In this document: piece by piece, positions 1 to 64,000 of the stretch | How the letters are laid out: each line of letters starts with the position of its first letter | How positions within the stretch are numbered: the stretch's first letter is position 1 | Assembly (NCBI GenBank): GCA_006538405.1 | Contig: BJKQ01000023.1 | Span: 217,870 to 281,869, forward strand | DNA length: 64,000 nucleotides | Direction of reading: 5' to 3' | Source of the DNA: Hansfordia pulvinata | Taxonomy: Eukaryota > Ascomycota > Sordariomycetes > Xylariales | The notes under the pieces: model-generated | What the model saw: only the letters and a program-made list of their open reading frames with translations | What the model was told of the DNA's origin: nothing | Database searches by the model: none | Made by a program: the position numbers and the translations under genes

Positions 1-504
1 TTGTGAGCGTGCCGAAGAAAAGAGATCGACATTGACCCTTGCCCCTGGGTCATTGTACTTTGGCGCATCATTGCTGAGCTTCCGTCGGAGCCAGGCACTA
101 CATGCCCCCTGTGAACTCGGCGACCTCCACATCGCGATGCATGACACGGGTCCGTGGATCCACTACGTACGCATGCATGACGGGAACGGGCCGGAATAAC
201 AGTGGGCTACTTGCTTCAACAGCAAGTGTCTGTGTCTCTATACCGCTAGAGAAGGTGGAAATACTCACTTCGCGGTTGGATCAAGCTAGTCGTGATGTGG
301 CAGGGTCGCTTATCGCGGGATATCCAGATTAGGCTTTGTTTGATTCCACTATGTCGGACACATCCTGTCAGTGGCTGTCTTGACAGCTCAAACGACACAC
401 ATAGACCAGCGCGTAAAGTATTGAAATATGGAACGATCTCGGAATCAGAAATCAGAACAGACTATGCGTTGCTTTTCTCGCTTGACGCTTCACCAAAATC
501 CCCA
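1..504. other. left-edge sequence without a supported gene
   Basis: Short ORFs are present (102-332, and the 5' part of a frame opening at 292), but their predicted proteins have no recognisable domain or codon pattern. The frame opening at 292 runs into the membrane-protein gene below, so an upstream start for that gene cannot be excluded. Confidence 0.4.
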
Positions 505-1846
505 ATGCTCACAATGGAGATAACCCTGATTTTATCTGGGTCTTTGATCGCTGTCAGCATTATGGCAATGAACTTCTTCGGCTATCGACGCTCTTACCTC
601 AAACCCGCTGAGTATCTTATGCAAGCGGAAGCCAACGTTTCTCGCGATCCAGCCTGGAGGCGCAGCAGGATTCCTTGCCTCATGAGCCCGACTTTGTGCA
701 GAATGAGATACAGCTTGTGCGGCTTTGCCAAGTTAACTGGCGCGTCATCGATTGCATTCCAAATCCTCAGTGTCGCCGCTTTCGTCGTGTTTGTCGCCAC
801 AGAGAAGGATGCATTCATGTATTGCTCTATGAAATTTGCTACTCTTGGACTTCTTCTTTTGATTGTGAGTAATTTGCGTGTCTTGGAAGACTGGGCTGAC
901 ATGGCAGGTCTTCGAGCTGGATTGCGCGTTTTTCGGAGCCTTTCCAGGGTTTCTCTGGTGGCCCATGATACACAGAGTGTACCGAGGCATCGCTATACTC
1001 TTTTGCATCTTCCATTTTGGCGTATCCTTGCTGCATTTTGATCCTCAAATTCACCTATCCCACTGGCTCGCCGGAGTCAGCCCCTTTATTCTACTGGCGA
1101 GTCCCACATTCATGAAATGGAGATATTTGCACTCGTCCTCTCTGAGAAGAACGAGAGCGCTGGTGTGGCTGCCGCTGGGATTCAACATAGTCGGAGCCCT
1201 AATTGCCCTCTCTTCACTGCTTTTGTTATACTTTGAGATGAACACTATTGGTCTATTGGTATGTCCGTCGCCCCTATATGCGTTCGATCGCTGACCTCTT
1301 CAGCTTTCCTATACCTCGGCTTTCTCAGTTGTTCTCTCCAGGATTCTCATGCCTGAGATTCATCAGCTACTCAGAGGAAAGAGCTCTTCCCATGCAGGTC
1401 CCTCAACTAGCTCTGCGGCTTTGCGCAGAATAGATACCATGCCATTAGATGACTACTTCACTGGGGCTTATTCAGGCAGTTCTCTTGGCTTTTCGGACAC
1501 CATCCACTCTTCTCGCAGTCAGAGTGTCTACGCTCCCAAGCATTTACTGTGCAAATACGATCAATATCCAGCTGGAAGACGAGGTGTCAGCGACTTGGAA
1601 GGGGTTTATGATACCCCTGCGGAAAGCTGTGAGGCCCAAGAAGGCGACAGAATAAGCGAGAACACACATCGGATTCCAAAACTTGCCCACCTGACCCTTT
1701 TCCCCAAGATGGACGCAGACAGTGGAGAGAGTCGCGCAAACTTGGCGCGGAGGAAACTGTTGGGTTGGACTTGCGACAGCCAGGCTCCGCTTTGCCACGA
1801 ACACCGGCCAGAGCTGTCTTATCTGACCACAATCACACGGGAATGA
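505..1846 (+). CDS. multi-pass membrane protein of unknown function, three exons
   Basis: I do not recognise the family. Three exons fit: 505-864, 908-1258 and 1304-1846. The introns (865-907 and 1259-1303) are 43 and 45 bp, start GTGAGT and GTATGT, contain a CTGAC branch-like site and end CAG. Both splice at phase 0 and keep one frame. The protein has about five or six hydrophobic segments, one right after the start, one around LSVAAFVVFVA, one around YRGIAILFCIFHFGVSLLHF, one at PFILLAS and one at NIVGALIALSSLLLLYF, then a polar C-terminal tail. The start at 505 is the methionine just before the first hydrophobic segment; the frame is open back to 292. The last exon is uncertain: after about 1440 a second frame (1449-1655) also looks coding, so a further intron or a frameshift may exist. 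A faint N-terminal resemblance to fungal ABC-C transporter TMD0 regions is not enough to name it. Confidence 0.5.
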
Positions 1847-2542
1847 CAAGCGGAACATGAAACCTGATAGAGTGCTGCACAAGCAACACCTTGAATATAG
1901 TCGATTGAAAGTTGATAACCAGATATATGTGAGATGAGTCATGCCATTGAGCTGGCGCGATGTCTCGATCATGGCATGCAAGTAACCATATTGCCGAACA
2001 CACTAGGCTGAACACACGCTGGTTAAGCATTCCATATCATCAAGCTGTTCAAGCACGCAGAACGCAATCCTGGTCTATCGCGTGCGGCCATGCTGTTCGA
2101 TCGGATCCTGCAGTACTGTGCAGCTTTCTCATTTGACTCTCTGTATCGGCCGATATAGAAGACTGATTAGTGAACCAGTACGAAGGAGGTATCAAAGCGA
2201 CGGCGCACCAATAAGCACATTTCATTTGTTCCGTACTGCATCTGAGACCGGTTCAAGCACATATCACCCCGCTTTTGTCGTCGTATTTTGGATTGTTGGT
2301 TGCACGCCTTGGATCAAGGCCATGGAACTCGGTCACATGTAGATTACTCCACTTTCAGCTTTCGTATTCTGAACCATTGGTAGCAGATCTCGGACTTGGG
2401 GGTCGCAATGCTGGCACCAATGCTCCACGGGGCTCAAGTCAAAAATGTGCGTTTACCTTTCCTTACAAAATCCACTTGCTGCAAAGGTGGCGGTCCAGGT
2501 GCTTCAAGCTTGACTAAATACATATTATCAATTAAATTTTTT
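1847..2542. other. intergenic, nothing recognised
   Basis: Only short overlapping ORFs on both strands with no family signature. A small A/T-rich stretch lies near 2516-2550, just past the 3' end of the next (minus-strand) gene. Confidence 0.4.
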
Positions 2543-3413
2543 TTAATTAGGATTCTCCTGGCTGAACTTAGCCCAGTCCATAAGCAAGCTCAAGTCGTTG
2601 ATCCATTCTGCGAACTCATGCTCGTCATGGAAATCGCCGATGATTACCTCCCAAGGCTCGGCTTCTATACCGTGAATGCGTTTGAACTGTTTGCTGTAAG
2701 TCTCGAAGTCTTTTTGAGCCTGGAGTAGGGCGGGCCCATGTTTCCAAGCTTTGAATTGCTCCCAAGCGCGTTCTCTAAAAGCCATTGTATCGCCAGGTCT
2801 TGAGATCAGTCCCGGGCGTTGGCATTTGATTTGATACTCCATCCTCCGGAGCATGGCAAAGAACTGCGCAGCCTTTGGAAAGCCTGAGATCATTGGCTCC
2901 TCGGGTTCAATATTGCAAAATCGGCCCCCAGGTAGAAGGTCATAAAGCGAAACCGCGTAAATCTCCGCCATAGTGCCGCGATCACGAATATACATAATCA
3001 TCGGCGTACTCTCGACATTGTATGCTTCGTTGTCATCACCACAAGGCTCGAATTGGCTGACGAGGCTCCCATCGGGGAGTGCTGATGGGAGCGATGTTTC
3101 TGCGTTGACCACAGGGCAAACCTTGGCGACGATATGAGCAAAGGACTCGGTGGTCTGTACTGGAAACGAATTTAGGAACTTACTGATCTTGATGCCATCC
3201 ACTCGTTACAACCTGGGAGTGGATACTGCATGTTGGAGTTCTGCAAGCTTGGCCTAGGAGGCTTCGAAAAGACCCCATCCCATGTCTATCATCCCAATCA
3301 TGTTGGCTCATGTGTCATTTATCTCAGGAATGGTAGAGTTGACTTACGCCCTCCTGTGGCTGGGCCTCGGGAGCTATCGGAACAATGCTCTGCTGCTGGT
3401 AGGGAGAAGCCAT
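2543..3413 (-). CDS. hypothetical protein, two exons
   Basis: The main exon is a 2543-3202 open frame that begins without an ATG. An in-frame TAA lies directly upstream, so a 5' exon is expected. A good one exists: ATG at 3413 encodes MASPYQQQSIVPIAPEAQPQ and more, and ends at 3348 before a GTAAGT donor at phase 0. The best phase-compatible acceptor is the AAG just inside the main frame, near 3190, giving a protein of about 235 aa. I do not recognise a domain. The C-terminal half is rich in aromatic and acidic residues (PWEVIIGDFHDEHEFAEWIN). Splicing at the 3' side of the intron is the uncertain part of the model. Confidence 0.5.
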
Positions 3414-4478
3414 GATAGAAGTGTGTGTGAAAAGGTGTAGACCAATGTTTCGTGAGACTACTAATCAGCATTTGGTTTCCATGAAGCGAGTTATCGGAGC
3501 AATCTTGAAGGTTTTGAGATGAATTTATGGCTTTAAATCTGACTTGCGTATGAAATGGAACCGAATGAGCTCTTGTTTTCGGATTCTGCAAAATGGAGAC
3601 GGGGCGAGACGAGGTCGAACGTAAGCCCAAGACGGTGGTCTTTTACAGAATATTTGAATGGCCAAGTTTGTCCATAGCGGCGAAAGCGAAATACTTCAAC
3701 CCCGCGTGCGGATATTGGCACCAGCGCATATGGTATAGTTCTCATCATACCCATGTGCGCTTGGCACATCAGGCCACGAATTTGTTGTAGAAGCCGCTGG
3801 TATGCAACACATTGCCTTGGACAAATACGCTACTGAATATGCTGGTCAATGCTCCAGGTTTGCAGCTATGTTCCTTCTCTAATCTAAGATGCTGAAGGGG
3901 CAGATAAGTTGTGCGGTCAGAAGCCACACGCGGGTGATGCGTCAGCTTCTTCGGGGATGCTCCGTGCCATACCTGACATTATTCCCTGCGGGACAGGATC
4001 CTCATCATCTGATTGGACAATGTCCTACTGGGGCTGCGAGATCAAGCTTCGGCAGGACGATCTCGGTTAGACGATCGGCTGACCGTCAAGTTCTAACCCT
4101 AAGTGGATAACCGCCGCGCGTGCAGCTTGCCAGGGAGATCTCTCCGTCCTGCATGAGCGGGTGGTTACGACTCTATGTGGTTGTGTAAAATTGCCTTTCC
4201 TACCTCGTATTCCCGGACCTATGGCAACATTCTGGACCACTCTGATATACCCGTTGTTGATTTAGCATGGGCTGGCATGCCCAGAACACGGTCAGTCGTT
4301 CTTAAAAGTCGAGGCTTGTTGGTTGAAGGATACCTCGCGTTTCGATGCGTACATCATTCAGCATAAATGTGCGGCTTGATTTATCGTTGGACCGTCATAC
4401 GCATTCGTATTCTTCTTATCGTCTTGTACTGATCACGGCATCTATACGTCAACGAACCGTGCCGCAACGATTCTCATC
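3414..4478. other. intergenic, nothing recognised
   Basis: About 1 kb between divergently transcribed genes (minus-strand gene to the left, F-box/ankyrin gene to the right). It probably holds both promoters. ORFs here are short and overlap on both strands without a family signature. Confidence 0.4.
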
Positions 4479-6449
4479 ATGACTTCCTCTCAACTTTTTC
4501 TTCAACTTCCATCTGAAATACTCATCATCATCATTTTTGAGACCCCGCGCCCGGATGCTGTCCGCTTTATCAGCACTTGCAGACATGCCTTGACTTTCAA
4601 ATCATACGTTTACAAAATCTTCGCCGACGATTTGATCTGTTTAGCCGCCACTGCGAATCGAATTTCCTCCGTTGAGTACCTTCTCGGGATAGGTGCCAAT
4701 CCAGCAGCTTCACTCAGAGGAGAATCGGCCTTGCAGAGAGCCTTGAACACTGAAAAGCGATTCGGTGCGCGATGCAAAGCTACGATGACTTCGCTTCTTC
4801 TGAGGTCGGGCGGCTTGAAGGGACATGAAATTCGAGACATCTCGCTCCTCATCACAGCCACGAAGAGCAGATCTGCGGCTCTGGTCAAACTATTCGCTTC
4901 TGCGGAACACATCAACAAGGAGTGTCCCTCTGGACTCCGGCCGTTATCCTATTGCATTCCAACAAGAAGTCTCAACGTGATGAAAGTGCTCCTATCCATC
5001 CCCGGAGTCGAGCTGAATTACCATGATTCCAACGGCTGCACACCATTAGGCCTTGCACTGGAGCGAGGGGCTGCCAATATGGTCAAAGCTCTCCTCAACG
5101 CAGGTGCCGATCCTAACATGGCTCACGGCATGATGTCGCCCCTTGTCGTCGCTATCAAGAACGGCCACCCTTCAGCAGCTGTAGCCCTGCTACAGCAAGA
5201 GTCTATAGAGGTCAACTGTCTTGACCTACATGGTCACTCCGCTCTGGAGCTCGCCGTGGCCAATTCCAGGATGGTCAGGGTCGTTCGCCATTTGATTTCT
5301 CACCAGGAGATCGATGTCAATCTCTCTAGTTCCGCTGGAGGAAACCCGCTGAAAGCAGCGGTGACCACCGGCAACTTGATGAGCCTCGACATACTTCTAG
5401 CACATCAAAATATTGATGTGAACATATTGGACAAAGACTTCCGCACCCCCCTCCACGAGTCTATCAGGGCACTCCACTGTCGACCCAGCCAACACATCAT
5501 TACGGAACGACTCCTCAGACATCCAGACATCAATGTGAACGCGAGAGACTGTCACGGCACGGCGGCCTTGCATGAGGCTGTTAGGTTGGGTGATTCGATC
5601 GCAGTCTCGCATTTGGCCAACTTTTCCGGGATCGACCTCAACGAAGGGAACGCGTCTCAACAAACCCCTTTAATGTGCGCGATTAAATCGAATCATTCAT
5701 CTATGGCAGAATACATCCTCGACAGACCCGAGGTCCGTGTGGACCTCCAAGACACACTCCACGAGACCGCCTTGTCTTATGCTGTGCGCTTTGGTCTTGA
5801 CAGGATCGCCATCAAAATCCTTCATCTTTTGAAGGCTCAGCAGCGCGGCCAAATTTGGTCTTCGCAACGTGTCAACTCTTGGGACACCATCGCGACACTG
5901 ATAGCCCGATATGGAAGGATTGAGGTAATGCACAAGGTGGCTGAGATGGCGGTCAATGAATGGCATGCACCTAACCTCGGCAAAAGAATACCACTTCATA
6001 TCGCGTATGAATGTGGACACGACGAGGTCTCGAGCTTCTTGTTGGAGAGGACTGACGTCGCTTCATTGGACTATTGTGACCAGCTCGAAATATTCCGTCA
6101 AGCAGCGCGACATGGTTCACGAACAACATTCTGCAGATTATTTCAGCGCCTGAGCCGCGCCTCGAACATCGATGCCTGTCGCAAACAACATCAAGTAGCT
6201 TTCCGAGAAGCGTCGAGTTACGGCAATGAGGAAGTACAAGGCTACTTGCTGAGTGGGGCTTGTGCACTCTTGCTTGCCGACGAGGACCTGGAAGAGGCAC
6301 TTTTCCTGGCAGCTCAAAATGGACAAACCGGCTCTGTGTCATACCTTCTCAGCGTGGGAGCAAAAGGCACCTGTTTAGACGACTGGGGAAGGACGCCACT
6401 CTTAGAGCCATCGAGCGACGGCATCACGAGACGATACTTGCATTTTTGA
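4479..6449 (+). CDS. F-box / ankyrin-repeat protein, 3' end frameshifted
   Basis: The 656-aa frame starts at an ATG after ATCATC. Residues ~5-45 form an F-box-like start (LFLQLPSEILIIIIFETPRP, then a C-R-H turn), and nearly all of residues 50-640 is made of ankyrin-type helices, for example the units around 'GCTPLGLALERGAANMVKAL' and 'TPLMCAIKSNHSSMAEYIL'. F-box/ankyrin proteins are known as SCF ubiquitin-ligase substrate receptors, and this architecture is common in fungi; a role here is inference. The frame ends early at 6449. The next repeats continue without a gap in another frame (next entry), and no intron fits between them, so this copy ends in a frameshifted tail of about 18 residues instead of its natural C-terminus. 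Confidence 0.8.
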   Translation: MTSSQLFLQLPSEILIIIIFETPRPDAVRFISTCRHALTFKSYVYKIFADDLICLAATANRISSVEYLLGIGANPAASLRGESALQRALNTEKRFGARCKATMTSLLLRSGGLKGHEIRDISLLITATKSRSAALVKLFASAEHINKECPSGLRPLSYCIPTRSLNVMKVLLSIPGVELNYHDSNGCTPLGLALERGAANMVKALLNAGADPNMAHGMMSPLVVAIKNGHPSAAVALLQQESIEVNCLDLHGHSALELAVANSRMVRVVRHLISHQEIDVNLSSSAGGNPLKAAVTTGNLMSLDILLAHQNIDVNILDKDFRTPLHESIRALHCRPSQHIITERLLRHPDINVNARDCHGTAALHEAVRLGDSIAVSHLANFSGIDLNEGNASQQTPLMCAIKSNHSSMAEYILDRPEVRVDLQDTLHETALSYAVRFGLDRIAIKILHLLKAQQRGQIWSSQRVNSWDTIATLIARYGRIEVMHKVAEMAVNEWHAPNLGKRIPLHIAYECGHDEVSSFLLERTDVASLDYCDQLEIFRQAARHGSRTTFCRLFQRLSRASNIDACRKQHQVAFREASSYGNEEVQGYLLSGACALLLADEDLEEALFLAAQNGQTGSVSYLLSVGAKGTCLDDWGRTPLLEPSSDGITRRYLHF

Positions 6450-6703
6450 AAGATACCTCGGTTCTGATGGATATTCAGGACAACTATGGCAACACACCGC
6501 TCCATGTGGCAGCTTCAAAGGGTGGAGATATTGCCTCCACCTTGCTTGTATTGCCTTACGTATTACCGCAACGGCTCAATCATGTGGGCGAGACTCCAAT
6601 GCATTGGATGAGTGAGGACACGGAACAAAATATCATGGGCGCGCTACATCGATATGGTCCGCGAGAGCGAATGACTTACAACTCTCCAACCTATGGAAAT
6701 TGA
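6388..6703 (+). pseudogene. out-of-frame C-terminal ankyrin repeats of the preceding gene
   Basis: From about 6396 the homologous reading passes to another frame. It continues LRAIERRHHETILAFL, then a canonical repeat core DNYGNTPLHVAASKGG, and ends at 6703. Joining the frames at the GGACGCCACTC / TTAGAGCC point requires one extra base, so a one-base deletion is the simplest explanation. No GT..AG pair spans it. Either this is a genuine lesion or an assembly/sequencing error. Confidence 0.7.
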
Positions 6704-8811
6704 GGCTGAAGTTTCCCCTATTGCATTTTGCGTAAGAGGATATTCTACGATAGTTTCCCACGCACTACACCCATTCATTATTTAGATTATTGAGATAATC
6801 CGTAGTTCAATTTGAGTATGAACTTGCTTGAATCGTGCCAGTATCTCTATGGTGAAGCAGCTAGTCATGATTTCCATCGCTTTCATGGCTGTTAGAAAGG
6901 AAGAAGGTGGAGCAGGCATTAAAGTGGAATTTGAGGTACTGTTCACAACTCCTCTAGAATTGCTGGCATCCCTCTATGCTGCATCCACTCAATAGTCAAT
7001 AATGTTCCTGTATCCGCGTTGTGACTGGTGCCTGTTCGAAGGTAAATGCGTAATTGCGCACTTCTCTAATACCGATATCTGATGGAAAATCTGACTTTGT
7101 CCGGCGTTAAAGTGTCATATCTTTGTGTCGCAGTTTATCGCAAAAGCGAAGCATACTCTGGCTTAGGCGTTTGAGAGATGTGTTGCGAGGGAAAGGTGCA
7201 GTGGGACCTGGGGAGCGACCCAACCGAGGGTTTCAGATGTTTTTGTCTAGATTCAATGCCATACGCGCTAGAGCAAATCAGGTTGAATCTACCCGCCCGA
7301 AAGATTTAACGCTGTCTGGACTAGTCGCTAGACACGGCAGTCAAAAGGGGGGTATTATGTGGAGATACAAAAACGTACCTTGCTGAATTATGTTTGAGGG
7401 GTTCTAATTAGCCTCAAGTACCCTTGGCGTCCGTCCCGAAACCAGCGGTAGAAGCAGTCGCGCGTTTGTGGCTATCGGTCACAAACATGCTCCTGTGTCC
7501 TACCCCATGAAAACAGGAATTGAAGACTTCCTGCTCAACTTTCTAGCTACGCTGTTTAACTGTGACCGTGGAAGCATTCGTATATTCACGATCTTGATTG
7601 TGAAAGTCGTCGGGCTCTACCGTAGATGAGCCACAACATTGTACGTCTGTCTTTAGTATGTGGCGTTAATGAGTCAGACGAAGACTTTCGAAGCATATCC
7701 TAACGGTGGGTGTCTGCCAGGGACGCATCTGCTGTTTTTGCAGATGACCCGCACACTACAGAAAGGTCCGCGTTCTGGGCAACCGCACATACTCCAGGAT
7801 ACATTTTACCTTGCGCCAGATAACGCGAGGGCAATCATGTTGAAATGCGAATTACTATAATGACACGTATCGCGGCTCCTGCAGGTCATGGCCACAGGAC
7901 AGATGTGAGCCGCCATTGTACCCCTTGTGGTTCTCGCGGTTTGTACGGAATCAAATCCTTTGCATGTCCTATATTCGAACGCGTCCTTCCTTTTATCAAA
8001 CAATTAGATTTATCTCGATGGTGATGTGTGCCTGGTTTCCGTTCCTGTTCGCCTTTTGCACGAATTCACTTTCCGCATATGAAGGCCCGTGGTGCAATCT
8101 CGTCATCTGAAAAACCTACAGCGACTAGACAGTGGTAAATCGTGACATATATGTGCGTCAATACCAGCAAGCAGATACTCGTAGCGATAGATGATCGATA
8201 TGGCTGGTGACAAAATCCGATGAAAATGGGCTGCTACTGCCAAGCTTCGATACCTTGATTCAGCTGCCAAATTCTGTTGCCTGCTTCCTGCTTTGCTCTC
8301 TCTAGCACAGCTCTGCTTCGGGCAGGGCCCCACTGATTCGCCGTATTCACTTTGCGGAAGGGTTCGCCTACCTCCCACGCGTCCCTAACGGTTGCCTGCC
8401 CAAACTTGCGAATCCTTCCCTGAGATGATCATTTTGCTGTCCAAGTTGAATTCGTTTTCGTTTTGTAGCACCTGTGCACTAGACTCCGCGAGTCAGATTT
8501 CGCGCGTCGCATCCCGTGCGTTATACTCCTTTTCTTGCGCCTCAGCTGTCATCGGGCTATGCTCGACTTCTTCGGGACGTAACACTCGGGTGTACTCGTA
8601 TGCACATCTGAAATCTCGAGGAGCTCTAGAAACAGCCACATTAGGTGGCCAAAAAGACGGGATAGATACAAATTTCACGTCAAATTGAAAGTTTCGTGTG
8701 ATGAGATATTACTCGCCCGTAGAGCAATGAATCATGATAACATAAATTGCGAGGTGACTAAAGCCAGCGAAATGAAAAATCCCGTGAACAAGATAGTACA
8801 TTGGAGCATGC
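6704..8811. other. long intergenic stretch with one gene relic
   Basis: About 2.1 kb with only short, mutually overlapping ORFs. The only recognisable content is the first-exon relic at 7095-7154 described next. I see nothing else in it. Confidence 0.4.
7095..7154 (-). pseudogene. relic of the first exon of the 46-49 kb gene family
   Basis: Read on the minus strand, this ~60-bp segment aligns base by base with the first exon of the gene at 46365-48908 (exon 48849-48908). It shares the ATG, the KLR residues, the GATATGAC stretch and the ACGCCGGAC end near the splice donor, with several substitutions and a one-base gap that breaks the frame. The following exons are not recognisable here, so it is a solo fragment. 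Confidence 0.45.
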
Positions 8812-10021
8812 TCATTCCTCCATCCCAGAATAGTGAAGAGTTCTCCTCAGTTCTTGTAAATTTTGGTCGCAACGCACTGCTTCCATTTCCTCCCATTGCT
8901 GAAAACCACAAATCAAACCTATCAATTCTAGAACACCAGTGATTTGCGTCTCGAGCTCCTTGGTTGTTGTGATTGTGTGGTTGAGCTGTCGAATTGCTTC
9001 GCAGATTGGTCCTATGCCAGTGAACGACGAAGGCATTGCTAAAGCTCTCTGTTTGTAAGCCTCCAAGTCTTCGTCGCTCTCGCAGATGTTACTATCGCGA
9101 AAAACTGTCTCTGAGATTAGACGGGAGCCCCTGCGAAGAAGATCAAGTTGATCGTCGAACTTTCTTTTCGAGACAGCACCACCGGAGTCCATAAGAGTTC
9201 GCGAAAGACGACAAAGCTGACGAGCCCGAAAGAAGATTTCGTAATGAATAACGAGGTATTCATGTTCGATCATTCTCTCGACGAGGTCCTTCTTATGAAG
9301 TATCCAAGTGCTGTATGCGATCAGATGGCTCTGGGAGAACGAGAATGGCTTAGAGTGCTTGGTGAAGACTTCCAAAGCTAGAAGTGCCGGAGTGTTGCTG
9401 TTAAATAAGCCAGCTGCGAATATGTTCTGGCAAAAGTGATGAAAGCCGACGAAAGATGCGCTTGATTTTCTGTCACCTTGAAGAGGGAAAGGGAAATGAA
9501 CCGAGTAGCAGAAGTCATCCACGGCTGTGTTGACGTCCTGAACAGTAAAACAAAAACCATTCCTTGAGTTAAATGCCTCGTCGAATAGAAAGCGTATGAA
9601 AGATGTGATCTTGTTCATTTTAAGCTCGCCGATGTTTGAGTAAGCGGCATCCGGGTGACAGTACTTGGTATAGAGGCGAATGAGATGCCGTAGCCAAGTG
9701 TGAAACAGGTGTTTCGTTCTTTGAAATCCTTCCTCGGGCGTGATGGACCTGTTCTCTGGTGATTGTGTTAGGTGACAAAAAAGAAACGAGGCGAATTACT
9801 TACTTACCCAGCACGGGTAGAAGAGTCAGTCGCCGCCCCAACTTGCGTCGAAAGCTGCTTGGAGGACCTGTTGACAAAGTGTGTGAAGTGAATAAATCAC
9901 GGTCTGTGTCATCGTTGACGTAATGTTTGAAAAGACTCAAAAGATGTCTGTAAATGAGTGAGTCGGGATAGTGAGGGATGAAACCCTCGAAGTCATGTCC
10001 CACCCGATCAAAATGTGCCAT
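8812..10021 (-). CDS. hypothetical protein, two exons, 385 aa
   Basis: Exon 1 (9808-10021) starts at an ATG and encodes MAHFDRVGHDFEGFIPHYPD and onward. Exon 2 (8812-9755) carries the rest. The 52-bp intron has donor GTAAGT and acceptor ACCAG; splicing at phase 1 joins both frames exactly, which strongly supports the model. The protein has a mostly helical, soluble look, with aromatic-rich segments (GFCFTVQDVNTAVDDFCY) and a leucine/glutamate-rich C-terminus. I recognise no catalytic motif or named domain. It stands alone between two gene-poor stretches. Integrity looks good: no stop or frame break in 1,158 coding bases. Confidence 0.65.
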
Positions 10022-13000
10022 GTTTGACCCAGACTAGCAAGAGGGCGAGAAGCATGGCAAAAAAAGGGATGCAGATACCTCAATGAGTCTCGAGGAGCGG
10101 AACAGAAAAACAATGGATGGTTGTAGCTGTAATGCATGATATGCTCGATGACAAGCCGAGGATACCTTTGCTTTTATGTGGCAGGCTCTCCATCCCACTC
10201 TGGGGAGCAGGGACGTGCACTATAGCCTGGAAGTACAGGCCAGACCGACAGTTGGCGTATTCCGACCGTTCAGTCACGGGAGTTACAGTGAGCAGTGATA
10301 ATGTGTAACCAACAGATTTCCCGACCGTGCTTGGCAAGAAGACGCCTCGGTCAGTGGGGAATAAAGCTTGGAATACCTCCTGCAAGTATAAATGACTTTA
10401 CCCACTCCCTGCTTGCCGCACCAATAGCTCTCCGTAATTGTGGCGCTGATTATCAGAGTGCACATGAAAGTGGATATCCACCCTTTACCTCACCGGTTTG
10501 CTTGGTTGTTTAGTAGGGATTGATTATGAGGCCTTGCGGCCCCCATGCTGCGAGATAAGTACTTACAATCACCGTGGGTAGATGGACTAATTACAACAGC
10601 GAGGCGTATTATCCTTGTCTAAGCTCCTCCTGGAACGGCCTCTACAAAGCACACGTGTCAGCGGAGGTGCTCGGAATGGACCAATCTCGGTTATCACCTT
10701 TCGTACTCAAAGCTCAAAAGCAGGATTAAGATCTCATCAGATCGACATCAACGGTACACCTTTCTTGGCCGGCTCGGAGGCCATCCGAGTACCCGCTTTC
10801 GCTCCTATGCGCCACCTGTCTGGCCGCTTTACCACCAGGAGATGGTCTCCATTGATAACACGGGCTGATTCGATTGTTCCAGATTTGGTCCTTTTCCCCA
10901 CTTGAATCGATATCGAGTGTGTGGGGGGCTATATACTCGTGACGTGGGCTGCATTTGCACTTCTGCAAGGCTGTCTCAGCTGGGACGGGGCCGTTTCTGC
11001 GGCCACATGACCTGAGATTGATCGGGTCAGGTCCTGCAGACGAATGATAAGACACACGATATTATACCATCGTCGCTCCAGATATTTGATCATGTATCTG
11101 CTCGTTGCGAAAAGCCAAGCTGAAAACATTGATCTGCGGAAAGTATCGTCCCTGGATTGCTCATCCATGTCCATTCTCGCCACCTCCGTGCCGATTGCGA
11201 CACAGCAACTGGGTGAGATCTATTTAGCTATCGCAGAGGCAATCGAACCATGCAGAGATAATTTCCATCTGTAGCGCGTCTGATTTTTAGTGCAAGATTA
11301 AGCAGCTCATGTCTACGGAGAAGGGGTTTCAAGATGACGAGTGCAAAGTGAGACGAGCCATTTGAGTATAGAAAGCTCGTTTTAGTGGTATACCTCTATT
11401 TCTGAGCAAAACTTCCTATTTGCGCACTAGGATCGATACCTGTTACCGTATGACCAGCGAAACATATCAGATGGATGAACTACTTTCGTAAATCACTTGG
11501 ATTTTCACCCTTGTTAGCCGTTGAAGCACTTCATATCTAAGCTTGTGGACTTTGTGCCTCGGTTCTTCTATGCAGAAGTTGCTGTCAACCGTGATGTTAG
11601 GATTCACCATGCTGTCTGCTCCCTGATGTCGAGAGAGTGTATTATTTGAATTATCACAGCTAAAGTATTGCCTGTCGAGCTTGATACCGTTTACTTGGAT
11701 TCCGCAGCCTCGAAGGGAAAAGACGAGTTCATGCTACATATTGGGAATGTATGTGGGCTACGTGAATATATATGAGCTGCTTGGCATTGCTTGCACGTCG
11801 TCTCGAACTAATTCGGAATGGGATATATTCTATTGAATTTCACACAACTCCGACACCATCAGACCGATGTTAAAGAATGATCCCCTTGAATCCGACCCTC
11901 GGACTGGAGTCATCATCTACGCTTGTCTTGCTGCGGTTCCCGGGCACTAATCTTCTAGTTGCGAGAGTGGCGCCTACTTCAATATAACTTACATCTGAAT
12001 GAAGAAATTTATGCTCCATCCAGATCGTGACCAAGGCTCGCGAAGAGGAGATCATAGCAAATGGAATAACCTACTAGAAACACGAATACTATAGAAGGTT
12101 TAGAGCAAGCAATACTTCGACTCGGTCTCATTGATCTGCGGCTTCGTTTGACAAACACCAGTCAAGAGGAAGGCAATCTATACCATTGGCCTTACCGGCC
12201 TGTTACCTTGGATGATACGCAACGCCAAGATGACAAGAACCATCTTTGGCACAAATCCCATCCATCATGTCCACAATCAAGCATGGCAAGGGGTATCAGT
12301 CAAATCAATGAAGACGAATCAACTTTTGCTTCTGGAGGTCTAGAAATCAATCTTTTCTTCTTTCAAACGTAAACGACCTCGACTGGCCCTGAAACAAAAG
12401 AACCGGAGCGAAAGTCATGCCCGGAACCAGACGCATTCCATTCGCCATCAAGCTGGCTAAAGAGCCAAAGTACACACGTATTTTATCATCTCAAAAAATG
12501 CAGACAAGACGAAAAGGCTTCGAGTAACTGTTACAATGCGTATTTGATGCTGAGTTTGCTATGAAAAGGCAAACACTGTAAAAACCTCACTACCAATGAT
12601 ATTTGTGAAATCTGCGGTGGCGTTGGCGATGCAAAGTTTGCTTTTATAGGAAAGACGTGTACCTCTGATCGGGCAAAACCGAAGCCAAATTGATTGCCTT
12701 AAATCGGCCTGAGATTGACCATTTGTGCCGTATGTCCGGAAGTTCCGTATCTTCCCATGCAGAGGGGCTGCTGCTTCCGGAGGGAAGGACGGTGTAGATT
12801 CTCATCATCCTAGACAGGCATGTCAAAGAATGGGCTCAATGAAATTCAAATTGAGTCCAGCGATTGATTTACTTGACCACTGAATAATGGTGCGTATTTG
12901 ACTAACAATAATCTGGACTGACCTCCAAATAGGCCTCCACACGGCCCTCCAGACTGTGAACAAATAGACACCACAGAAAACCTATCGACAAAAACTTCAG

Positions 13001-13218
13001 ATACTGATATGAAGACAGAAGAGTCATTATCCCCGCACACAACTGGATCACTTTGACCACCGATGGGGAAGACCATCAATGCGATAATCCTGCCAAGGCG
13101 CCTGGGAACTCAAGGCATGTCCAGCCACAGTGGCTCAATCGCGGCATCCAGCTGCATTGGCATGGTGCGTGGCGTCGGAGGTACGGATGACTCAAATGGC
13201 TTTTTATCCTCTCGTCAG
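10022..13218. other. 3.2-kb gene-poor stretch
   Basis: ORFs are all below about 110 aa, overlap on both strands and lack family signatures. I find no repeat, RNA gene or relic that I can support. Confidence 0.4.
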
Positions 13219-13551
13219 TCATTCTTCAGGTATTATAAGCATCGGATGTTCAAGAGCGCAGCCTGGATCATATACCTCGGTCCTGGTCTCTTTTTCAGGT
13301 CGCCTGGAGGAGGCTAAGGTAGGTACCAGATCCTCGAGAACTTCAAGCCTTCTCTTGAGGCGATTTATTTCTTCGTAGAGCGACGCGGTAGACTTCTGCG
13401 CTTCGGTAAAAACCATGCGCCAGTAAATGCTGTTGGATCGATAGAACTCAGCCATAGCTGGTGCATCATCAGCTCGGACAAGCTCACAAGTCCAGGTCGT
13501 AGGGAACCTTGGATCACAGCTGCTAAGTCTCTTTGGAGATGAATCAGGCAT
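13219..13551 (-). CDS. small coiled-coil protein, 110 aa
   Basis: An open frame extends to 13635, but the likely start is the internal ATG at 13551 (MPDSSPKRLSSCDPRFPTTW). Residues ~55-85 form a heptad-like, charged segment (STASLYEEINRLKRRLEVLE). The basic zipper DNA-contact region expected of a bZIP factor is missing, so it is not called a transcription factor. It could be a small stand-alone gene or one exon of a decayed gene. Confidence 0.4.
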   Translation of the reverse strand: MPDSSPKRLSSCDPRFPTTWTCELVRADDAPAMAEFYRSNSIYWRMVFTEAQKSTASLYEEINRLKRRLEVLEDLVPTLASSRRPEKETRTEVYDPGCALEHPMLIIPEE

Positions 13552-14902
13552 TGTGAAGAAGTGAAAGGCGAAATGAAAGGTTTCAAAATTTGGACAGTCT
13601 GGGGAAAATCCTGTTTTGAGTACACAAGGAAACAAATTAACGGTATTGCCAGCACCCTTTTGTATGCCTCGCAGTGGAATGTCATCACGCTAGATTCATA
13701 TGAGGGATAATCCAGGGCCTGGCCCGAGGCATTATGTTGCTTGAACAACAGTCTTCCGATACGAACCCATTAACAGGAACTTGAATGCGGGTAAGGGTCG
13801 TCGCTATCGTTCGGGTAGTAGTGATGGTGGATTTGAGGAACATAAAAGCCCCTCACTTGGAAGTGACTAGATGTGCATTAGCATATGCAGTGTGCAGGGG
13901 CACTATGTGGCTGCCAAGCGCAGATTGAAAATCCATTTAAGGTCTTCAAACGGATTGTGTGCGGGAACACTGTACATTGTTTATCGCCTGCCTCGGTCGG
14001 GGTGCGTGTGATGTAAGGAGGATAGTCCCCGAGTTATCAAAATTGCCCTTTTCACACTTGACGTATGCCCTCCCTAAAGAAAAGATTCGGGCATCAGCCT
14101 TCTATGCTTCTTAAATGTTATTCGAGCATGTGATCTGATTAGTTCCAGTGTATTTCGTCTTCCTTAGAAGCTAAATGTGAATCTCCTCTCCGTGAAGTGC
14201 GTTCGGCTGACGATACGTCAAAAGCCTCATTAGAAGGTGAGCTTCCCAGGGTTGGCAGACTTGTGCGGATGGTACCACCACATATTCCAATTGATAAGAA
14301 ATATATGACCTTGAGGAACCCGAATCAGACAAGCGTATGGTTGCAGCGCATTGAGAGAGGTCTGGGTCATGAATTATGGTACAGAGTTAGTACCGTGCGA
14401 GTGTGACTAAACCAATATTGAACGCAAGAGGTAAGAATGTTAGCTGCACCGGCTTCAACATTAATAGGGTCCTTCATGCAAAACTCAGCACACATGTCCA
14501 TAGCGGCAGCCAAGACGGTGGCCACATGCAACGTATTCACAGCTGGAGGATCTCATTGGTGCGATTTCCATGTTTGACTAGAATAAGCGCAGTATACCCA
14601 AAAGGGTGACAATACGGGTAGGAAATTTGGCCTCCAAAAAGAGTCGTACCCAGGGTCCCTTGATCAGTAGAATCCGGGAGGTATACTATCACTAAATATG
14701 GACTGGAAAGGGAAAATGGGCAGAGAGACTACACGTCACACCTAAAACCACGAAGCCTTCGTCAAGGGGCCTCAAGTTTTCGGGTGAGAATCACGTTGTG
14801 ATCTTTGCTTAAAAACGCGGCAAGGTCAACCTGAGCTTCGACATGGGTGTCATATTGGCCTAGGCCCGTCTCAAATGTTCGATCTCGTATCTGAGGAGCC
14901 CC
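13552..14902. other. gene-poor stretch left of module copy A
   Basis: No supported gene. It ends where homology to the inverted copy B begins, near 14903. Confidence 0.4.
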
Positions 14903-15149
14903 CACTGTGATGAGGTTGAGAACGCAGGGTTTTGATTCGGGAAACTGCAAGCGGTAGGACAGGGCTGCAACGCCATGTCGAAGAGTTGGCGCTAAAGCCA
15001 ACATACGTAGGCCCGTCCAAATGTGGACCAACAGCAAGAACCTCCGAGTATATATCCAAGAAACTTCTACAGGAAACGGTAACGTGGCAGACGGCTAGAT
15101 TCGTCCTACATCGATACCCTCCTACCAAGACGACAATCGTACCACCATC

Positions 15150-15603
15150 ATGGAAAACATCGACTTGAAGCTTGATGACTTCAATATGTCCACAGAGGAC
15201 TGGCTCCAATACCTCGGAGGGGCCGAATCGGGGGTCGGGCTTCCCGGATCGCAAGGAAGAATGCCGACGCCCCCTCTGGTATCCGACGCGGATTTCCTTT
15301 TCGGAAACCCTGGAAACATATATCCTCCTGCGAATGGAGAGATGCAAGCGTGAGTAATCCCTGTGCCACATCGCTTCTCGCCGTAACTGATACAAGGCAC
15401 CAAGACACATGGCTATGATTCTTTCTCGGCTCCAGACAATCGAGGCTATTGGTGCCCGGGTAGAAAAAACAATCGACTCTGTCAAGGTGGGCCTCCGCGA
15501 TTTCGCTAACGACCTGGTCGGAGTCCTCCGACGTGGCGGTTTGCTGGAGGATCCGGAGATCGTCCATGACGAGGAGCAAGGAGTGTCGGCCCGGGTCACG
15601 TGA
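15150..15603 (+). CDS. module protein 1 (132 aa), copy A, two exons
   Basis: Exon 1 is 15150-15349 and exon 2 is 15405-15603. The 55-bp intron starts GTGAGT and ends at the CCAAG before ACACATGG; splicing at phase 2 joins the frames. The predicted product starts MENIDLKLDDFNMSTEDWLQ, is acidic at first, has a flexible Gly/Pro middle and ends in a helical half (ILSRLQTIEAIGARVEKTI). I recognise no family. The inverted copy (43059-43512) has the same exon sizes, intron length and splice phases, and most differences in sequence are conservative. That retained gene structure suggests a real protein. It lies ~245 bp upstream of the 238-aa gene on the same strand. Confidence 0.6.
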
Positions 15604-15848
15604 GGAGCGATGGACGCACGCAGTTTGTGGATCTCTTGGGCCCCACAGGCCCATTTTCGACACCCCAGTTCCCGTTTTCCGCTTTCTGCAGGACACAGAG
15701 CAGACTGTCGTCTGGCTATCACTATAACTAGATTGGTCACCCAGTATCATATGCAGTAGTATCAGCCAGCTTCGTTAAGGACATTCGCTTCATTCCTCTT
15801 TCAATCTCGAGTGGATTCACTCTTTCCTTCCCCACATCACCCGCGTCT

Positions 15849-16564
15849 ATGATCATGAAGTCATTCGGCAAGCCACTTCCGGACGTGCCGCGCAAATTGC
15901 AACATGTGCAGTCCGTGTCACCCCCAAGCTCGGTTTCCTCCTGCGAGGAGTTGTCTTCAGGGTCTGATCCCAGCTCAAACCGCCTACAGCGAGTTCGCTT
16001 TGGAGACAAGCCGTACGAAACAAGGTTTTTCTTGCCTCCAATGGAAAGTGACGGGGACGACGGCAGCAGCCAAGATGAACGCCCGCGTCTAGCGTCCGAG
16101 TCGGGGGGACCCGCCCATGACGCCAAACCAGCCCGCGCTTATCTCACCGAGAAGGCTTGCTCGAGAAGCGAGCTAACCAACTCGAGCGAGAGAACCGGGA
16201 GTTGCACAGACGCCTCCAGGAGGGAGAGTCGCGAATACAAGCAGTCGCCGGCCTAGAAGAGAAATTCGTCGCTTTGCAGGCAGTAAACGAGCAGTGCGAG
16301 CACAAAATCAGCCAGCAAGACCAATTAATAGCGAATATTGCCAACACAGTCAGCCAAACCTTCAAGGACTATCAAAGGGCCGTCGAGGAAGGGGTTCACC
16401 AGGGAGGCCACCAGGTAGATCACGGAGGCCATCAGGGAATGCAAGAGGGACATCGTGGGGGACACCAGAGACGCACCCCGGCCGCATACGGTGCACCATA
16501 TCACCCGAGTCAAGCAAGTCAATTTGATGCGGATAGTGATAGCGATACGGTTTCCGACTTCTAG
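15849..16564 (+). pseudogene. module protein 2 (238-aa coiled-coil family), copy A, frameshifted
   Basis: The N-terminal ~90 residues (ATG at 15849) and the C-terminal ~135 residues (frame 16157-16564) match the intact copy at 42097-42813 but lie in different frames. The break is near 16120-16130: copy A reads GCCAAACCAGCCC where copy B reads GCCAAAACCAACCC, so one A is missing in A. The C-terminal part retains the coiled coil, the GGHQ repeats and the acidic DADSDSDTVSDF end. No intron explains the shift. Confidence 0.75.
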
Positions 16565-16701
16565 ATTTAGGTCGAGTATGGGGCAAGCGATCTGGCTAGT
16601 AAACAAGGGTACAGGACAGCAAAGCCCTCGTGGGGACTGAATGCGGGCTTAATCCTGGCCTGATGGCCCCATAAGGGTTAGGAGTTTGTATTTCAATGTT
16701 G

Positions 16702-17301
16702 TTACCAGTGTTGTCCTTTGTTGTCAAGTCTGGGGTTTCTGCCGACAACTAAGATAAACATGAAGTGAGCCGACCACTTTGCGTTGGACCAACTTGTCAC
16801 AATACAGTCTGCCATCTGTAGACAAATCCCTCCATCTGCTATTCCCCAGATCATTGGCTCCTTAGCGAAGAACCCCACTACCGCGGAGTTAGATGATGCC
16901 ATCTTCTTTGCGCGTAGATTGTCTGTTGGTTCCATGATTGAGCCTCGCGTGCGGAATCCCTGCTTGCTTTCTGTTTGGAGGAGTACAATCACATTGCAGT
17001 AGTGTGGCAATCCACGCTGACTTTCTCAGACCATGCATTTCACAATCACACTGCAGTATTGTCGCATCCCCTAGGGCCAACAAGTCCTTGAATACGAGAA
17101 CTGGAAACCAGCCAGATCTATGTCTGTGCAGTTTCGACCTTCTTCAAACGGTATGGCTGATAACATGATGGGTCCGTCGGTACCGCGCCCCCGGGTCGTA
17201 CGCGTAATCCACCTCAACAAAGGGTTCCAAGCGTGTTCGACAGAGCATTCGCTCCACAACGCGCACTTGAAATAGCCACCTGCTGCCTGTAGGCTGACCA
17301 C
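16702..17301 (-). other. conserved spacer ORFs between modules 2 and 3, copy A
   Basis: Two short minus-strand frames (16702-17010 and 17071-17301) are also open in the inverted copy B (plus strand, 41673-41933 and 41190-41531). Shared segments include MASSNxAVVGFFAKEPMIWG and MVSLQAAGGYFxCxLWSECS. Conservation may simply reflect the recent duplication of noncoding DNA, or they may be exons of an unrecognised gene. They have no domain I can name. Confidence 0.35.
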
Positions 17302-17435
17302 ACTAGCTAGTCGCGCCGGATCCGTTTCCCCGCTGCATTCTCCCCATATCCTCCATCATACGCTATGTTGCCCCGTTTTAGTCCTGATATCTAGCGACTC
17401 TTTGCCATGAGCCGATCTGCGAACTACTGTCTCGC

Positions 17436-18000
17436 TCAAGTTCCGACTGCCTGACAGCGCCACACAGCTTTCCTTATGGATTGAATATCCTCTATGGGCG
17501 AAAGTATTGGCGACAGCGCAAGGCCATCTGCCCATTGCGATTTGGCAGGCTTGGGCGCCTGTGACATTGGCATCAGGTGATCGGTGGTTGAAGTGCTAAA
17601 GCTGTAGCTCTGATAGTCGCAGCGAAGCAGAACGGAGTCCTGGAGACGCTTGGCCTCAGAAACAACCTGAATGGTGGACCACAGGGTACTACCTCCATAT
17701 GCGGCAACAGCGTACATGACAGAGCACGCTGGACTCGCGCTCAGGTGAGAAGTCGTGGGTGGCCTATGAAGCTTCTTACTGTCGACTGGACCGCTGGCAG
17801 AGGCCATCCTTACCTGGGAGGCGTTCGGAGACGAACAGGCAGTTGAACGCGTATCCTAACGACAGGCTGCGGCGATTTGGTCAGGACTTGATAAGTCACG
17901 TTGAGAGCGATAGGACTAATCTTGACATAATTTGCAAGATGAATGCACGCTCCTCATTTTTGAGCCATGGGGCAAGGTGGCAGTACGGGTCATCAGTATC
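17436..18000 (-). pseudogene. module protein 3 (221-aa family), copy A, decayed
   Basis: The frame 17436-17807 matches the C-terminal half of the intact family member at 56405-57070: both share a P-x-CSVxxAxAxY segment, a TIQV segment, and a DxQSYSxSTST segment. The N-terminal part is readable further upstream on the minus strand (from an ATG near 18010, DPYCHLAPWLKNEERAFILQ), but a TGA and frame changes separate it from the rest. The corresponding C-terminal block has been lost in copy B. Confidence 0.6.
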
Positions 18001-18239
18001 GGGTACTGTCATTGTTAGACGACTCGAAACTGTTTCCTGGCCCTACGAAGGCTTGTGGGGCGTGAGGCGCTTAGCTGAAAATTGCAGGCCTGCTTCCCGG
18101 AAGTGGTTGGTGAAAGTGGGGGCGGAAATGGGAAGGGGCTAAAAGAGCAGTCGGCAAATCTTTCAGGGCGTAACAGAGCAGAGCGTCGCAAGCACCCAGG
18201 TGCTACTTGAAGTAGCTGAACCACTGCTTTCTGTCAGGA

Positions 18240-18990
18240 AGGTATAGAAATTATGGTGAGGCACAGAGCCAAGCACGTACCTCAACGATCGCTTCGCACT
18301 CGGGATTTCCAGGCTGGAACCCCATGACCAAGACGGGCACGCGATCTCCCACAGTTTGAGAATATGCCGAGGAATCAGGGTCCAATCTTCCGCCGTATCC
18401 TCGTGTGTGATGGATATGTGCTCTGCCTCGAATCAAGACGGCCGCAGAATTTGGCTATTCTCTCTGTTGTCGCAATGCATAGCACCGCTCATCACCACGT
18501 CAGTGAAGGAGTACGGCACGTGAATCGTAGCACTGGGCTGGATGATCAGACAGTCGGGATACATGTGGATCCCGATACAGGGCCCGGGAGGCAGATCGTC
18601 TTGCGATGGCTCTTTTGAAAGTCGTGGACGTCAATACTTAAAACTTGGGAAGGACGAGAGATAATTGATGAATAAGTCCATGCCAAGGCAAGACCAGTCC
18701 ATGTTCCACTCTAGGAAGATCAGAATTGGCACCTTCCGGCTTGCCTTTTCTAGAATTTGCCTCGCTGCCTCGGTCGAGCATATCACAATATCACCATCGG
18801 GATAGGTGTGCGTGGACAAGTAGCAAAGTGTCGAGATTGGAGATTCCACAGCACATCGTTCCGAAATTCCCAGGTATGCAAGTGCCTCACGCCCTAGGGG
18901 GGTCCGGTCAGGCATGGCTGGGAAGAGTTTGTATGTCGCTGCACGCGGTGTGTCTAGCAGCCCGTGCCCTTGTGACAGTAAACATGAAAT
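18240..18990 (-). pseudogene. C2H2/JmjC gene, copy A, internally deleted remnant
   Basis: Two parts of the family represented intact at 57351-58835 are recognisable. 18638-18990 encodes the middle (DIVICSTEAARQILEKASRK, then YLSSFPS and VHDFQK in a shifted frame). 18240-18610 encodes the JmjC C-terminal end (QPSATIHVPYSFTDVVMSGA) and continues to the equivalent of the last splice donor (GTACGT here, GTATGT in copy C). The zinc fingers and the central HxD part of the JmjC fold are absent. Frames are broken more than once. Confidence 0.7.
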
Positions 18991-20149
18991 AGAGCAGACA
19001 GTTGGCTGCAAGCGGGGTGGTTACAGCTGTGCCCTATCGCTCGACTTCACAGGATCACCTCTCCACGGTCAGCTTGTCCGTGTGGCTATGTTTCTCCCAG
19101 GTGTTGCTCCTGGCGAACGGGATCTTGCGAAGATGGCACTGGCGCCCGGAACTCGATTAGCTACGCTATGGGCGTTTTCTCCCGTAGACGACCTCGGAGC
19201 AATACTTGCAGCGTGTATGTAGCTGTCGTTGATGTCAACGGATGTAATTATGGCCGAAGTTATTTCCACGGCTGGGAAAGGGTGGAAGGGGGGACGCGCA
19301 CTTCAGCACTCATGTTGTAGCGACGAGGGTGCGGAGATGGCTGTGTAGACCTAAGATCAGAGAGTCGACGGATATCTGACGGTGGACATACGTGGCTTTA
19401 TAGCCATCCATACGCGGGTTGGCCGAGCTCACTGGGGATTTGGTTGACCGGCAAGTAGTGGGTTGGATTGGCTGATACGCGGGTCGGAACTTGGCGCTTC
19501 AGATCTATGCACGACGATAGCCCTAAGCACCTAGACCCCGCCCGGCTTTAGCACCGTTACACCCTGAAGCTGTCTCCACGTTGCTGCCCATCGCCCTGTA
19601 GTTGTCGCCTGCAGCTTCAGCCGCGTACCACTGGGTCCATAATCAAACATTGACTTTGGCGTGATCTTTCCGTGCCTCACAGGGCACTTTAAGGCCGAAA
19701 TAGCCATCCAGCTGCGCTGTGTACTTGGAAACTGTATCACCCGGCGTGGTCGTGACCACTCACGTACCTCGCCTGTATAACGCAAATGCGCGGTTAATGG
19801 GTTTTTACAGTGCGACTGTACAAATGCATGAAATTTCACCAACAGATGCCAGCTAAGAATCAGACTCGCATGAAGACAGACATAGCCTGCTGACCCTGTA
19901 ACTGTGATTTAGGCTGTCTGAGACCGTCCTGTTGGCCGACCGGCCCCGATCTCGAAATCGCCAACCGTGGGGCCCCCTGCGTCTGCGACGATGAGCGTTT
20001 TCTGGTTCGCGATGGGTTATTTCTTGATTAAGAACCTCCGTAAGAGTCCGACATACATGCCCCATTCGACATATCCCCATCCGACTCTGGTGACCGGGAT
20101 ACCAGTCGCGCAAAGCCCGACTTGCGTATGGCGTCGTCAATCCTTGGTT

Positions 20150-21617
20150 CTACAATGCAATCGACTGTTCATTACCATGATGCTGAAGTATCTCTGCGGT
20201 TTCTATCTGCAATCGGGTAGCCAAGCCATGTATGAGCCCTTTGATGAGAGCGGTCCGGGGGTGCGGTGTGCCCTCGCGCTCTCTATGGCTTGCGTACATA
20301 TCTTCAGTGTTCCTAAGGCTATAGACCCAGTTGAAGGTGGACCTCAGGGCAATCGTGATAAAGTCTTCATCACGGACATTCCTCACGATCACAGTCACAA
20401 GATAGGTGATTTTTTGATCATCAGTGCCCAATTTAGCTGGCGCGCTGGTAACGAGGATATCGAACGCCGCGAGTCTCTTCCCTCAAAACCTCAAAAGTTT
20501 TCGGTCTTTCGATATTGTAAAGACACAGAACCGTGCTTTACGGGATGGTCTACCTCGTGTTGGCAACATCCGCAGGCAGTCACCAACGTGCCAGCTTGGT
20601 ATTTTGGAAACTTTGAGTTTCTTCCCTGGAAGGCGATGAAGAGCTGGCCCTGGGGGGAGGCCAAAGATTAAAGCCGAAACGTTGTTGCCAGAGATATGAT
20701 CTAAATATTAGATCCGCTCGGCAGCCTCGCTAGGCTGAGCATTTCTGATCTCCTCTTCTTTGGGGGGTCTTGGGGAAGCTCTTCACTGATGTGCCTAGAT
20801 TATGGTCATCCAATAGCCTTTGCTCAGATTTGGTTGATTTGAACGCCGTGACTCGTTCTCCAAGATTCGCTGGCTTGGCTTGAGTTTGTGCGGAAGCTTT
20901 ATCTCAAGGTCGAGCTGTTTTTGAGATTCTGCCCCGTGCGTCACCCCGAAGTCGTTGCTGTCTTCGTCGCTTTGTACATGAGATGAAACCTCCGCCGCGA
21001 TGCGGGCGGGGCTTGGGGAGCGAGGCTTGAGTTTGTCGATCAGATTTCTTTGGGTCTGATGGGTCGGGAAGCAAACGAACTTCCTTGTTCAAAAAATTGG
21101 AGGCTGCCGATTGCTTGATTGCCACTTCGTAGCGCCTTCGCTTTGGTTTCATGACCACATGGAGAGGTTGTTTTATAGAGCGATGGAAAGAATGTCTGTC
21201 TCGTATCTCTTCTTCGTGCCCACCATCTTGATCGCAGTCCAAACCATCCCGCTTTCCTGTCCTATCTGCAGCGATGCTTCTGCTCCTTGTGGCGGGTGGA
21301 GCCTGGAGAGCTTTCTTTTCTCCAGTTGTCCTGATCCGATCTGAAATCTGGTTGCAAGCATCATTCGTAAGATTTCCATGACCATCCTTCTTGTTCGACA
21401 GAAAGCTTTTGTGGTAGCCTTTCGGGCTGTCGTACGCCTTTTCTGCCCTCCCGAACTTCTCAAGCATGTCGAACCGGGCTGCATCGAGCATGGGGCCGTC
21501 GTCTCGGCGACGTGTACTCAGCATTGTGCAGCGCGAAGGCAGAGGCTCGTCGGTATTCCCGGGGACGGTATACTGTCTTGCTCTTGCCTTGTTCCTCCCG
21601 CCACGATACATCTTCAT
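20150..21617 (-). pseudogene. basic repeat protein gene (~680-aa family), copy A, broken
   Basis: The 5' part (start near 21525, MLSTRRRDDGPMLDAARFDM; the open frame runs 20904-21617) matches the N-terminus of the copy at 59552-61608 and continues through the NLTxxACNxI segment without a frame change. The frame then degenerates, and only one copy of the 33-aa repeat is recognisable (EEEIRDRHSFHRSIKQPL). The 3' part lies at 20150-20431 with VRDEDFITIALRSTFNWVYS, equivalent to the C-terminal domain. Sequence between is decayed or deleted. Copy A is useful because its first ~60 residues are in one frame, unlike copy C. Confidence 0.65.
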
Positions 21618-21890
21618 AGTCGCTCATTGTTCGACTGGGCGGTTTCCAGTCAACTGGATTGGCGCATGCACAACTGTATTGGCACATGCAGTAGCTGAAA
21701 TCGGGTTTCTGATCCCGGTCCACTTTTAATTCACTGATTTCCGCTTTCAGCACCGCGGTATGCGATTCAGGATGCGACCGGTGTGGGCGGGAGATGGCTG
21801 CCTCCCCAAAACCCATCACGCACATAAGTTTAATCAAACCACCGTGCGTTTTCAATTGCCCGAGTACGTCTCATTTGGCTAGCTCTCATC

Positions 21891-24311
21891 ATGACCCCTT
21901 GGCTTCGAATTCTCTCGAGCCCGCAAAAGCTGATTCTCCAAGAATTCTACAGCGCGTACAAGGTTTTCGACCATCTTGGAGACGCGGCCCCCTGCGTGAT
22001 TCAAGTCATTGGAGGGGGGGATCGATCTCGCGACATTGCAGCTTCCCGCACGCTGGGGCCTACACAATCTGACGCAATCTGCCTCTATTCTTTCTCTGGT
22101 CCTAAAAGGCCTTTCCTTCTGGTGGACAGCGGAGCCGCTCTTCGCTTCAAGCCTGTGAAAGCCCCACTTGATGAAGATGGCCGCCCCGGTTGCTACACCA
22201 TACAAGATCTTATCCCTGGGGCATCAATCTTCCCTGCAGCTGTCAGCGTATTGTCTCGATTCATCGCAGGTCTTTGCCAAACCGGTGTCGTTTTCATGGA
22301 CGATGATCTGGGCCTTTCTGGTGTTCTAGACCTTCTTGCGTCATGGATTCGCCTCCGACGGTACGACATCAGGTCCCGGCCGCGACTGATCCTCGTGAGC
22401 GAAACTTTCTCAGGATCCGCATCTCAACATTTCAAACAAAGAATGTGGAGATACTTGCTGAGGGTTCAGCAAATGGCCGACCCTACACAGCTGTACAAGC
22501 AAGAAGATATGGAGAAATTGTTCTGGGACAGTTTTGAGAGCTTGCATCTACTCCCGACATCGCGACAAGTCAATTCCTCCGTTCTCTCCCAAGCGGACGA
22601 CATGTTCAGTCGGCGACACGCTTCGAGGTGGGCATTTTCTGCCAGTCATTTGCGTCGGATTTTTCACGACGCACTGGTACATTACTCGACTGGAATGACT
22701 GAAAACTTTGATATCTTATCTGCTTTGCGAAAGTCTTCTTTCAGCTCTACGGACTTGTCACATAATGTCAGATGGCTTTTGCGCATGGTTTCCGATCAAA
22801 ACGATGGGCTCTTGAGCCACTTCATCGCTTCAGCACTCCATGCGAATGCCTATCCCGCAGGGGCACACGGTCAGTACACTCGGACTGACGGAGAACGTGA
22901 CTAATATATCATAGCGTTCTTCGCCGACGATATGTACAAAGCCATGTACAGCCATGTAATTGAAGAAACCGTACGGGCATGTGGAAGCAAACTCTCCGCG
23001 CTGTCTGTGATATCTAGATTCTGCAAAATCGCCTACGCCGCACGCGAGTCCAACCAATCAGCCACGGAGTGCCACTTGAGTGTCCTGAAATCCTCACAGA
23101 CTTTCCTGCGTGGCATTTTCAGCAAGACTACTTGCCTAGCCTGCCTTTTGTCACCCCCAGAGAAGTCCCTCGACTGCGGCCACGAACTTTGCGGCCCGTG
23201 TATAAGATCCATCGGCAACGCTTCAATTTCGAAAAATGGAGAATTTACCATGCCAATTTGCCCATTTTGTCAGAGCCAGAATAGTTCAATATTGATTCCT
23301 CGGCCACTCACTGCCTCCCTGAGGACTTTACGTCTGGATGTTCCGTTGAGCAAGAAATACCTCACCGCGGACTTCTTGAAGAGTCTACAAGCGAAGCTGA
23401 TGCTGGGTGACATGCCCCTCCGAGACCATTTCGATGTCGTTCACTGCAGCGGTGTGGGGTCGTACTTTGCTTTGGCTTTATGTTGCCGATACTCGTCTGT
23501 CTCTAAGGCTTCACGAGCGCTTCATTCAGTTGACGGGATCAAACTGAAACAGACACCATTCACAAGGCAGAGATACATCAGCTTTGGTGGTAATCATAGA
23601 TGGACTTTCGACGACATCCAATGTCTGAATGGGCCGTCCCTTCATATTCAGCATTTGGGAAAGACAATTTCGAACAGAATTTGGAAAGGTGAACAATTAT
23701 CAAATCTTTCTGATGACGCGAAAGGCAGGGCGGGCGCCCAACAATTTGAAGTCAGATATCGCGGCGGCATCTTCGACGATGAATACCTGAAATGCCTCGC
23801 CCACCGCCTACTGGGGTGCTTGTTCTATATTGAACTCATTGAGACTCCGAGACTTTACTCGACTCTGGACACCTGCAAGTTGCGGGTTTCATGTCGGCTG
23901 CCGTGGGGTCCGGCACTCGCAAGCTTACAGAGAAAGCTTCAATCTGCGCATTTGGTGTACCATTGCGACGACCGCAGCCAACGCACTGCGCCTTTGTTCC
24001 AGGGTCCTGGAAACACCTCCTTCGAGCAATTGGTAGAGCTGGAAGCCAGCTCATTATCCTCCGTACTCGTCTTTGAAATCGACCATGAGGGCGCTAGATT
24101 TCCGATTGGTAATTGTCCATATCAGCTGCGGAGGCTGATTGAAGACCAAGGGCTGGAGGTTCCATGGCGGGCAGACGCAAATGTCACCGAGGCCAGCGAG
24201 AGCGTCGGGCAACCTCGGCACACCCCAAACTTGAATCTTGAGACCGAGCTATCAGGGCTCTACCAGACTCTGGATGCGTTTTCGAACTCATGGGGTGCAG
24301 GACACAACTAG
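21891..24311 (+). CDS. RING-finger / degenerate patatin-like protein, two exons, 791 aa
   Basis: Exons 21891-22869 and 22915-24311 flank a 45-bp intron (GTCAGT donor, ATCATAG acceptor, CTAAT branch-like site, phase 1), giving 791 aa. Residues 400-445 form a complete C3HC4 RING: C400, C403, C414, H416, C419, C422, C442, C445. Fungal proteins combining a RING with a downstream patatin-like domain are known. The following region (~455-620) aligns with that domain by pattern, but the oxyanion loop DGGGxxG is replaced by LDVPLSKKYL, and the nucleophile elbow GxSxG is replaced by FDVVHCSGVGSYFALA. The lipase function is therefore probably lost, while the RING ligands are intact; an E3-ligase or sensor role is inference. 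It is the only full-length copy in the window; a decayed copy lies at 61977-62680. It converges on the dynamin-like pseudogene. Confidence 0.8.
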
Positions 24312-24491
24312 TCATTCTTCAATGATATCACCACCTAAATCAATCCTAAAGCAGGATATTGATCATGTATTTCATTGTGTTCATATGATAGAATTCGAAA
24401 AACACTATGCTGGTCTCAACATTGAAACGATTGATACCACGCCGCATCGAGAAAAGGTTGAAGCGCCCCGCATCGTCTAATAATCCCCCCC

Positions 24492-26700
24492 TCAAACATG
24501 TCCTTTCCAAATCTTCCAAGCCTCCTCATATCTCTCAATCTTTGCATCTAGCTTCAGTCTCTGACTTTTTGTTGCAACATCTTCTCCAGCAATGTCTTCC
24601 AGGTTCTCATCGCTCAACCCCCGAACAAACTTGGAGCTGAACACATGAAGTGGTCCGTCTTGACTGTCCAAGAGCATGTAATCCACGACCTGCTGACAAA
24701 CGACATCAGCAAACCGTTTCCTGGCGACCTTGTAGTGGCTTTCCAAGACGTCGTGCACCTGTTCCATGGTCTGCTCGGAATTCGACTTGGATACTGAAAG
24801 GCTCTGAAGCCTCTCCGTGGAAATAAAAATTCCATCCTCTGGATGTTCATCATCGTCTCGGAAGCCTTTCTTCCTGCGAATGGCGGCATTGTTGGTGGCA
24901 GTTATCCCGGCATTTTGGACGAGCTTAACCACGCGAGTATTTTGCGACTTTTGCAAGTTCTCGTTGAAGTAATGGTTTAGGGTGTATTTAGTTCCTTCCC
25001 TTTCGGTCTTGATGATAAACTTGGCGTGATCAATTGCTTTGTCGTAACAGTGCACCAAGATGTCCAGGATGTGGTTGTCCCAAAGTTCTCCGAAAACATT
25101 CGTGTCGGGACAGACGAATCTCATTGTGCGATGGATGAAGTGGTGTAAGATGAGGATCACCCGATTCAGGTAACAGAACATGATAGGCTCCCATGAGACT
25201 GACTGGTCTTTGAACAGAGTGGCAAGGAGGCCGCCGCCAAACTGGGTTCATTAGAAATTGATCCCAGTGCACTTCGTATGGCTGACTTACTGTACCGAGG
25301 TCCCGGCCTTTGCTGCTCCTGTAAACAGACCTGATGTGATCCAGGATACGACCATCTGCGACGATGTCTTTCATGTCTTGACGGGTCTCGAAATACTTGC
25401 AAATCTCGGGATAGAGCCTCCCAAGTTTGTACGGATGCTGAAGGCTAGAACAATGAGCAAGGTAGGTCTCGAATGGCTCGGGGCTTGATAAATCAAGTTC
25501 AGCATCAAGCTCCTCATTTGACCCGCCGTCGCTCATTTCCACGCCGAGATCATCAACGTCCGTAGTTGATTCTGCTTTCTCAAAAGCCTCAAAAGCCCAC
25601 GAGTGACCCCTGCTTCTCAGATTCTCCGAAAACAGCTCATTGACTTCAACTATTCGGGTGATAAGTCGAAGGCTTCTCTTTTCATGTAGAAGTCTGTGGT
25701 TGGAATAGCGAGCAGTCAGGGCGTCCCGGATGATCTGTTGGAATTTGTCGCTCAGGTCTGACAAATAATCAAATTGAGCAGCAGCGGTAGCTCTGGATGA
25801 TCCCATTCCCTTCTTCTGTTCGTGTAACTCCACGAGGGAGTCTTTGACTTCAGATCTGAGTCTGGGGAACTCCCTCTTGATGAGCTCGGACAGAAATTCG
25901 CGCACTCTAATCTTGAGTGCCTCAATGCCAGCTCTTTGTGTGTGCTCTAGTTCCGACCAAGGCTCATTTCTGAAGAACGCACGCTCGTCCTGCTGGCCTT
26001 CTGCGAGGGGTTTCAAGGAGTCGTCCGGGCCACGATCTTTGACAATGTAGTATCCCAGGGTCAGATCACTGCGCTTTCCTGTGACGTGATCGATCGCAAT
26101 TGTCTGTGTAGCTCGTTCAATGTTGAGATCCGGCTTTGTGAGGATCGCCATCGTCCTTTTCATGTCTGGGTCCACATGCTTTGCCAGATTCGAAATCTCT
26201 TGTGTGGCCGGGTCGACGTTGCTGGGAAATATGACCAAGATTCTGTGAAGAGCTTATTAGGGACACAAAAAAGACGTAATGTACATTTGAAAGGTATATC
26301 CACATCTCTCTTGTGTTCTTCATAAAACCTTTTTTCATGCCCCTGATCAGAGCAATTTGGCTCTAGGCAGTGGGGCCTGATTTTATGAGCGTATGTACGG
26401 GGTTAGGGTCTGATTTGGCTTTGATAATTACCTGACTCTTCGCGCCGAAAAATCCCAGACACGTCGATCACGGTGAAATATTTTTGCTAATTTTGTTAGT
26501 TTCAGGATACTTACTTCGGGGTTCTCTTATCGTACCTCTGGCCCAAAGACCTCGGTTTTGAGGAAATGTTCACTAAAAGCGAGCTCAGCCTGGTTGGTCC
26601 TGATTGTTCGACTGGCAGTCTGGAAGATTCGCTCTAGCTCTTTACTATTTATCGCAGGAAGAACCTCGTGAAACCCGTTCAAACCCTCTCTCTGGAGCAT
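24492..26700 (-). pseudogene. dynamin-like GTPase, 5'-truncated (no P-loop)
   Basis: The 3' two thirds is readable: an exon ending at 25291 (frame from 26238), a 49-bp intron with GTAAGT donor and a last exon 24492-25241, joined at phase 0. It contains the post-G3 segment PSNVDPATQEISNLAKHVDP and the G4 motif LTKPDL, the middle/stalk region and the GED-like C-terminus. Upstream, minus-strand pieces give LKTEVFGPE, then YFTVIDVSGIFRREESG (the G3 DxxG region) and a KNTRE segment, separated by plausible but partly damaged introns. An ATG at 26700 opens MLQREGLNGFHEVLPAINSK. The G1 P-loop (GxxxxGKS/T) that should precede it is nowhere upstream, so the GTPase cannot bind nucleotide as encoded. Fungal dynamin-like proteins of this type are often in accessory regions. 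Confidence 0.75.
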
Positions 26701-26796
26701 TTCTGTCCAACCTCAGCTATCTTCTACACTTGAATAGGTATCATCCGGTCACTTTGTTAACTTCTTGCCCTGGCCATCACGACGCCTCCCGTGTAA

Positions 26797-27298
26797 TCAA
26801 AGAAGACCATCTCCCAGGAAGAACAGCTCCAAAATCACATGCCGCCCCTCCAAGATCCTTTGGAAGATGGGAAAAGAGCTCAGTGGGCCATGACGGTCTT
26901 GCAATGCTTGTTTCTTGGCGTTGTGTTGCTCATCTTCAGCCCTTGGGCCAAACAGTGAGTCGATATCCGGGTGAGGCAGGCGCTCAGCGTACTGCATCTC
27001 CAGCTGCGCGAGTGGTTCGATGGTATTCTGGTAACTCTCGTTACTTAGTTGACCGCCAACATGGCGTGTTTGACCTTCAAGGTTTATCCGCATGACAGCG
27101 ACAAGATCCCAACAGCCGAGAATGAAGCGCATAGCTATCGTCAGCCATGGTGATGTCTTCGAACACGTTACGTCGCTCACCGAGAAACCCATTGTCAGCT
27201 TGTGATACGACATCAACATACTGGCGGATGCTTTCCTGGGTCTCCCGTAGCTCGTTGAGACTGCCTGCAAATACCTGATATTTGTCCATTCTTAGCAT
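26797..27298 (-). pseudogene. possible fragment of a STAND-type N-terminal region
   Basis: Two overlapping frames look coding in turn. One (27077-27298) reads MDKYQVFAGSLNELRETQES and then GERRNVFEDITMADDSYALH. The other (26797-27270) continues with INLEGQTRHVGGQLSNESYQ and LAQLEMQYAERLPHPD. The pattern of a helical stretch, then VFEDxxxxDxS and later GQxSxxSY, resembles the N-terminal linker of fungal ankyrin/STAND proteins, but this is a weak pattern match from memory. A frame change near 27120 argues for a relic. Confidence 0.3.
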
Positions 27299-30200
27299 GT
27301 GTGTCTGTTCCTAATCTCAATGTCGCGGGATTGTGGCCGAGACATGAAATCTTGGACGGTGCTGTTTGGAGAATCTTGGTTGCTGAAGGCCATTCGGATA
27401 AACACAACCTGGACTGCGCGGAATTCAGTGCATTGCCACTTCGACGTTCTGGTCCAAGCCGATGAATGACGATAGCTTGCATGCGCTATCAGCCCTTCTT
27501 TTGCTTCAACAAGTGTCGCCCGTATGCCTGGGCCACATTAATGGCCCGTGACTGCACAGCGTGACGCTAGTTACGTTCCAGATTGCGTGTCTTGTCGAGG
27601 CATGAAGCTCGGTGTTGGCGTTAAGTACTCGGGATGTACAAAGAGTTAGCGATATTGGCCAAAATGCGAGCGTTGGCCGACTAATTTCAGAGCTCCCAGT
27701 GATTTTTGGAACCGCAGTAATAAATCCTTGTGCTATCAACACCACCGTGATACCACGTTACCGTAAATTGAAAGCCAACGAAGCCCTGAATCATGGCTGT
27801 TTGTGTTATGATGTGGCCAACAATCTCTCTCACAGTGAAGGATCAAATTGATTTCTGCTTTCAGCGCTATGGTCAATCGCAAGGGTGGCGCCAACGGTCT
27901 AACTTGATGCTCCTGTCTGGACTGCCCGTGTTTCCTGACAGAAGCTGTAGGGATTGGCCTTTAAATCCACCGAGGACCTTCCACGTGCTTCGTCGGTGAT
28001 TATTTAAACTGCAGATCATTTCGTGTTGAAGCTTATCTTCCTGTATGAGACCAGCCACAATGGTCATAGTGATAGGCCCGACGTTCCAGGGTTGAGATGA
28101 CAGCCCTGGGCCGTCGAGCGTGGATACGAGGGGGGAGATTAAAAAGAAAATTTGCTCCTGGCGGCGCTCCCCGTGACTGATTGAGAACCGTAAGTTGCCC
28201 CTAAGCGATTTTTGTCAGGCTTATATTACCATAGTGCTATGACGAAAAAATCCTCAATGACTACCAAATCGACGATTTCAGAAACCCGAAGTCTGTCGCA
28301 GTACCGACGAAGCCACTTCTTCTCGTTTCGTCAGCGCCGCAATCACCGCGCCGAAAGAGTGTGCTCTTTCCTTACGGCCAGTCCTATGTTATGACGCTAG
28401 CGATTTAGAAATGGAAGGGATCATGCTATCATAAGTATGCTTCTCACTGCTTCATCTCTTCAAATGCGACATCGTACGAGAATGGCTTACAGCACACAGT
28501 AGGAATTGCGGGGCGAGAAGATAAGACCCCGGTGCTGTAGCCGACCCTGGTCCGCGCGTGCATGGCACCTTATCGTGTTCCCTCTGCGTATCGCCTACAA
28601 ACGGCGGTCTCATTGGACGACCTTCTTACCCTGATAAGATGGAAAGAAGTCAACAAGTTTCTGGACTGGATGATCGCATCCAGACACTCGCGATAGTGGA
28701 GAAAGGCACCTGCGCGAGGTTTTTGACATAGACGTCATTTGTTCGATCGAGTCTCCGTCGAGCGTAGTCAGAGGGTTGAACTGTAGGACATCCTGGATGC
28801 CTTGGTAAGCCAGACCCTGAACTTGATAGATGAACCAGCAAGAAATCATATAGCTATAGTAGGAAGTCCGTGTGAGGAGCACGAAAAAGTCCAAGTATCG
28901 TGGGAAGTAGAAATGATCGCTGACCATTGCTGGTTCGACACGGACCAGTTCCCGGGTTGGAACTTGGGTCCGCTGTCGGGGTGCAGTTGTAGCACGTATT
29001 TCTAGGGGTGACGAGCACCCCTGTTTAGTCGTTTGGTGCATGTATGGATGACAATGACGTTTGTCCGCGATGAAGACGACAGTAAATGGTGATCGCGTTG
29101 GTTATGAGTCATACATCGAAAATTATCGAATGGGCTTTCAAAGGATTTACTGAAATCTCCCGACTCTGCCTGTCTCCTGACTCGGAAATAGCCCGCCATG
29201 TGGCCAAATGTATTCGGTTCTTCACCGCCTCGGTTCCCCTAATTCTGGTCTGGGCGGGTAGGGGTAAAAAGGAGGATCGTCACGCGCCGGTAGAACTGAT
29301 TGCGTACCAGTCTGGGGGTACAAATCGCACTCGCAGGCAGGTTCTGTGGGAACGCGCAACTAAATTTTATACCCGTACGATGAACTAGAAACCTGATCAC
29401 CGGAGGCCTTGCTGGTTCACCATGTTGAAGCCTCATAGATTAGCTTTATCTCGAAGATAATCTGTTAGGTTATGACTCAAAAGATGTCGAAGCTTTCGAC
29501 TTGGAAGTGCTCCACCCAAAAAAGTCGTTGCTTGAATGTCCTGTCCAGTTTGCAGTCTACTTGTTTTCTCAATATTCAAGATGCATTCTCCAAATCTATC
29601 GAGTTGGCGTATACATGTACCACAGTGTGAAGAAAGTAAGTGATTTGTAGATGAGGCTGCTCAATAACCTGCCCTTCTCAAATTGATTTTAACGTAGCCC
29701 ATCAAATTGAGCCATGTAGTGAGATGCGCATGAATCTGCTTGATCCTGGTCTTGTGATGCAGAAAATTCATGCCTGGGTCGTTATTAACCCATTGAGGAA
29801 AGTTTTGACGACCCTATTCGGGTCATGTCGCGCAAGGGCAACACGTGCGGAGAAAGATTGGTTGTTGTCTGGTACCGGCGACGACATTATTGATAAGCAA
29901 GTGATGAAAAATGGAATGGCCAAGGAGCAGAAGCATGGGGCCCTGTCACCGACTCTTTTATCCTCCAGGGTGGATTGATAGATCACAACAAATTGTTATA
30001 CGAGCGAAGAAAGCCGCTACTCGCTGTGGCGATTATAGTCGTATAAGAACGCAATGGTTACTATATTCCATGTTGTGTCGAGAAGATCTGCTTCTCAACC
30101 ACCTTCAGCCCATCACAACGAGGATACTCGCTTCATTCTATCAATTCCAATTTTAACCTGGGCCGCTTTTCTATTTCTAAGTTTCCAGGCTAGAGCTGTA

Positions 30201-30351
30201 TTTCAATCTCCAGGTCTTTGTATACTGGCTGAGAAATTCAGGTACTAAATATCCGGATATTCCATGGTATGAACCATATTATACGTATGTCACAATTGAA
30301 AGTCTTAGAGAGTGGCGATGCTAATTACCCCAGAAAGCACCAAAAATCACC
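27299..30351. other. 3-kb gene-poor stretch upstream of UbiA gene
   Basis: All ORFs are short and overlap on both strands; the longest (28610-29041, minus) has no recognised domain. The last few hundred bases are presumably the promoter of the UbiA gene at 30352. Confidence 0.4.
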
Positions 30352-31245
30352 ATGGAGAGACTCAAGTTCGAGCTGCGTACCATTTATCTGTTCACCAAAA
30401 GCGACCTGCCCACGTCTACTGCGATCAATGTGACTTTCGCCATGGCAGGCATCGCAAGTGGATCAAACCTTGGTCTGAATGCCAATATCGATCCGAGCCG
30501 ACTGCCCTGGGCCAGCGTGGTAGCCTTGTATTTCACTTGGCATCTCACATTATGCTTCAACTTGGGGAATCAGAGGCAGAAGCTGTCGATCATTGAAGAC
30601 AGTGTGAATAAGCCGTGGAGACCCATCCCGGCTGGCCGTGTGACACCCCAAAAGGCTCTTATATGGCAGCAATTCGCGATACTGTCATTGCTCACCCTTT
30701 GTGTCACAACCTTGGGAGCTTTTCGAGTCACGGCATTCTACATCTTTTGTACATGGCTCTATAACGAGCAGTCATGGGGGGACCAGTCATGGTGGAAGCG
30801 GGCACTCCTCAATGCTTGTGGCATTACATCAAACCGCGTGGCTACATTGATCGTCACTGTTACCGCAACACAAACTCCTGGGGAGTTCGACTTCACGGCA
30901 TTGGCACTATGTTGGTTTTTTATTTGTGCTCTCGTTGTCTTCACTACGATTCAGGTTCAGGATTTGCGAGACCAGCAGGGCGACGGGAAAATTCACAGAA
31001 AAACAGTGCCGCTAATCATTGGCGACCCCGAGACCCGATGGGTTACAGCAGCTGCGGTTCTATTCTGGTCCATTTTTTGCGCCTACTACTGGCAGTTGTC
31101 TTTGATGGCGTCATTTGTTCCCTTTTTCGCGGGTATTGTTGTATCCTCATGGATGCTTATCAATCGCACTCGTGATGCAGATCAATGGGCTTTTAGACTG
31201 ATGGGGGCTTGGTGGATTGTGCTGTACCTTCTGCCAGCGTTGTAA
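30352..31245 (+). CDS. UbiA-family membrane prenyltransferase, 297 aa
   Basis: A single uninterrupted exon begins with a good fungal start context (ACCATGG). UbiA enzymes are multi-pass membrane proteins that transfer a prenyl chain to an acceptor, using two Asp-rich Mg-pyrophosphate motifs. The second motif is clear at residues 203-221 (QDLRDQQGDGKIHRKTVPL). The first region is FNLGNQRQKLSIIEDSVNKPW followed by RPIPAGR: ED at 82-83 and NKPWRP at 86-91 are present, but the usual Asp at the NxxxDxxxD position is an Asn/Gly stretch (NLGNQ). Several hydrophobic segments flank both motifs, and length is normal for the family. This resembles a fungal UbiA subgroup with NQ..ED..NKPWRP; substrate is unknown. 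No other biosynthetic gene is adjacent, and a LINE has inserted about 0.2-0.3 kb downstream. Confidence 0.85.
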   Translation: MERLKFELRTIYLFTKSDLPTSTAINVTFAMAGIASGSNLGLNANIDPSRLPWASVVALYFTWHLTLCFNLGNQRQKLSIIEDSVNKPWRPIPAGRVTPQKALIWQQFAILSLLTLCVTTLGAFRVTAFYIFCTWLYNEQSWGDQSWWKRALLNACGITSNRVATLIVTVTATQTPGEFDFTALALCWFFICALVVFTTIQVQDLRDQQGDGKIHRKTVPLIIGDPETRWVTAAAVLFWSIFCAYYWQLSLMASFVPFFAGIVVSSWMLINRTRDADQWAFRLMGAWWIVLYLLPAL

Positions 31246-32402
31246 AGATTCGGGGTATAGCGATGAGGTGCAGATCCTAAGTTTTATATTGTTATGTCGA
31301 AGAGCCTGAATCGAAGGTACGAAAAAGATCTCTCATGATTAGCCGATTGATTGGTTGATAAAGCCTGGCGTGAGTTCGATGGCTAGAAGGGCCAGCAACG
31401 CCTTCCAGAACCATACATTACAGGGCTCACCTCCCCCAAAGACTTCTCTTTGGCCGCACATATTAGGTGCGGAAGGCGACCAAGCTGCCATTATTTAGTT
31501 TAGACAACCTTTTACAACTAACTTACTGGCGCCCACTGTTAGGGCGCTACCTTGAAAAAGGCTGTTCCCGCACTAAGCATCTGGTAACTTCTCACTGCCC
31601 TGGCCCACGCAATCTACGCCGCCCGGATGCTGACCGCACCCAGCGAGACTCGGGCACCCCAATACACGGTGACGGTTCAAGCACTGCTCAGGCCCCGAGA
31701 AAGGTCTCGGCCGCCCTGACCTTGGTCGGCTACGGCTGAATATTCTCTGCGATATCCTCAACACCCCGTCAAGGGTTGTGGAGGCTGACTACGTGCCATC
31801 GTCGCCCTCACTGGAAAGGGTGCTGCTGGCGCCGTTCATACCATCAGCGGGATCAAACGACCACGAAAAAGCAGTTCAGCAGTCTGAAGACACCATCCAT
31901 CCACGCACAGACAAGTTTTGCGACGAACAGACACCCCCGCAAAACACTTGCTAGGCGCAGGTGGCCTGGATCCTGCAGAAAAAGAGACTTTCCCTCAAAT
32001 TCAAGCTCAAGCTGTTCCAGAACCGCGCAGCCTCTGTTGATAACACCTTGCAAAAGGCGGGAACTGACCCGTCTCCATATGCAAATGAGTTCAAGGCTTT
32101 CTTCGCCAAATGTTTGAGCACCTTGCTGGACGGCGGCAGCGTCGTCCAAAACCAGGAACAAGCCAAACAGCTAAGGCACAGAGGAACCATACTGACCTAT
32201 TCCCAAGTGACAGGTGGTTCAGAAGGCACCAAACAGCCATCGGGACCAATAGCCGCCCCAAGCAACCTACCGAAATTTCAAGAGAGCACGAAAACAAAGA
32301 AACGTGGGGAGGACCTTTGAATCTTCGTACGTATGAGCAACAGCCACTTGGAACCCTACGGGGTCAAGACAACACTGATAAGAAGACCGAAGCTTAACAG
32401 TC

Positions 32403-33367
32403 TTGAGCTGCGAGAGGTCTCACGGTGTCCTTCTGGGTTTGCGCTGCACCCAACAGACAGGCCTGCCCAGGAGAAGATTCTGTCTTACCACGCCGGCATA
32501 TGATGTCTTCTCAGCAGTCAGTACCTGGGACAGCGACGCGACACGGCCGAGATCACTGACCTACGTGCGAAAACACCTACAGGCAAACCAACTCCATCCG
32601 TTCGCAACAAGGGACATCACATGGGTGAAGGTGAGGGGCGTCAAGTTCTTGAGAGTGTACAGGCCTCGCGATAACCCTCAGTGGGTAGATCAAATGTTGG
32701 AAGGATGGACTCACCCTTCAGGCACTGCGGTGGAGGGGGATTTCAACGCGGGAGATGCATCGAGGGACTCTGACAATCCCGGCTACCACGGTGGAGCGGG
32801 CCTGGCACGGATCATGTCCGAACACGGGCTGGACCTGGTGTCAGAGCCAGGGTTGCCAACACATGACCGAAATAACGTGCCCGATCTGGTGTTCTCAGAT
32901 GGCGGGTTTGTGGAAGCAGGGGTGAGCACAGAGTTGCACTCGACATCGGATCACGAGACGCTCAGGATTGTGGTACCTACGACGGGTACTCTCAAGACGT
33001 TGGCGGAAATTCGAAGTGGACAGTGCCAGTTGACAGGTTGACAGAGCTGAGGGACATGGTGCAGCGACGGATGCACGAGTTGCCTGGACTGGACAAGACC
33101 GTGCCAGGCTTGAACGGCTTCTACGAGCGGCTTGTGGCCGTCGTTCGAGGGTGCATCCGTGTGGTGGGGAAGACGTTGCAGCACTCTAAGACGACTCGAT
33201 GGTGGAATGAGGACTGCCAGGTCGCGGCGAGAGAGTATCGACGGCGGCCACAATGGGAGAACGATGACCGCGAGGAGAAGTTAGCCGCCAGGCGGCAATT
33301 CAGAAAGGCGGTACGGCGAGCCAAGAGAGAACATTGGCGCAAGTTATTGACTCGGCAGGGAGCCTAA
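32403..33367 (+). pseudogene. LINE ORF2, endonuclease part, frameshifted
   Basis: The frame from 32403 encodes an endonuclease/exonuclease/phosphatase-fold region: GDFNAGDASRDSDNPGYHG carries the catalytic GDFN, and SDHE near its end matches the terminal SDH motif of APE-type endonucleases. That frame ends at 33041, but homologous reading continues at 33023-33367 in another frame (VDRLTELRDMVQRRMHELPG, then TRWWNEDC). It then returns to the first frame after about 33360 (DLYRVVSWHKPS). Two compensating indels, near 33015 and 33350, explain this. Confidence 0.75.
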
Positions 33368-33383
33368 AGACCTGTACAGGGTC

Positions 33384-34382
33384 GTGTCATGGCATAAGCC
33401 CTCCACCGGGCTAAGCTCGCCACCGATTATCGTGGACGGTGTGGTAAACAAATCGCAGCTGGACAAAGCACAGGTTCTGCGCGCAGCGACTCTGGAAAGG
33501 GCCGGGTCCGGAGAAGACATCGAGAGCCCCTGGGTCGTTGAGGTGACCCCTATCCGGCCCACGATCCCGTTTGAAGAGGAAGTCAGCATGGCAGAGGCAG
33601 CGTTCTGCACGATCGGCAGCCAAAGCACATCGCCTGGTGAGGATTGGCTCACGATCAGGATCCTGAAAGCGATCTGGCCGGCGATCGGCGACCACGTGCG
33701 GAGGCTGTTCTACCTCTGTTTGAAGCTGGGACACCACCCTCGACCTTTCAAAGTGGCCGAGGTCGTGATGATACCAAAACAAGGCAAGAAGGACTACTCT
33801 AGCCCGAGATCCTACCGACCGATCTCTCTGCTTTCATGCCTCGGCAAGGGTTTGGAGCGCTTGGTCGCGCGAAGGCTCGCGCGGGCAGTACTGGAGCATA
33901 AGGTGCTGGCGCCACAGCATTTCGGGGCACTCTCGAAGCTTTCCACCACGGACCTCGTCGCAGCCCTAGTCCACGACATCGAACAAGCCCTCGATCAGGG
34001 ATTTGTGGCGACACTGGTCACAGCAGACGTGAAGGGCGCGTTCGACGCCGCTCTGGTTGGCAGGCTGGTTGTGCGGATGAGGGAGCAGCGGTGGCCCACT
34101 TTCCTGGTAAGATGGACTTAATCGTTCATGACAGGAAGGTCGGTCAGGGTCCGACTCGATGGGACAACCACGGACGTCGCGCCGCTCACGTGCGGCCTGC
34201 TGCAGGGGTCGCCGGCCTCGCCCATACCGTACATGCTGTATACAGAACCAATCTGCGGGCAGCTCGGCACAAAGAGGCGGCGTTTCGGCTACGCTGACGA
34301 CGCCGGACTCCTTACGATTGGGCGGTCCCTCCAGGAGACAGCCACAGAAGCCTCGCGACAGCTGGACGAGCTCATCGCTTAG
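33384..34382 (+). pseudogene. LINE ORF2, reverse transcriptase part
   Basis: Reverse-transcriptase motifs are present: SPRSYRPISLLSCLGKGLER, TLVTADVKGAFDA, LLQGSPASP and the catalytic FGYADDAGLL. The frame is the same as that of the endonuclease and the RNase H entry. It is interrupted at 34119 (TAA, where CAA would give WTQSF) and at 34380 (TAG, where TGG would give LIAWGERN). Both stops fit single C-to-T or G-to-A changes in CpA context. Confidence 0.8.
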
Positions 34383-34427
34383 GGCGAGAGAAATGCGGTC
34401 GAGTTTGACCCTGCCAAGACAGAAGTT

Positions 34428-35981
34428 ATGCACTTCTCGCGCAAGCGGAACAGCGACAACCCGCCGGTCAGACACGAAACGGAGGAAAAGACAGCCGGGC
34501 CCTCGATGCGCTGGCTCGGCGTGTTCCTGGACCGAAAGCTGAAATTTACCGAACATGTTCATCAATGGTCTAGGAAGGCGGGCCGGGTTGCCAATCATAT
34601 CCGCGGGCTGTGCAACACCGTCCGGGGCCTACCGGTGCAGTCAGCCAGGAGAGCGGTAAGGGCGTGCGTGCTACCAGTACTAACACACGCCATGGAGGCA
34701 TGGTATCCAGGCGTGGAGAAGGATAACAGCAGTGGGCTATCGAAGCGCTGCCAGGTCAAGGGCCAACTCCAGACAATGGAATCGGTACTACGGACGGCGA
34801 TGAGGGCCATCCTTCCTGTCTGGAGGACACATCCGACGCACATCTTGCATTTTGAAGCCCAGCTCCCGCCAGCACAGCTTCTCGCCGAGGGCATTCGGCG
34901 CCGACACGGCTTCCGACTCGGACGCATCGATGGAAACCACCCGCTTGTTGGCCGACTACCCGTACAAGCACGCAAGGAACCCACACGACTACAGAGGAGC
35001 TACCAACTGGTGCCGACTTCTCCAAGGCCAGCCCTGATTGAACCGTCCCACAAGCAAGCTCCCCACAGAAAGGACAAAAAGACAGAGGCGGATCTCTTCC
35101 GGGTGTGGCTCTCTAAACGGGATGCCGACACGGATCTAATCGTCTACTCGGATGGATCGCAGCTCCACGAAAACGCGCAGACACGGACAGGCTGGGGCTA
35201 CAGCATCCGAGCCGGGGGCACAACGACAGAGATCTACCATAGCATGGGTCGACTCGGGCGTGCAGAGGTGGTCGACGCGGAGGTCTACGGAGCTTTGCAG
35301 GGGCTCGCAGCGGCGCGGGCGATTGGCCCTCATAACCACATCTACGTGTGCCTTGATAACACGTCGGTTTTGGACGGGCTGGACGGGACACCTCCCGAGT
35401 CCTCACAGGCTATCTTCCTACGCTTCCAAGATATCGCGCGATCGCACCTGCCAGGGGTCACAGTCAAATGGATCCCCGGCCATTGCGACATTGAAGGCAA
35501 TGAAGCGGCCGACCGGCTGGCCAGAGAAGGTGCCAGAATGAGCCTGCTTCACGACGACCCGCCAACAGCTGCGTGGGTGAAGAGGCATACGAGGCAAGTC
35601 AATGCAGAGGAATTCAAGTCCTGGTGGAGGAACCAGGCCGAACCGCGATACCAGAAGATTCATCGACGTCCAGCGGTTTCCAAACAACTTGCCTGCTTCC
35701 GACGAGACACGATCCACCGGCTGTTAGCAGCGCGAAGCGGCCACGGCGACTTCGCGCAATATCACGAGCGTTTCCAGCACGAGGACTCCAAGAACCATTG
35801 CAGCTGCGGGGAGAGGAAGTCTCCGCAGCACATCTTCTTCTGCAGAAGATTGCGAGGTAACAGACTGCTGCCGAGGCATGCGCCTCGGGCAGAGTTCACT
35901 CGTTTATTAGGGGAGGGTAGTGTGGAGTGGGCCAAGTTTGTGGAGAGCAGCGGCTTCTTCACGAGCATTTGCCCAAGATAG
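34428..35981 (+). CDS. LINE ORF2, C-terminal part with RNase H and zinc knuckle (517-aa open frame)
   Basis: This is the longest intact part of ORF2 in the same frame as the RT part. The RNase H domain keeps all four catalytic acidic positions: D in VYSDGSQ, E in VDAEVYGAL, D in CLDNTSVL and D in GNEAADRLA. A Cys/His knuckle follows (CSCGERKSPQHIFFCRR). It starts at an internal ATG and is not an independent gene; it is the 3' half of the broken polyprotein. Confidence 0.75.
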   Translation: MHFSRKRNSDNPPVRHETEEKTAGPSMRWLGVFLDRKLKFTEHVHQWSRKAGRVANHIRGLCNTVRGLPVQSARRAVRACVLPVLTHAMEAWYPGVEKDNSSGLSKRCQVKGQLQTMESVLRTAMRAILPVWRTHPTHILHFEAQLPPAQLLAEGIRRRHGFRLGRIDGNHPLVGRLPVQARKEPTRLQRSYQLVPTSPRPALIEPSHKQAPHRKDKKTEADLFRVWLSKRDADTDLIVYSDGSQLHENAQTRTGWGYSIRAGGTTTEIYHSMGRLGRAEVVDAEVYGALQGLAAARAIGPHNHIYVCLDNTSVLDGLDGTPPESSQAIFLRFQDIARSHLPGVTVKWIPGHCDIEGNEAADRLAREGARMSLLHDDPPTAAWVKRHTRQVNAEEFKSWWRNQAEPRYQKIHRRPAVSKQLACFRRDTIHRLLAARSGHGDFAQYHERFQHEDSKNHCSCGERKSPQHIFFCRRLRGNRLLPRHAPRAEFTRLLGEGSVEWAKFVESSGFFTSICPR

Positions 35982-36154
35982 CCAACGAGGAATGGAGGTT
36001 CAAGGCTGGATGGCTACATCCAGACGGTCGCAATAACGGGGATGGGCACGTGCGCGACGTACAGAATTTATTTACCGACTCCTCCACAACCCTGCGATGT
36101 ACGGCTCTGGGAGGCGTGGCAGGCCCTTCTAGGGATGGAACCCACGTTAAACTT

Positions 36155-36174
36155 AATCAATCAATCAATCAATC
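36155..36174 (+). repeat. (AATC)5 tail of the LINE
   Basis: Five tandem AATC units end the LINE 3' UTR. Short simple-repeat tails of this kind in place of poly(A) are known for several fungal LINEs and mark the 3' insertion boundary. Confidence 0.8.
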
Positions 36175-38000
36175 AGCATCGCAGCGTATAACTCCTTCCC
36201 AGATGTGGACGCCACCTAAAGTCGTCTTTGGGTCCCCTTTCGTTACTCCGCGGCCCTGTCAGAATTTCGCAGACGCATGTCCAAGCCGTAGACCTAGGCA
36301 TCGTTGCGAAGGGCGCAAAAACCGCACAATTCGAACAGTGGTGACCTAGAACACCCTCATGTGTAGTAAAACGAGTTTACCCACGGCTGCAAACCACCTG
36401 TGTGCCACACCTAGAAAAATGCCTATCATTTCTCGGCGCTTAAGCTTTTGATTGCCCATGAGCTGATGCTAATCTTAATATAAAGTCTTTATGAGCAACT
36501 ATGGGCTTTCAGCCACTTGCCGCCAGGTTGAGGAGTCTTTCGATGACCGTACATGCCGAAAGGCCTGCCACCATAAACGGACAGTCTTTGGACCCCGCAC
36601 AAAATGAAGATATCTTGGAATTTTGATTGATTGCTTGGCTAAAAATGGCCTTCAGATGGAGATAGCTCTCGTTTTGTGTTTGATCGTGAAATTTTACCGG
36701 TGCCCGGGAAGCCTTGCCAATTCTCGGCATGCTTTTGGTTATTCCGCCCTTCCTGTAAGGCGAAGATAGCTGGCTGAGATCGAGTGATGCGCGAACCCTC
36801 GCGCGTCAAAGACCGTCGTTAATTTTAGAATGAGGGACGATCTCGAAATCTGTTTGGGTGCTCATTTTCGATCTGTCTTACCGGCTCGGACTCTTTCCCT
36901 TGGGCTCGGGCCTCAACTTCAAGAGTACGGAACCAGGCTGAAGCCTCAGGCTGAAGGGTTCCGCACAAAGAGCCCATCCACACGTATACCAGTTTAATAC
37001 CTTATAGTGTGACACATGATGGGTATCCTGCTTCTATTCATGCTTTGGCGGCCCTTTGGAAGGTAAAGATAGTTAACCATAAAGCACCAAGGTGAATATA
37101 TATAATGCTGCAGGCCCAACAGCTTCTATGACTATTGCTTTTCTGAGGTCATCAACGCGAGTGTGGCAGCTGTTAGGACCAGATTCATCCGTCTCGTTCA
37201 TTCTTTTTCATAGTTATTAGCTATATTCACTCCTTGTCTTCACCCCCATGCCTCTTCAAGCACCCCTAGACCCAACCTCTCACTTCGCCGAGCGGGCGTC
37301 GTTTACACAAACCTCGACAGCAACTACATCTGACCTAAATTGTTATCCACATTACCAACGCAAGACGATGAAGTAATTATCATGTCATTTTCGTCACTAA
37401 CACCAGCAAGCCATCACAAGCAAAAGCCCTGATACCATGAGAAAATATTCTCGCAGCTCTCTTTGACGGACGGCCTTGGCCCGTGTGCAAGACTTTTTTT
37501 CTGGTCCGTGTCCTAGAAGGTGTGGTAGACGTGAATGTCCCTTTTTTCTTTACTGGTAGCTTCGATGTATTATAAGATTAACCTTTCCTTGAATAGATAT
37601 GTTCATAACACGGCAAAGCCGCTTTAGTCACGTGACTCTGACTGTGCACAATTGCTCCTTTGTATCTAAGTGGTTTTGCTTTGCCCCTTGTTGATTGGTC
37701 TGCAGGTGCTTCAGCGTACATTAGTGTGGCCTGCTCCGCGGCCTTAATTACGGCCCATAACACACATCTGTGCATGCGTGCTTATCTTCTCCTTCTCACT
37801 CCTTCAGGCGTCTTCGTCGTACGTCCTGCTCTTTGGCTGTCTACTCCTGCGGGCGGAGGCGCTCTTTCAGATCCATTGCATTCGATCCACGGTCCGCTGC
37901 CTCAGCTGAGCCGCACGCATATCTAGCCGCTCCAGTCCTCAGCTGGCCCTACCTGAAAACTCCACAGGTGTCAAGAGGCGCGCGCACTCTGTTGGGCTGG
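36175..38000. other. gene-poor stretch between LINE and STAND pseudogene
   Basis: Short ORFs only. An A/T-rich segment lies near 36960-37150. No relic is recognised. Confidence 0.4.
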
Positions 38001-38009
38001 CCCTCAAGT

Positions 38010-39754
38010 CCAGCTGGCGGCGCTGGAATATCGAAGCCCTGAAGAAGACATTGGTAGGCTGCTAGAACACAATGCAGACTGTCGTCCTCGTCAGGATGTA
38101 CAACAGAGGCGAGGCCGAGGCCGCCAGGCAGGGGGGTTTTTTCGCCGATCTGGACAGTCATTTGAAAAATTTCATCGAGGCCCTCTCTAAGTAATAGCTA
38201 GAGATTCACGAGCTCCTTAACGAAAATTGGAATCTGCACCAGGAGACACGCAACATCATGAAAGATGTGATAGCCCAAGAGCAGGCACGCATCTTGAGAG
38301 TCGAACTTAGACGCTTCACGAAGAGCCTCAGGTATCCATGGCTGAAACAGCGCCTCAGCGAAGTTTCGGAGGCGCATCACGAGTCCTATTCGAGGAGAGC
38401 ATGATCAAGGATGTCATTAAGAAGCACTCCGAGTTCATCTCCTACCCCATCTACCTCCACGTCAAGAAGGAGACCGAGAAGGAGGTCCCTGACGAGGAGG
38501 GCTTGGGGAGGCGAGGTCTGGTGAAGCGCATTTTCTTGAGCTGAATATTCTCTTCTTCATCACTGTCGACTGATGGTGACGAAAGGGCGAGAGAAAGCAG
38601 GCGGCGGGTGCGGCGGGCTCCGTGGCGAGGCGGATACTCGTACTATCGACTGGCCATAAGCTTATTGGCTGTTTAGCAAAGCGCTGGTATCAGCTTCATC
38701 GGATTCTGGATCTGAACGCGAAGGCGCAGTCGGTGACGAAATCAAACCAGGCTGCCAGGCATCATCTTCTATAACGTCTGAACGCTTCCCTCCGTGTTTC
38801 AAGGGCTCAAAAGCACTGCTGTTTGGAGACTTTGCGGAATGGCTGGAGGGGACTGACTCGAAGCTCTACTGGATCAGCGGGAAGCCTGGGGAGGGCAAAA
38901 GCACGCTGATGAAATTTCTGTTCGAAAAGTTGGAGCAGCGAGATGGCTCAGGTCACAGTCCTGTCTCTGTCCTTCATCATTTCTTCTGGCTGGGAACGTC
39001 AAATGAAAGGTCTCGGCAGAATGATTTGGAGGAGCTGCTCAGTTCGATTTTGCACTAGGTTGCGACTCTTGATACTGATTTGAACTCTTCGTCCTGGTCT
39101 TATCTATTGGACAAGCTCCCGCGCCTTCGATACAAGAGTGACTGGACAGACTGGAGCTTGAACGAGTTGATGACTGCGACACCAGCTGTGCTGGAGCACA
39201 CGGGCTCTACCCGCCGTATTTTCCTATTGATTGATGCTCTCGACGAGCATCTCCCCGCATCAGGTTACGACGAGCTGGTGCGTACACTTCTGTCCATGGA
39301 ACTAATCCCAGGGGTTCCACTCGTCGTGTCCAGTCGCCGCGAGCCTATTTTCGAAAAACGTTTAGGGCAGGCTAGACAGCTCCGGGTTCATGACTTGAAC
39401 GCCCTGGACATACATCGTTATGCGATGGACCACTTGAAAGACTCTCAGTCTCCCCCCGATGGCGATTTGCTTATGAGCATGGCATCTTCTTCAGTGGTGG
39501 ACAACCTTGTCAGGATAACTGTTCGGAAATCCGAGGGCGTCTTACTTTGGGCGCGTCTGGCAGTTGAGAATGTTAAACGGGGTATCAAAGGAGGAAACAC
39601 GGACGAAGAAGTACTATCACGCCTCGAAGACATGCCCACCGAGCTTTCCGAGTATTTTCAATCGGTGTGGAAACGACTAGGCGACGATGAGAAGAGGTAC
39701 AAGAAATTATTGCAGCGGTGTTGGGCACTCACATCGCTAAGGATTCTGTGGTAG
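38010..39754 (+). pseudogene. STAND (NLR-like) gene fragment with NACHT domain
   Basis: Upstream pieces match the helical region that precedes the NACHT in many fungal STAND proteins: W-R-R-W-NIEALKKTLVG, a TVVLVRMYNR segment, FFADLDSHLKNFIEALSK, and [20 protein letters not shown], with stops between. The NACHT follows: Walker A WISGKPGEGKSTLMKFL near 38860-38910 and Walker B RRIFLLIDALDEH near 39212-39250. Downstream, the ARC-like helices continue to a stop at 39754. A TAG at 39056-39058 interrupts the domain (SILH-stop-VATL) where CAG (Gln) is likely. The effector domain and C-terminal repeats are absent. STAND proteins are signalling receptors of fungal allorecognition and immunity; this copy cannot function. 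Confidence 0.8.
38391..38505 (+). other. Hsp90 coding fragment inside the STAND pseudogene
   Basis: A ~40-codon stretch encodes [20 protein letters not shown] followed by [12 protein letters not shown], which is the highly conserved Hsp90 segment before its charged linker. Upstream EES and downstream [14 protein letters not shown] do not continue Hsp90. The fragment sits exactly after [11 protein letters not shown], where STAND homologues normally read on to their F-E-W motif and NACHT. It looks like an inserted piece of a host gene rather than a fusion protein. Confidence 0.7.
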
Positions 39755-40364
39755 CGGCGGTGATTGAAATCGAACAAGGATTTGGTATTTTATTAGGGAC
39801 GAAGATCCGTTATGCTCCTCCAGCGCAGGTCTGCATCCGTTTAGCGATCCATACGCGGCTCTAAGGCCATGAGCACCTGAGCACCCCAGTGCTAAAATCG
39901 CCCACGTAGGCTATCATGTGCCAATGAGGCCCAAGTCAAATACTCGTTGAATTTAGCCATCTTCAAAGGCACTTAGTAAGTCATAGGGTATTTTCTTGTC
40001 AGCTCTCATCTTTTCATCCTGTTGGACATCTTTCCCTATGTCCGACCATTCACCAAACTGCCGTCGCTCCCGACGCCGCGCCACTGCCTCTTGGTCCCAA
40101 AGATGGCGAAAACATACGAACCGAACGTTTGCAACCCTTCTCCGGAACCCAAGACTGAGCACAAGCCTTAGAATGAAAGCAGAACCATAGAGTTGCCTCC
40201 TTCCGCCATTGCAAAGACCGCTTGTCTCAGACACAATGTTTTGAATAAGAAAACAAGGAACCACAGCATTTACCCGCCGAGATATGCAAGGCGCCGTCCC
40301 TAATGGTTGTATCCTCGATCACATTAGGGCTGGCTATAAAAGCAGCAAAGGCTAAAATCTTTGT
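39755..40364. other. intergenic, nothing recognised
   Basis: No ORF with a family signature. A short phrase near 39843 (TTTAGCGATCCATACGCGG) resembles one near 52565 (TTTAGCGATCCATGCGCGG), suggesting an old shared repeat, but I cannot define it. Confidence 0.3.
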
Positions 40365-40620
40365 ATTGTAAGTCAACAAGACAAAGCGGACTGGGATTGA
40401 CTTCTAATGAACGCAGTTTGTCGGCGGCCTCCTTGCCACTCTGTTCAAAGATCAGTCCGTGTCATGGGAGCCCATCATGTACTGCCACCTGAGTCTCGTC
40501 ATCCTCGTCTTACACCACTTCATCCATCGCACAATGAGATCCTTGTGCCCCGATACGAATGTTTTCGGAGAACTTTAGGACAACCACACCCTGAACATCT
40601 TGGTGCACTGTCCAAGCGCT
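40365..40620 (+). pseudogene. dynamin-like gene fragment, copy B
   Basis: This segment matches the end of the exon-intron junction region of the dynamin-like pseudogene (about 25020-25291 minus): the GTAAGT donor and the intron itself, acceptor, then GGLLATLFKDQSVSWEPIM, HHFIHRTMRSLCPDTNVFGE. The intron is retained, so this is a DNA-level copy and not a retrocopy. A TAG replaces the TGG of the A copy (ELWDN becomes EL-stop-DN). At about 40620 it joins directly to a JmjC fragment. Confidence 0.75.
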
Positions 40621-40624
40621 GCGA

Positions 40625-40900
40625 TGCATGCGCCATAATCCTTGACTGACGTGGTGATGAGTGGTACTATGCACTGGGATAGCAGAGAGATCGTTCAGAA
40701 TCTGCGGCTGTCTCGGTTCGAAGCAGAGCACCCTTTCATCACAAACGAGGATACGGCGAAAGATTTCATCCCAAGGAATAGGCATATTCTCAAACTATGG
40801 GAGACGGCATGCCCGCGTTGGTTTTGGTTGTCAGACTGGAGATCCCTGAGTGCGAAGCGATCATCAACTTGCCTGCTTGATACTGCCTGGTCATGATCTC
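40625..40900 (+). pseudogene. C2H2/JmjC gene, copy B, C-terminal fragment
   Basis: The frame 40642-40896 reads TDVVMSGTMHWDSREIVQNL, FITNEDTAKDF and HILKLWETACPRW, matching residues ~390-450 of the intact protein encoded at 57351-58835. The zinc fingers and the catalytic part of the JmjC domain are missing. Confidence 0.75.
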
Positions 40901-41069
40901 ATTAACTTTCTAACCCACCCGCCGAGCGGCTTGTTTCGGGTGTCAGCATCCACAGATTCATGTCCCTCCAATCCCCCCCCACTGCCGGGAAGCAGGCCTG
41001 CAGTTTTCAGTTTAGCGCTTTATGCTCCACAAGCCTTCGCAGGGCCAGAAAACAGTTTCGAGTCGTCTA

Positions 41070-41280
41070 GCACTGAGATTACCTAATACTGACGACCCGT
41101 ACTGCCACCTTGCCCCGTGGCTCAAAATAAGGAGCGTGCTTTCATTTTGCAAATCATACCATCATTAGTACCACCACTTTGAACGTCACTTGTCAAGTTC
41201 TGACCAAGGCGCAGCAGCCGGTCGTTGGAATGCGCGTCCGACTCGCCTGTTCGGCTCTGAACGCCTTCCAGGAGACAGCA
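41070..41280 (+). pseudogene. module protein 3 (221-aa family), copy B, N-terminal fragment
   Basis: DPYCHLAPWLK is followed by a one-base deletion relative to copy A, then the segment VTCQVLTKAQQPVVGMRVRL continues to ALNAFQET, matching the start of the intact protein at 56405-57070 (ITCQVLTKLQKPVVGMRVRL). The reading then ends at the deletion junction at about 41280. Confidence 0.65.
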
Positions 41281-41343
41281 GGACTAAAGCGGGGCAACAT
41301 AGTGGGTGGTGGAGGGTATGGGGAGAATGCAGCGGGGAAATGG

Positions 41344-41933
41344 GTCCGGCGCGACTAGATAGTATGGTCAGCCTACAGGCAGCAGGTGGCTATTTCAGGT
41401 GCGTGTTGTGGAGCGAATGCTCTGTCGAACACGCTTGGGACCCTGTGCTGAGGTGGATTACGCGTACGACCCGGGGGCGCGGTACCGACGGTTCCATCAT
41501 GTTATCAGCCATACCGTTCGAAGAAGGTTGAAACTGCACAGACATAGATCTGGCTGGTTTCCAGTTCTCGTATTCCAGGAATTCTCGGCCCTAGGGGATG
41601 CGACAATACTGCAGTGTGATTGTGAAATGCATGGTCTGAGAGAGTCAGCATGGATTACCACACTACTGCAATGTGCTTGTACTCCTCCAAACAGAAGACA
41701 AGCAAGGATTTCGCACGCAAGGCTCAACTATGGAACCAACAGACAATCTACGCCCAAAGATGGCATCGTCTAACTTCGCGGTAGTAGGGTTCTTCGCTAA
41801 GGAGCCAATGATCTGGGGAATAGCAGATGGAGGGATTCGTCTACAGATAGCAGACTGTATTGTGATATGTTGGTCCAACGCAAAGTGTTCAGCTCACTTC
41901 ATGTTTATCTTAGTTGTCGGCAGAAACCTCTAA
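41344..41933 (+). other. conserved spacer ORFs, copy B
   Basis: The inverted equivalents of 16702-17301. Both short frames stay open here too (MVSLQAAGGYFRCVLWSECS and MASSNFAVVGFFAKEPMIWG). Whether they are translated is unknown. Confidence 0.3.
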
Positions 41934-42096
41934 CTTGACAACATAGGACAACACTGGTAACAAATTGAAATACAGACTCCTATCCCTTGAGGGGCCATCA
42001 GGCCAGGATTATGCCTGCATTCAGTCCCCACGAGGGCTTTGCTGTCCTGTACCCTTGTTTACCAGCCAGATTGCTTGCCCCATACTCGGCGCAAAC

Positions 42097-42813
42097 CTAG
42101 AAGTCGGAAACCGTATCGCTATCACTGTCCGCATCAAATCGACATGCTTGGCTCGGGTGATATGGTGCACCATGTGCGACCCGGGTGCGTCTCTGGTGTC
42201 CCCCACGATGTTCCTCTTGCATTCCCTGATGGCCTCCGTGATCTACCTGGTGGCCTCCTTGCTGGACCCCTTCCTCGACGGCCCTCTGATAGTCCTTGAA
42301 GGTCTGGCTGACTGTGTTGGCAATCTTCGCTATTAACTGGTCTTGCTGGCTGATTTTGTGCTCGCACTGCTCGTTTACTGCCTGCAAAGCGACGAATTTC
42401 TCTTCCAGGCCGGTGACTGCCTGTATTCGCGACTCTCCCTCCTGGAGGCGTCTGTGCAACTCCCGGTTCTCTTGCTCGAGTTGGTTAGCTCGCTTCTCGA
42501 GCAAGCGTTCTCGGTGAGATAAGCGCGGGTTGGTTTTGGCGTCATGGGCGGGTCCCCCCGGCTCGGACGCTAGACGCGCGCGTTCATCTTGGCTGCTGCC
42601 GTCGTCCCCGTCACTTTCCATTGGAGGCAAGAAAAACCTTGTTTCGTACGGCTTGTCTCCAAAGCGAACTCGCTGTAGGCGGTTTGAGCTGGGATCAGAC
42701 CCTGAAGACAACTCCTCGCAGGAGGAAACCGAGCTTGGGGGTGACACGGACTGCACATGTTGCAATTTGCGCGGCACGTCCGGAAGTGGCTTGCCGAATG
42801 ACTTCATGATCAT
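42097..42813 (-). CDS. module protein 2 (238 aa, coiled coil), intact copy B
   Basis: A single-exon frame of 238 aa starting ATGATCATGAAG. Residues 1-95 are Ser/Pro-rich and acidic. Residues ~100-180 form a long coiled coil (RANQLEQENRELHRRLQEGE and onward). Residues 183-210 carry three GGHQ motifs (186, 193, 204) in a Gly/His/Gln-rich segment. The end is acidic (DADSDSDTVSDF). No enzyme motif is visible; a scaffold or oligomerising role is inference. The partner in arm A has lost one base and its frame, so this is the only intact copy in the window. It lies head-to-tail downstream of the 132-aa gene (next entry). Confidence 0.65.
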   Translation of the reverse strand: MIMKSFGKPLPDVPRKLQHVQSVSPPSSVSSCEELSSGSDPSSNRLQRVRFGDKPYETRFFLPPMESDGDDGSSQDERARLASEPGGPAHDAKTNPRLSHRERLLEKRANQLEQENRELHRRLQEGESRIQAVTGLEEKFVALQAVNEQCEHKISQQDQLIAKIANTVSQTFKDYQRAVEEGVQQGGHQVDHGGHQGMQEEHRGGHQRRTRVAHGAPYHPSQACRFDADSDSDTVSDF

Positions 42814-43058
42814 AGACGCGGGTGATGTGGGGAAGGAAAGAGTGAATCCACTCGAGATTGAAAGAGGAATGAAGCGAATGTCCTTAACGAAGCTGGCTGA
42901 TACTACTGCATATGATACTGGGTGACCAATCTAGTTATAGTGATAGCCAGACGACAGTCTGCTCTGTGTCCTGCAGAAAGCGGAAAACGGGAACTGGGGT
43001 GTCGAAAATGGGCCTGTGGGGCCCAAGAGATCCACAAACTGCGTGCGTCCATCGCTCC

Positions 43059-43512
43059 TCACGTGACCCGGGCCGACACTCCTTGCTCCTCGTCATGGAC
43101 GATCTCCGGATCCTCCAGCAAACCGCCACGTCGGAGGACTCCGACCAGATCGTTAGCGAAATCGCGGAGGCCAACCTTGACAGATTCGATTGTTCTTTCC
43201 ACCCGGGCAACAATCGCCTCGATTGTCTGGAGCCGAGAGAGAATTACAGCCATGTGTCTTGGTGCCTCGTATTAGTTGCGGCGAGAAGCGACGTGACACA
43301 GGGATTACTCACGCTTGCATCTCTCCATTAGCAGGAGGATTAATGTATCCAGGGGTTCCGAGAAGGAAATCCGTGTCGGATACCAGAGGGGGCGTCGGCA
43401 TTCTTCCTTGCGATCCGGGAAGCCCGACTCCCGATTCGGCCCCTCCGAGATATTGGAGCCAGTCCTCTGTGGACATATTGAAGTCATCCAGCTTCAAGTC
43501 AATGTTTTCCAT
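43059..43512 (-). CDS. module protein 1 (132 aa), copy B, two exons
   Basis: Exons 43313-43512 and 43059-43257 around a 55-bp intron with the same GTGAGT donor and CCAAG acceptor as copy A, in the same phase. Sequence changes from copy A are a few substitutions, for example GNPGNIYP in A against GTPGYINP here. It lies upstream of the 238-aa gene on the same strand, so the pair may share a regulatory region; the upstream sequence up to 43770 is also shared with copy A. Confidence 0.6.
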
Positions 43513-43770
43513 GATGGTGGCACGATTGTCGGCTTGGTATGAGGGTAACTATGTAGGAAGAATCTAGCCGTCTGCCATGTGTCACCGTTTCCTGTAGAAG
43601 TTTCTTGGATATATACTCGGAGGTTCTTGCTCTTGGTCCGCATTTGGACGGGCCTACGTATGTTGACTCTAGCGCCAACTCGTCGACATGGCGCTGTAGC
43701 CCTGTTTCTACCGTTTGCAGTTTCCCGAATCAGAACCCTGCGTTTTGGACCTCATCACAATCGTGGCTTT

Positions 43771-46037
43771 TTCAGATGAGATATCAACAGCATGATACAA
43801 GACTAAGCCAGAATAGAACCTATATCGCAGCCCGGTGCACAACTGGCCATATGATCTAAGTACACACCTCAACGTTGTTCAAACCATATCCCTGTCAATT
43901 TTTGTTTTCTTGGCGCAGAGCTTTTTCATATTTTCGTAATTTTCGTATACTCTGACTGAGATGATGGGATCCTACCGGGCTTCTTCTTTCTCTCGCTATG
44001 TGTATGCCTTGTCACATCGTTGTAACGTTCCTTTTATTAGTTTTAGACCCCACCACGTTTCTTTCCTTTTCCCCGCCGATCTGCGTGGAATCCGCACTTA
44101 TGGTGGTTCATGATCCAACGTCCCGTCCTGGTTCTGGAGTTTACACGGCATCATAGACCCTCCGCGGACTTCTGCCCACCTTTTAATATAGCTATTGTAT
44201 CAACACATATTGCGCATGGTAGAACTCCTACGATATATGGATGTTTTGACTTTCTTGGATTTTCTTGGGCACAGTGGCATACTCGCTGGTATAGCGTAGA
44301 TCTGTCAAAGCTGACCTTCTTACTTGTATCTATCGGTCGAGTTTAGCTTTTGTTATACCTACTAAAGCAAATTTGGCCTCAAGGCGCCGGTATTCAGACA
44401 TTTCGTCGGGCTTTCAGCCTCAAATTCACCATTGGTTCTTCCAAAAGGGGTACAGAGATTGAATTTGAGAACTGAATGTCTCTGGCACTGGTAAAATTAA
44501 AGCTTAGCGACCCATTAGAATATTTGCTTGACCTAGCACTAGGCTTCGTGGAAAGATATGAGGAGTCCGACGCCATGCGCTCTGTAGTGATGAAAGAAGA
44601 GAGACCAGGTACTCAAAGCTTATCAAAGCAATATCTCATGTAATTACTCGTGCTTTTGAAATGCATCTTGATTCAATGTCATTAAATTGGTCATTATTCT
44701 TCTCCAACAAAACCGTCACCATTGATGATTCCTCTGTCATTGACCATTCAGAATGGACTTAAAGGTGATTGTAAAGAGTAATGCTTTTATATCCTGGTGA
44801 TTAGGTCTAGGGATCGCTTTTCATTGGATATGATACTCACAATCTGTTTGAGGTCCGGAGACTAGTTCGGATTGTTCCTGGAAGATTACAAAGTGGAGCC
44901 AGAGTTGGGGTATACTAAAAGAAAGACATCTGCATCTGAAGCTTGTTGAAAGTCGTTCACTTTCTTCGATAAAGTTCGGCGCTGCTTGCATATTTTGGCG
45001 AGCTTTTGTTTCCAACCCTTTGGTTTAGTCGAAATTTTTCTTTCAGCTGAGGGATGATGAATTGATGAAAATGTGGAGAATGAAATTGAACAACCCGTTT
45101 CCACATACCTTATTGCAAAGCAGGCTATTTGATGACATTTCGAGGGAGTCGGACAGACTTGTACTTTGTTTTGTAATTGCTTATCCTGTCCTCATGATGG
45201 GTAATAGACGAAAACGGGTTTCTCGGGATGTGAAGAGTATGAGTACCATTGTCCTTGGTCGAAGAAAATCACAGCAGTCTTGGCACTGAATTTCTTGTGG
45301 TAGGTGTTGGCTTTTTTAGCTAGGCCATAGCGGCGAGTCTTTGAATCCCGGTCTCAGCCCATATTGAGTGAGGTAGCCGAAAAAAAAGTAGATGTTTGAT
45401 CAAGAAGTTTTGACGCGCAAAAGTGCTGGTGGTTTACTCTATCGCTGAATACCGTGTCGGGGTGGCGTGCTTAAATGCTCACAGGACAGGTTTGGTCTAA
45501 ATTAAGATATTAGGTAGGTATGGCTCCACAACAAGCGCCAGCCAATCGTAATCGAACCGGGCCCAATCTTAGCGCACCCTCTTGCAGCATGATAACCGCG
45601 CGCTTATGGCCCCCTTCAGGACTGAAAACTGGAATCAGATTTGAGCGTTCGTGAAGAACATTGTCAGGTTTGCAAAGTGACAGTCTGGTACTATGGGCTT
45701 GTAAAAAGATAACTAATGTCATGGTCACTGGCCGACTCATGCGTTGCTCCTGAAGCTTGATCACTGTGAAGGCCTGCTGTTCATGACACGCTGACTGTAT
45801 GGATCTGTGGTTTTAAATGCTAGTGCAACTCTCGAATATCGGAGCCACTGTTCTGAAACTCTCTCGATACTTCATGACACATTAACCACTGAGCTAACAT
45901 GCCTGATTTCCTAAGCGAAACAGTGACTTGAAACAAGCGTATAGGTTTGGTTCTGGTATTCAAGATGGGATTTCAGTCGTCGGATATATTCAAAGAACTT
46001 CCACAACAATACTTGGCTAGTCAGACTTCATGATGAA
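43771..46037. other. gene-poor stretch right of module copy B
   Basis: A/T-rich with short ORFs only. I see no supported gene. Confidence 0.4.
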
Positions 46038-46165
46038 ATGAGAGACTGCTACCGAGGCACGCGCCTCGCACAGCCTCTACAAAGGACTTAGGGGACAATA
46101 GTGTGGAGTGGGCTACCTTTGTGGAACGGAACGGTTTCTTCACAAGGATATGCCCCTCATAAGAC
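46038..46165 (+). mobile_element. 3'-end remnant of a second Tad-like LINE
   Basis: This segment matches the last ~40 codons of the LINE ORF2 at 35860-35981: LLPRHAPRTAS, then VEWATFVERNGFFTRICPS and a stop, against the full element's VEWAKFVESSGFFTSICPR. It diverges immediately after the stop. Heavily 5'-truncated copies are typical of LINE insertion. Confidence 0.75.
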
Positions 46166-46364
46166 AGGAACATTCCTACGGACAAGAAACGTGACAGCAA
46201 TTGATGTGACGAGACCGAAAGAGGTGGCTCCACAGACTACCACGGACGTATGGTCTTGTCGGATAGAAGGCTCCAGCGTGCTGTCATGAGCCAATTTGAT
46301 GGGTCTTGAGGCAGAGGAACACATCTTACCACGTTGAAACCAAACTCAAAGTTATTAACACAAA

Positions 46365-48908
46365 CTATTCAGAGGACACGATTTGCCGATGCCACGCATC
46401 CAACCCTGGAATCCAAAACCTAGCCTCCGCATGTGCCGAGACCCGCTCGAGCTCGGATATTTGTGTAAGCGATTGTGCCGCCAACTCGGAGTCGTCCTTT
46501 TCTTGCAAAATAACTCGAATAGAGATGTGAATAACCCGAGTAGCATGGCCGCTTGTTGGAGGGAATTGATTCATAATTCCCAACGCTTTGGTCCACCATT
46601 CAAGTGCCTTGTCCCGATTATGCCTTGTCTGCTCCAGCTTGCCCATGGTGATGTTCAGTCGCAGGCGTGACATCTTGGCCATCGGTGAATCATGGTCCAC
46701 GTTGCAACAGATAGAATGTGCCTCTTCGAACCGACCTTGAGCGAATAGACAATCTGCCAATGATATCTGAATTGGAGTTCTGGACGATGAAGGTTCGATT
46801 TTCAGTTGATGGCGCAGGATCAACTCACCTTCCACGGGGTTACCTAGCTCCCTGTGAACATCTGCTATCTCGCAAGAAAGGTCCACGTTGTCCTCGTCGA
46901 AGTAGAGGTGTCCACACTGCGTTTGAATGCACTTGCTCTCGTTCAAGCAAACCAAGGCCTGCTGATGATTTCCTTGATATCGACAAATTCTCCCATGGAG
47001 GACGTTGACTCGGTGAAGAACAACCTTCTCTGCAGACGAATTCCCCGATAGCCACGAGGAAAGGACCCGGATTGAAGCACCCAGGTTCTCGCCCTGGAAT
47101 AGATCTAGTGCTTTCTGATGGATGAAATGGCCACGGGCAGCATTGACGTGCCTGTCATTCCGATGTCCGGAATCAGGACACGGAGACTCTTGGGGGAACT
47201 TCGGTGGTACACCGGCAAGGCGACTTAGGAGCATCTGCCGTTGTGTATAGTGGAGACGAACGAGTTGGCTCGAAGCCTGCGTAATGACCTGTCCTGCAAA
47301 CGAGACGGCTTTTTCTTTCCACCTGCGGTTGGGAAAGCGGCTAGCTTCCAGGAAGCTGAGTGCTAAGTCCTCCTGAGTATGGAGAGGTAGAGCATTCAGA
47401 GCTTCGGGGTCGTGGCGGAGGAACGCCACAAATGCATGTTCTAGATGTGGCTTGACCAGAGCCTCGAGTCTGGGGTTCCTATTCGTGTTAATGTCCTGTC
47501 GAGCTGGTTGGTGCAAATGAACTCAGCTTTGCTCCAGATACTTCCATGAGATTGTCCGATAGGTGATTGCCAGAGCCTGCCAGCGCCACAGAGGGGCTTC
47601 TTCGCCGATACTTCTTAATATCTCGGCTCTCTTGGCACGATGCAGGACAAACGTGGAGTCTGAGAGCTGGGAGATAACACCGGCCGCACAAAGATCGCCC
47701 AGAGCACCGCTCACAAGTATTGCCTGGCTCAATAGCGATTCCAAACCGGGGATTAATCGAGGGGCCCGCGTATCGACCATTTCACCTTCTGATGACCAGC
47801 GCCTGCGTGACCTTGCCCCAGTGCACAGTAACTCCATGGAGAATTTCGATTCGCCAAGAAAGGAAAGCAAAATTGCCAGCAAATCTGTCCCGGATCGAGC
47901 TGCCGAAGGCATATCATTCGCTCGGTGATCGAAGACTTTGGCTGCCGCTAACAAGACCCCCGACCCGACTCTGGGAGGCAGACTGGGTGCCGTGGGAGGT
48001 GCTTGATTCGATTCAGTATGGTTGGCGCCTGATTGGACAAGTGTTATTATGATATAGCCCAGTAAGAACATATTGATCAACCTACCATGAAATGTAGCCA
48101 AGACCTGCTCCACCTGACGTGTATGTTTCCTTGCTTGATTGGCGAAATTGAGATCCCCTCGTGAATGCAGATTCAAGACGGCTTCCTGCACAGTTGGCAT
48201 ACAAGTATTTTCCCATCTGCAGGAAGGTCAGCCGCGTGACTTGAAAATGGTGTGTTTGAACTAACAGTGATCCCTTACTAAGAACACAGAGCACGCCAAT
48301 GCAGGAGGTCTCATCTCTTCCGCTTTGTGCGATCAGGTCAAGATACTGGGCAATCTTCGCCCAGCGTCTGCCGATGTGCAGCATTCTGTACATCTTTTGC
48401 TTGGAAGATTTGATGTCGTCGAAAATGAAATTGAACCTCTTGAAAATCAATGCGGTACTTTGGTTAGTCGGATGCAGCTCCGCCAATGCGTAGCAGAAAA
48501 TCCTTTTGAGTATCTGCGCTGTCTTACTCGTTCGATCGAGGTGCTCCACGGTCAAGTATGCGCGGACCGTGGCATCCACGTGTACCGGAGAGCGCCAGGT
48601 GAGGCTCAAAGACTGGTCACTATTAACTGCCGAGCCATCAAACGTGGCTTCGAGTGCCCTGGGTCTGGCTGATGTTCCGATTAATTTCGAGGCTAGGGAA
48701 GAGGAAGAGCGCAATCGTTCTCGAGCGTTGATGTCGCCATTGTCGAATAGGTGAGGCGCTTGATGCCGCGCCGTAGTCAGGAGGGTAATCTATCCGAGCA
48801 TGTCAGTGTCAGTGGTCATAAAGAATTCTGGAAAGGATGAAAAACTACATCGTCCGGCGTAATGTCGTCATATCTCTGTTGTCGCAATTTTTCGCAGACA
48901 CAAGGCAT
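46365..48908 (-). CDS. multi-exon protein with TPR-like C-terminus, model uncertain
   Basis: Exon 1 (48849-48908, MPCVCEKLRQQRYDDITPDD) and exon 2 (48279-48789) join at phase 0 across a 59-bp intron. A later intron (GTAGGT donor, CAATCAG acceptor, near 48030-48085) also fits its frames. The C-terminal ~380 residues (46365-47516) look like TPR-type helical repeats (HGRICRYQGNHQQALVCLNE; LADCLFAQGRFEEAHSICC). Two points are unclear. The join after exon 2 is out of phase with the obvious acceptor CTGCAG, so either a weaker acceptor is used or a base has been lost. An in-frame TGA at 47523-47525 separates the middle and C-terminal frames; a 72-bp intron (GTATCT to CCCCAG) would remove it. I do not recognise the N-terminal domain. 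A solo first-exon relic of the family lies at 7095-7154. Confidence 0.5.
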
Positions 48909-49984
48909 GTTTCCTTATCAGCGTTGATGCCATGAGATAGGGCTAGCAATCGAGCGGCGTCGAGCGGCGGATGACTGCAGTGAGACTTATGTGTCTTTGA
49001 AGCCGGAGTTGCAGGACGCTAGGTCCTGAAAGGCTAGATTATACTTAAACAAAGATTTAACGCAATACATACTAGCTCATGATTATATGCATGGGCCAGA
49101 AACTCGCCAAGACAAGTCGGCCCGACTATCGGTCATTGTTAGACGTCTGGTGTATTTCCAGTTAGATAGCGTGGAATCATGGGCTAAACCAGGCCATTCA
49201 CGACCACTCCCTACCAGTAGCCCAGTTTCTTGGATAGCCAGAGCGCCAGGAGAATATCTGGAGAGACTAAACATTTTTGGGGTGTGATTGTTGAGGTAGT
49301 AGATAATTCACATACTCGAGCTTTTTGTGCGCGTCCTTCGATGCGTCGACACTGTTGCCCTGCGCGCTTACGTATTGAAATTATATGACTGGGATAGGAA
49401 CTTGGAAAGGATGCAAAGGTTGGTCATCGAGTCCATCCACTCGTTCGTTATGTATGACTTCCGATTGGTAATCATGCCCCTCAGTCTCATCATAATTCAT
49501 AAATGCCCTCTCAAAGGCAACGCGAGGATGGAACTTGAGAATCGTCAAAATGCTTTTTTAAAACAGTGCGGACGTCAACTCACTTGTCACAGGTCCCGGG
49601 ACTGCTTTGAGGATTGCATCATGTGGCGGAAATTTGGAGATTGATCTCACCCTTCCCCCAGCAGAAGCGAAGCTCAAAATTATCGGGACTTTAAGAAGAA
49701 CATCTTCAGTCACAGCTTGCGAGCTACTTTGTTGTTGACTCAATCATTCGGCTGGCTACTCTGGATAGTCTAGCCATAGCGGGTTAGAGACGTGCACGCC
49801 AACATCGCAGTTTTGGAGATTTATTCAAGCGGGTCAATGGAGTGCGTGTCCTACATCATTCAGCTACGCTAAGCCAATCACGGACACATTGGTCTCGAAT
49901 TTATGGATTAGTACTAAATGTAAACAACGCGACTCGCGTCGCGTCGCCTCGCAAATCATCATTCAATTACAATCACCAACCACC
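48909..49984. other. intergenic, divergent promoters expected
   Basis: Between two divergently transcribed genes. Contains a short GC-rich CGCGTCGC-type repeat near 49930-49950 just before the start of the next gene. No other feature recognised. Confidence 0.4.
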
Positions 49985-52215
49985 ATGGACAATCAGGAAG
50001 ATGAACTCAAGAGGCTCAGGCTGCTTCTCGATGAAGCGAGGCGCCAGCGAGATGAAGAAAACCGCCGACGACAAGACGCAGAGAAGGCCGCTCAGTCATC
50101 ACAACCACAGTCGCTCCAGGATTTTCTCAAAAGCTGCCATGAGCTGAGCCTCGCCATCAAAGTTATCACTGAACCCTCTTCGACCACCCAGGGCGACACG
50201 ACAAACCCAACAGGCCGAATCTACCCGCAGCAGATCGTCCGCTGGCAGTCCTTCCCCTCAGAGCAAGAAGCTATCTGGAACGTCCTGTCGACGGGGTCAT
50301 CATTCCCCTCCGATCCCGTGTTTCCTTCTTCGACCCAGCTTGACTACGTCAAAACCCTTATTCGCCCTATCAGCAGCGAGCTCGGACTCCGCGACTTCGA
50401 GCGTGACACAGTCGAGAATATCGTCCGCAAATTGTTTGATGCCACATACAATGACAAGCACCTGCGATCGGAACTGGACTTGAACGGCACACTCTCGTTT
50501 GAAAGCCATACAAATCTGGGCGAGATTGACGAGTCTCTCACCAGCTCCATGGAAGCCATGTCCGTTGGCGCTCATCCTCGACAGCCAGCTGCTCCGAGGA
50601 TCAGGCGGAAGGCCCGGGGCAAGGGAAATCGCGCCGACCAGTTTTGTATCTACGAAGATGCGTTTGGTCAGAAGGTTCCTGCTGTGGCAATCGAATACAA
50701 ACCACCCCACAAGTTGAGCCGCGACACCCTTGTCACTGGTCTCTCATCCAATATTCAACCCGAAAAGGACATCATCCACCAATCTGGCGAAGGCTTCGAA
50801 TTTGCTGCCCAGAGGCTCTCGGCTGCCGTCATCACACAGTTGTTCTCATATATGATTGGCAAAGGCGTGCAGTACGGGTATATTTGCACTGGGGAGGTTA
50901 TTGTTTTTCTGCACATCCCGGACGACCCTGCCGTCGTCGAGTATTACATATGCATCCCCAACGAGGATGTGATGGATGATGACGAGGCCAAGCTGCAACG
51001 GACTGCTGTGTCACAGATTTTCGCCTTCGTTCTCCAGGCTGTTCGTGCTGAGCCACCCCCAGCGGCATGGCACGATGCAGCGGAAAAGCTTGGTATCTGG
51101 GCTGTCGAATACGACGACGTGCTAAAGAACATACCACCGAGTGAGCGGAAACCAGTGCGGGCTTCCCCTTACGTTCCCTCACGATGGAAAGGCTTTTCTC
51201 GGTCCCCAATTCGCACTCGGTCCCGATGCAAGCCGCACGGAGACGATTCACCGCAGAGGGACAATGATGATGATGACGAAGGAAATCATTCATCGCCATC
51301 GCCATCGCCAACGCCGGGTCCACATGCTCGTTTCGCACAGAAAATTTCTCGTGTGTCACAAACTCGGGTCAGCGGAACAGTCAACGGCATACCGAGAGCA
51401 GCACCGGAAAGACTAGGGTTCATGACCGTCCTTACTGCTCGCAGGAATGTCTTTCTGGCCTTGCGCGTGGGGGCTCCATGGACAGGAGGTGTCCAAACCT
51501 GAGGGATCACAGGAAGAAACACCCCAAGCTATCCAGGTTCATCCAGCTCATTCGCGGCCAACTCGCCTATGATCGAGGTCGCAACGCGGATTGTGCTCCT
51601 CTTTATCTCTCCGGTGCTCTTGGGGCGCTCTTCAAAGTACGACTGTCTTCGCACGGTTACACCTTTGTCGCCAAGGGCATGGAGCGTCTCGACTTGGATC
51701 GTTTACAACATGAAGCACAGGTTTACGCTCGGCTTGAACCCTTGCAAGGGCTATGTGTGCCAGTGCTTCTAGGGATGGTCGAACTGGTTTTGCCTTACTA
51801 CTACGACCATGGCGTTTTTACCCATTTCATGCTTCTGAGCCATGGCGGGAGGCCTTTGTTCGACCGCACCAGCCAGGATGAGAAACAGACAATCCTGCGC
51901 AAGATTGATATTGCTTATCAAAAGATACACCGTCTCGGAGTGCTCCACCGCGATGCTGAAGCGCGGAACCTGCTTTACGACGAGCGACGAAGAGAAGTCA
52001 TGGTGATTGATTTTGAGAGGTCTGCATTGAGTGATATGAAGGAACCTGTACATAGCTGCCGTCTGCCACTCGGGGAACTGGATTCGGAGCAAATCATGCA
52101 AAGGAAGAAGAACGATTTGGAAGGCCTGAAATCTGCTCACAGACCCGGAAAACCAGATTGTTTTCAAGCCGAGCTAAACAATGTCAGGCACAAGGTAGTT
52201 CGTATCTTGGGGTAG
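49985..52215 (+). CDS. fungal kinase-like protein, frame broken in a simple-repeat region
   Basis: The start is the ATG at 49985 (CACCATGG, MDNQEDELKRLRLLLDEARR), which opens a coiled-coil N-terminus. The first frame runs to 51502. The second frame ends at 52215, and its homologous reading reaches back to at least 51361 (VHDRPYCSQECLSGLARGGS). The switch of frame lies between 51268 and 51360, in or just after a GAT/CAT-rich repeat. The C-terminal half has features of an atypical protein kinase: GALFKVRLSSHGYTFVAKG with a Lys, HRLGVLHRDAEARNLL (an HRDxxxxN loop) and VMVIDFERS at the DFG position. Proteins of this architecture are widespread in Sordariomycetes, usually annotated as hypothetical or kinase-like; I name the family by pattern only. 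Without an intron in the break region, the copy is a pseudogene. Confidence 0.65.
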
Positions 52216-53303
52216 CCTTATATGAATGATGAAATACTAGGCTCTGACACAATGTAGCTCTAGAGCTAGTCTTTGAACATGATTACAGTCCTAAATCCAG
52301 CACAGACTTTGTCCAATTTGTGAAATGAAAAGCCCGGTCTGAGTCTTGTTGGCACTTGATGCGAACTTTACGGAAAACCTGACTCGTGGAGTATATCATT
52401 GTCTTTCTGCTTTCGCATCGCTTGACTCGACAGGTCGCAGTGGGCGATGTACTTAGGCTTGCTTGGTGAAAGCACGCCTCTGCACTAAGGGACAGAAGAA
52501 GAACCTCAGTCGCGCCATGTTTTAGCGAGCTTTCTGGGCTATCTTAGCGCATCTGGAGCCTATTTAGCGATCCATGCGCGGACCCGGTAAATCTAATTCC
52601 TATTTTAATAACCTCTGAAACCGTCATACCAACTGCGAAAACTGGGTGCAACGCAGTCCCATCGCTTTACGGAGCATTCAAGTCAACTTGTGACTCAATG
52701 ATGCAAATGATCGTGCCAGGTGAGATTTTTTCAGTGGTTGCGAGAATCTTCAAGTTCTATAGAGAGACGTAGTCAGCTATTTGTAAGCTGGCAGCGGTGA
52801 CCTGCAGGTTACTGCCAAATTCAGGGCTGGCCATGATTGGCAGGGCATCCTGATGCTTCCTAGAAGTGGAGGTATTTCCGATCCCGTAGCTGACAATTTT
52901 GCGAAGCAAGATAGACTTTGAAATTACAATTTTTGAAGAAACGGTTGTTTTGGTTAAAATATATTGACTCGGGCCCCCAAACTCCTATCAATGGTATTGC
53001 CCTCGTTGCTCCTGGCGTCGTGAAGTGTGTAACTGTTTTTATGTCGCGCATTCCTTCAGAATATGTGACTCCATGCATGTAAGATGAGTTTGAATGCATC
53101 CTAGGCAACCCGCAGAGGGGATCTTCATCTTCCATCGCTCTCCGACCCTTATTCGTAGTTTTTCACATACTCCTGGAGCCCTTCCGTAGACAAATCAGAA
53201 ACGACTCAAGAAATTTGCTGTACTTTATCAAGCCGTTTTGCTTAAGATAACTCAACTTTCGTAAGAATCCAGGGCTTTATACTGTCAAGAATGCCAAGTG
53301 GTT
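52216..53303. other. intergenic, no supported gene
   Basis: One 91-aa minus-strand ORF (52860-53135, MEDEDPLCGLPRMHSNSSYM) is open but has no recognised domain and may be chance. Nothing else found. Confidence 0.35.
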
Positions 53304-55034
53304 TCACAAACCGGCTACCCCATTTCTTCCTTTCTCTATCTGTACGGGCCTGTATTCAACCTCAGCAAAGTGGATGTCGGCATTTTGAATTGCCTCCTCC
53401 CTAATGCGACCCGCGAATCCCGCATCACCACATGCTGAGAATCGTCAGTACACAAACAAATAAGATTTAAATCCCCCACCGTGAACTTACCGACAACGAT
53501 ACTTTTACCTGGTGACTTGATACCAGCACTTATCTCTTTATAGATACCTTGGTCATATATGTTGGAGCTCTGGTTTGGATACAGACAATGCCAATATGCG
53601 TTGGGAGCAAAAGGAGGACTGCGCCGCTGTGGAGATGGGTAGATGCACCAAATGCAGAAGAGCCTCTGTGAAGTATTAGCAATAATGATTCCCCATGGGC
53701 CATAGCAGAAACATATACATTGGACGGGTCAAGCTGTTGTAGAGACTGAAGCTCGTCCCGAAGCCATTTTTGCTGTGAGTTTTGCTCCAAAACCCAGAAA
53801 AGATCTATCTTTCGTGTTTTATCTCGAAATGGACGATTTCCTGTATGGGTTCTCGACTCATTTTGCAGTTTTCGCAACTCGGTGTCGTGAGCCTGACGTC
53901 GCGCAAGGTCGAGTGCGTATGGTAGTACGCCTGCTATTCCAGCTCCCTTGGCAGCTAGAATGACGTTTTCAAAGCGATAAAGCTTGAGGTCCTGTCCATA
54001 GGGCCCGTCAAGAAGCACGCTGCGTAGGCTTTCAGGTTTTTGAAACAATCTCTCCACAGATCCCTGTCTTTTCATGAGGAAAAGTATAGAGGACCGACTG
54101 TCTTCACCTCTTCCTGGGGTCCACCATGCAACTGTCATAGGCAGGCCCTGCGCCCTATACCTGAAGGGTCCATGGTGAAAATACAGGTAAAAGTAGCATC
54201 CTGGGTAGACGACCAACCCTCGACGATTCTCCACTCGAGCGTGTAGGAGATCCTGGGTGGCCCTTACATCGACCCTGGCGCTGCCGATATATAAGCATCG
54301 GGTTAAGCGAAAGATTGTAGTGAAAGCCCAGAAACCACATGAGCAGCTCGCAATCACCTTTGCCAGGGGGCGCGGCAGCGAGAAAACATGCCACATGACA
54401 GAGGCAATAATGAATAAAGAGAGGACAAAATGGATCCTCCGAAACAGATCATGGTGTATGCGGCGGACAATGCAAATGGACGCAAGACCGATGAGGAGTA
54501 GCGACAAAGAGGCCTTATATGGAGTGTCAGTAATTCTAATCAGAACCGAAGAAGCGAGGTACTTACACAGTATCCCGAAGTGGTCATCTCAGGGTAAGAT
54601 TGAGGAGGCAGTAGCGATATGACAGCATGAATAAGAGCTTCAATGATAGCTACTCTCCCGAACCAATGATGTGCAAGATAATAGTGTGGTAATGGAAACC
54701 CGATAAAGCTCATGAGGGGATTTGTCCTCCCTCTGAAGTACAAAGGAACTAGGTTGACCAAAGCAGCGAAAGCGGCACGTTTTGATAAACTAGACCGGTC
54801 TCGGACTGAGTAGCCAAGGACTAGGCCATTTATAGCGAGATATACTGTAAGATAAATCACCTCCAAACGGCTGATGCTTCCCGTGTAGCCGTTGCGCGAG
54901 ATGACGAGTGGGTATTGAACGTGGGACCTGAAGGCGTGACCAAATCTAGCGACAATAAGAAGGGCGATCGGTCGCAGCGTGAATAGAATAATGATGGACG
55001 CAAGCGTCAGTCCATAGACGACTGAAGGCTCCAT
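53304..55034 (-). CDS. ferric-reductase-type transmembrane oxidoreductase, four exons, 522 aa
   Basis: Exons 54567-55034, 53719-54513, 53491-53665 and 53304-53434 splice at phases 0, 0 and 1 through short introns (donors GTAAGT, GTATAT, GTAAGT); the product is 522 aa. An ATG at 55073 would add 13 residues. Four heme-ligand histidines stand at normal spacing: H123 and H136, H184 and H198, giving the bis-heme core of the FRE/NOX-like family, which moves electrons from NADPH across the membrane, usually to Fe(III) or Cu(II). The NAD(P)-binding half has GPYG at 326-329 and GxGIAG at 346-351, and the end CGDAGFAGRIREEA is the family's conserved Cys-Gly motif. The FAD-binding H-P-F-T motif is altered to LPMTV (280-284). 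The gene is structurally intact, in contrast to its neighbours. Transcription is away from the copy C module. Confidence 0.85.
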
Positions 55035-55073
55035 TGTGAAGGTGAGACTTACAATTAAGCCTCGAATGGTCAT

Positions 55074-55579
55074 AATTGGCGATCCATATTATCTATGTAG
55101 AAGCATACGTACCTTCATTCCGTGCTGGGTATGGCTGTGCACAGCGCATTGGTAGAAAAGACCGAATTTGGCCATGGTGGATCACCCCCACAAATGCCAT
55201 TTTCTGCCATTTTCTTTTTAACTTGCGGGCGCCTCTGAATGCCGATAACCGCCTAACGTACTTTAAGCCAATTCAGCCTGACATTTTGCTATTTTCGGTT
55301 TCTGTTCAAGTGCATTCTTGTCGTCTTATGGAGAAATGACCCACAAGCCAGCGCAAGTATATTTATGAATGACTTGGAACGTCTTTGTCGTTTCTCACGT
55401 CAGGCCCCCCATGTCAAACCAAGTATTGACTGTACCGCCGCGTTTAGTGTGAAGCAAATAAAGCCCATTTGTTTCTGAGAGAGGTTGGGCAGACATCCGA
55501 AATTTCCGAGGACGGTTCGTCACGGGAGATATGACATTACTCGAGAAGCAGTTCTCTCCACCGTATAAACAAAGCGCTG
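55074..55579. other. intergenic upstream of the ferric-reductase gene
   Basis: Contains the likely promoter of the minus-strand reductase. No ORF with a recognised domain. Confidence 0.4.
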
Positions 55580-55700
55580 TTGAGCAGAGAGGCCATCAGG
55601 GAGGCGCCCACGAGGTGCACGACACGAAGAGGTCCCAGTACCTTTGAACCTGACACCGACAGCGAGAGCGACACCATTTTTAACTTTCAGTTGCATGCAC
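55580..55700 (+). pseudogene. module protein 2 (238-aa family), copy C, 3'-end relic
   Basis: A fragment with GHQGG-like sequence is followed, in a shifted frame, by FEPDTDSESDTIFNF, matching the GGHQ repeats and acidic end (FDADSDSDTVSDF) of the intact copy. The 5' three quarters is missing and frames are broken. It sits in the same position relative to the 221-aa gene as the copy A gene does. Confidence 0.55.
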
Positions 55701-56404
55701 TTCCGCGGTTGGGCATCCCTCCCAGCCCCAGTAGCCAAAGCTCCACATTAACCGCCGAAGTTAATCTCGATGAGTCTGAGTGTCGGATGCAGGCGTGATC
55801 TGGATATTTGATGTTAGTACTGGGGTCGAGCGGAGACTGATGCTTAATCTGGCTCGTTTGTACAGTGAAAAGAAATCGGATTCGACCGCGGTCATTTGCA
55901 GCTATTGCAAAGATGGCAGTCGAGCATATTGCATCATGCTATCGTATCGTGCATCGGGACTAGGGTGAACCTACCTTTGGCCAACTTGTCGGCAAACCTA
56001 CTTGGTGTTGGTTATTGATTTCGGTCATTATATGCGAAGGTAGTTACACTGCATAAGCGTGAAACAAGCCGCTTCACAAGCCAACATTTTAAATCGTGCT
56101 TTGAGAGAAGAATGAGGCAGATATCCATGCCTAGTCAACTAACCAATGATCCCTTATTGTGTTCGTAGAACATCGGCTGCATCGATGCTTGCACGGCTTT
56201 ACTCGAGTCAAGGATGGACCAATGACGAAATGGTTGGGTAAATACTTCAGTACCAGCCTGTCAAATCAAACAAACATGCATACAGCCCGCATCCGATGGA
56301 CTCCTCCAAGTGAACATTTTGCCTAGCCAGCTAAGCGATGCTCATGCACAGGACAACTCTTGGGCTACGCGATGTGCCCCAACACCATGCACGCCCTGTC
56401 CCTG

Positions 56405-57070
56405 CTAGGTACGTCGTGCTCGTTTCCCCCCTTTGGCATCACCAAGCTCTTCATCGTCGAACTCCTTGTTGCCCCGTTTCAGTCCTGCAGCCTGGCGCCC
56501 GCCCCTTCCACGACCTGGTCGGCGAGCCGCTGCCCCATCAAAAGCACGTCTTTCCGAGGTAACCCTGTCATCCCCCACAAATTGAACCCCTTCCATTGGT
56601 GACAACATTGACGACTGCACAGCATGGGGTTCCCGTTGAACGCCCACGGGACTTGGCGTTGGCGCTAAGAGCATCAGGGGCTCATTGGTGGAGGTGCTCA
56701 CACTGTAGCTCTGATCATCGCAACAAAGTAAAACAAAATGGTGGAGGGGCTTCGTCCATGCAAGGTCGACCTGAATGGTGGGCCAGGGGGCGTTTCCTGC
56801 GTATTCAGCAATGGCGAATACAACAGAGCACACAGGATCGGTGCCTAGGATTGAAGCTGTTGGCATGCATAGCTGTTTCCAATGATCGACGAGGCCGCTA
56901 GGAGAAGTGATTCCTTCGTAATAGGTCGATAGCGCCAAGCACGCAAGCCTGACACGCATGCCCACAACAGGCTTCTGTAATTTTGTAAGTACTTGGCAAG
57001 TGATATCCATCGCGACAGCAGTCAAATCAATGGCAATGGTAGTGCAAGAGCTCAGCGAAATAATGCTCAT
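56405..57070 (-). CDS. module protein 3 (221 aa), intact copy C
   Basis: A single open frame of 221 aa starting at an ATG (MSIISLSSCTTIAIDLTAVA). The middle contains VVGMRVRLACLALSTYY and a Cys/Ser-rich region; the last ~60 residues are basic and Gly/Arg-rich (AARRPGRGRGGRQAAG, then KRARRT), as in nucleic-acid-binding or nuclear-localised tails. No named domain is recognised. Copies A and B carry N-terminal and C-terminal pieces that align with it, and their upstream sequence DPYCHLAPWLK is not found here, so this copy may have a different 5' end. Confidence 0.55.
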   Translation of the reverse strand: MSIISLSSCTTIAIDLTAVAMDITCQVLTKLQKPVVGMRVRLACLALSTYYEGITSPSGLVDHWKQLCMPTASILGTDPVCSVVFAIAEYAGNAPWPTIQVDLAWTKPLHHFVLLCCDDQSYSVSTSTNEPLMLLAPTPSPVGVQREPHAVQSSMLSPMEGVQFVGDDRVTSERRAFDGAAARRPGRGRGGRQAAGLKRGNKEFDDEELGDAKGGKRARRT

Positions 57071-57350
57071 GTCAGCATGAGGGAACGCCTGTCCATTACG
57101 ATACCACCAAGGGATTATAATTCCTACAGGATAGACTCAAAACCGTTTCCTGATCTGCTGACGGAGTGGGGCCACGGCGCTTGACCAAAAACTGTTCCCA
57201 AATCCTGCAACAGTGTAACTTGCAACAAAATGGAACCAGTAGATATGACTTTCAGCACCAGGACAGAAGAAAATGACAAGACCGTGCTGAAATCGGAAAG
57301 AAATCGAAAAACACCAGGAACCGTGTTCATTTGCCTGCGGCAACGATAAC

Positions 57351-58835
57351 TTATCGCTGCTTAGAAAGAGAACCGGCTAACTGAAATTCTCAAACCACTA
57401 ATTCAGATTAGAGACGAGCCAGCAACAGTGAGCAGGTACATACCTTGACAATCTTTCTGCATTCTTCGATATCAACGGTAGAGCCCCATGACCAGGGCAA
57501 ACACTCTTTCTCCCAAAGTTTCAAAATATGTCTTATTTTCGGAATGAAATCCATCGCGGTATCTTCGTTGGTGACGAATGGGAATTTCGCCTCTAGCTTC
57601 GACAGCTGCAGAACTCGTAGGATTTCCCTGCTGTCCCAATGCATAGTTCCACTCATGACCACGTTAGTAAGGGAATACGGTGCATGGATTGTCGCGCTTG
57701 GCTGAATGAGAAGGCATCCGGGATACAGATAGATCCCTATAGGAGCTCCTAGCTGCATCGTGCTCGATGATGCCCAGTCCGAAAGGATGCGTGAATGCCA
57801 CACTGGCCACAGCTTCTCGCCGCAGTCGGTGAACACCGTGGTCATGACGCCATGACGATCAATGTGTGGCATCGAAAAAGCGCCTTTCTTGGCACATAAT
57901 TGGAATCGCGTCGAGTCAAGCAAGTCTATTGCGACGGGTGAATCCATCTTCCCACTCTCCGTCTTGGCGATTTCCATGACAGAGTAAGAGGGCAATGAAG
58001 TCAGGCAAGATGGAGTCGGATGGGGCTTGCAGCCACCAAGATTCAACATGTTGATGGGACCGTGAGCCGGGTCTTGCAATTTTCGGATGGCCGTTCGTGA
58101 TGGCAGGGACTTGGGGGTAGCCAAGGAGGTAGATCTGTCATATCTTTGTTGGAAGTCGTGAACGTCGAGAGTTGGGAAGGACGATAGATATGTGACGAAG
58201 GAATCCATAGAAAGACAGAACATATTTTCATCCAGCTCTGCGGGGATCATGAGTGGTACTTTTGGGCTTGACTTCTCCAATATGCTTCTCGCTTCTTCGT
58301 TTGAGCAAACAACAAATTCATCGTCGTCAAAGTTGTCTTTCGACATGTAGCCGGCTGCCGATAAAGGATGTCCGACAGTACATTTTTGAATGATCTCAAG
58401 GAAGGCAGGGCCCTCCTTCTGCAGGCGAGACTGGCTTGAAGCATCATCGAGCAGACTGCCAAGATCGCTTTTCGCCGTTTGTATGGCTGCTTCTGCGCTC
58501 CGACGATATTTCTGAACGACGTTGGACCACTGACTGCAGATGTGACAGTTCAGAATGTGTGACTTTGCCTGACTCTGAAGAATCACTTTCCCACATCGGA
58601 CCGGTTCATGAGCCAGTTTGATATGCTTCTCCAGGGCATTGCTTCTGACAAATGATGCCTTGCAGAGGGTGCATTGGCGCCCGGGATCTCGCCGGGCGCA
58701 ATTGTGGCGTCGAGCTTTGGCCCCGTAGAAAACTACCAGACATCGGTTGCAGCGGGCATGAGGTTGTCGCTGGTGGCGAGGGAAGGAATTTTGGCTGAAT
58801 TTCTGGAGGCACAAGCTGCATTGTTGGACACTCAT
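57351..58835 (-). CDS. C2H2 zinc-finger / JmjC-type protein, two exons, 473 aa
   Basis: Exon 1 (57444-58835) plus a short last exon (57351-57380) gives 473 aa. The 63-bp intron has a GTATGT donor and TTTCAG acceptor and joins at phase 0; read-through would end after 11 other residues. A canonical C2H2 finger occupies C55, C58, H71 and H76, with further Cys/His pairs before it (C6/C9, C29/C32, H45). The C-terminal half is JmjC-like: HxD at 324-326 (MPHIDRHGVMTTVF) and a distal His at 384 in PSATIHAPYS, followed by GTMHWDSRE, which matches the 'GTxH ... WDSR' end of fungal JmjC domains. The three metal ligands for Fe(II) are therefore present; oxygenase or demethylase activity is inference. Copies A and B are remnants. 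It is divergent from nothing nearby but collinear with the basic repeat gene upstream. Confidence 0.75.
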
Positions 58836-59551
58836 GATGGTGTCCCGGAGACGGCGAGGAACGAGGCCGACGAGATGGGGGAGCCTTCTGATGCCTTCAG
58901 GGCAGCCGCGTTGGCTCTACAGCGATCCATCAGCGGTAGGTTGGTCAAATTCTGTGGATGGCAAGGCCGTACCGCTACAGTAACGCGTCATCGCCAGTAG
59001 CTCGCAGCTGGCGCCACTTGCCCTCGCTTGCAGGTCTTAGATTAAAATGGGTCTATAGCAGCAGCCCTCCAATAGCTCGACCCAGAAATCTTCACAGCCC
59101 CGCATTGGCTGTGTGTTCGCGTGAGAAGCTGGGATCCGTGCCGAACCTCGACTTTCATGCAACAACTTGCCATTGTCAGACATATCAAATCTTTAAATAT
59201 CAGATATTAGCGCGGATCAGGGCCGCTATCATGCAGGCCACGATGTGAATGTATTATGTTCAGCAAGGACGAATTGAATTTAGTGGTAGCGACAGTGTAT
59301 AAACTAAACTGGACCGAAAACGTCGAAGTGTGGTAGCGACAGGCGAATATGATAAGAATGCACAAAACCCACATACACAAACAGTGAGAACCAGCTACAT
59401 TTGAGTACCAGTCAAATACAGCAGTGACGAACGGAAACAGACGCGGGTAAATAACAGAAAGACAGACGATAATGGTAAATCAGACACTGTTCGTGAATTA
59501 GTAGGTGCTTGGGAACAGGCGCGAACACCAATTTGACTTAGAACGTGGAAC

Positions 59552-61608
59552 TTACCGCTTCTGTGTACTAATCGCCCCCGAATCCGAAGCAGGAGCTTCC
59601 AGGTCGTAGCGAACTCTCCTGCCTGGCCTCTTGGGAGAAGATCTGGAACCACCCATCATCGGATGTTTGGAGTCTGTCGCGGTAAGGGTGCGATCAGGCG
59701 TCTGTGATGGAGAAGTGACAGCTGTTGTTCCAGAACGGGGGGTCCAGCCTCCCTTGGACTGCTGGTGGACGCTGGATTCTGACTCTACGTCCGACATTTC
59801 TTGGTCCGAAGCGGGAGATCTTGACACTGTTCGTGCGAACCCTCGCCCCGCACTTGGTGTTATCGATTGATAGGTTGTTGGTTTGACTTTGTTGGTGTCT
59901 TCTATAGACTGTACCAGCACTGGCGCTTCGAACGGCAACATGCCGGTTGAGTCCGGGATCAAGCCCTTCGAGATAGCCGCATGAGGCTGTGGGGTGCCAT
60001 CTCGGGCTCGGTGCCTTGCATACGTAAATTCTGTTTTCCTCTGGCCATAAACCCAGTTGAACGTAGATCTCAGAGTGATGGTGACGAAATCCTCATCCCG
60101 GAATTTCCCCAAAATGACAGTGACGGGATAACCCACCCGTTCCTTGCTCACGTTGCCTCGATCTGGGGCGCTGGCAACAAGGAGTAAGTCGAAGTCAGAA
60201 AACTTTTTCCCACTGAAGCTATCAGCAGTCCGATACTCCAAAGGTGATGAGCCGCGACTTGCGATCCAAGCCGTCTTTTCCTGTCGACATTCAGACGCAG
60301 GAACTAGTGCACCTGCTTGATACCCAGGAAAGTCTGGGTTTCTGCCCTGGAATGCAACCAGAAGCTGGCCGCGTGGCGTGAGCCCAATAATGAGTGCATC
60401 GACTTCTGTCCCGGAGACAATATCCAAGTAATGCATTTTACCAACGGCTTGGCTGGAAACGGTGTTCTGCAGTTCCTCTCCCGTGGGAAGCCTAGGCGGG
60501 AACGATTTCAAGATTTTTTCAAGCTTGTGGTCATCAAGTAAGCTTGGTTGCGAGTGTCCCGACTTAGTCATAGAAACTAAAGATTGAACGGCTCCTGTCC
60601 TCATGCCTCTTTCGTCCTGGGACGGCCCATTTGGAATTGTCTGTTGTCGAGGTAAGAGACCTGGGGAGCGTCGGGCCTGGACTTTTTGCTGCGTTTCTTC
60701 CGATTCCGCGCCGCTTTCAACGTGGGATTGAAATCTTTGGCGACTTTGTAGCAAATGCCCTTTCGTACTCCGGTCAACCGGTGACCTGTCTTGGCCGTCT
60801 CTTGCAGGAGGGCCATCGTGAACTGGCTGTTGCTGAAGAGCGACCCTTGGAGACCTGGCACGCTCACCGCGAGTATCTGAGTTACCGAAAGAGCTGAAAA
60901 TACCTTTCTCGCCGGCAAACTTGGAAAAGGGCTTCGTGAGCTTTTTCCCTTCCTGAGTAGCCGCAGTAACCGCCTGTGGATGTGAAGCCTCGGTGTGCTG
61001 ATCAAGTTCCTTTGCTAGCTCAGGGCGGGGTTTCTTGCTCGGGCGGTTGGTTGAAGGTGCTTCTCTGATCTTCACTTCAAGATCTGAATCTTGACGCCCT
61101 CGCTTCGACGCAGGAGCATCCGGGCGGAATTTCTTGTTCGGGCGACCCAAAGAAGGTCCTTCTCTGATTTCGACCCCAGTGTCAGATGCTTGGTGCTCCC
61201 TTTTTTCAGTGGAAATCTCTGAGCGCAACTGTTTTATCGGGCGGCTGACAGCTGGCCTTTGTCGAATCTCTTCCTCTGACTGATCGCGTTCCAAACGACT
61301 GCGTTTCGTCGCGGAAAGGCCCGTTTGAGCACGTTGACCTTCCTTTTCTGTCGCGTCGTTAGCGCCTTTTAGGTAGGGTGGAGACCTGGACATCTTGCCT
61401 TTTCTGGAATGGCCTCGGATCCAATCCAAAATGTCATTGCAAGCCTCTTTGGTGAGATTTCCATCGGCATTCTTCTTCTTGGACAAGACAATCTCGTATT
61501 CTTCTCGCGTATGTCGTAGGCACTCTTTGCCTTTCTCAGCTTCTCCAAGAATTCGAACTGGTCTTTATCAAAGACAGTCTCGTCGTTCTTGCGACGTGAG
61601 CGCAACAT
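59552..61608 (-). CDS. large basic repeat protein (~680-aa family), 5' frameshift
   Basis: The 644-codon frame 59552-61486 has no good ATG at its start. The true N-terminus begins at the ATG at 61608 (MLRSRRKNDETVFDKDQFEF) in another frame; one base is missing near 61500, where copy A reads through. The N-terminal half is highly charged, with three perfect-period 33-residue repeats (residues 74, 107 and 140) of the type EIRExPSxxRPxKKxRPE. The C-terminal domain (~330-560) contains LIIGLTPRGQLLVAFQGRN, PVTVILGKFRDEDFVTITLR and STFNWVYG; it is conserved in copy A. The tail is Ser/Pro/Arg-rich. I do not recognise a named family. Unless the frameshift is a sequencing error, this copy produces at most an N-terminally altered protein. 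Confidence 0.6.
61010..61270 (-). repeat. three tandem 99-bp coding repeats
   Basis: Inside the basic repeat protein gene, units start at residues 74, 107 and 140 of the 644-codon frame, an exact 33-residue period. The conserved core is (E/K)IRExPSxxRPxKKxRPE followed by KRxxQxSD. Copy A keeps only one recognisable unit. Confidence 0.75.
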
Positions 61609-61976
61609 CGTTCAGTTGAAATAACATGAAGCGACTCAGTGAGCAAGACCTTTGCTTTTTAGAAAGTGTTCGCTTTATGGCGAGCTTCTGTTCTTTTTTT
61701 CTTCGGCTCTCCGGGCGCGATAGTTATATATGTGCAGAGAACGCAAATGAAGCGCTAATCGACGAACATGGTTTTTGTTGCGCCTGAAATCGGGTTTCCG
61801 AACCTGGCGGACCTTGTAGCGTGTCCGTTTTCAGGTTTTGATCACTACCGGTGGGGCAGGTGGGGCACGCCCAGACGATGTGAGGAACCTGGTACAACTC
61901 ACGTCCAAAGCAGGTCATACCTCGTGTGTTATGTACCAGCGTCTCTGAAAGAGTCGACGCTTGATGAAATCAAATT

Positions 61977-62680
61977 ATGAACTCTGTTGTTGCAACCATG
62001 GGTCGCTGGCTTCAAATCAATACAAGCCCTTGCCAACTGTATTTGAAGGCACTGAGCGGTGTTTACCAGATATTCGACCACCTTGGGGACAAAAAGCCGT
62101 CCGTGGTCCAGGTCATCAGGGGTAAAGATGTCACAATGCATGGCGAACTTTATCACAACCGACCACCAGGATCCAAACGCAATAGACTTTGTGCTGCTCA
62201 CATGTAGGTCCAAAAAATACGTTTCCCTCGTCGATTGCGAAGCATCTCTTCGCTTCAAGCCCGCCCTCGAAATGACGACTTTCTGACGCAAAACGCCATG
62301 GGTGACACGCCGTTCGGAGCTTGGTCCCTGGATGATCAGCTATCAAGATAGCTGTCAGTTTACTACACGGGTTTAATCGCAGCCATTGTTCAAAACGCTG
62401 GGATATTTGTAGATTATATGCGGGCTTGTCGAGCATACTGGAGCTTCCTGCACCGCGGGTCCAGCTCCAACTGTAAGACATTCGATCCGGATCGGGGCCT
62501 CTCCTTGTGAGCAAGATTTTCGCCGATGATAAATTCCGGCAATGAATAAGGGGATATTTATTGAGGGTTTGACAGATGACAAACCTACGAATATGTACAA
62601 TACAAGCGTGACGACGTAGAGACAATGTTCTGGGACAGCTCCGATAGCCTCAATCCTCTATATGTATCCTTACAAGTCAA
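61977..62680 (+). pseudogene. RING/patatin gene, copy C, decayed 5' part
   Basis: The start is close to that of the copy A gene: LSGVYQIFDHLGDKKPSVVQ against A's YSAYKVFDHLGDAAPCVIQV, then in another frame SLVDCEASLRFKPALE against LLVDSGAALRFKPVKA. A last recognisable piece near 62607-62660 (VETMFWDSSDSLNPLY) matches MEKLFWDSFESLHLLP. Frames change several times; the RING and patatin parts are missing. Confidence 0.75.
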
Positions 62681-64000
62681 CTATACCATTTTTCAGAGGT
62701 GGATAAGAAGTCAAGTCGAAGACATGATTTGAGCCGCGAATTTGAAAGTTTGCTACCTTGTTTTCTCGCTATTTTGTCTGTACTGGAACTCACGTAACCG
62801 TCCTGTGAAGAGTGTGGAGAGTGGGCGTGTGGATGCCAAGTGACATGGTAAATAGTGGCAGTGCCAAACGTAACGGATTTACAATGCTGCATCACTCGAC
62901 TTGACGGGGCCAAGATGTAATTGCACATGACAACAACGACTGCAGGCACCACTCAGATATGATCAGTTGGCTGTGGCACGTCACCATATGCTCCTGTCCA
63001 GGGTGAGATCATAGTTCTCTTGATGTACATTAGTTCCGAGAAGACTAGAACAACTTAGCTCACCAGATAGCGCTACGAGGAAAAAATCCCTGTACTGTAG
63101 GACATGACGCCACTGCTTACTGGCTGGGCGATTGACATGGATAAGGACAGTGGAGTATGAGATGCTGCATATCTATGCTAGCGCCAACACACAAGTAATA
63201 ATGTGACATTGCCTAGTCCTGGAACGGGCCAACAAGAGTTCGTGGGCTAGAGATCGAAATCTTGTGTACTGCGCGGGTCCCACAAATCGCGGAACAAATG
63301 GTAAGCTCGGCCGGATAGTAATACGACTTGCATGTGCGTACGTACGAAGCGGGGTTTAGTTCAGTAAACGACGCTCTTTTAACCGAATTACTATTTCGGT
63401 CTCGAAAGAAAAACACGCCCTTCAAGATTGCAAAATATAGCTTTCAGCCTGTTCTTAACTTTTTCTGGATCGGGAAAACAGGTAATGGCTGTTCTCTTGA
63501 ACGTGCAGATACACGTTGCGATTGGGGCTGGTAACGAGACAAGATTCCGGTCAGATAGATGGTCTTGCTAAAGTGCTTCTGAAACCCACGTTGGCGATGT
63601 TGGCGATGTTGGTGTTAAACTAAACCGCGAGGCCCAGGACGCTCAAAACAAATCTCAGGCTGCTCACATCTATTACGACGAGAACGGCAACTACACTACA
63701 CTGGGCACATGCTGTTTCCTGAGAGACAAAATAAGAGCAGTGACTGAGTTTTTAAGAATATGCGAGACTCGATAGCAGTATGAAAGATGCAGGAAAGGAT
63801 CATATTGTTTAAGGATTGATACTGTTCGTCGGAGCCAATTAATAATTGCGTGGAAATAGTGATTAATTAATCGTACACTTCTTTTTCAGAGAGACCACGT
63901 GATAACTGCCGATTCTCGCGTGTCTCTGGGCTAGCGGCGCCGGCCAAGGATCTTTCCATGCCACTCTCAACACCATGGTTCAAGTAACAATGAATGGTTA
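62681..64000. other. right-edge sequence without a supported gene
   Basis: A short frame near 63610-63775 (SQAAHIYYDENGNYTTLGTC) looks mildly coding but cannot be assigned. A GTTGGCGATGTTGGCGATGTTGGTG microrepeat is at 63591-63616. Nothing else is recognised. Confidence 0.35.

Follow-up and report, generated by a model that had tools for sequence, protein, structure and literature searches.

Fungal accessory chromosomes are rich in H3K27me3, and in Zymoseptoria, according to the accessible part of the source, this mark covers the accessory chromosomes and its removal cuts their mitotic loss about 4-fold (PMC7348808). In Fusarium oxysporum, working copies of KMT6 (the histone methyltransferases KMT6B and KMT6C) lie on an accessory chromosome, and the same authors, in the sections available, refer to genes for histone modifiers on accessory chromosomes of Metarhizium (PMC12774646). 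Proteins of the JmjC type include Epe1 of fission yeast, which opposes heterochromatin, and DMM-1 of Neurospora (PMC7192584, as far as the available text goes). How accessory chromosomes persist despite their instability is an open question, and it is touched by the locus described here, a real and unusual repeated gene block of Hansfordia pulvinata, which is confined to about 2.2% of the assembly and has at its core a gene for a zinc-finger JmjC protein. The literature searched yielded neither JmjC together with accessory chromosomes nor accessory chromosomes, JmjC and segmental duplication together in fungi, and, as the preliminary description of this DNA had supposed, the combination is absent from that literature as a described system.

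Block copies within the window

The window, i.e., the whole stretch of 64,000 bases analysed, corresponds to bases 217870-281869 of contig C23 in an assembly of 46.8 Mb and 63 contigs. It holds three copies of the block, A, B and C, with the following features (window positions).

15849..16561, plus strand: copy A coiled-coil gene, broken frame (two pieces in different frames)
17475..17950, minus strand: copy A 221-aa gene remnant (41% to copy C)
18280..19261 (C23:236149-237130), minus strand: JmjC gene remnant of copy A, interrupted by in-frame stops (protein match to JmjC)
20064..21527, minus strand: what remains of the 613-aa gene in copy A (pieces with 36-52% to copy C; stops)
21891..24311, plus strand: copy A RING gene, two exons and a predicted 45-nt intron at 22870-22914 read from the sequence (791-aa product; RING PF00097 at 21.5-21.6 bits against a cut-off of 21; 51% to P0018)
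24492..26253, minus strand: dynamin gene adjoining copy A, represented by its central and its GED part (both PF01031 and PF02212 pass the cut-off; copies adjoin other A-type units)
40272..40625, plus strand: copy B dynamin remnant (83% DNA identity to 25047-25386)
40594..40881, plus strand: copy B JmjC remnant (protein match to JmjC)
42097..42813, minus strand: copy B 238-aa coiled-coil gene, open frame (dN/dS 0.35-0.96 against seven copies)
53331..55073, minus strand: ferric reductase gene of copy C, divided between open frames for its transmembrane and its NAD-binding part (both PF08030 and PF01794 pass the cut-off; Apiospora P0001 matches with its reductase part at 54-58%)
55570..55687, plus strand: what remains of the coiled-coil gene in copy C (E 3e-7 in tblastn from the coiled coil of C24)
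56405..57070, minus strand: copy C 221-aa gene (dN/dS 0.17 at dS 0.55 against the C24 copy)
57408..58835, minus strand: copy C gene for the 475-aa zinc-finger/JmjC protein, which forms the conserved core of the block (16 relatives; H324, D326, K341 and H384 invariant; KDM7/KDM2-like model; dN/dS 0.14-0.23)
59552..61393, minus strand: copy C 613-aa basic protein gene (dN/dS 0.27 at dS 0.47; pI 9.8; one relative)
61998..62726, plus strand: copy C RING gene remnant in several pieces (four tblastn pieces, 36-59%)

Self-comparison of the window identified B as an inverted duplicate of A (A 14876-17392 against B 41273-43789, 94%), and A 17813-18537 and 25047-25386 also match B, at 77-83%. Because these further pieces of A match B, the latter is A minus its middle, the stretch from 18.5 to 25.0 kb; of the block it contains the coiled-coil gene, a portion of the 221-aa region and the JmjC and dynamin remnants, and nothing more. 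Protein comparison of A and C found the 221-aa, JmjC, 613-aa and RING genes collinear and on equal strands, with 36-56% amino acid identity in pieces of at least 30 aa, while at the DNA level the two match in patches only (67-75% identity). The inverted, partial state of B and the common order and strands of A and C, both proposed in the preliminary description, are thus borne out, the latter for these four genes, and the synteny does not vanish upon alignment. The same six-gene set had also been ascribed to all three copies, which holds only in part: B has few of the genes, C keeps its coiled-coil and RING genes as remnants, and a ferric reductase gene and a dynamin gene are further members of the block. 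The coiled-coil remnant of C sits where the common gene order, given below, predicts. Of the genes of A, JmjC and 613-aa are interrupted, and RING is open once the predicted intron is removed. The region previously called a 132-aa gene is not supported as such, given its weak coding signal (best-frame dN/dS 0.44-0.55) and the 2-4 stops found in all four copies compared. Neither a tRNA (search with the bacterial code) nor an Rfam match was found in the window.

Block copies on nine small contigs

The module had been described as present three times, a figure that proved far too low, as up to 28 clusters occur on nine contigs (C23, C24, C29, C32, C40, C43, C47, C48 and C60). All the genome matches listed for the JmjC (66/66), 613-aa (38/38) and coiled-coil (16/16) genes fall on these contigs, as do 15 of the 17 listed for RING, 9 of the 11 for ferric reductase and 10 of the 15 for dynamin, the remaining ones being more distant (25-49% identity) and on other contigs; these counts are lower bounds, because the searches scored best candidates only. 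The control chaperonin genes, one core family, gave 15/15 matches on C1, C2, C4, C9 and C10. Together the nine contigs, of 13.6-282 kb each and with duplications in common, total 1,008,881 bases (2.16% of the assembly). A telomere was found on C29 only among the nine with a 60-base pattern, which leaves shorter tracts possible elsewhere (a 24-base search, with 100 of its 240 matches listed, reached as far as C16). The window ends where C23 ends, and we rejected a chromosome end there, since C23 carries no telomere repeat at that end and the repeated sequence continues in C29 and C24. The nine small contigs, roughly 1 Mb together, probably derive from a single accessory chromosome; what weakens this inferred status is that they show only one telomere and that the comparison covers one core family and a single isolate.

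Grouping of the matches produced 32 clusters, 28 of them with at least two of the six searched genes and four with a single gene. In 26 of the 28, order and strands follow one pattern, with members absent in places: ferric reductase (-), coiled coil (+), JmjC (-), 613-aa (-), RING (+) and dynamin (-); the two clusters that depart from it are C24:120226 and C32:24771. For this table, clusters were oriented with JmjC or 613-aa on the minus strand and neighbouring pieces were merged; it uses 52 of the 66 JmjC rows (14 small pieces were dropped, one of them, C24:123943, on the opposite strand) and omits RING rows on C34 and C6, reductase rows on C2 and C13, and dynamin rows on C1, C5, C6, C7 and C14. 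The figure of 28 is an upper count, because C-type copies at contig ends may show one copy on two contigs, and the clusters are not independent, because many are recent duplicates. Others are old: the copy at C24:69.9-77.5 kb, with coiled coil, JmjC, 613-aa and RING remnant in order, stands at a dS near 0.5 from copy C for both JmjC and 613-aa, and the JmjC copies at C23:62.6 kb, C32:46.8 kb and C40:64.7 kb lie beyond a dS of 1.

The JmjC, 613-aa, 221-aa and reductase genes are open in several C-type units, with five JmjC copies open across all 475 residues, and copy C retains its RING gene as fragments; the A-type RING gene is fully open in two units and has one frame break in three others, and every A-type cluster has stops within its JmjC pieces. 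This seemingly complementary retention suggests that selection keeps working copies within the compartment and not each unit whole. Near-identical copies differ partly by one-base gaps, which may be assembly errors, so that a broken status is uncertain among them.

The JmjC gene and its partners

Purifying selection acts on the JmjC gene, whose dN/dS is 0.14-0.23 in seven comparisons at dS 0.02-1.8 (three of the seven partners have 3-4 stops, which were skipped). At dS 0.49 the coding frame gives 0.15 and zero stops, and the five other frames 0.23-2.12 and 19-27 stops. The HxD...H iron ligands and the 2-oxoglutarate lysine (H324, D326, K341 and H384) are invariant in 18/18 rows and align with those of KDM2A, and the structure model of the 475-aa protein has a JmjC fold that is predicted to be KDM2/KDM7-like. 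None of the 18 family members matches PF02373 at E <= 0.01, matches to that model in the genome being confined to C4, C7, C8 and C19, and six of the 18 match PF08007 (JmjC_2) at the same threshold. The N-terminal fingers, of C2H2/C2HC type, score below Pfam cut-offs, and PHD, CXXC and F-box parts are not among the Pfam matches of the protein at E <= 0.1. The gene has no close core relative in its own genome, and an origin from a virus was rejected, as the JmjC protein had no relative in the one scan made of viral contigs. The core gene thus encodes a JmjC enzyme that is under constraint and predicted to be active, with histone demethylation as its proposed role. TYW5, JMJD6 and FIH have the same general fold, and sharing a fold does not establish a substrate.

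Purifying selection extends to the 221-aa gene (dN/dS 0.17) and, at depth, to the 613-aa gene (0.27); between near-identical copies, where changes are few, the latter reaches 1.35-2.7, which is either evidence against tight constraint at that range or a product of assembly noise. The basic 613-aa protein is assigned no fold, because its structure prediction has a pLDDT of 30.7. The coiled-coil gene is under looser constraint, the range of 0.35-0.96 over seven copies excluding two short comparisons (L038 and L041) with saturated dS. The RING protein is of the C3HC4 type and a candidate ubiquitin ligase, with P0018 scoring 23.8 bits for PF00097. It had been proposed as a degenerate RING/patatin protein; the RING part stands, just above the cut-off, and the patatin identity is not supported, as no patatin model matches P0018 or either RING exon frame at E <= 1. 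A HCSGVG sequence, seen by eye in the RING protein and P0018, lies at what we take to be the position of the patatin GxSxG motif. Overall, the conserved block, which has been duplicated many times, combines a zinc-finger JmjC and a RING protein with small proteins under constraint, much as first described.

A search for co-occurrence in other species, suggested in the preliminary description, was mostly negative. Nine of the 16 JmjC relatives are named and belong to nine species, one each; Apiospora, Bombardia, Pleurostoma, Fusarium poae and Stylonectria have such relatives. The 613-aa and RING proteins have one relative each, among about 8000 candidates sharing most words: P0017, on a short contig, and P0018, on a 3.3-kb contig. 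P0017 is 97% identical to the 613-aa copy at 71 kb of C24, which is thus likely present also in a second sample, from a very closely related organism. No named JmjC species is among the best-scored candidates of the 613-aa and RING searches, which use common five-residue words and can miss fast-evolving relatives. The sole linkage of block genes seen outside this genome comes from gene models of Apiospora kogelbergensis and A. phragmitis, in which the predicted JmjC part is fused behind a ferric reductase with 54-65% identity to that of copy C where aligned (over no more than 32 residues in A. phragmitis); JmjC and reductase are therefore neighbours there too, but in another order, with the reductase upstream.

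Explanations of the block and comparison with known systems

We tentatively favour, at somewhat less than an even chance, a linked block, likely spread by segmental duplication on a likely accessory chromosome, whose core is a predicted zinc-finger JmjC demethylase that would remove the silencing marks of the chromosome itself. The zinc fingers would direct the enzyme to DNA or chromatin, the basic protein of 613 aa might bind nucleic acid or chromatin, and the RING protein could ubiquitinate a factor of chromatin or of silencing. Overall, heterochromatin would weaken on the accessory compartment, whose genes might remain active or whose chromosome might be better kept. The compartment would then encode its own chromatin eraser, with substrate, targeting, partner roles and benefit all conjectural. 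Counting against this reading are the sub-cut-off fingers, the missing match to PF02373, the PHD and CXXC parts that the Pfam matches do not show, the 613-aa and RING searches that met no JmjC neighbour elsewhere, the high dN/dS between near-identical 613-aa copies and the many broken copies. That the accessory chromosome is a selfish replicon, securing its expression, retention or transfer with an anti-silencing kit of multi-copy demethylase, basic chromatin-binder and RING ligase, seems to us unlikely.

A joint function of the block is unproven, and it is about as likely that its genes are passengers in a repeat-rich accessory region that copies its contents, some of them useful singly. The copied segments exceed the block and take in further genes, kinase and TPR genes among them; the left end of C23 repeats window 48.3-61.7 kb, inverted, at 82-97%; the units decay and their edges vary. 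The copy at 95-99 kb of C29 has no match over 120-150 bases past window position 56519, inside the 221-aa gene, and A-type copies have two different kinds of left flank. Selection on, or mobility of, the whole block had been suggested: constraint is evident in the JmjC, 221-aa and 613-aa genes, but a discrete mobile block is unsupported because copy edges differ, and a transposon with fixed ends was rejected on the same borders. Segmental duplication inside the accessory region is likely the simplest account of the spread. The single JmjC relatives of the nine named species also agree with passengers; yet passengers would not readily account for order and strands kept even between copies past a dS of 1, for the constraint on those three genes, or for the adjoining ferric reductase in Apiospora.

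The fusion to that reductase also fits a different role for the JmjC protein, as an active 2-oxoglutarate oxygenase on a non-histone target (e.g., a hydroxylase of RNA, a ribosomal or a metabolic protein) tied to the iron supply of the neighbouring reductase. The shared fold of TYW5, JMJD6 and FIH and the JmjC_2 matches are compatible with it, and we nonetheless consider it improbable. More improbable still is that the block was carried by a giant transposon (e.g., a Starship) that is now mostly derelict: ferric reductase and patatin-like genes are frequent Starship cargo in the available part of PMC12134995 and the block has a ferric reductase, but it has no patatin match, the borders differ among the copies compared for common element ends, and the search for the captain domain DUF3435 gave no match in the genome, although the control genomes also gave none.

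The tentatively preferred eraser can be set against several known systems. With Starships (PMC12134995, in its accessible part) the block has the ferric reductase in common, and it differs in having no fixed ends and no captain match, in a search with a silent control. The KDM2/KDM7 (JHDM1) demethylases resemble its JmjC protein in fold and active-site residues; they differ in their PHD, CXXC and F-box parts, in place of which the block protein has sub-cut-off N-terminal C2H2/C2HC fingers, and in PF02373, which it does not match. The nine contigs, small and rich in duplications, are like the duplication-rich accessory and mini-chromosomes of fungi, on which we know of no conserved JmjC-centred block. 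Epe1 and DMM-1 are likened here by description: in the former a Tyr replaces the His of an iron ligand, and the latter is inactive in vitro, according to the available text of PMC7192584, whereas the block protein keeps all ligands.

A likeness in setting is that of KMT6B/C, also histone-modifying enzymes on accessory sequence, whose authors raise, in the sections available, the idea of selfish chromosomes with modifiers of their own (PMC12774646). As there described, KMT6B/C are writers related to a core gene, whereas the block JmjC protein is a predicted eraser, multi-copy, set in a fixed block and with no close core relative. The JmjC family of 16 relatives and the fixed gene order can now be sought in other genomes. 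If the preferred reading is true, a chromosome-borne eraser under selection would give the chromosome a direct route to act on its own chromatin, and would pair with the accessory-borne writers KMT6B/C.

Differences among near-identical JmjC copies

Five near-identical copies of the JmjC gene (L015, L017, L019, L020 and L021) are distinguished by 3-11 gap bases and, in most, by 3-9 substitutions, with 31 in L019; these differences may be assembly errors in repeats.

Larger duplicated segment and contig ends

Two frames belong to the larger duplicated segment, which is repeated in inverted orientation at the left end of the same contig:

49985-51502, 505-aa frame
51478-52215, kinase-like frame (PF06293)

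The 505-aa frame had no match in a Pfam search and gave a dN/dS of 0.25 against its left-end copy, while the value for the kinase-like frame was 0.53. At the right end of contig C24, an insertion of 3.9 kb (L068:739-4670) that neither the window nor C29 has holds two protein-kinase-like frames, as judged by eye, and its examination for inverted ends revealed none that were clear. Telomere repeats lie at one end of other small contigs (C25, C35, C36, C42, C50, C52 and C53), on which genome searches with six of the block genes found none of these genes.

Sequences between block copies

A LINE-type retrotransposon lies at 32382-35978, where frames for an endonuclease, a reverse transcriptase and an RNase H-like domain were recognised by eye; in the window self-comparison it has a 113-bp relative at 46043-46155 (74%). 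Four other frames lie between the copies:

4479-6449, ankyrin frame
30352-31245, UbiA prenyltransferase frame
39170-39754, NACHT-like frame
46365-47234, TPR frame

All four kinds are common in fungal accessory regions.
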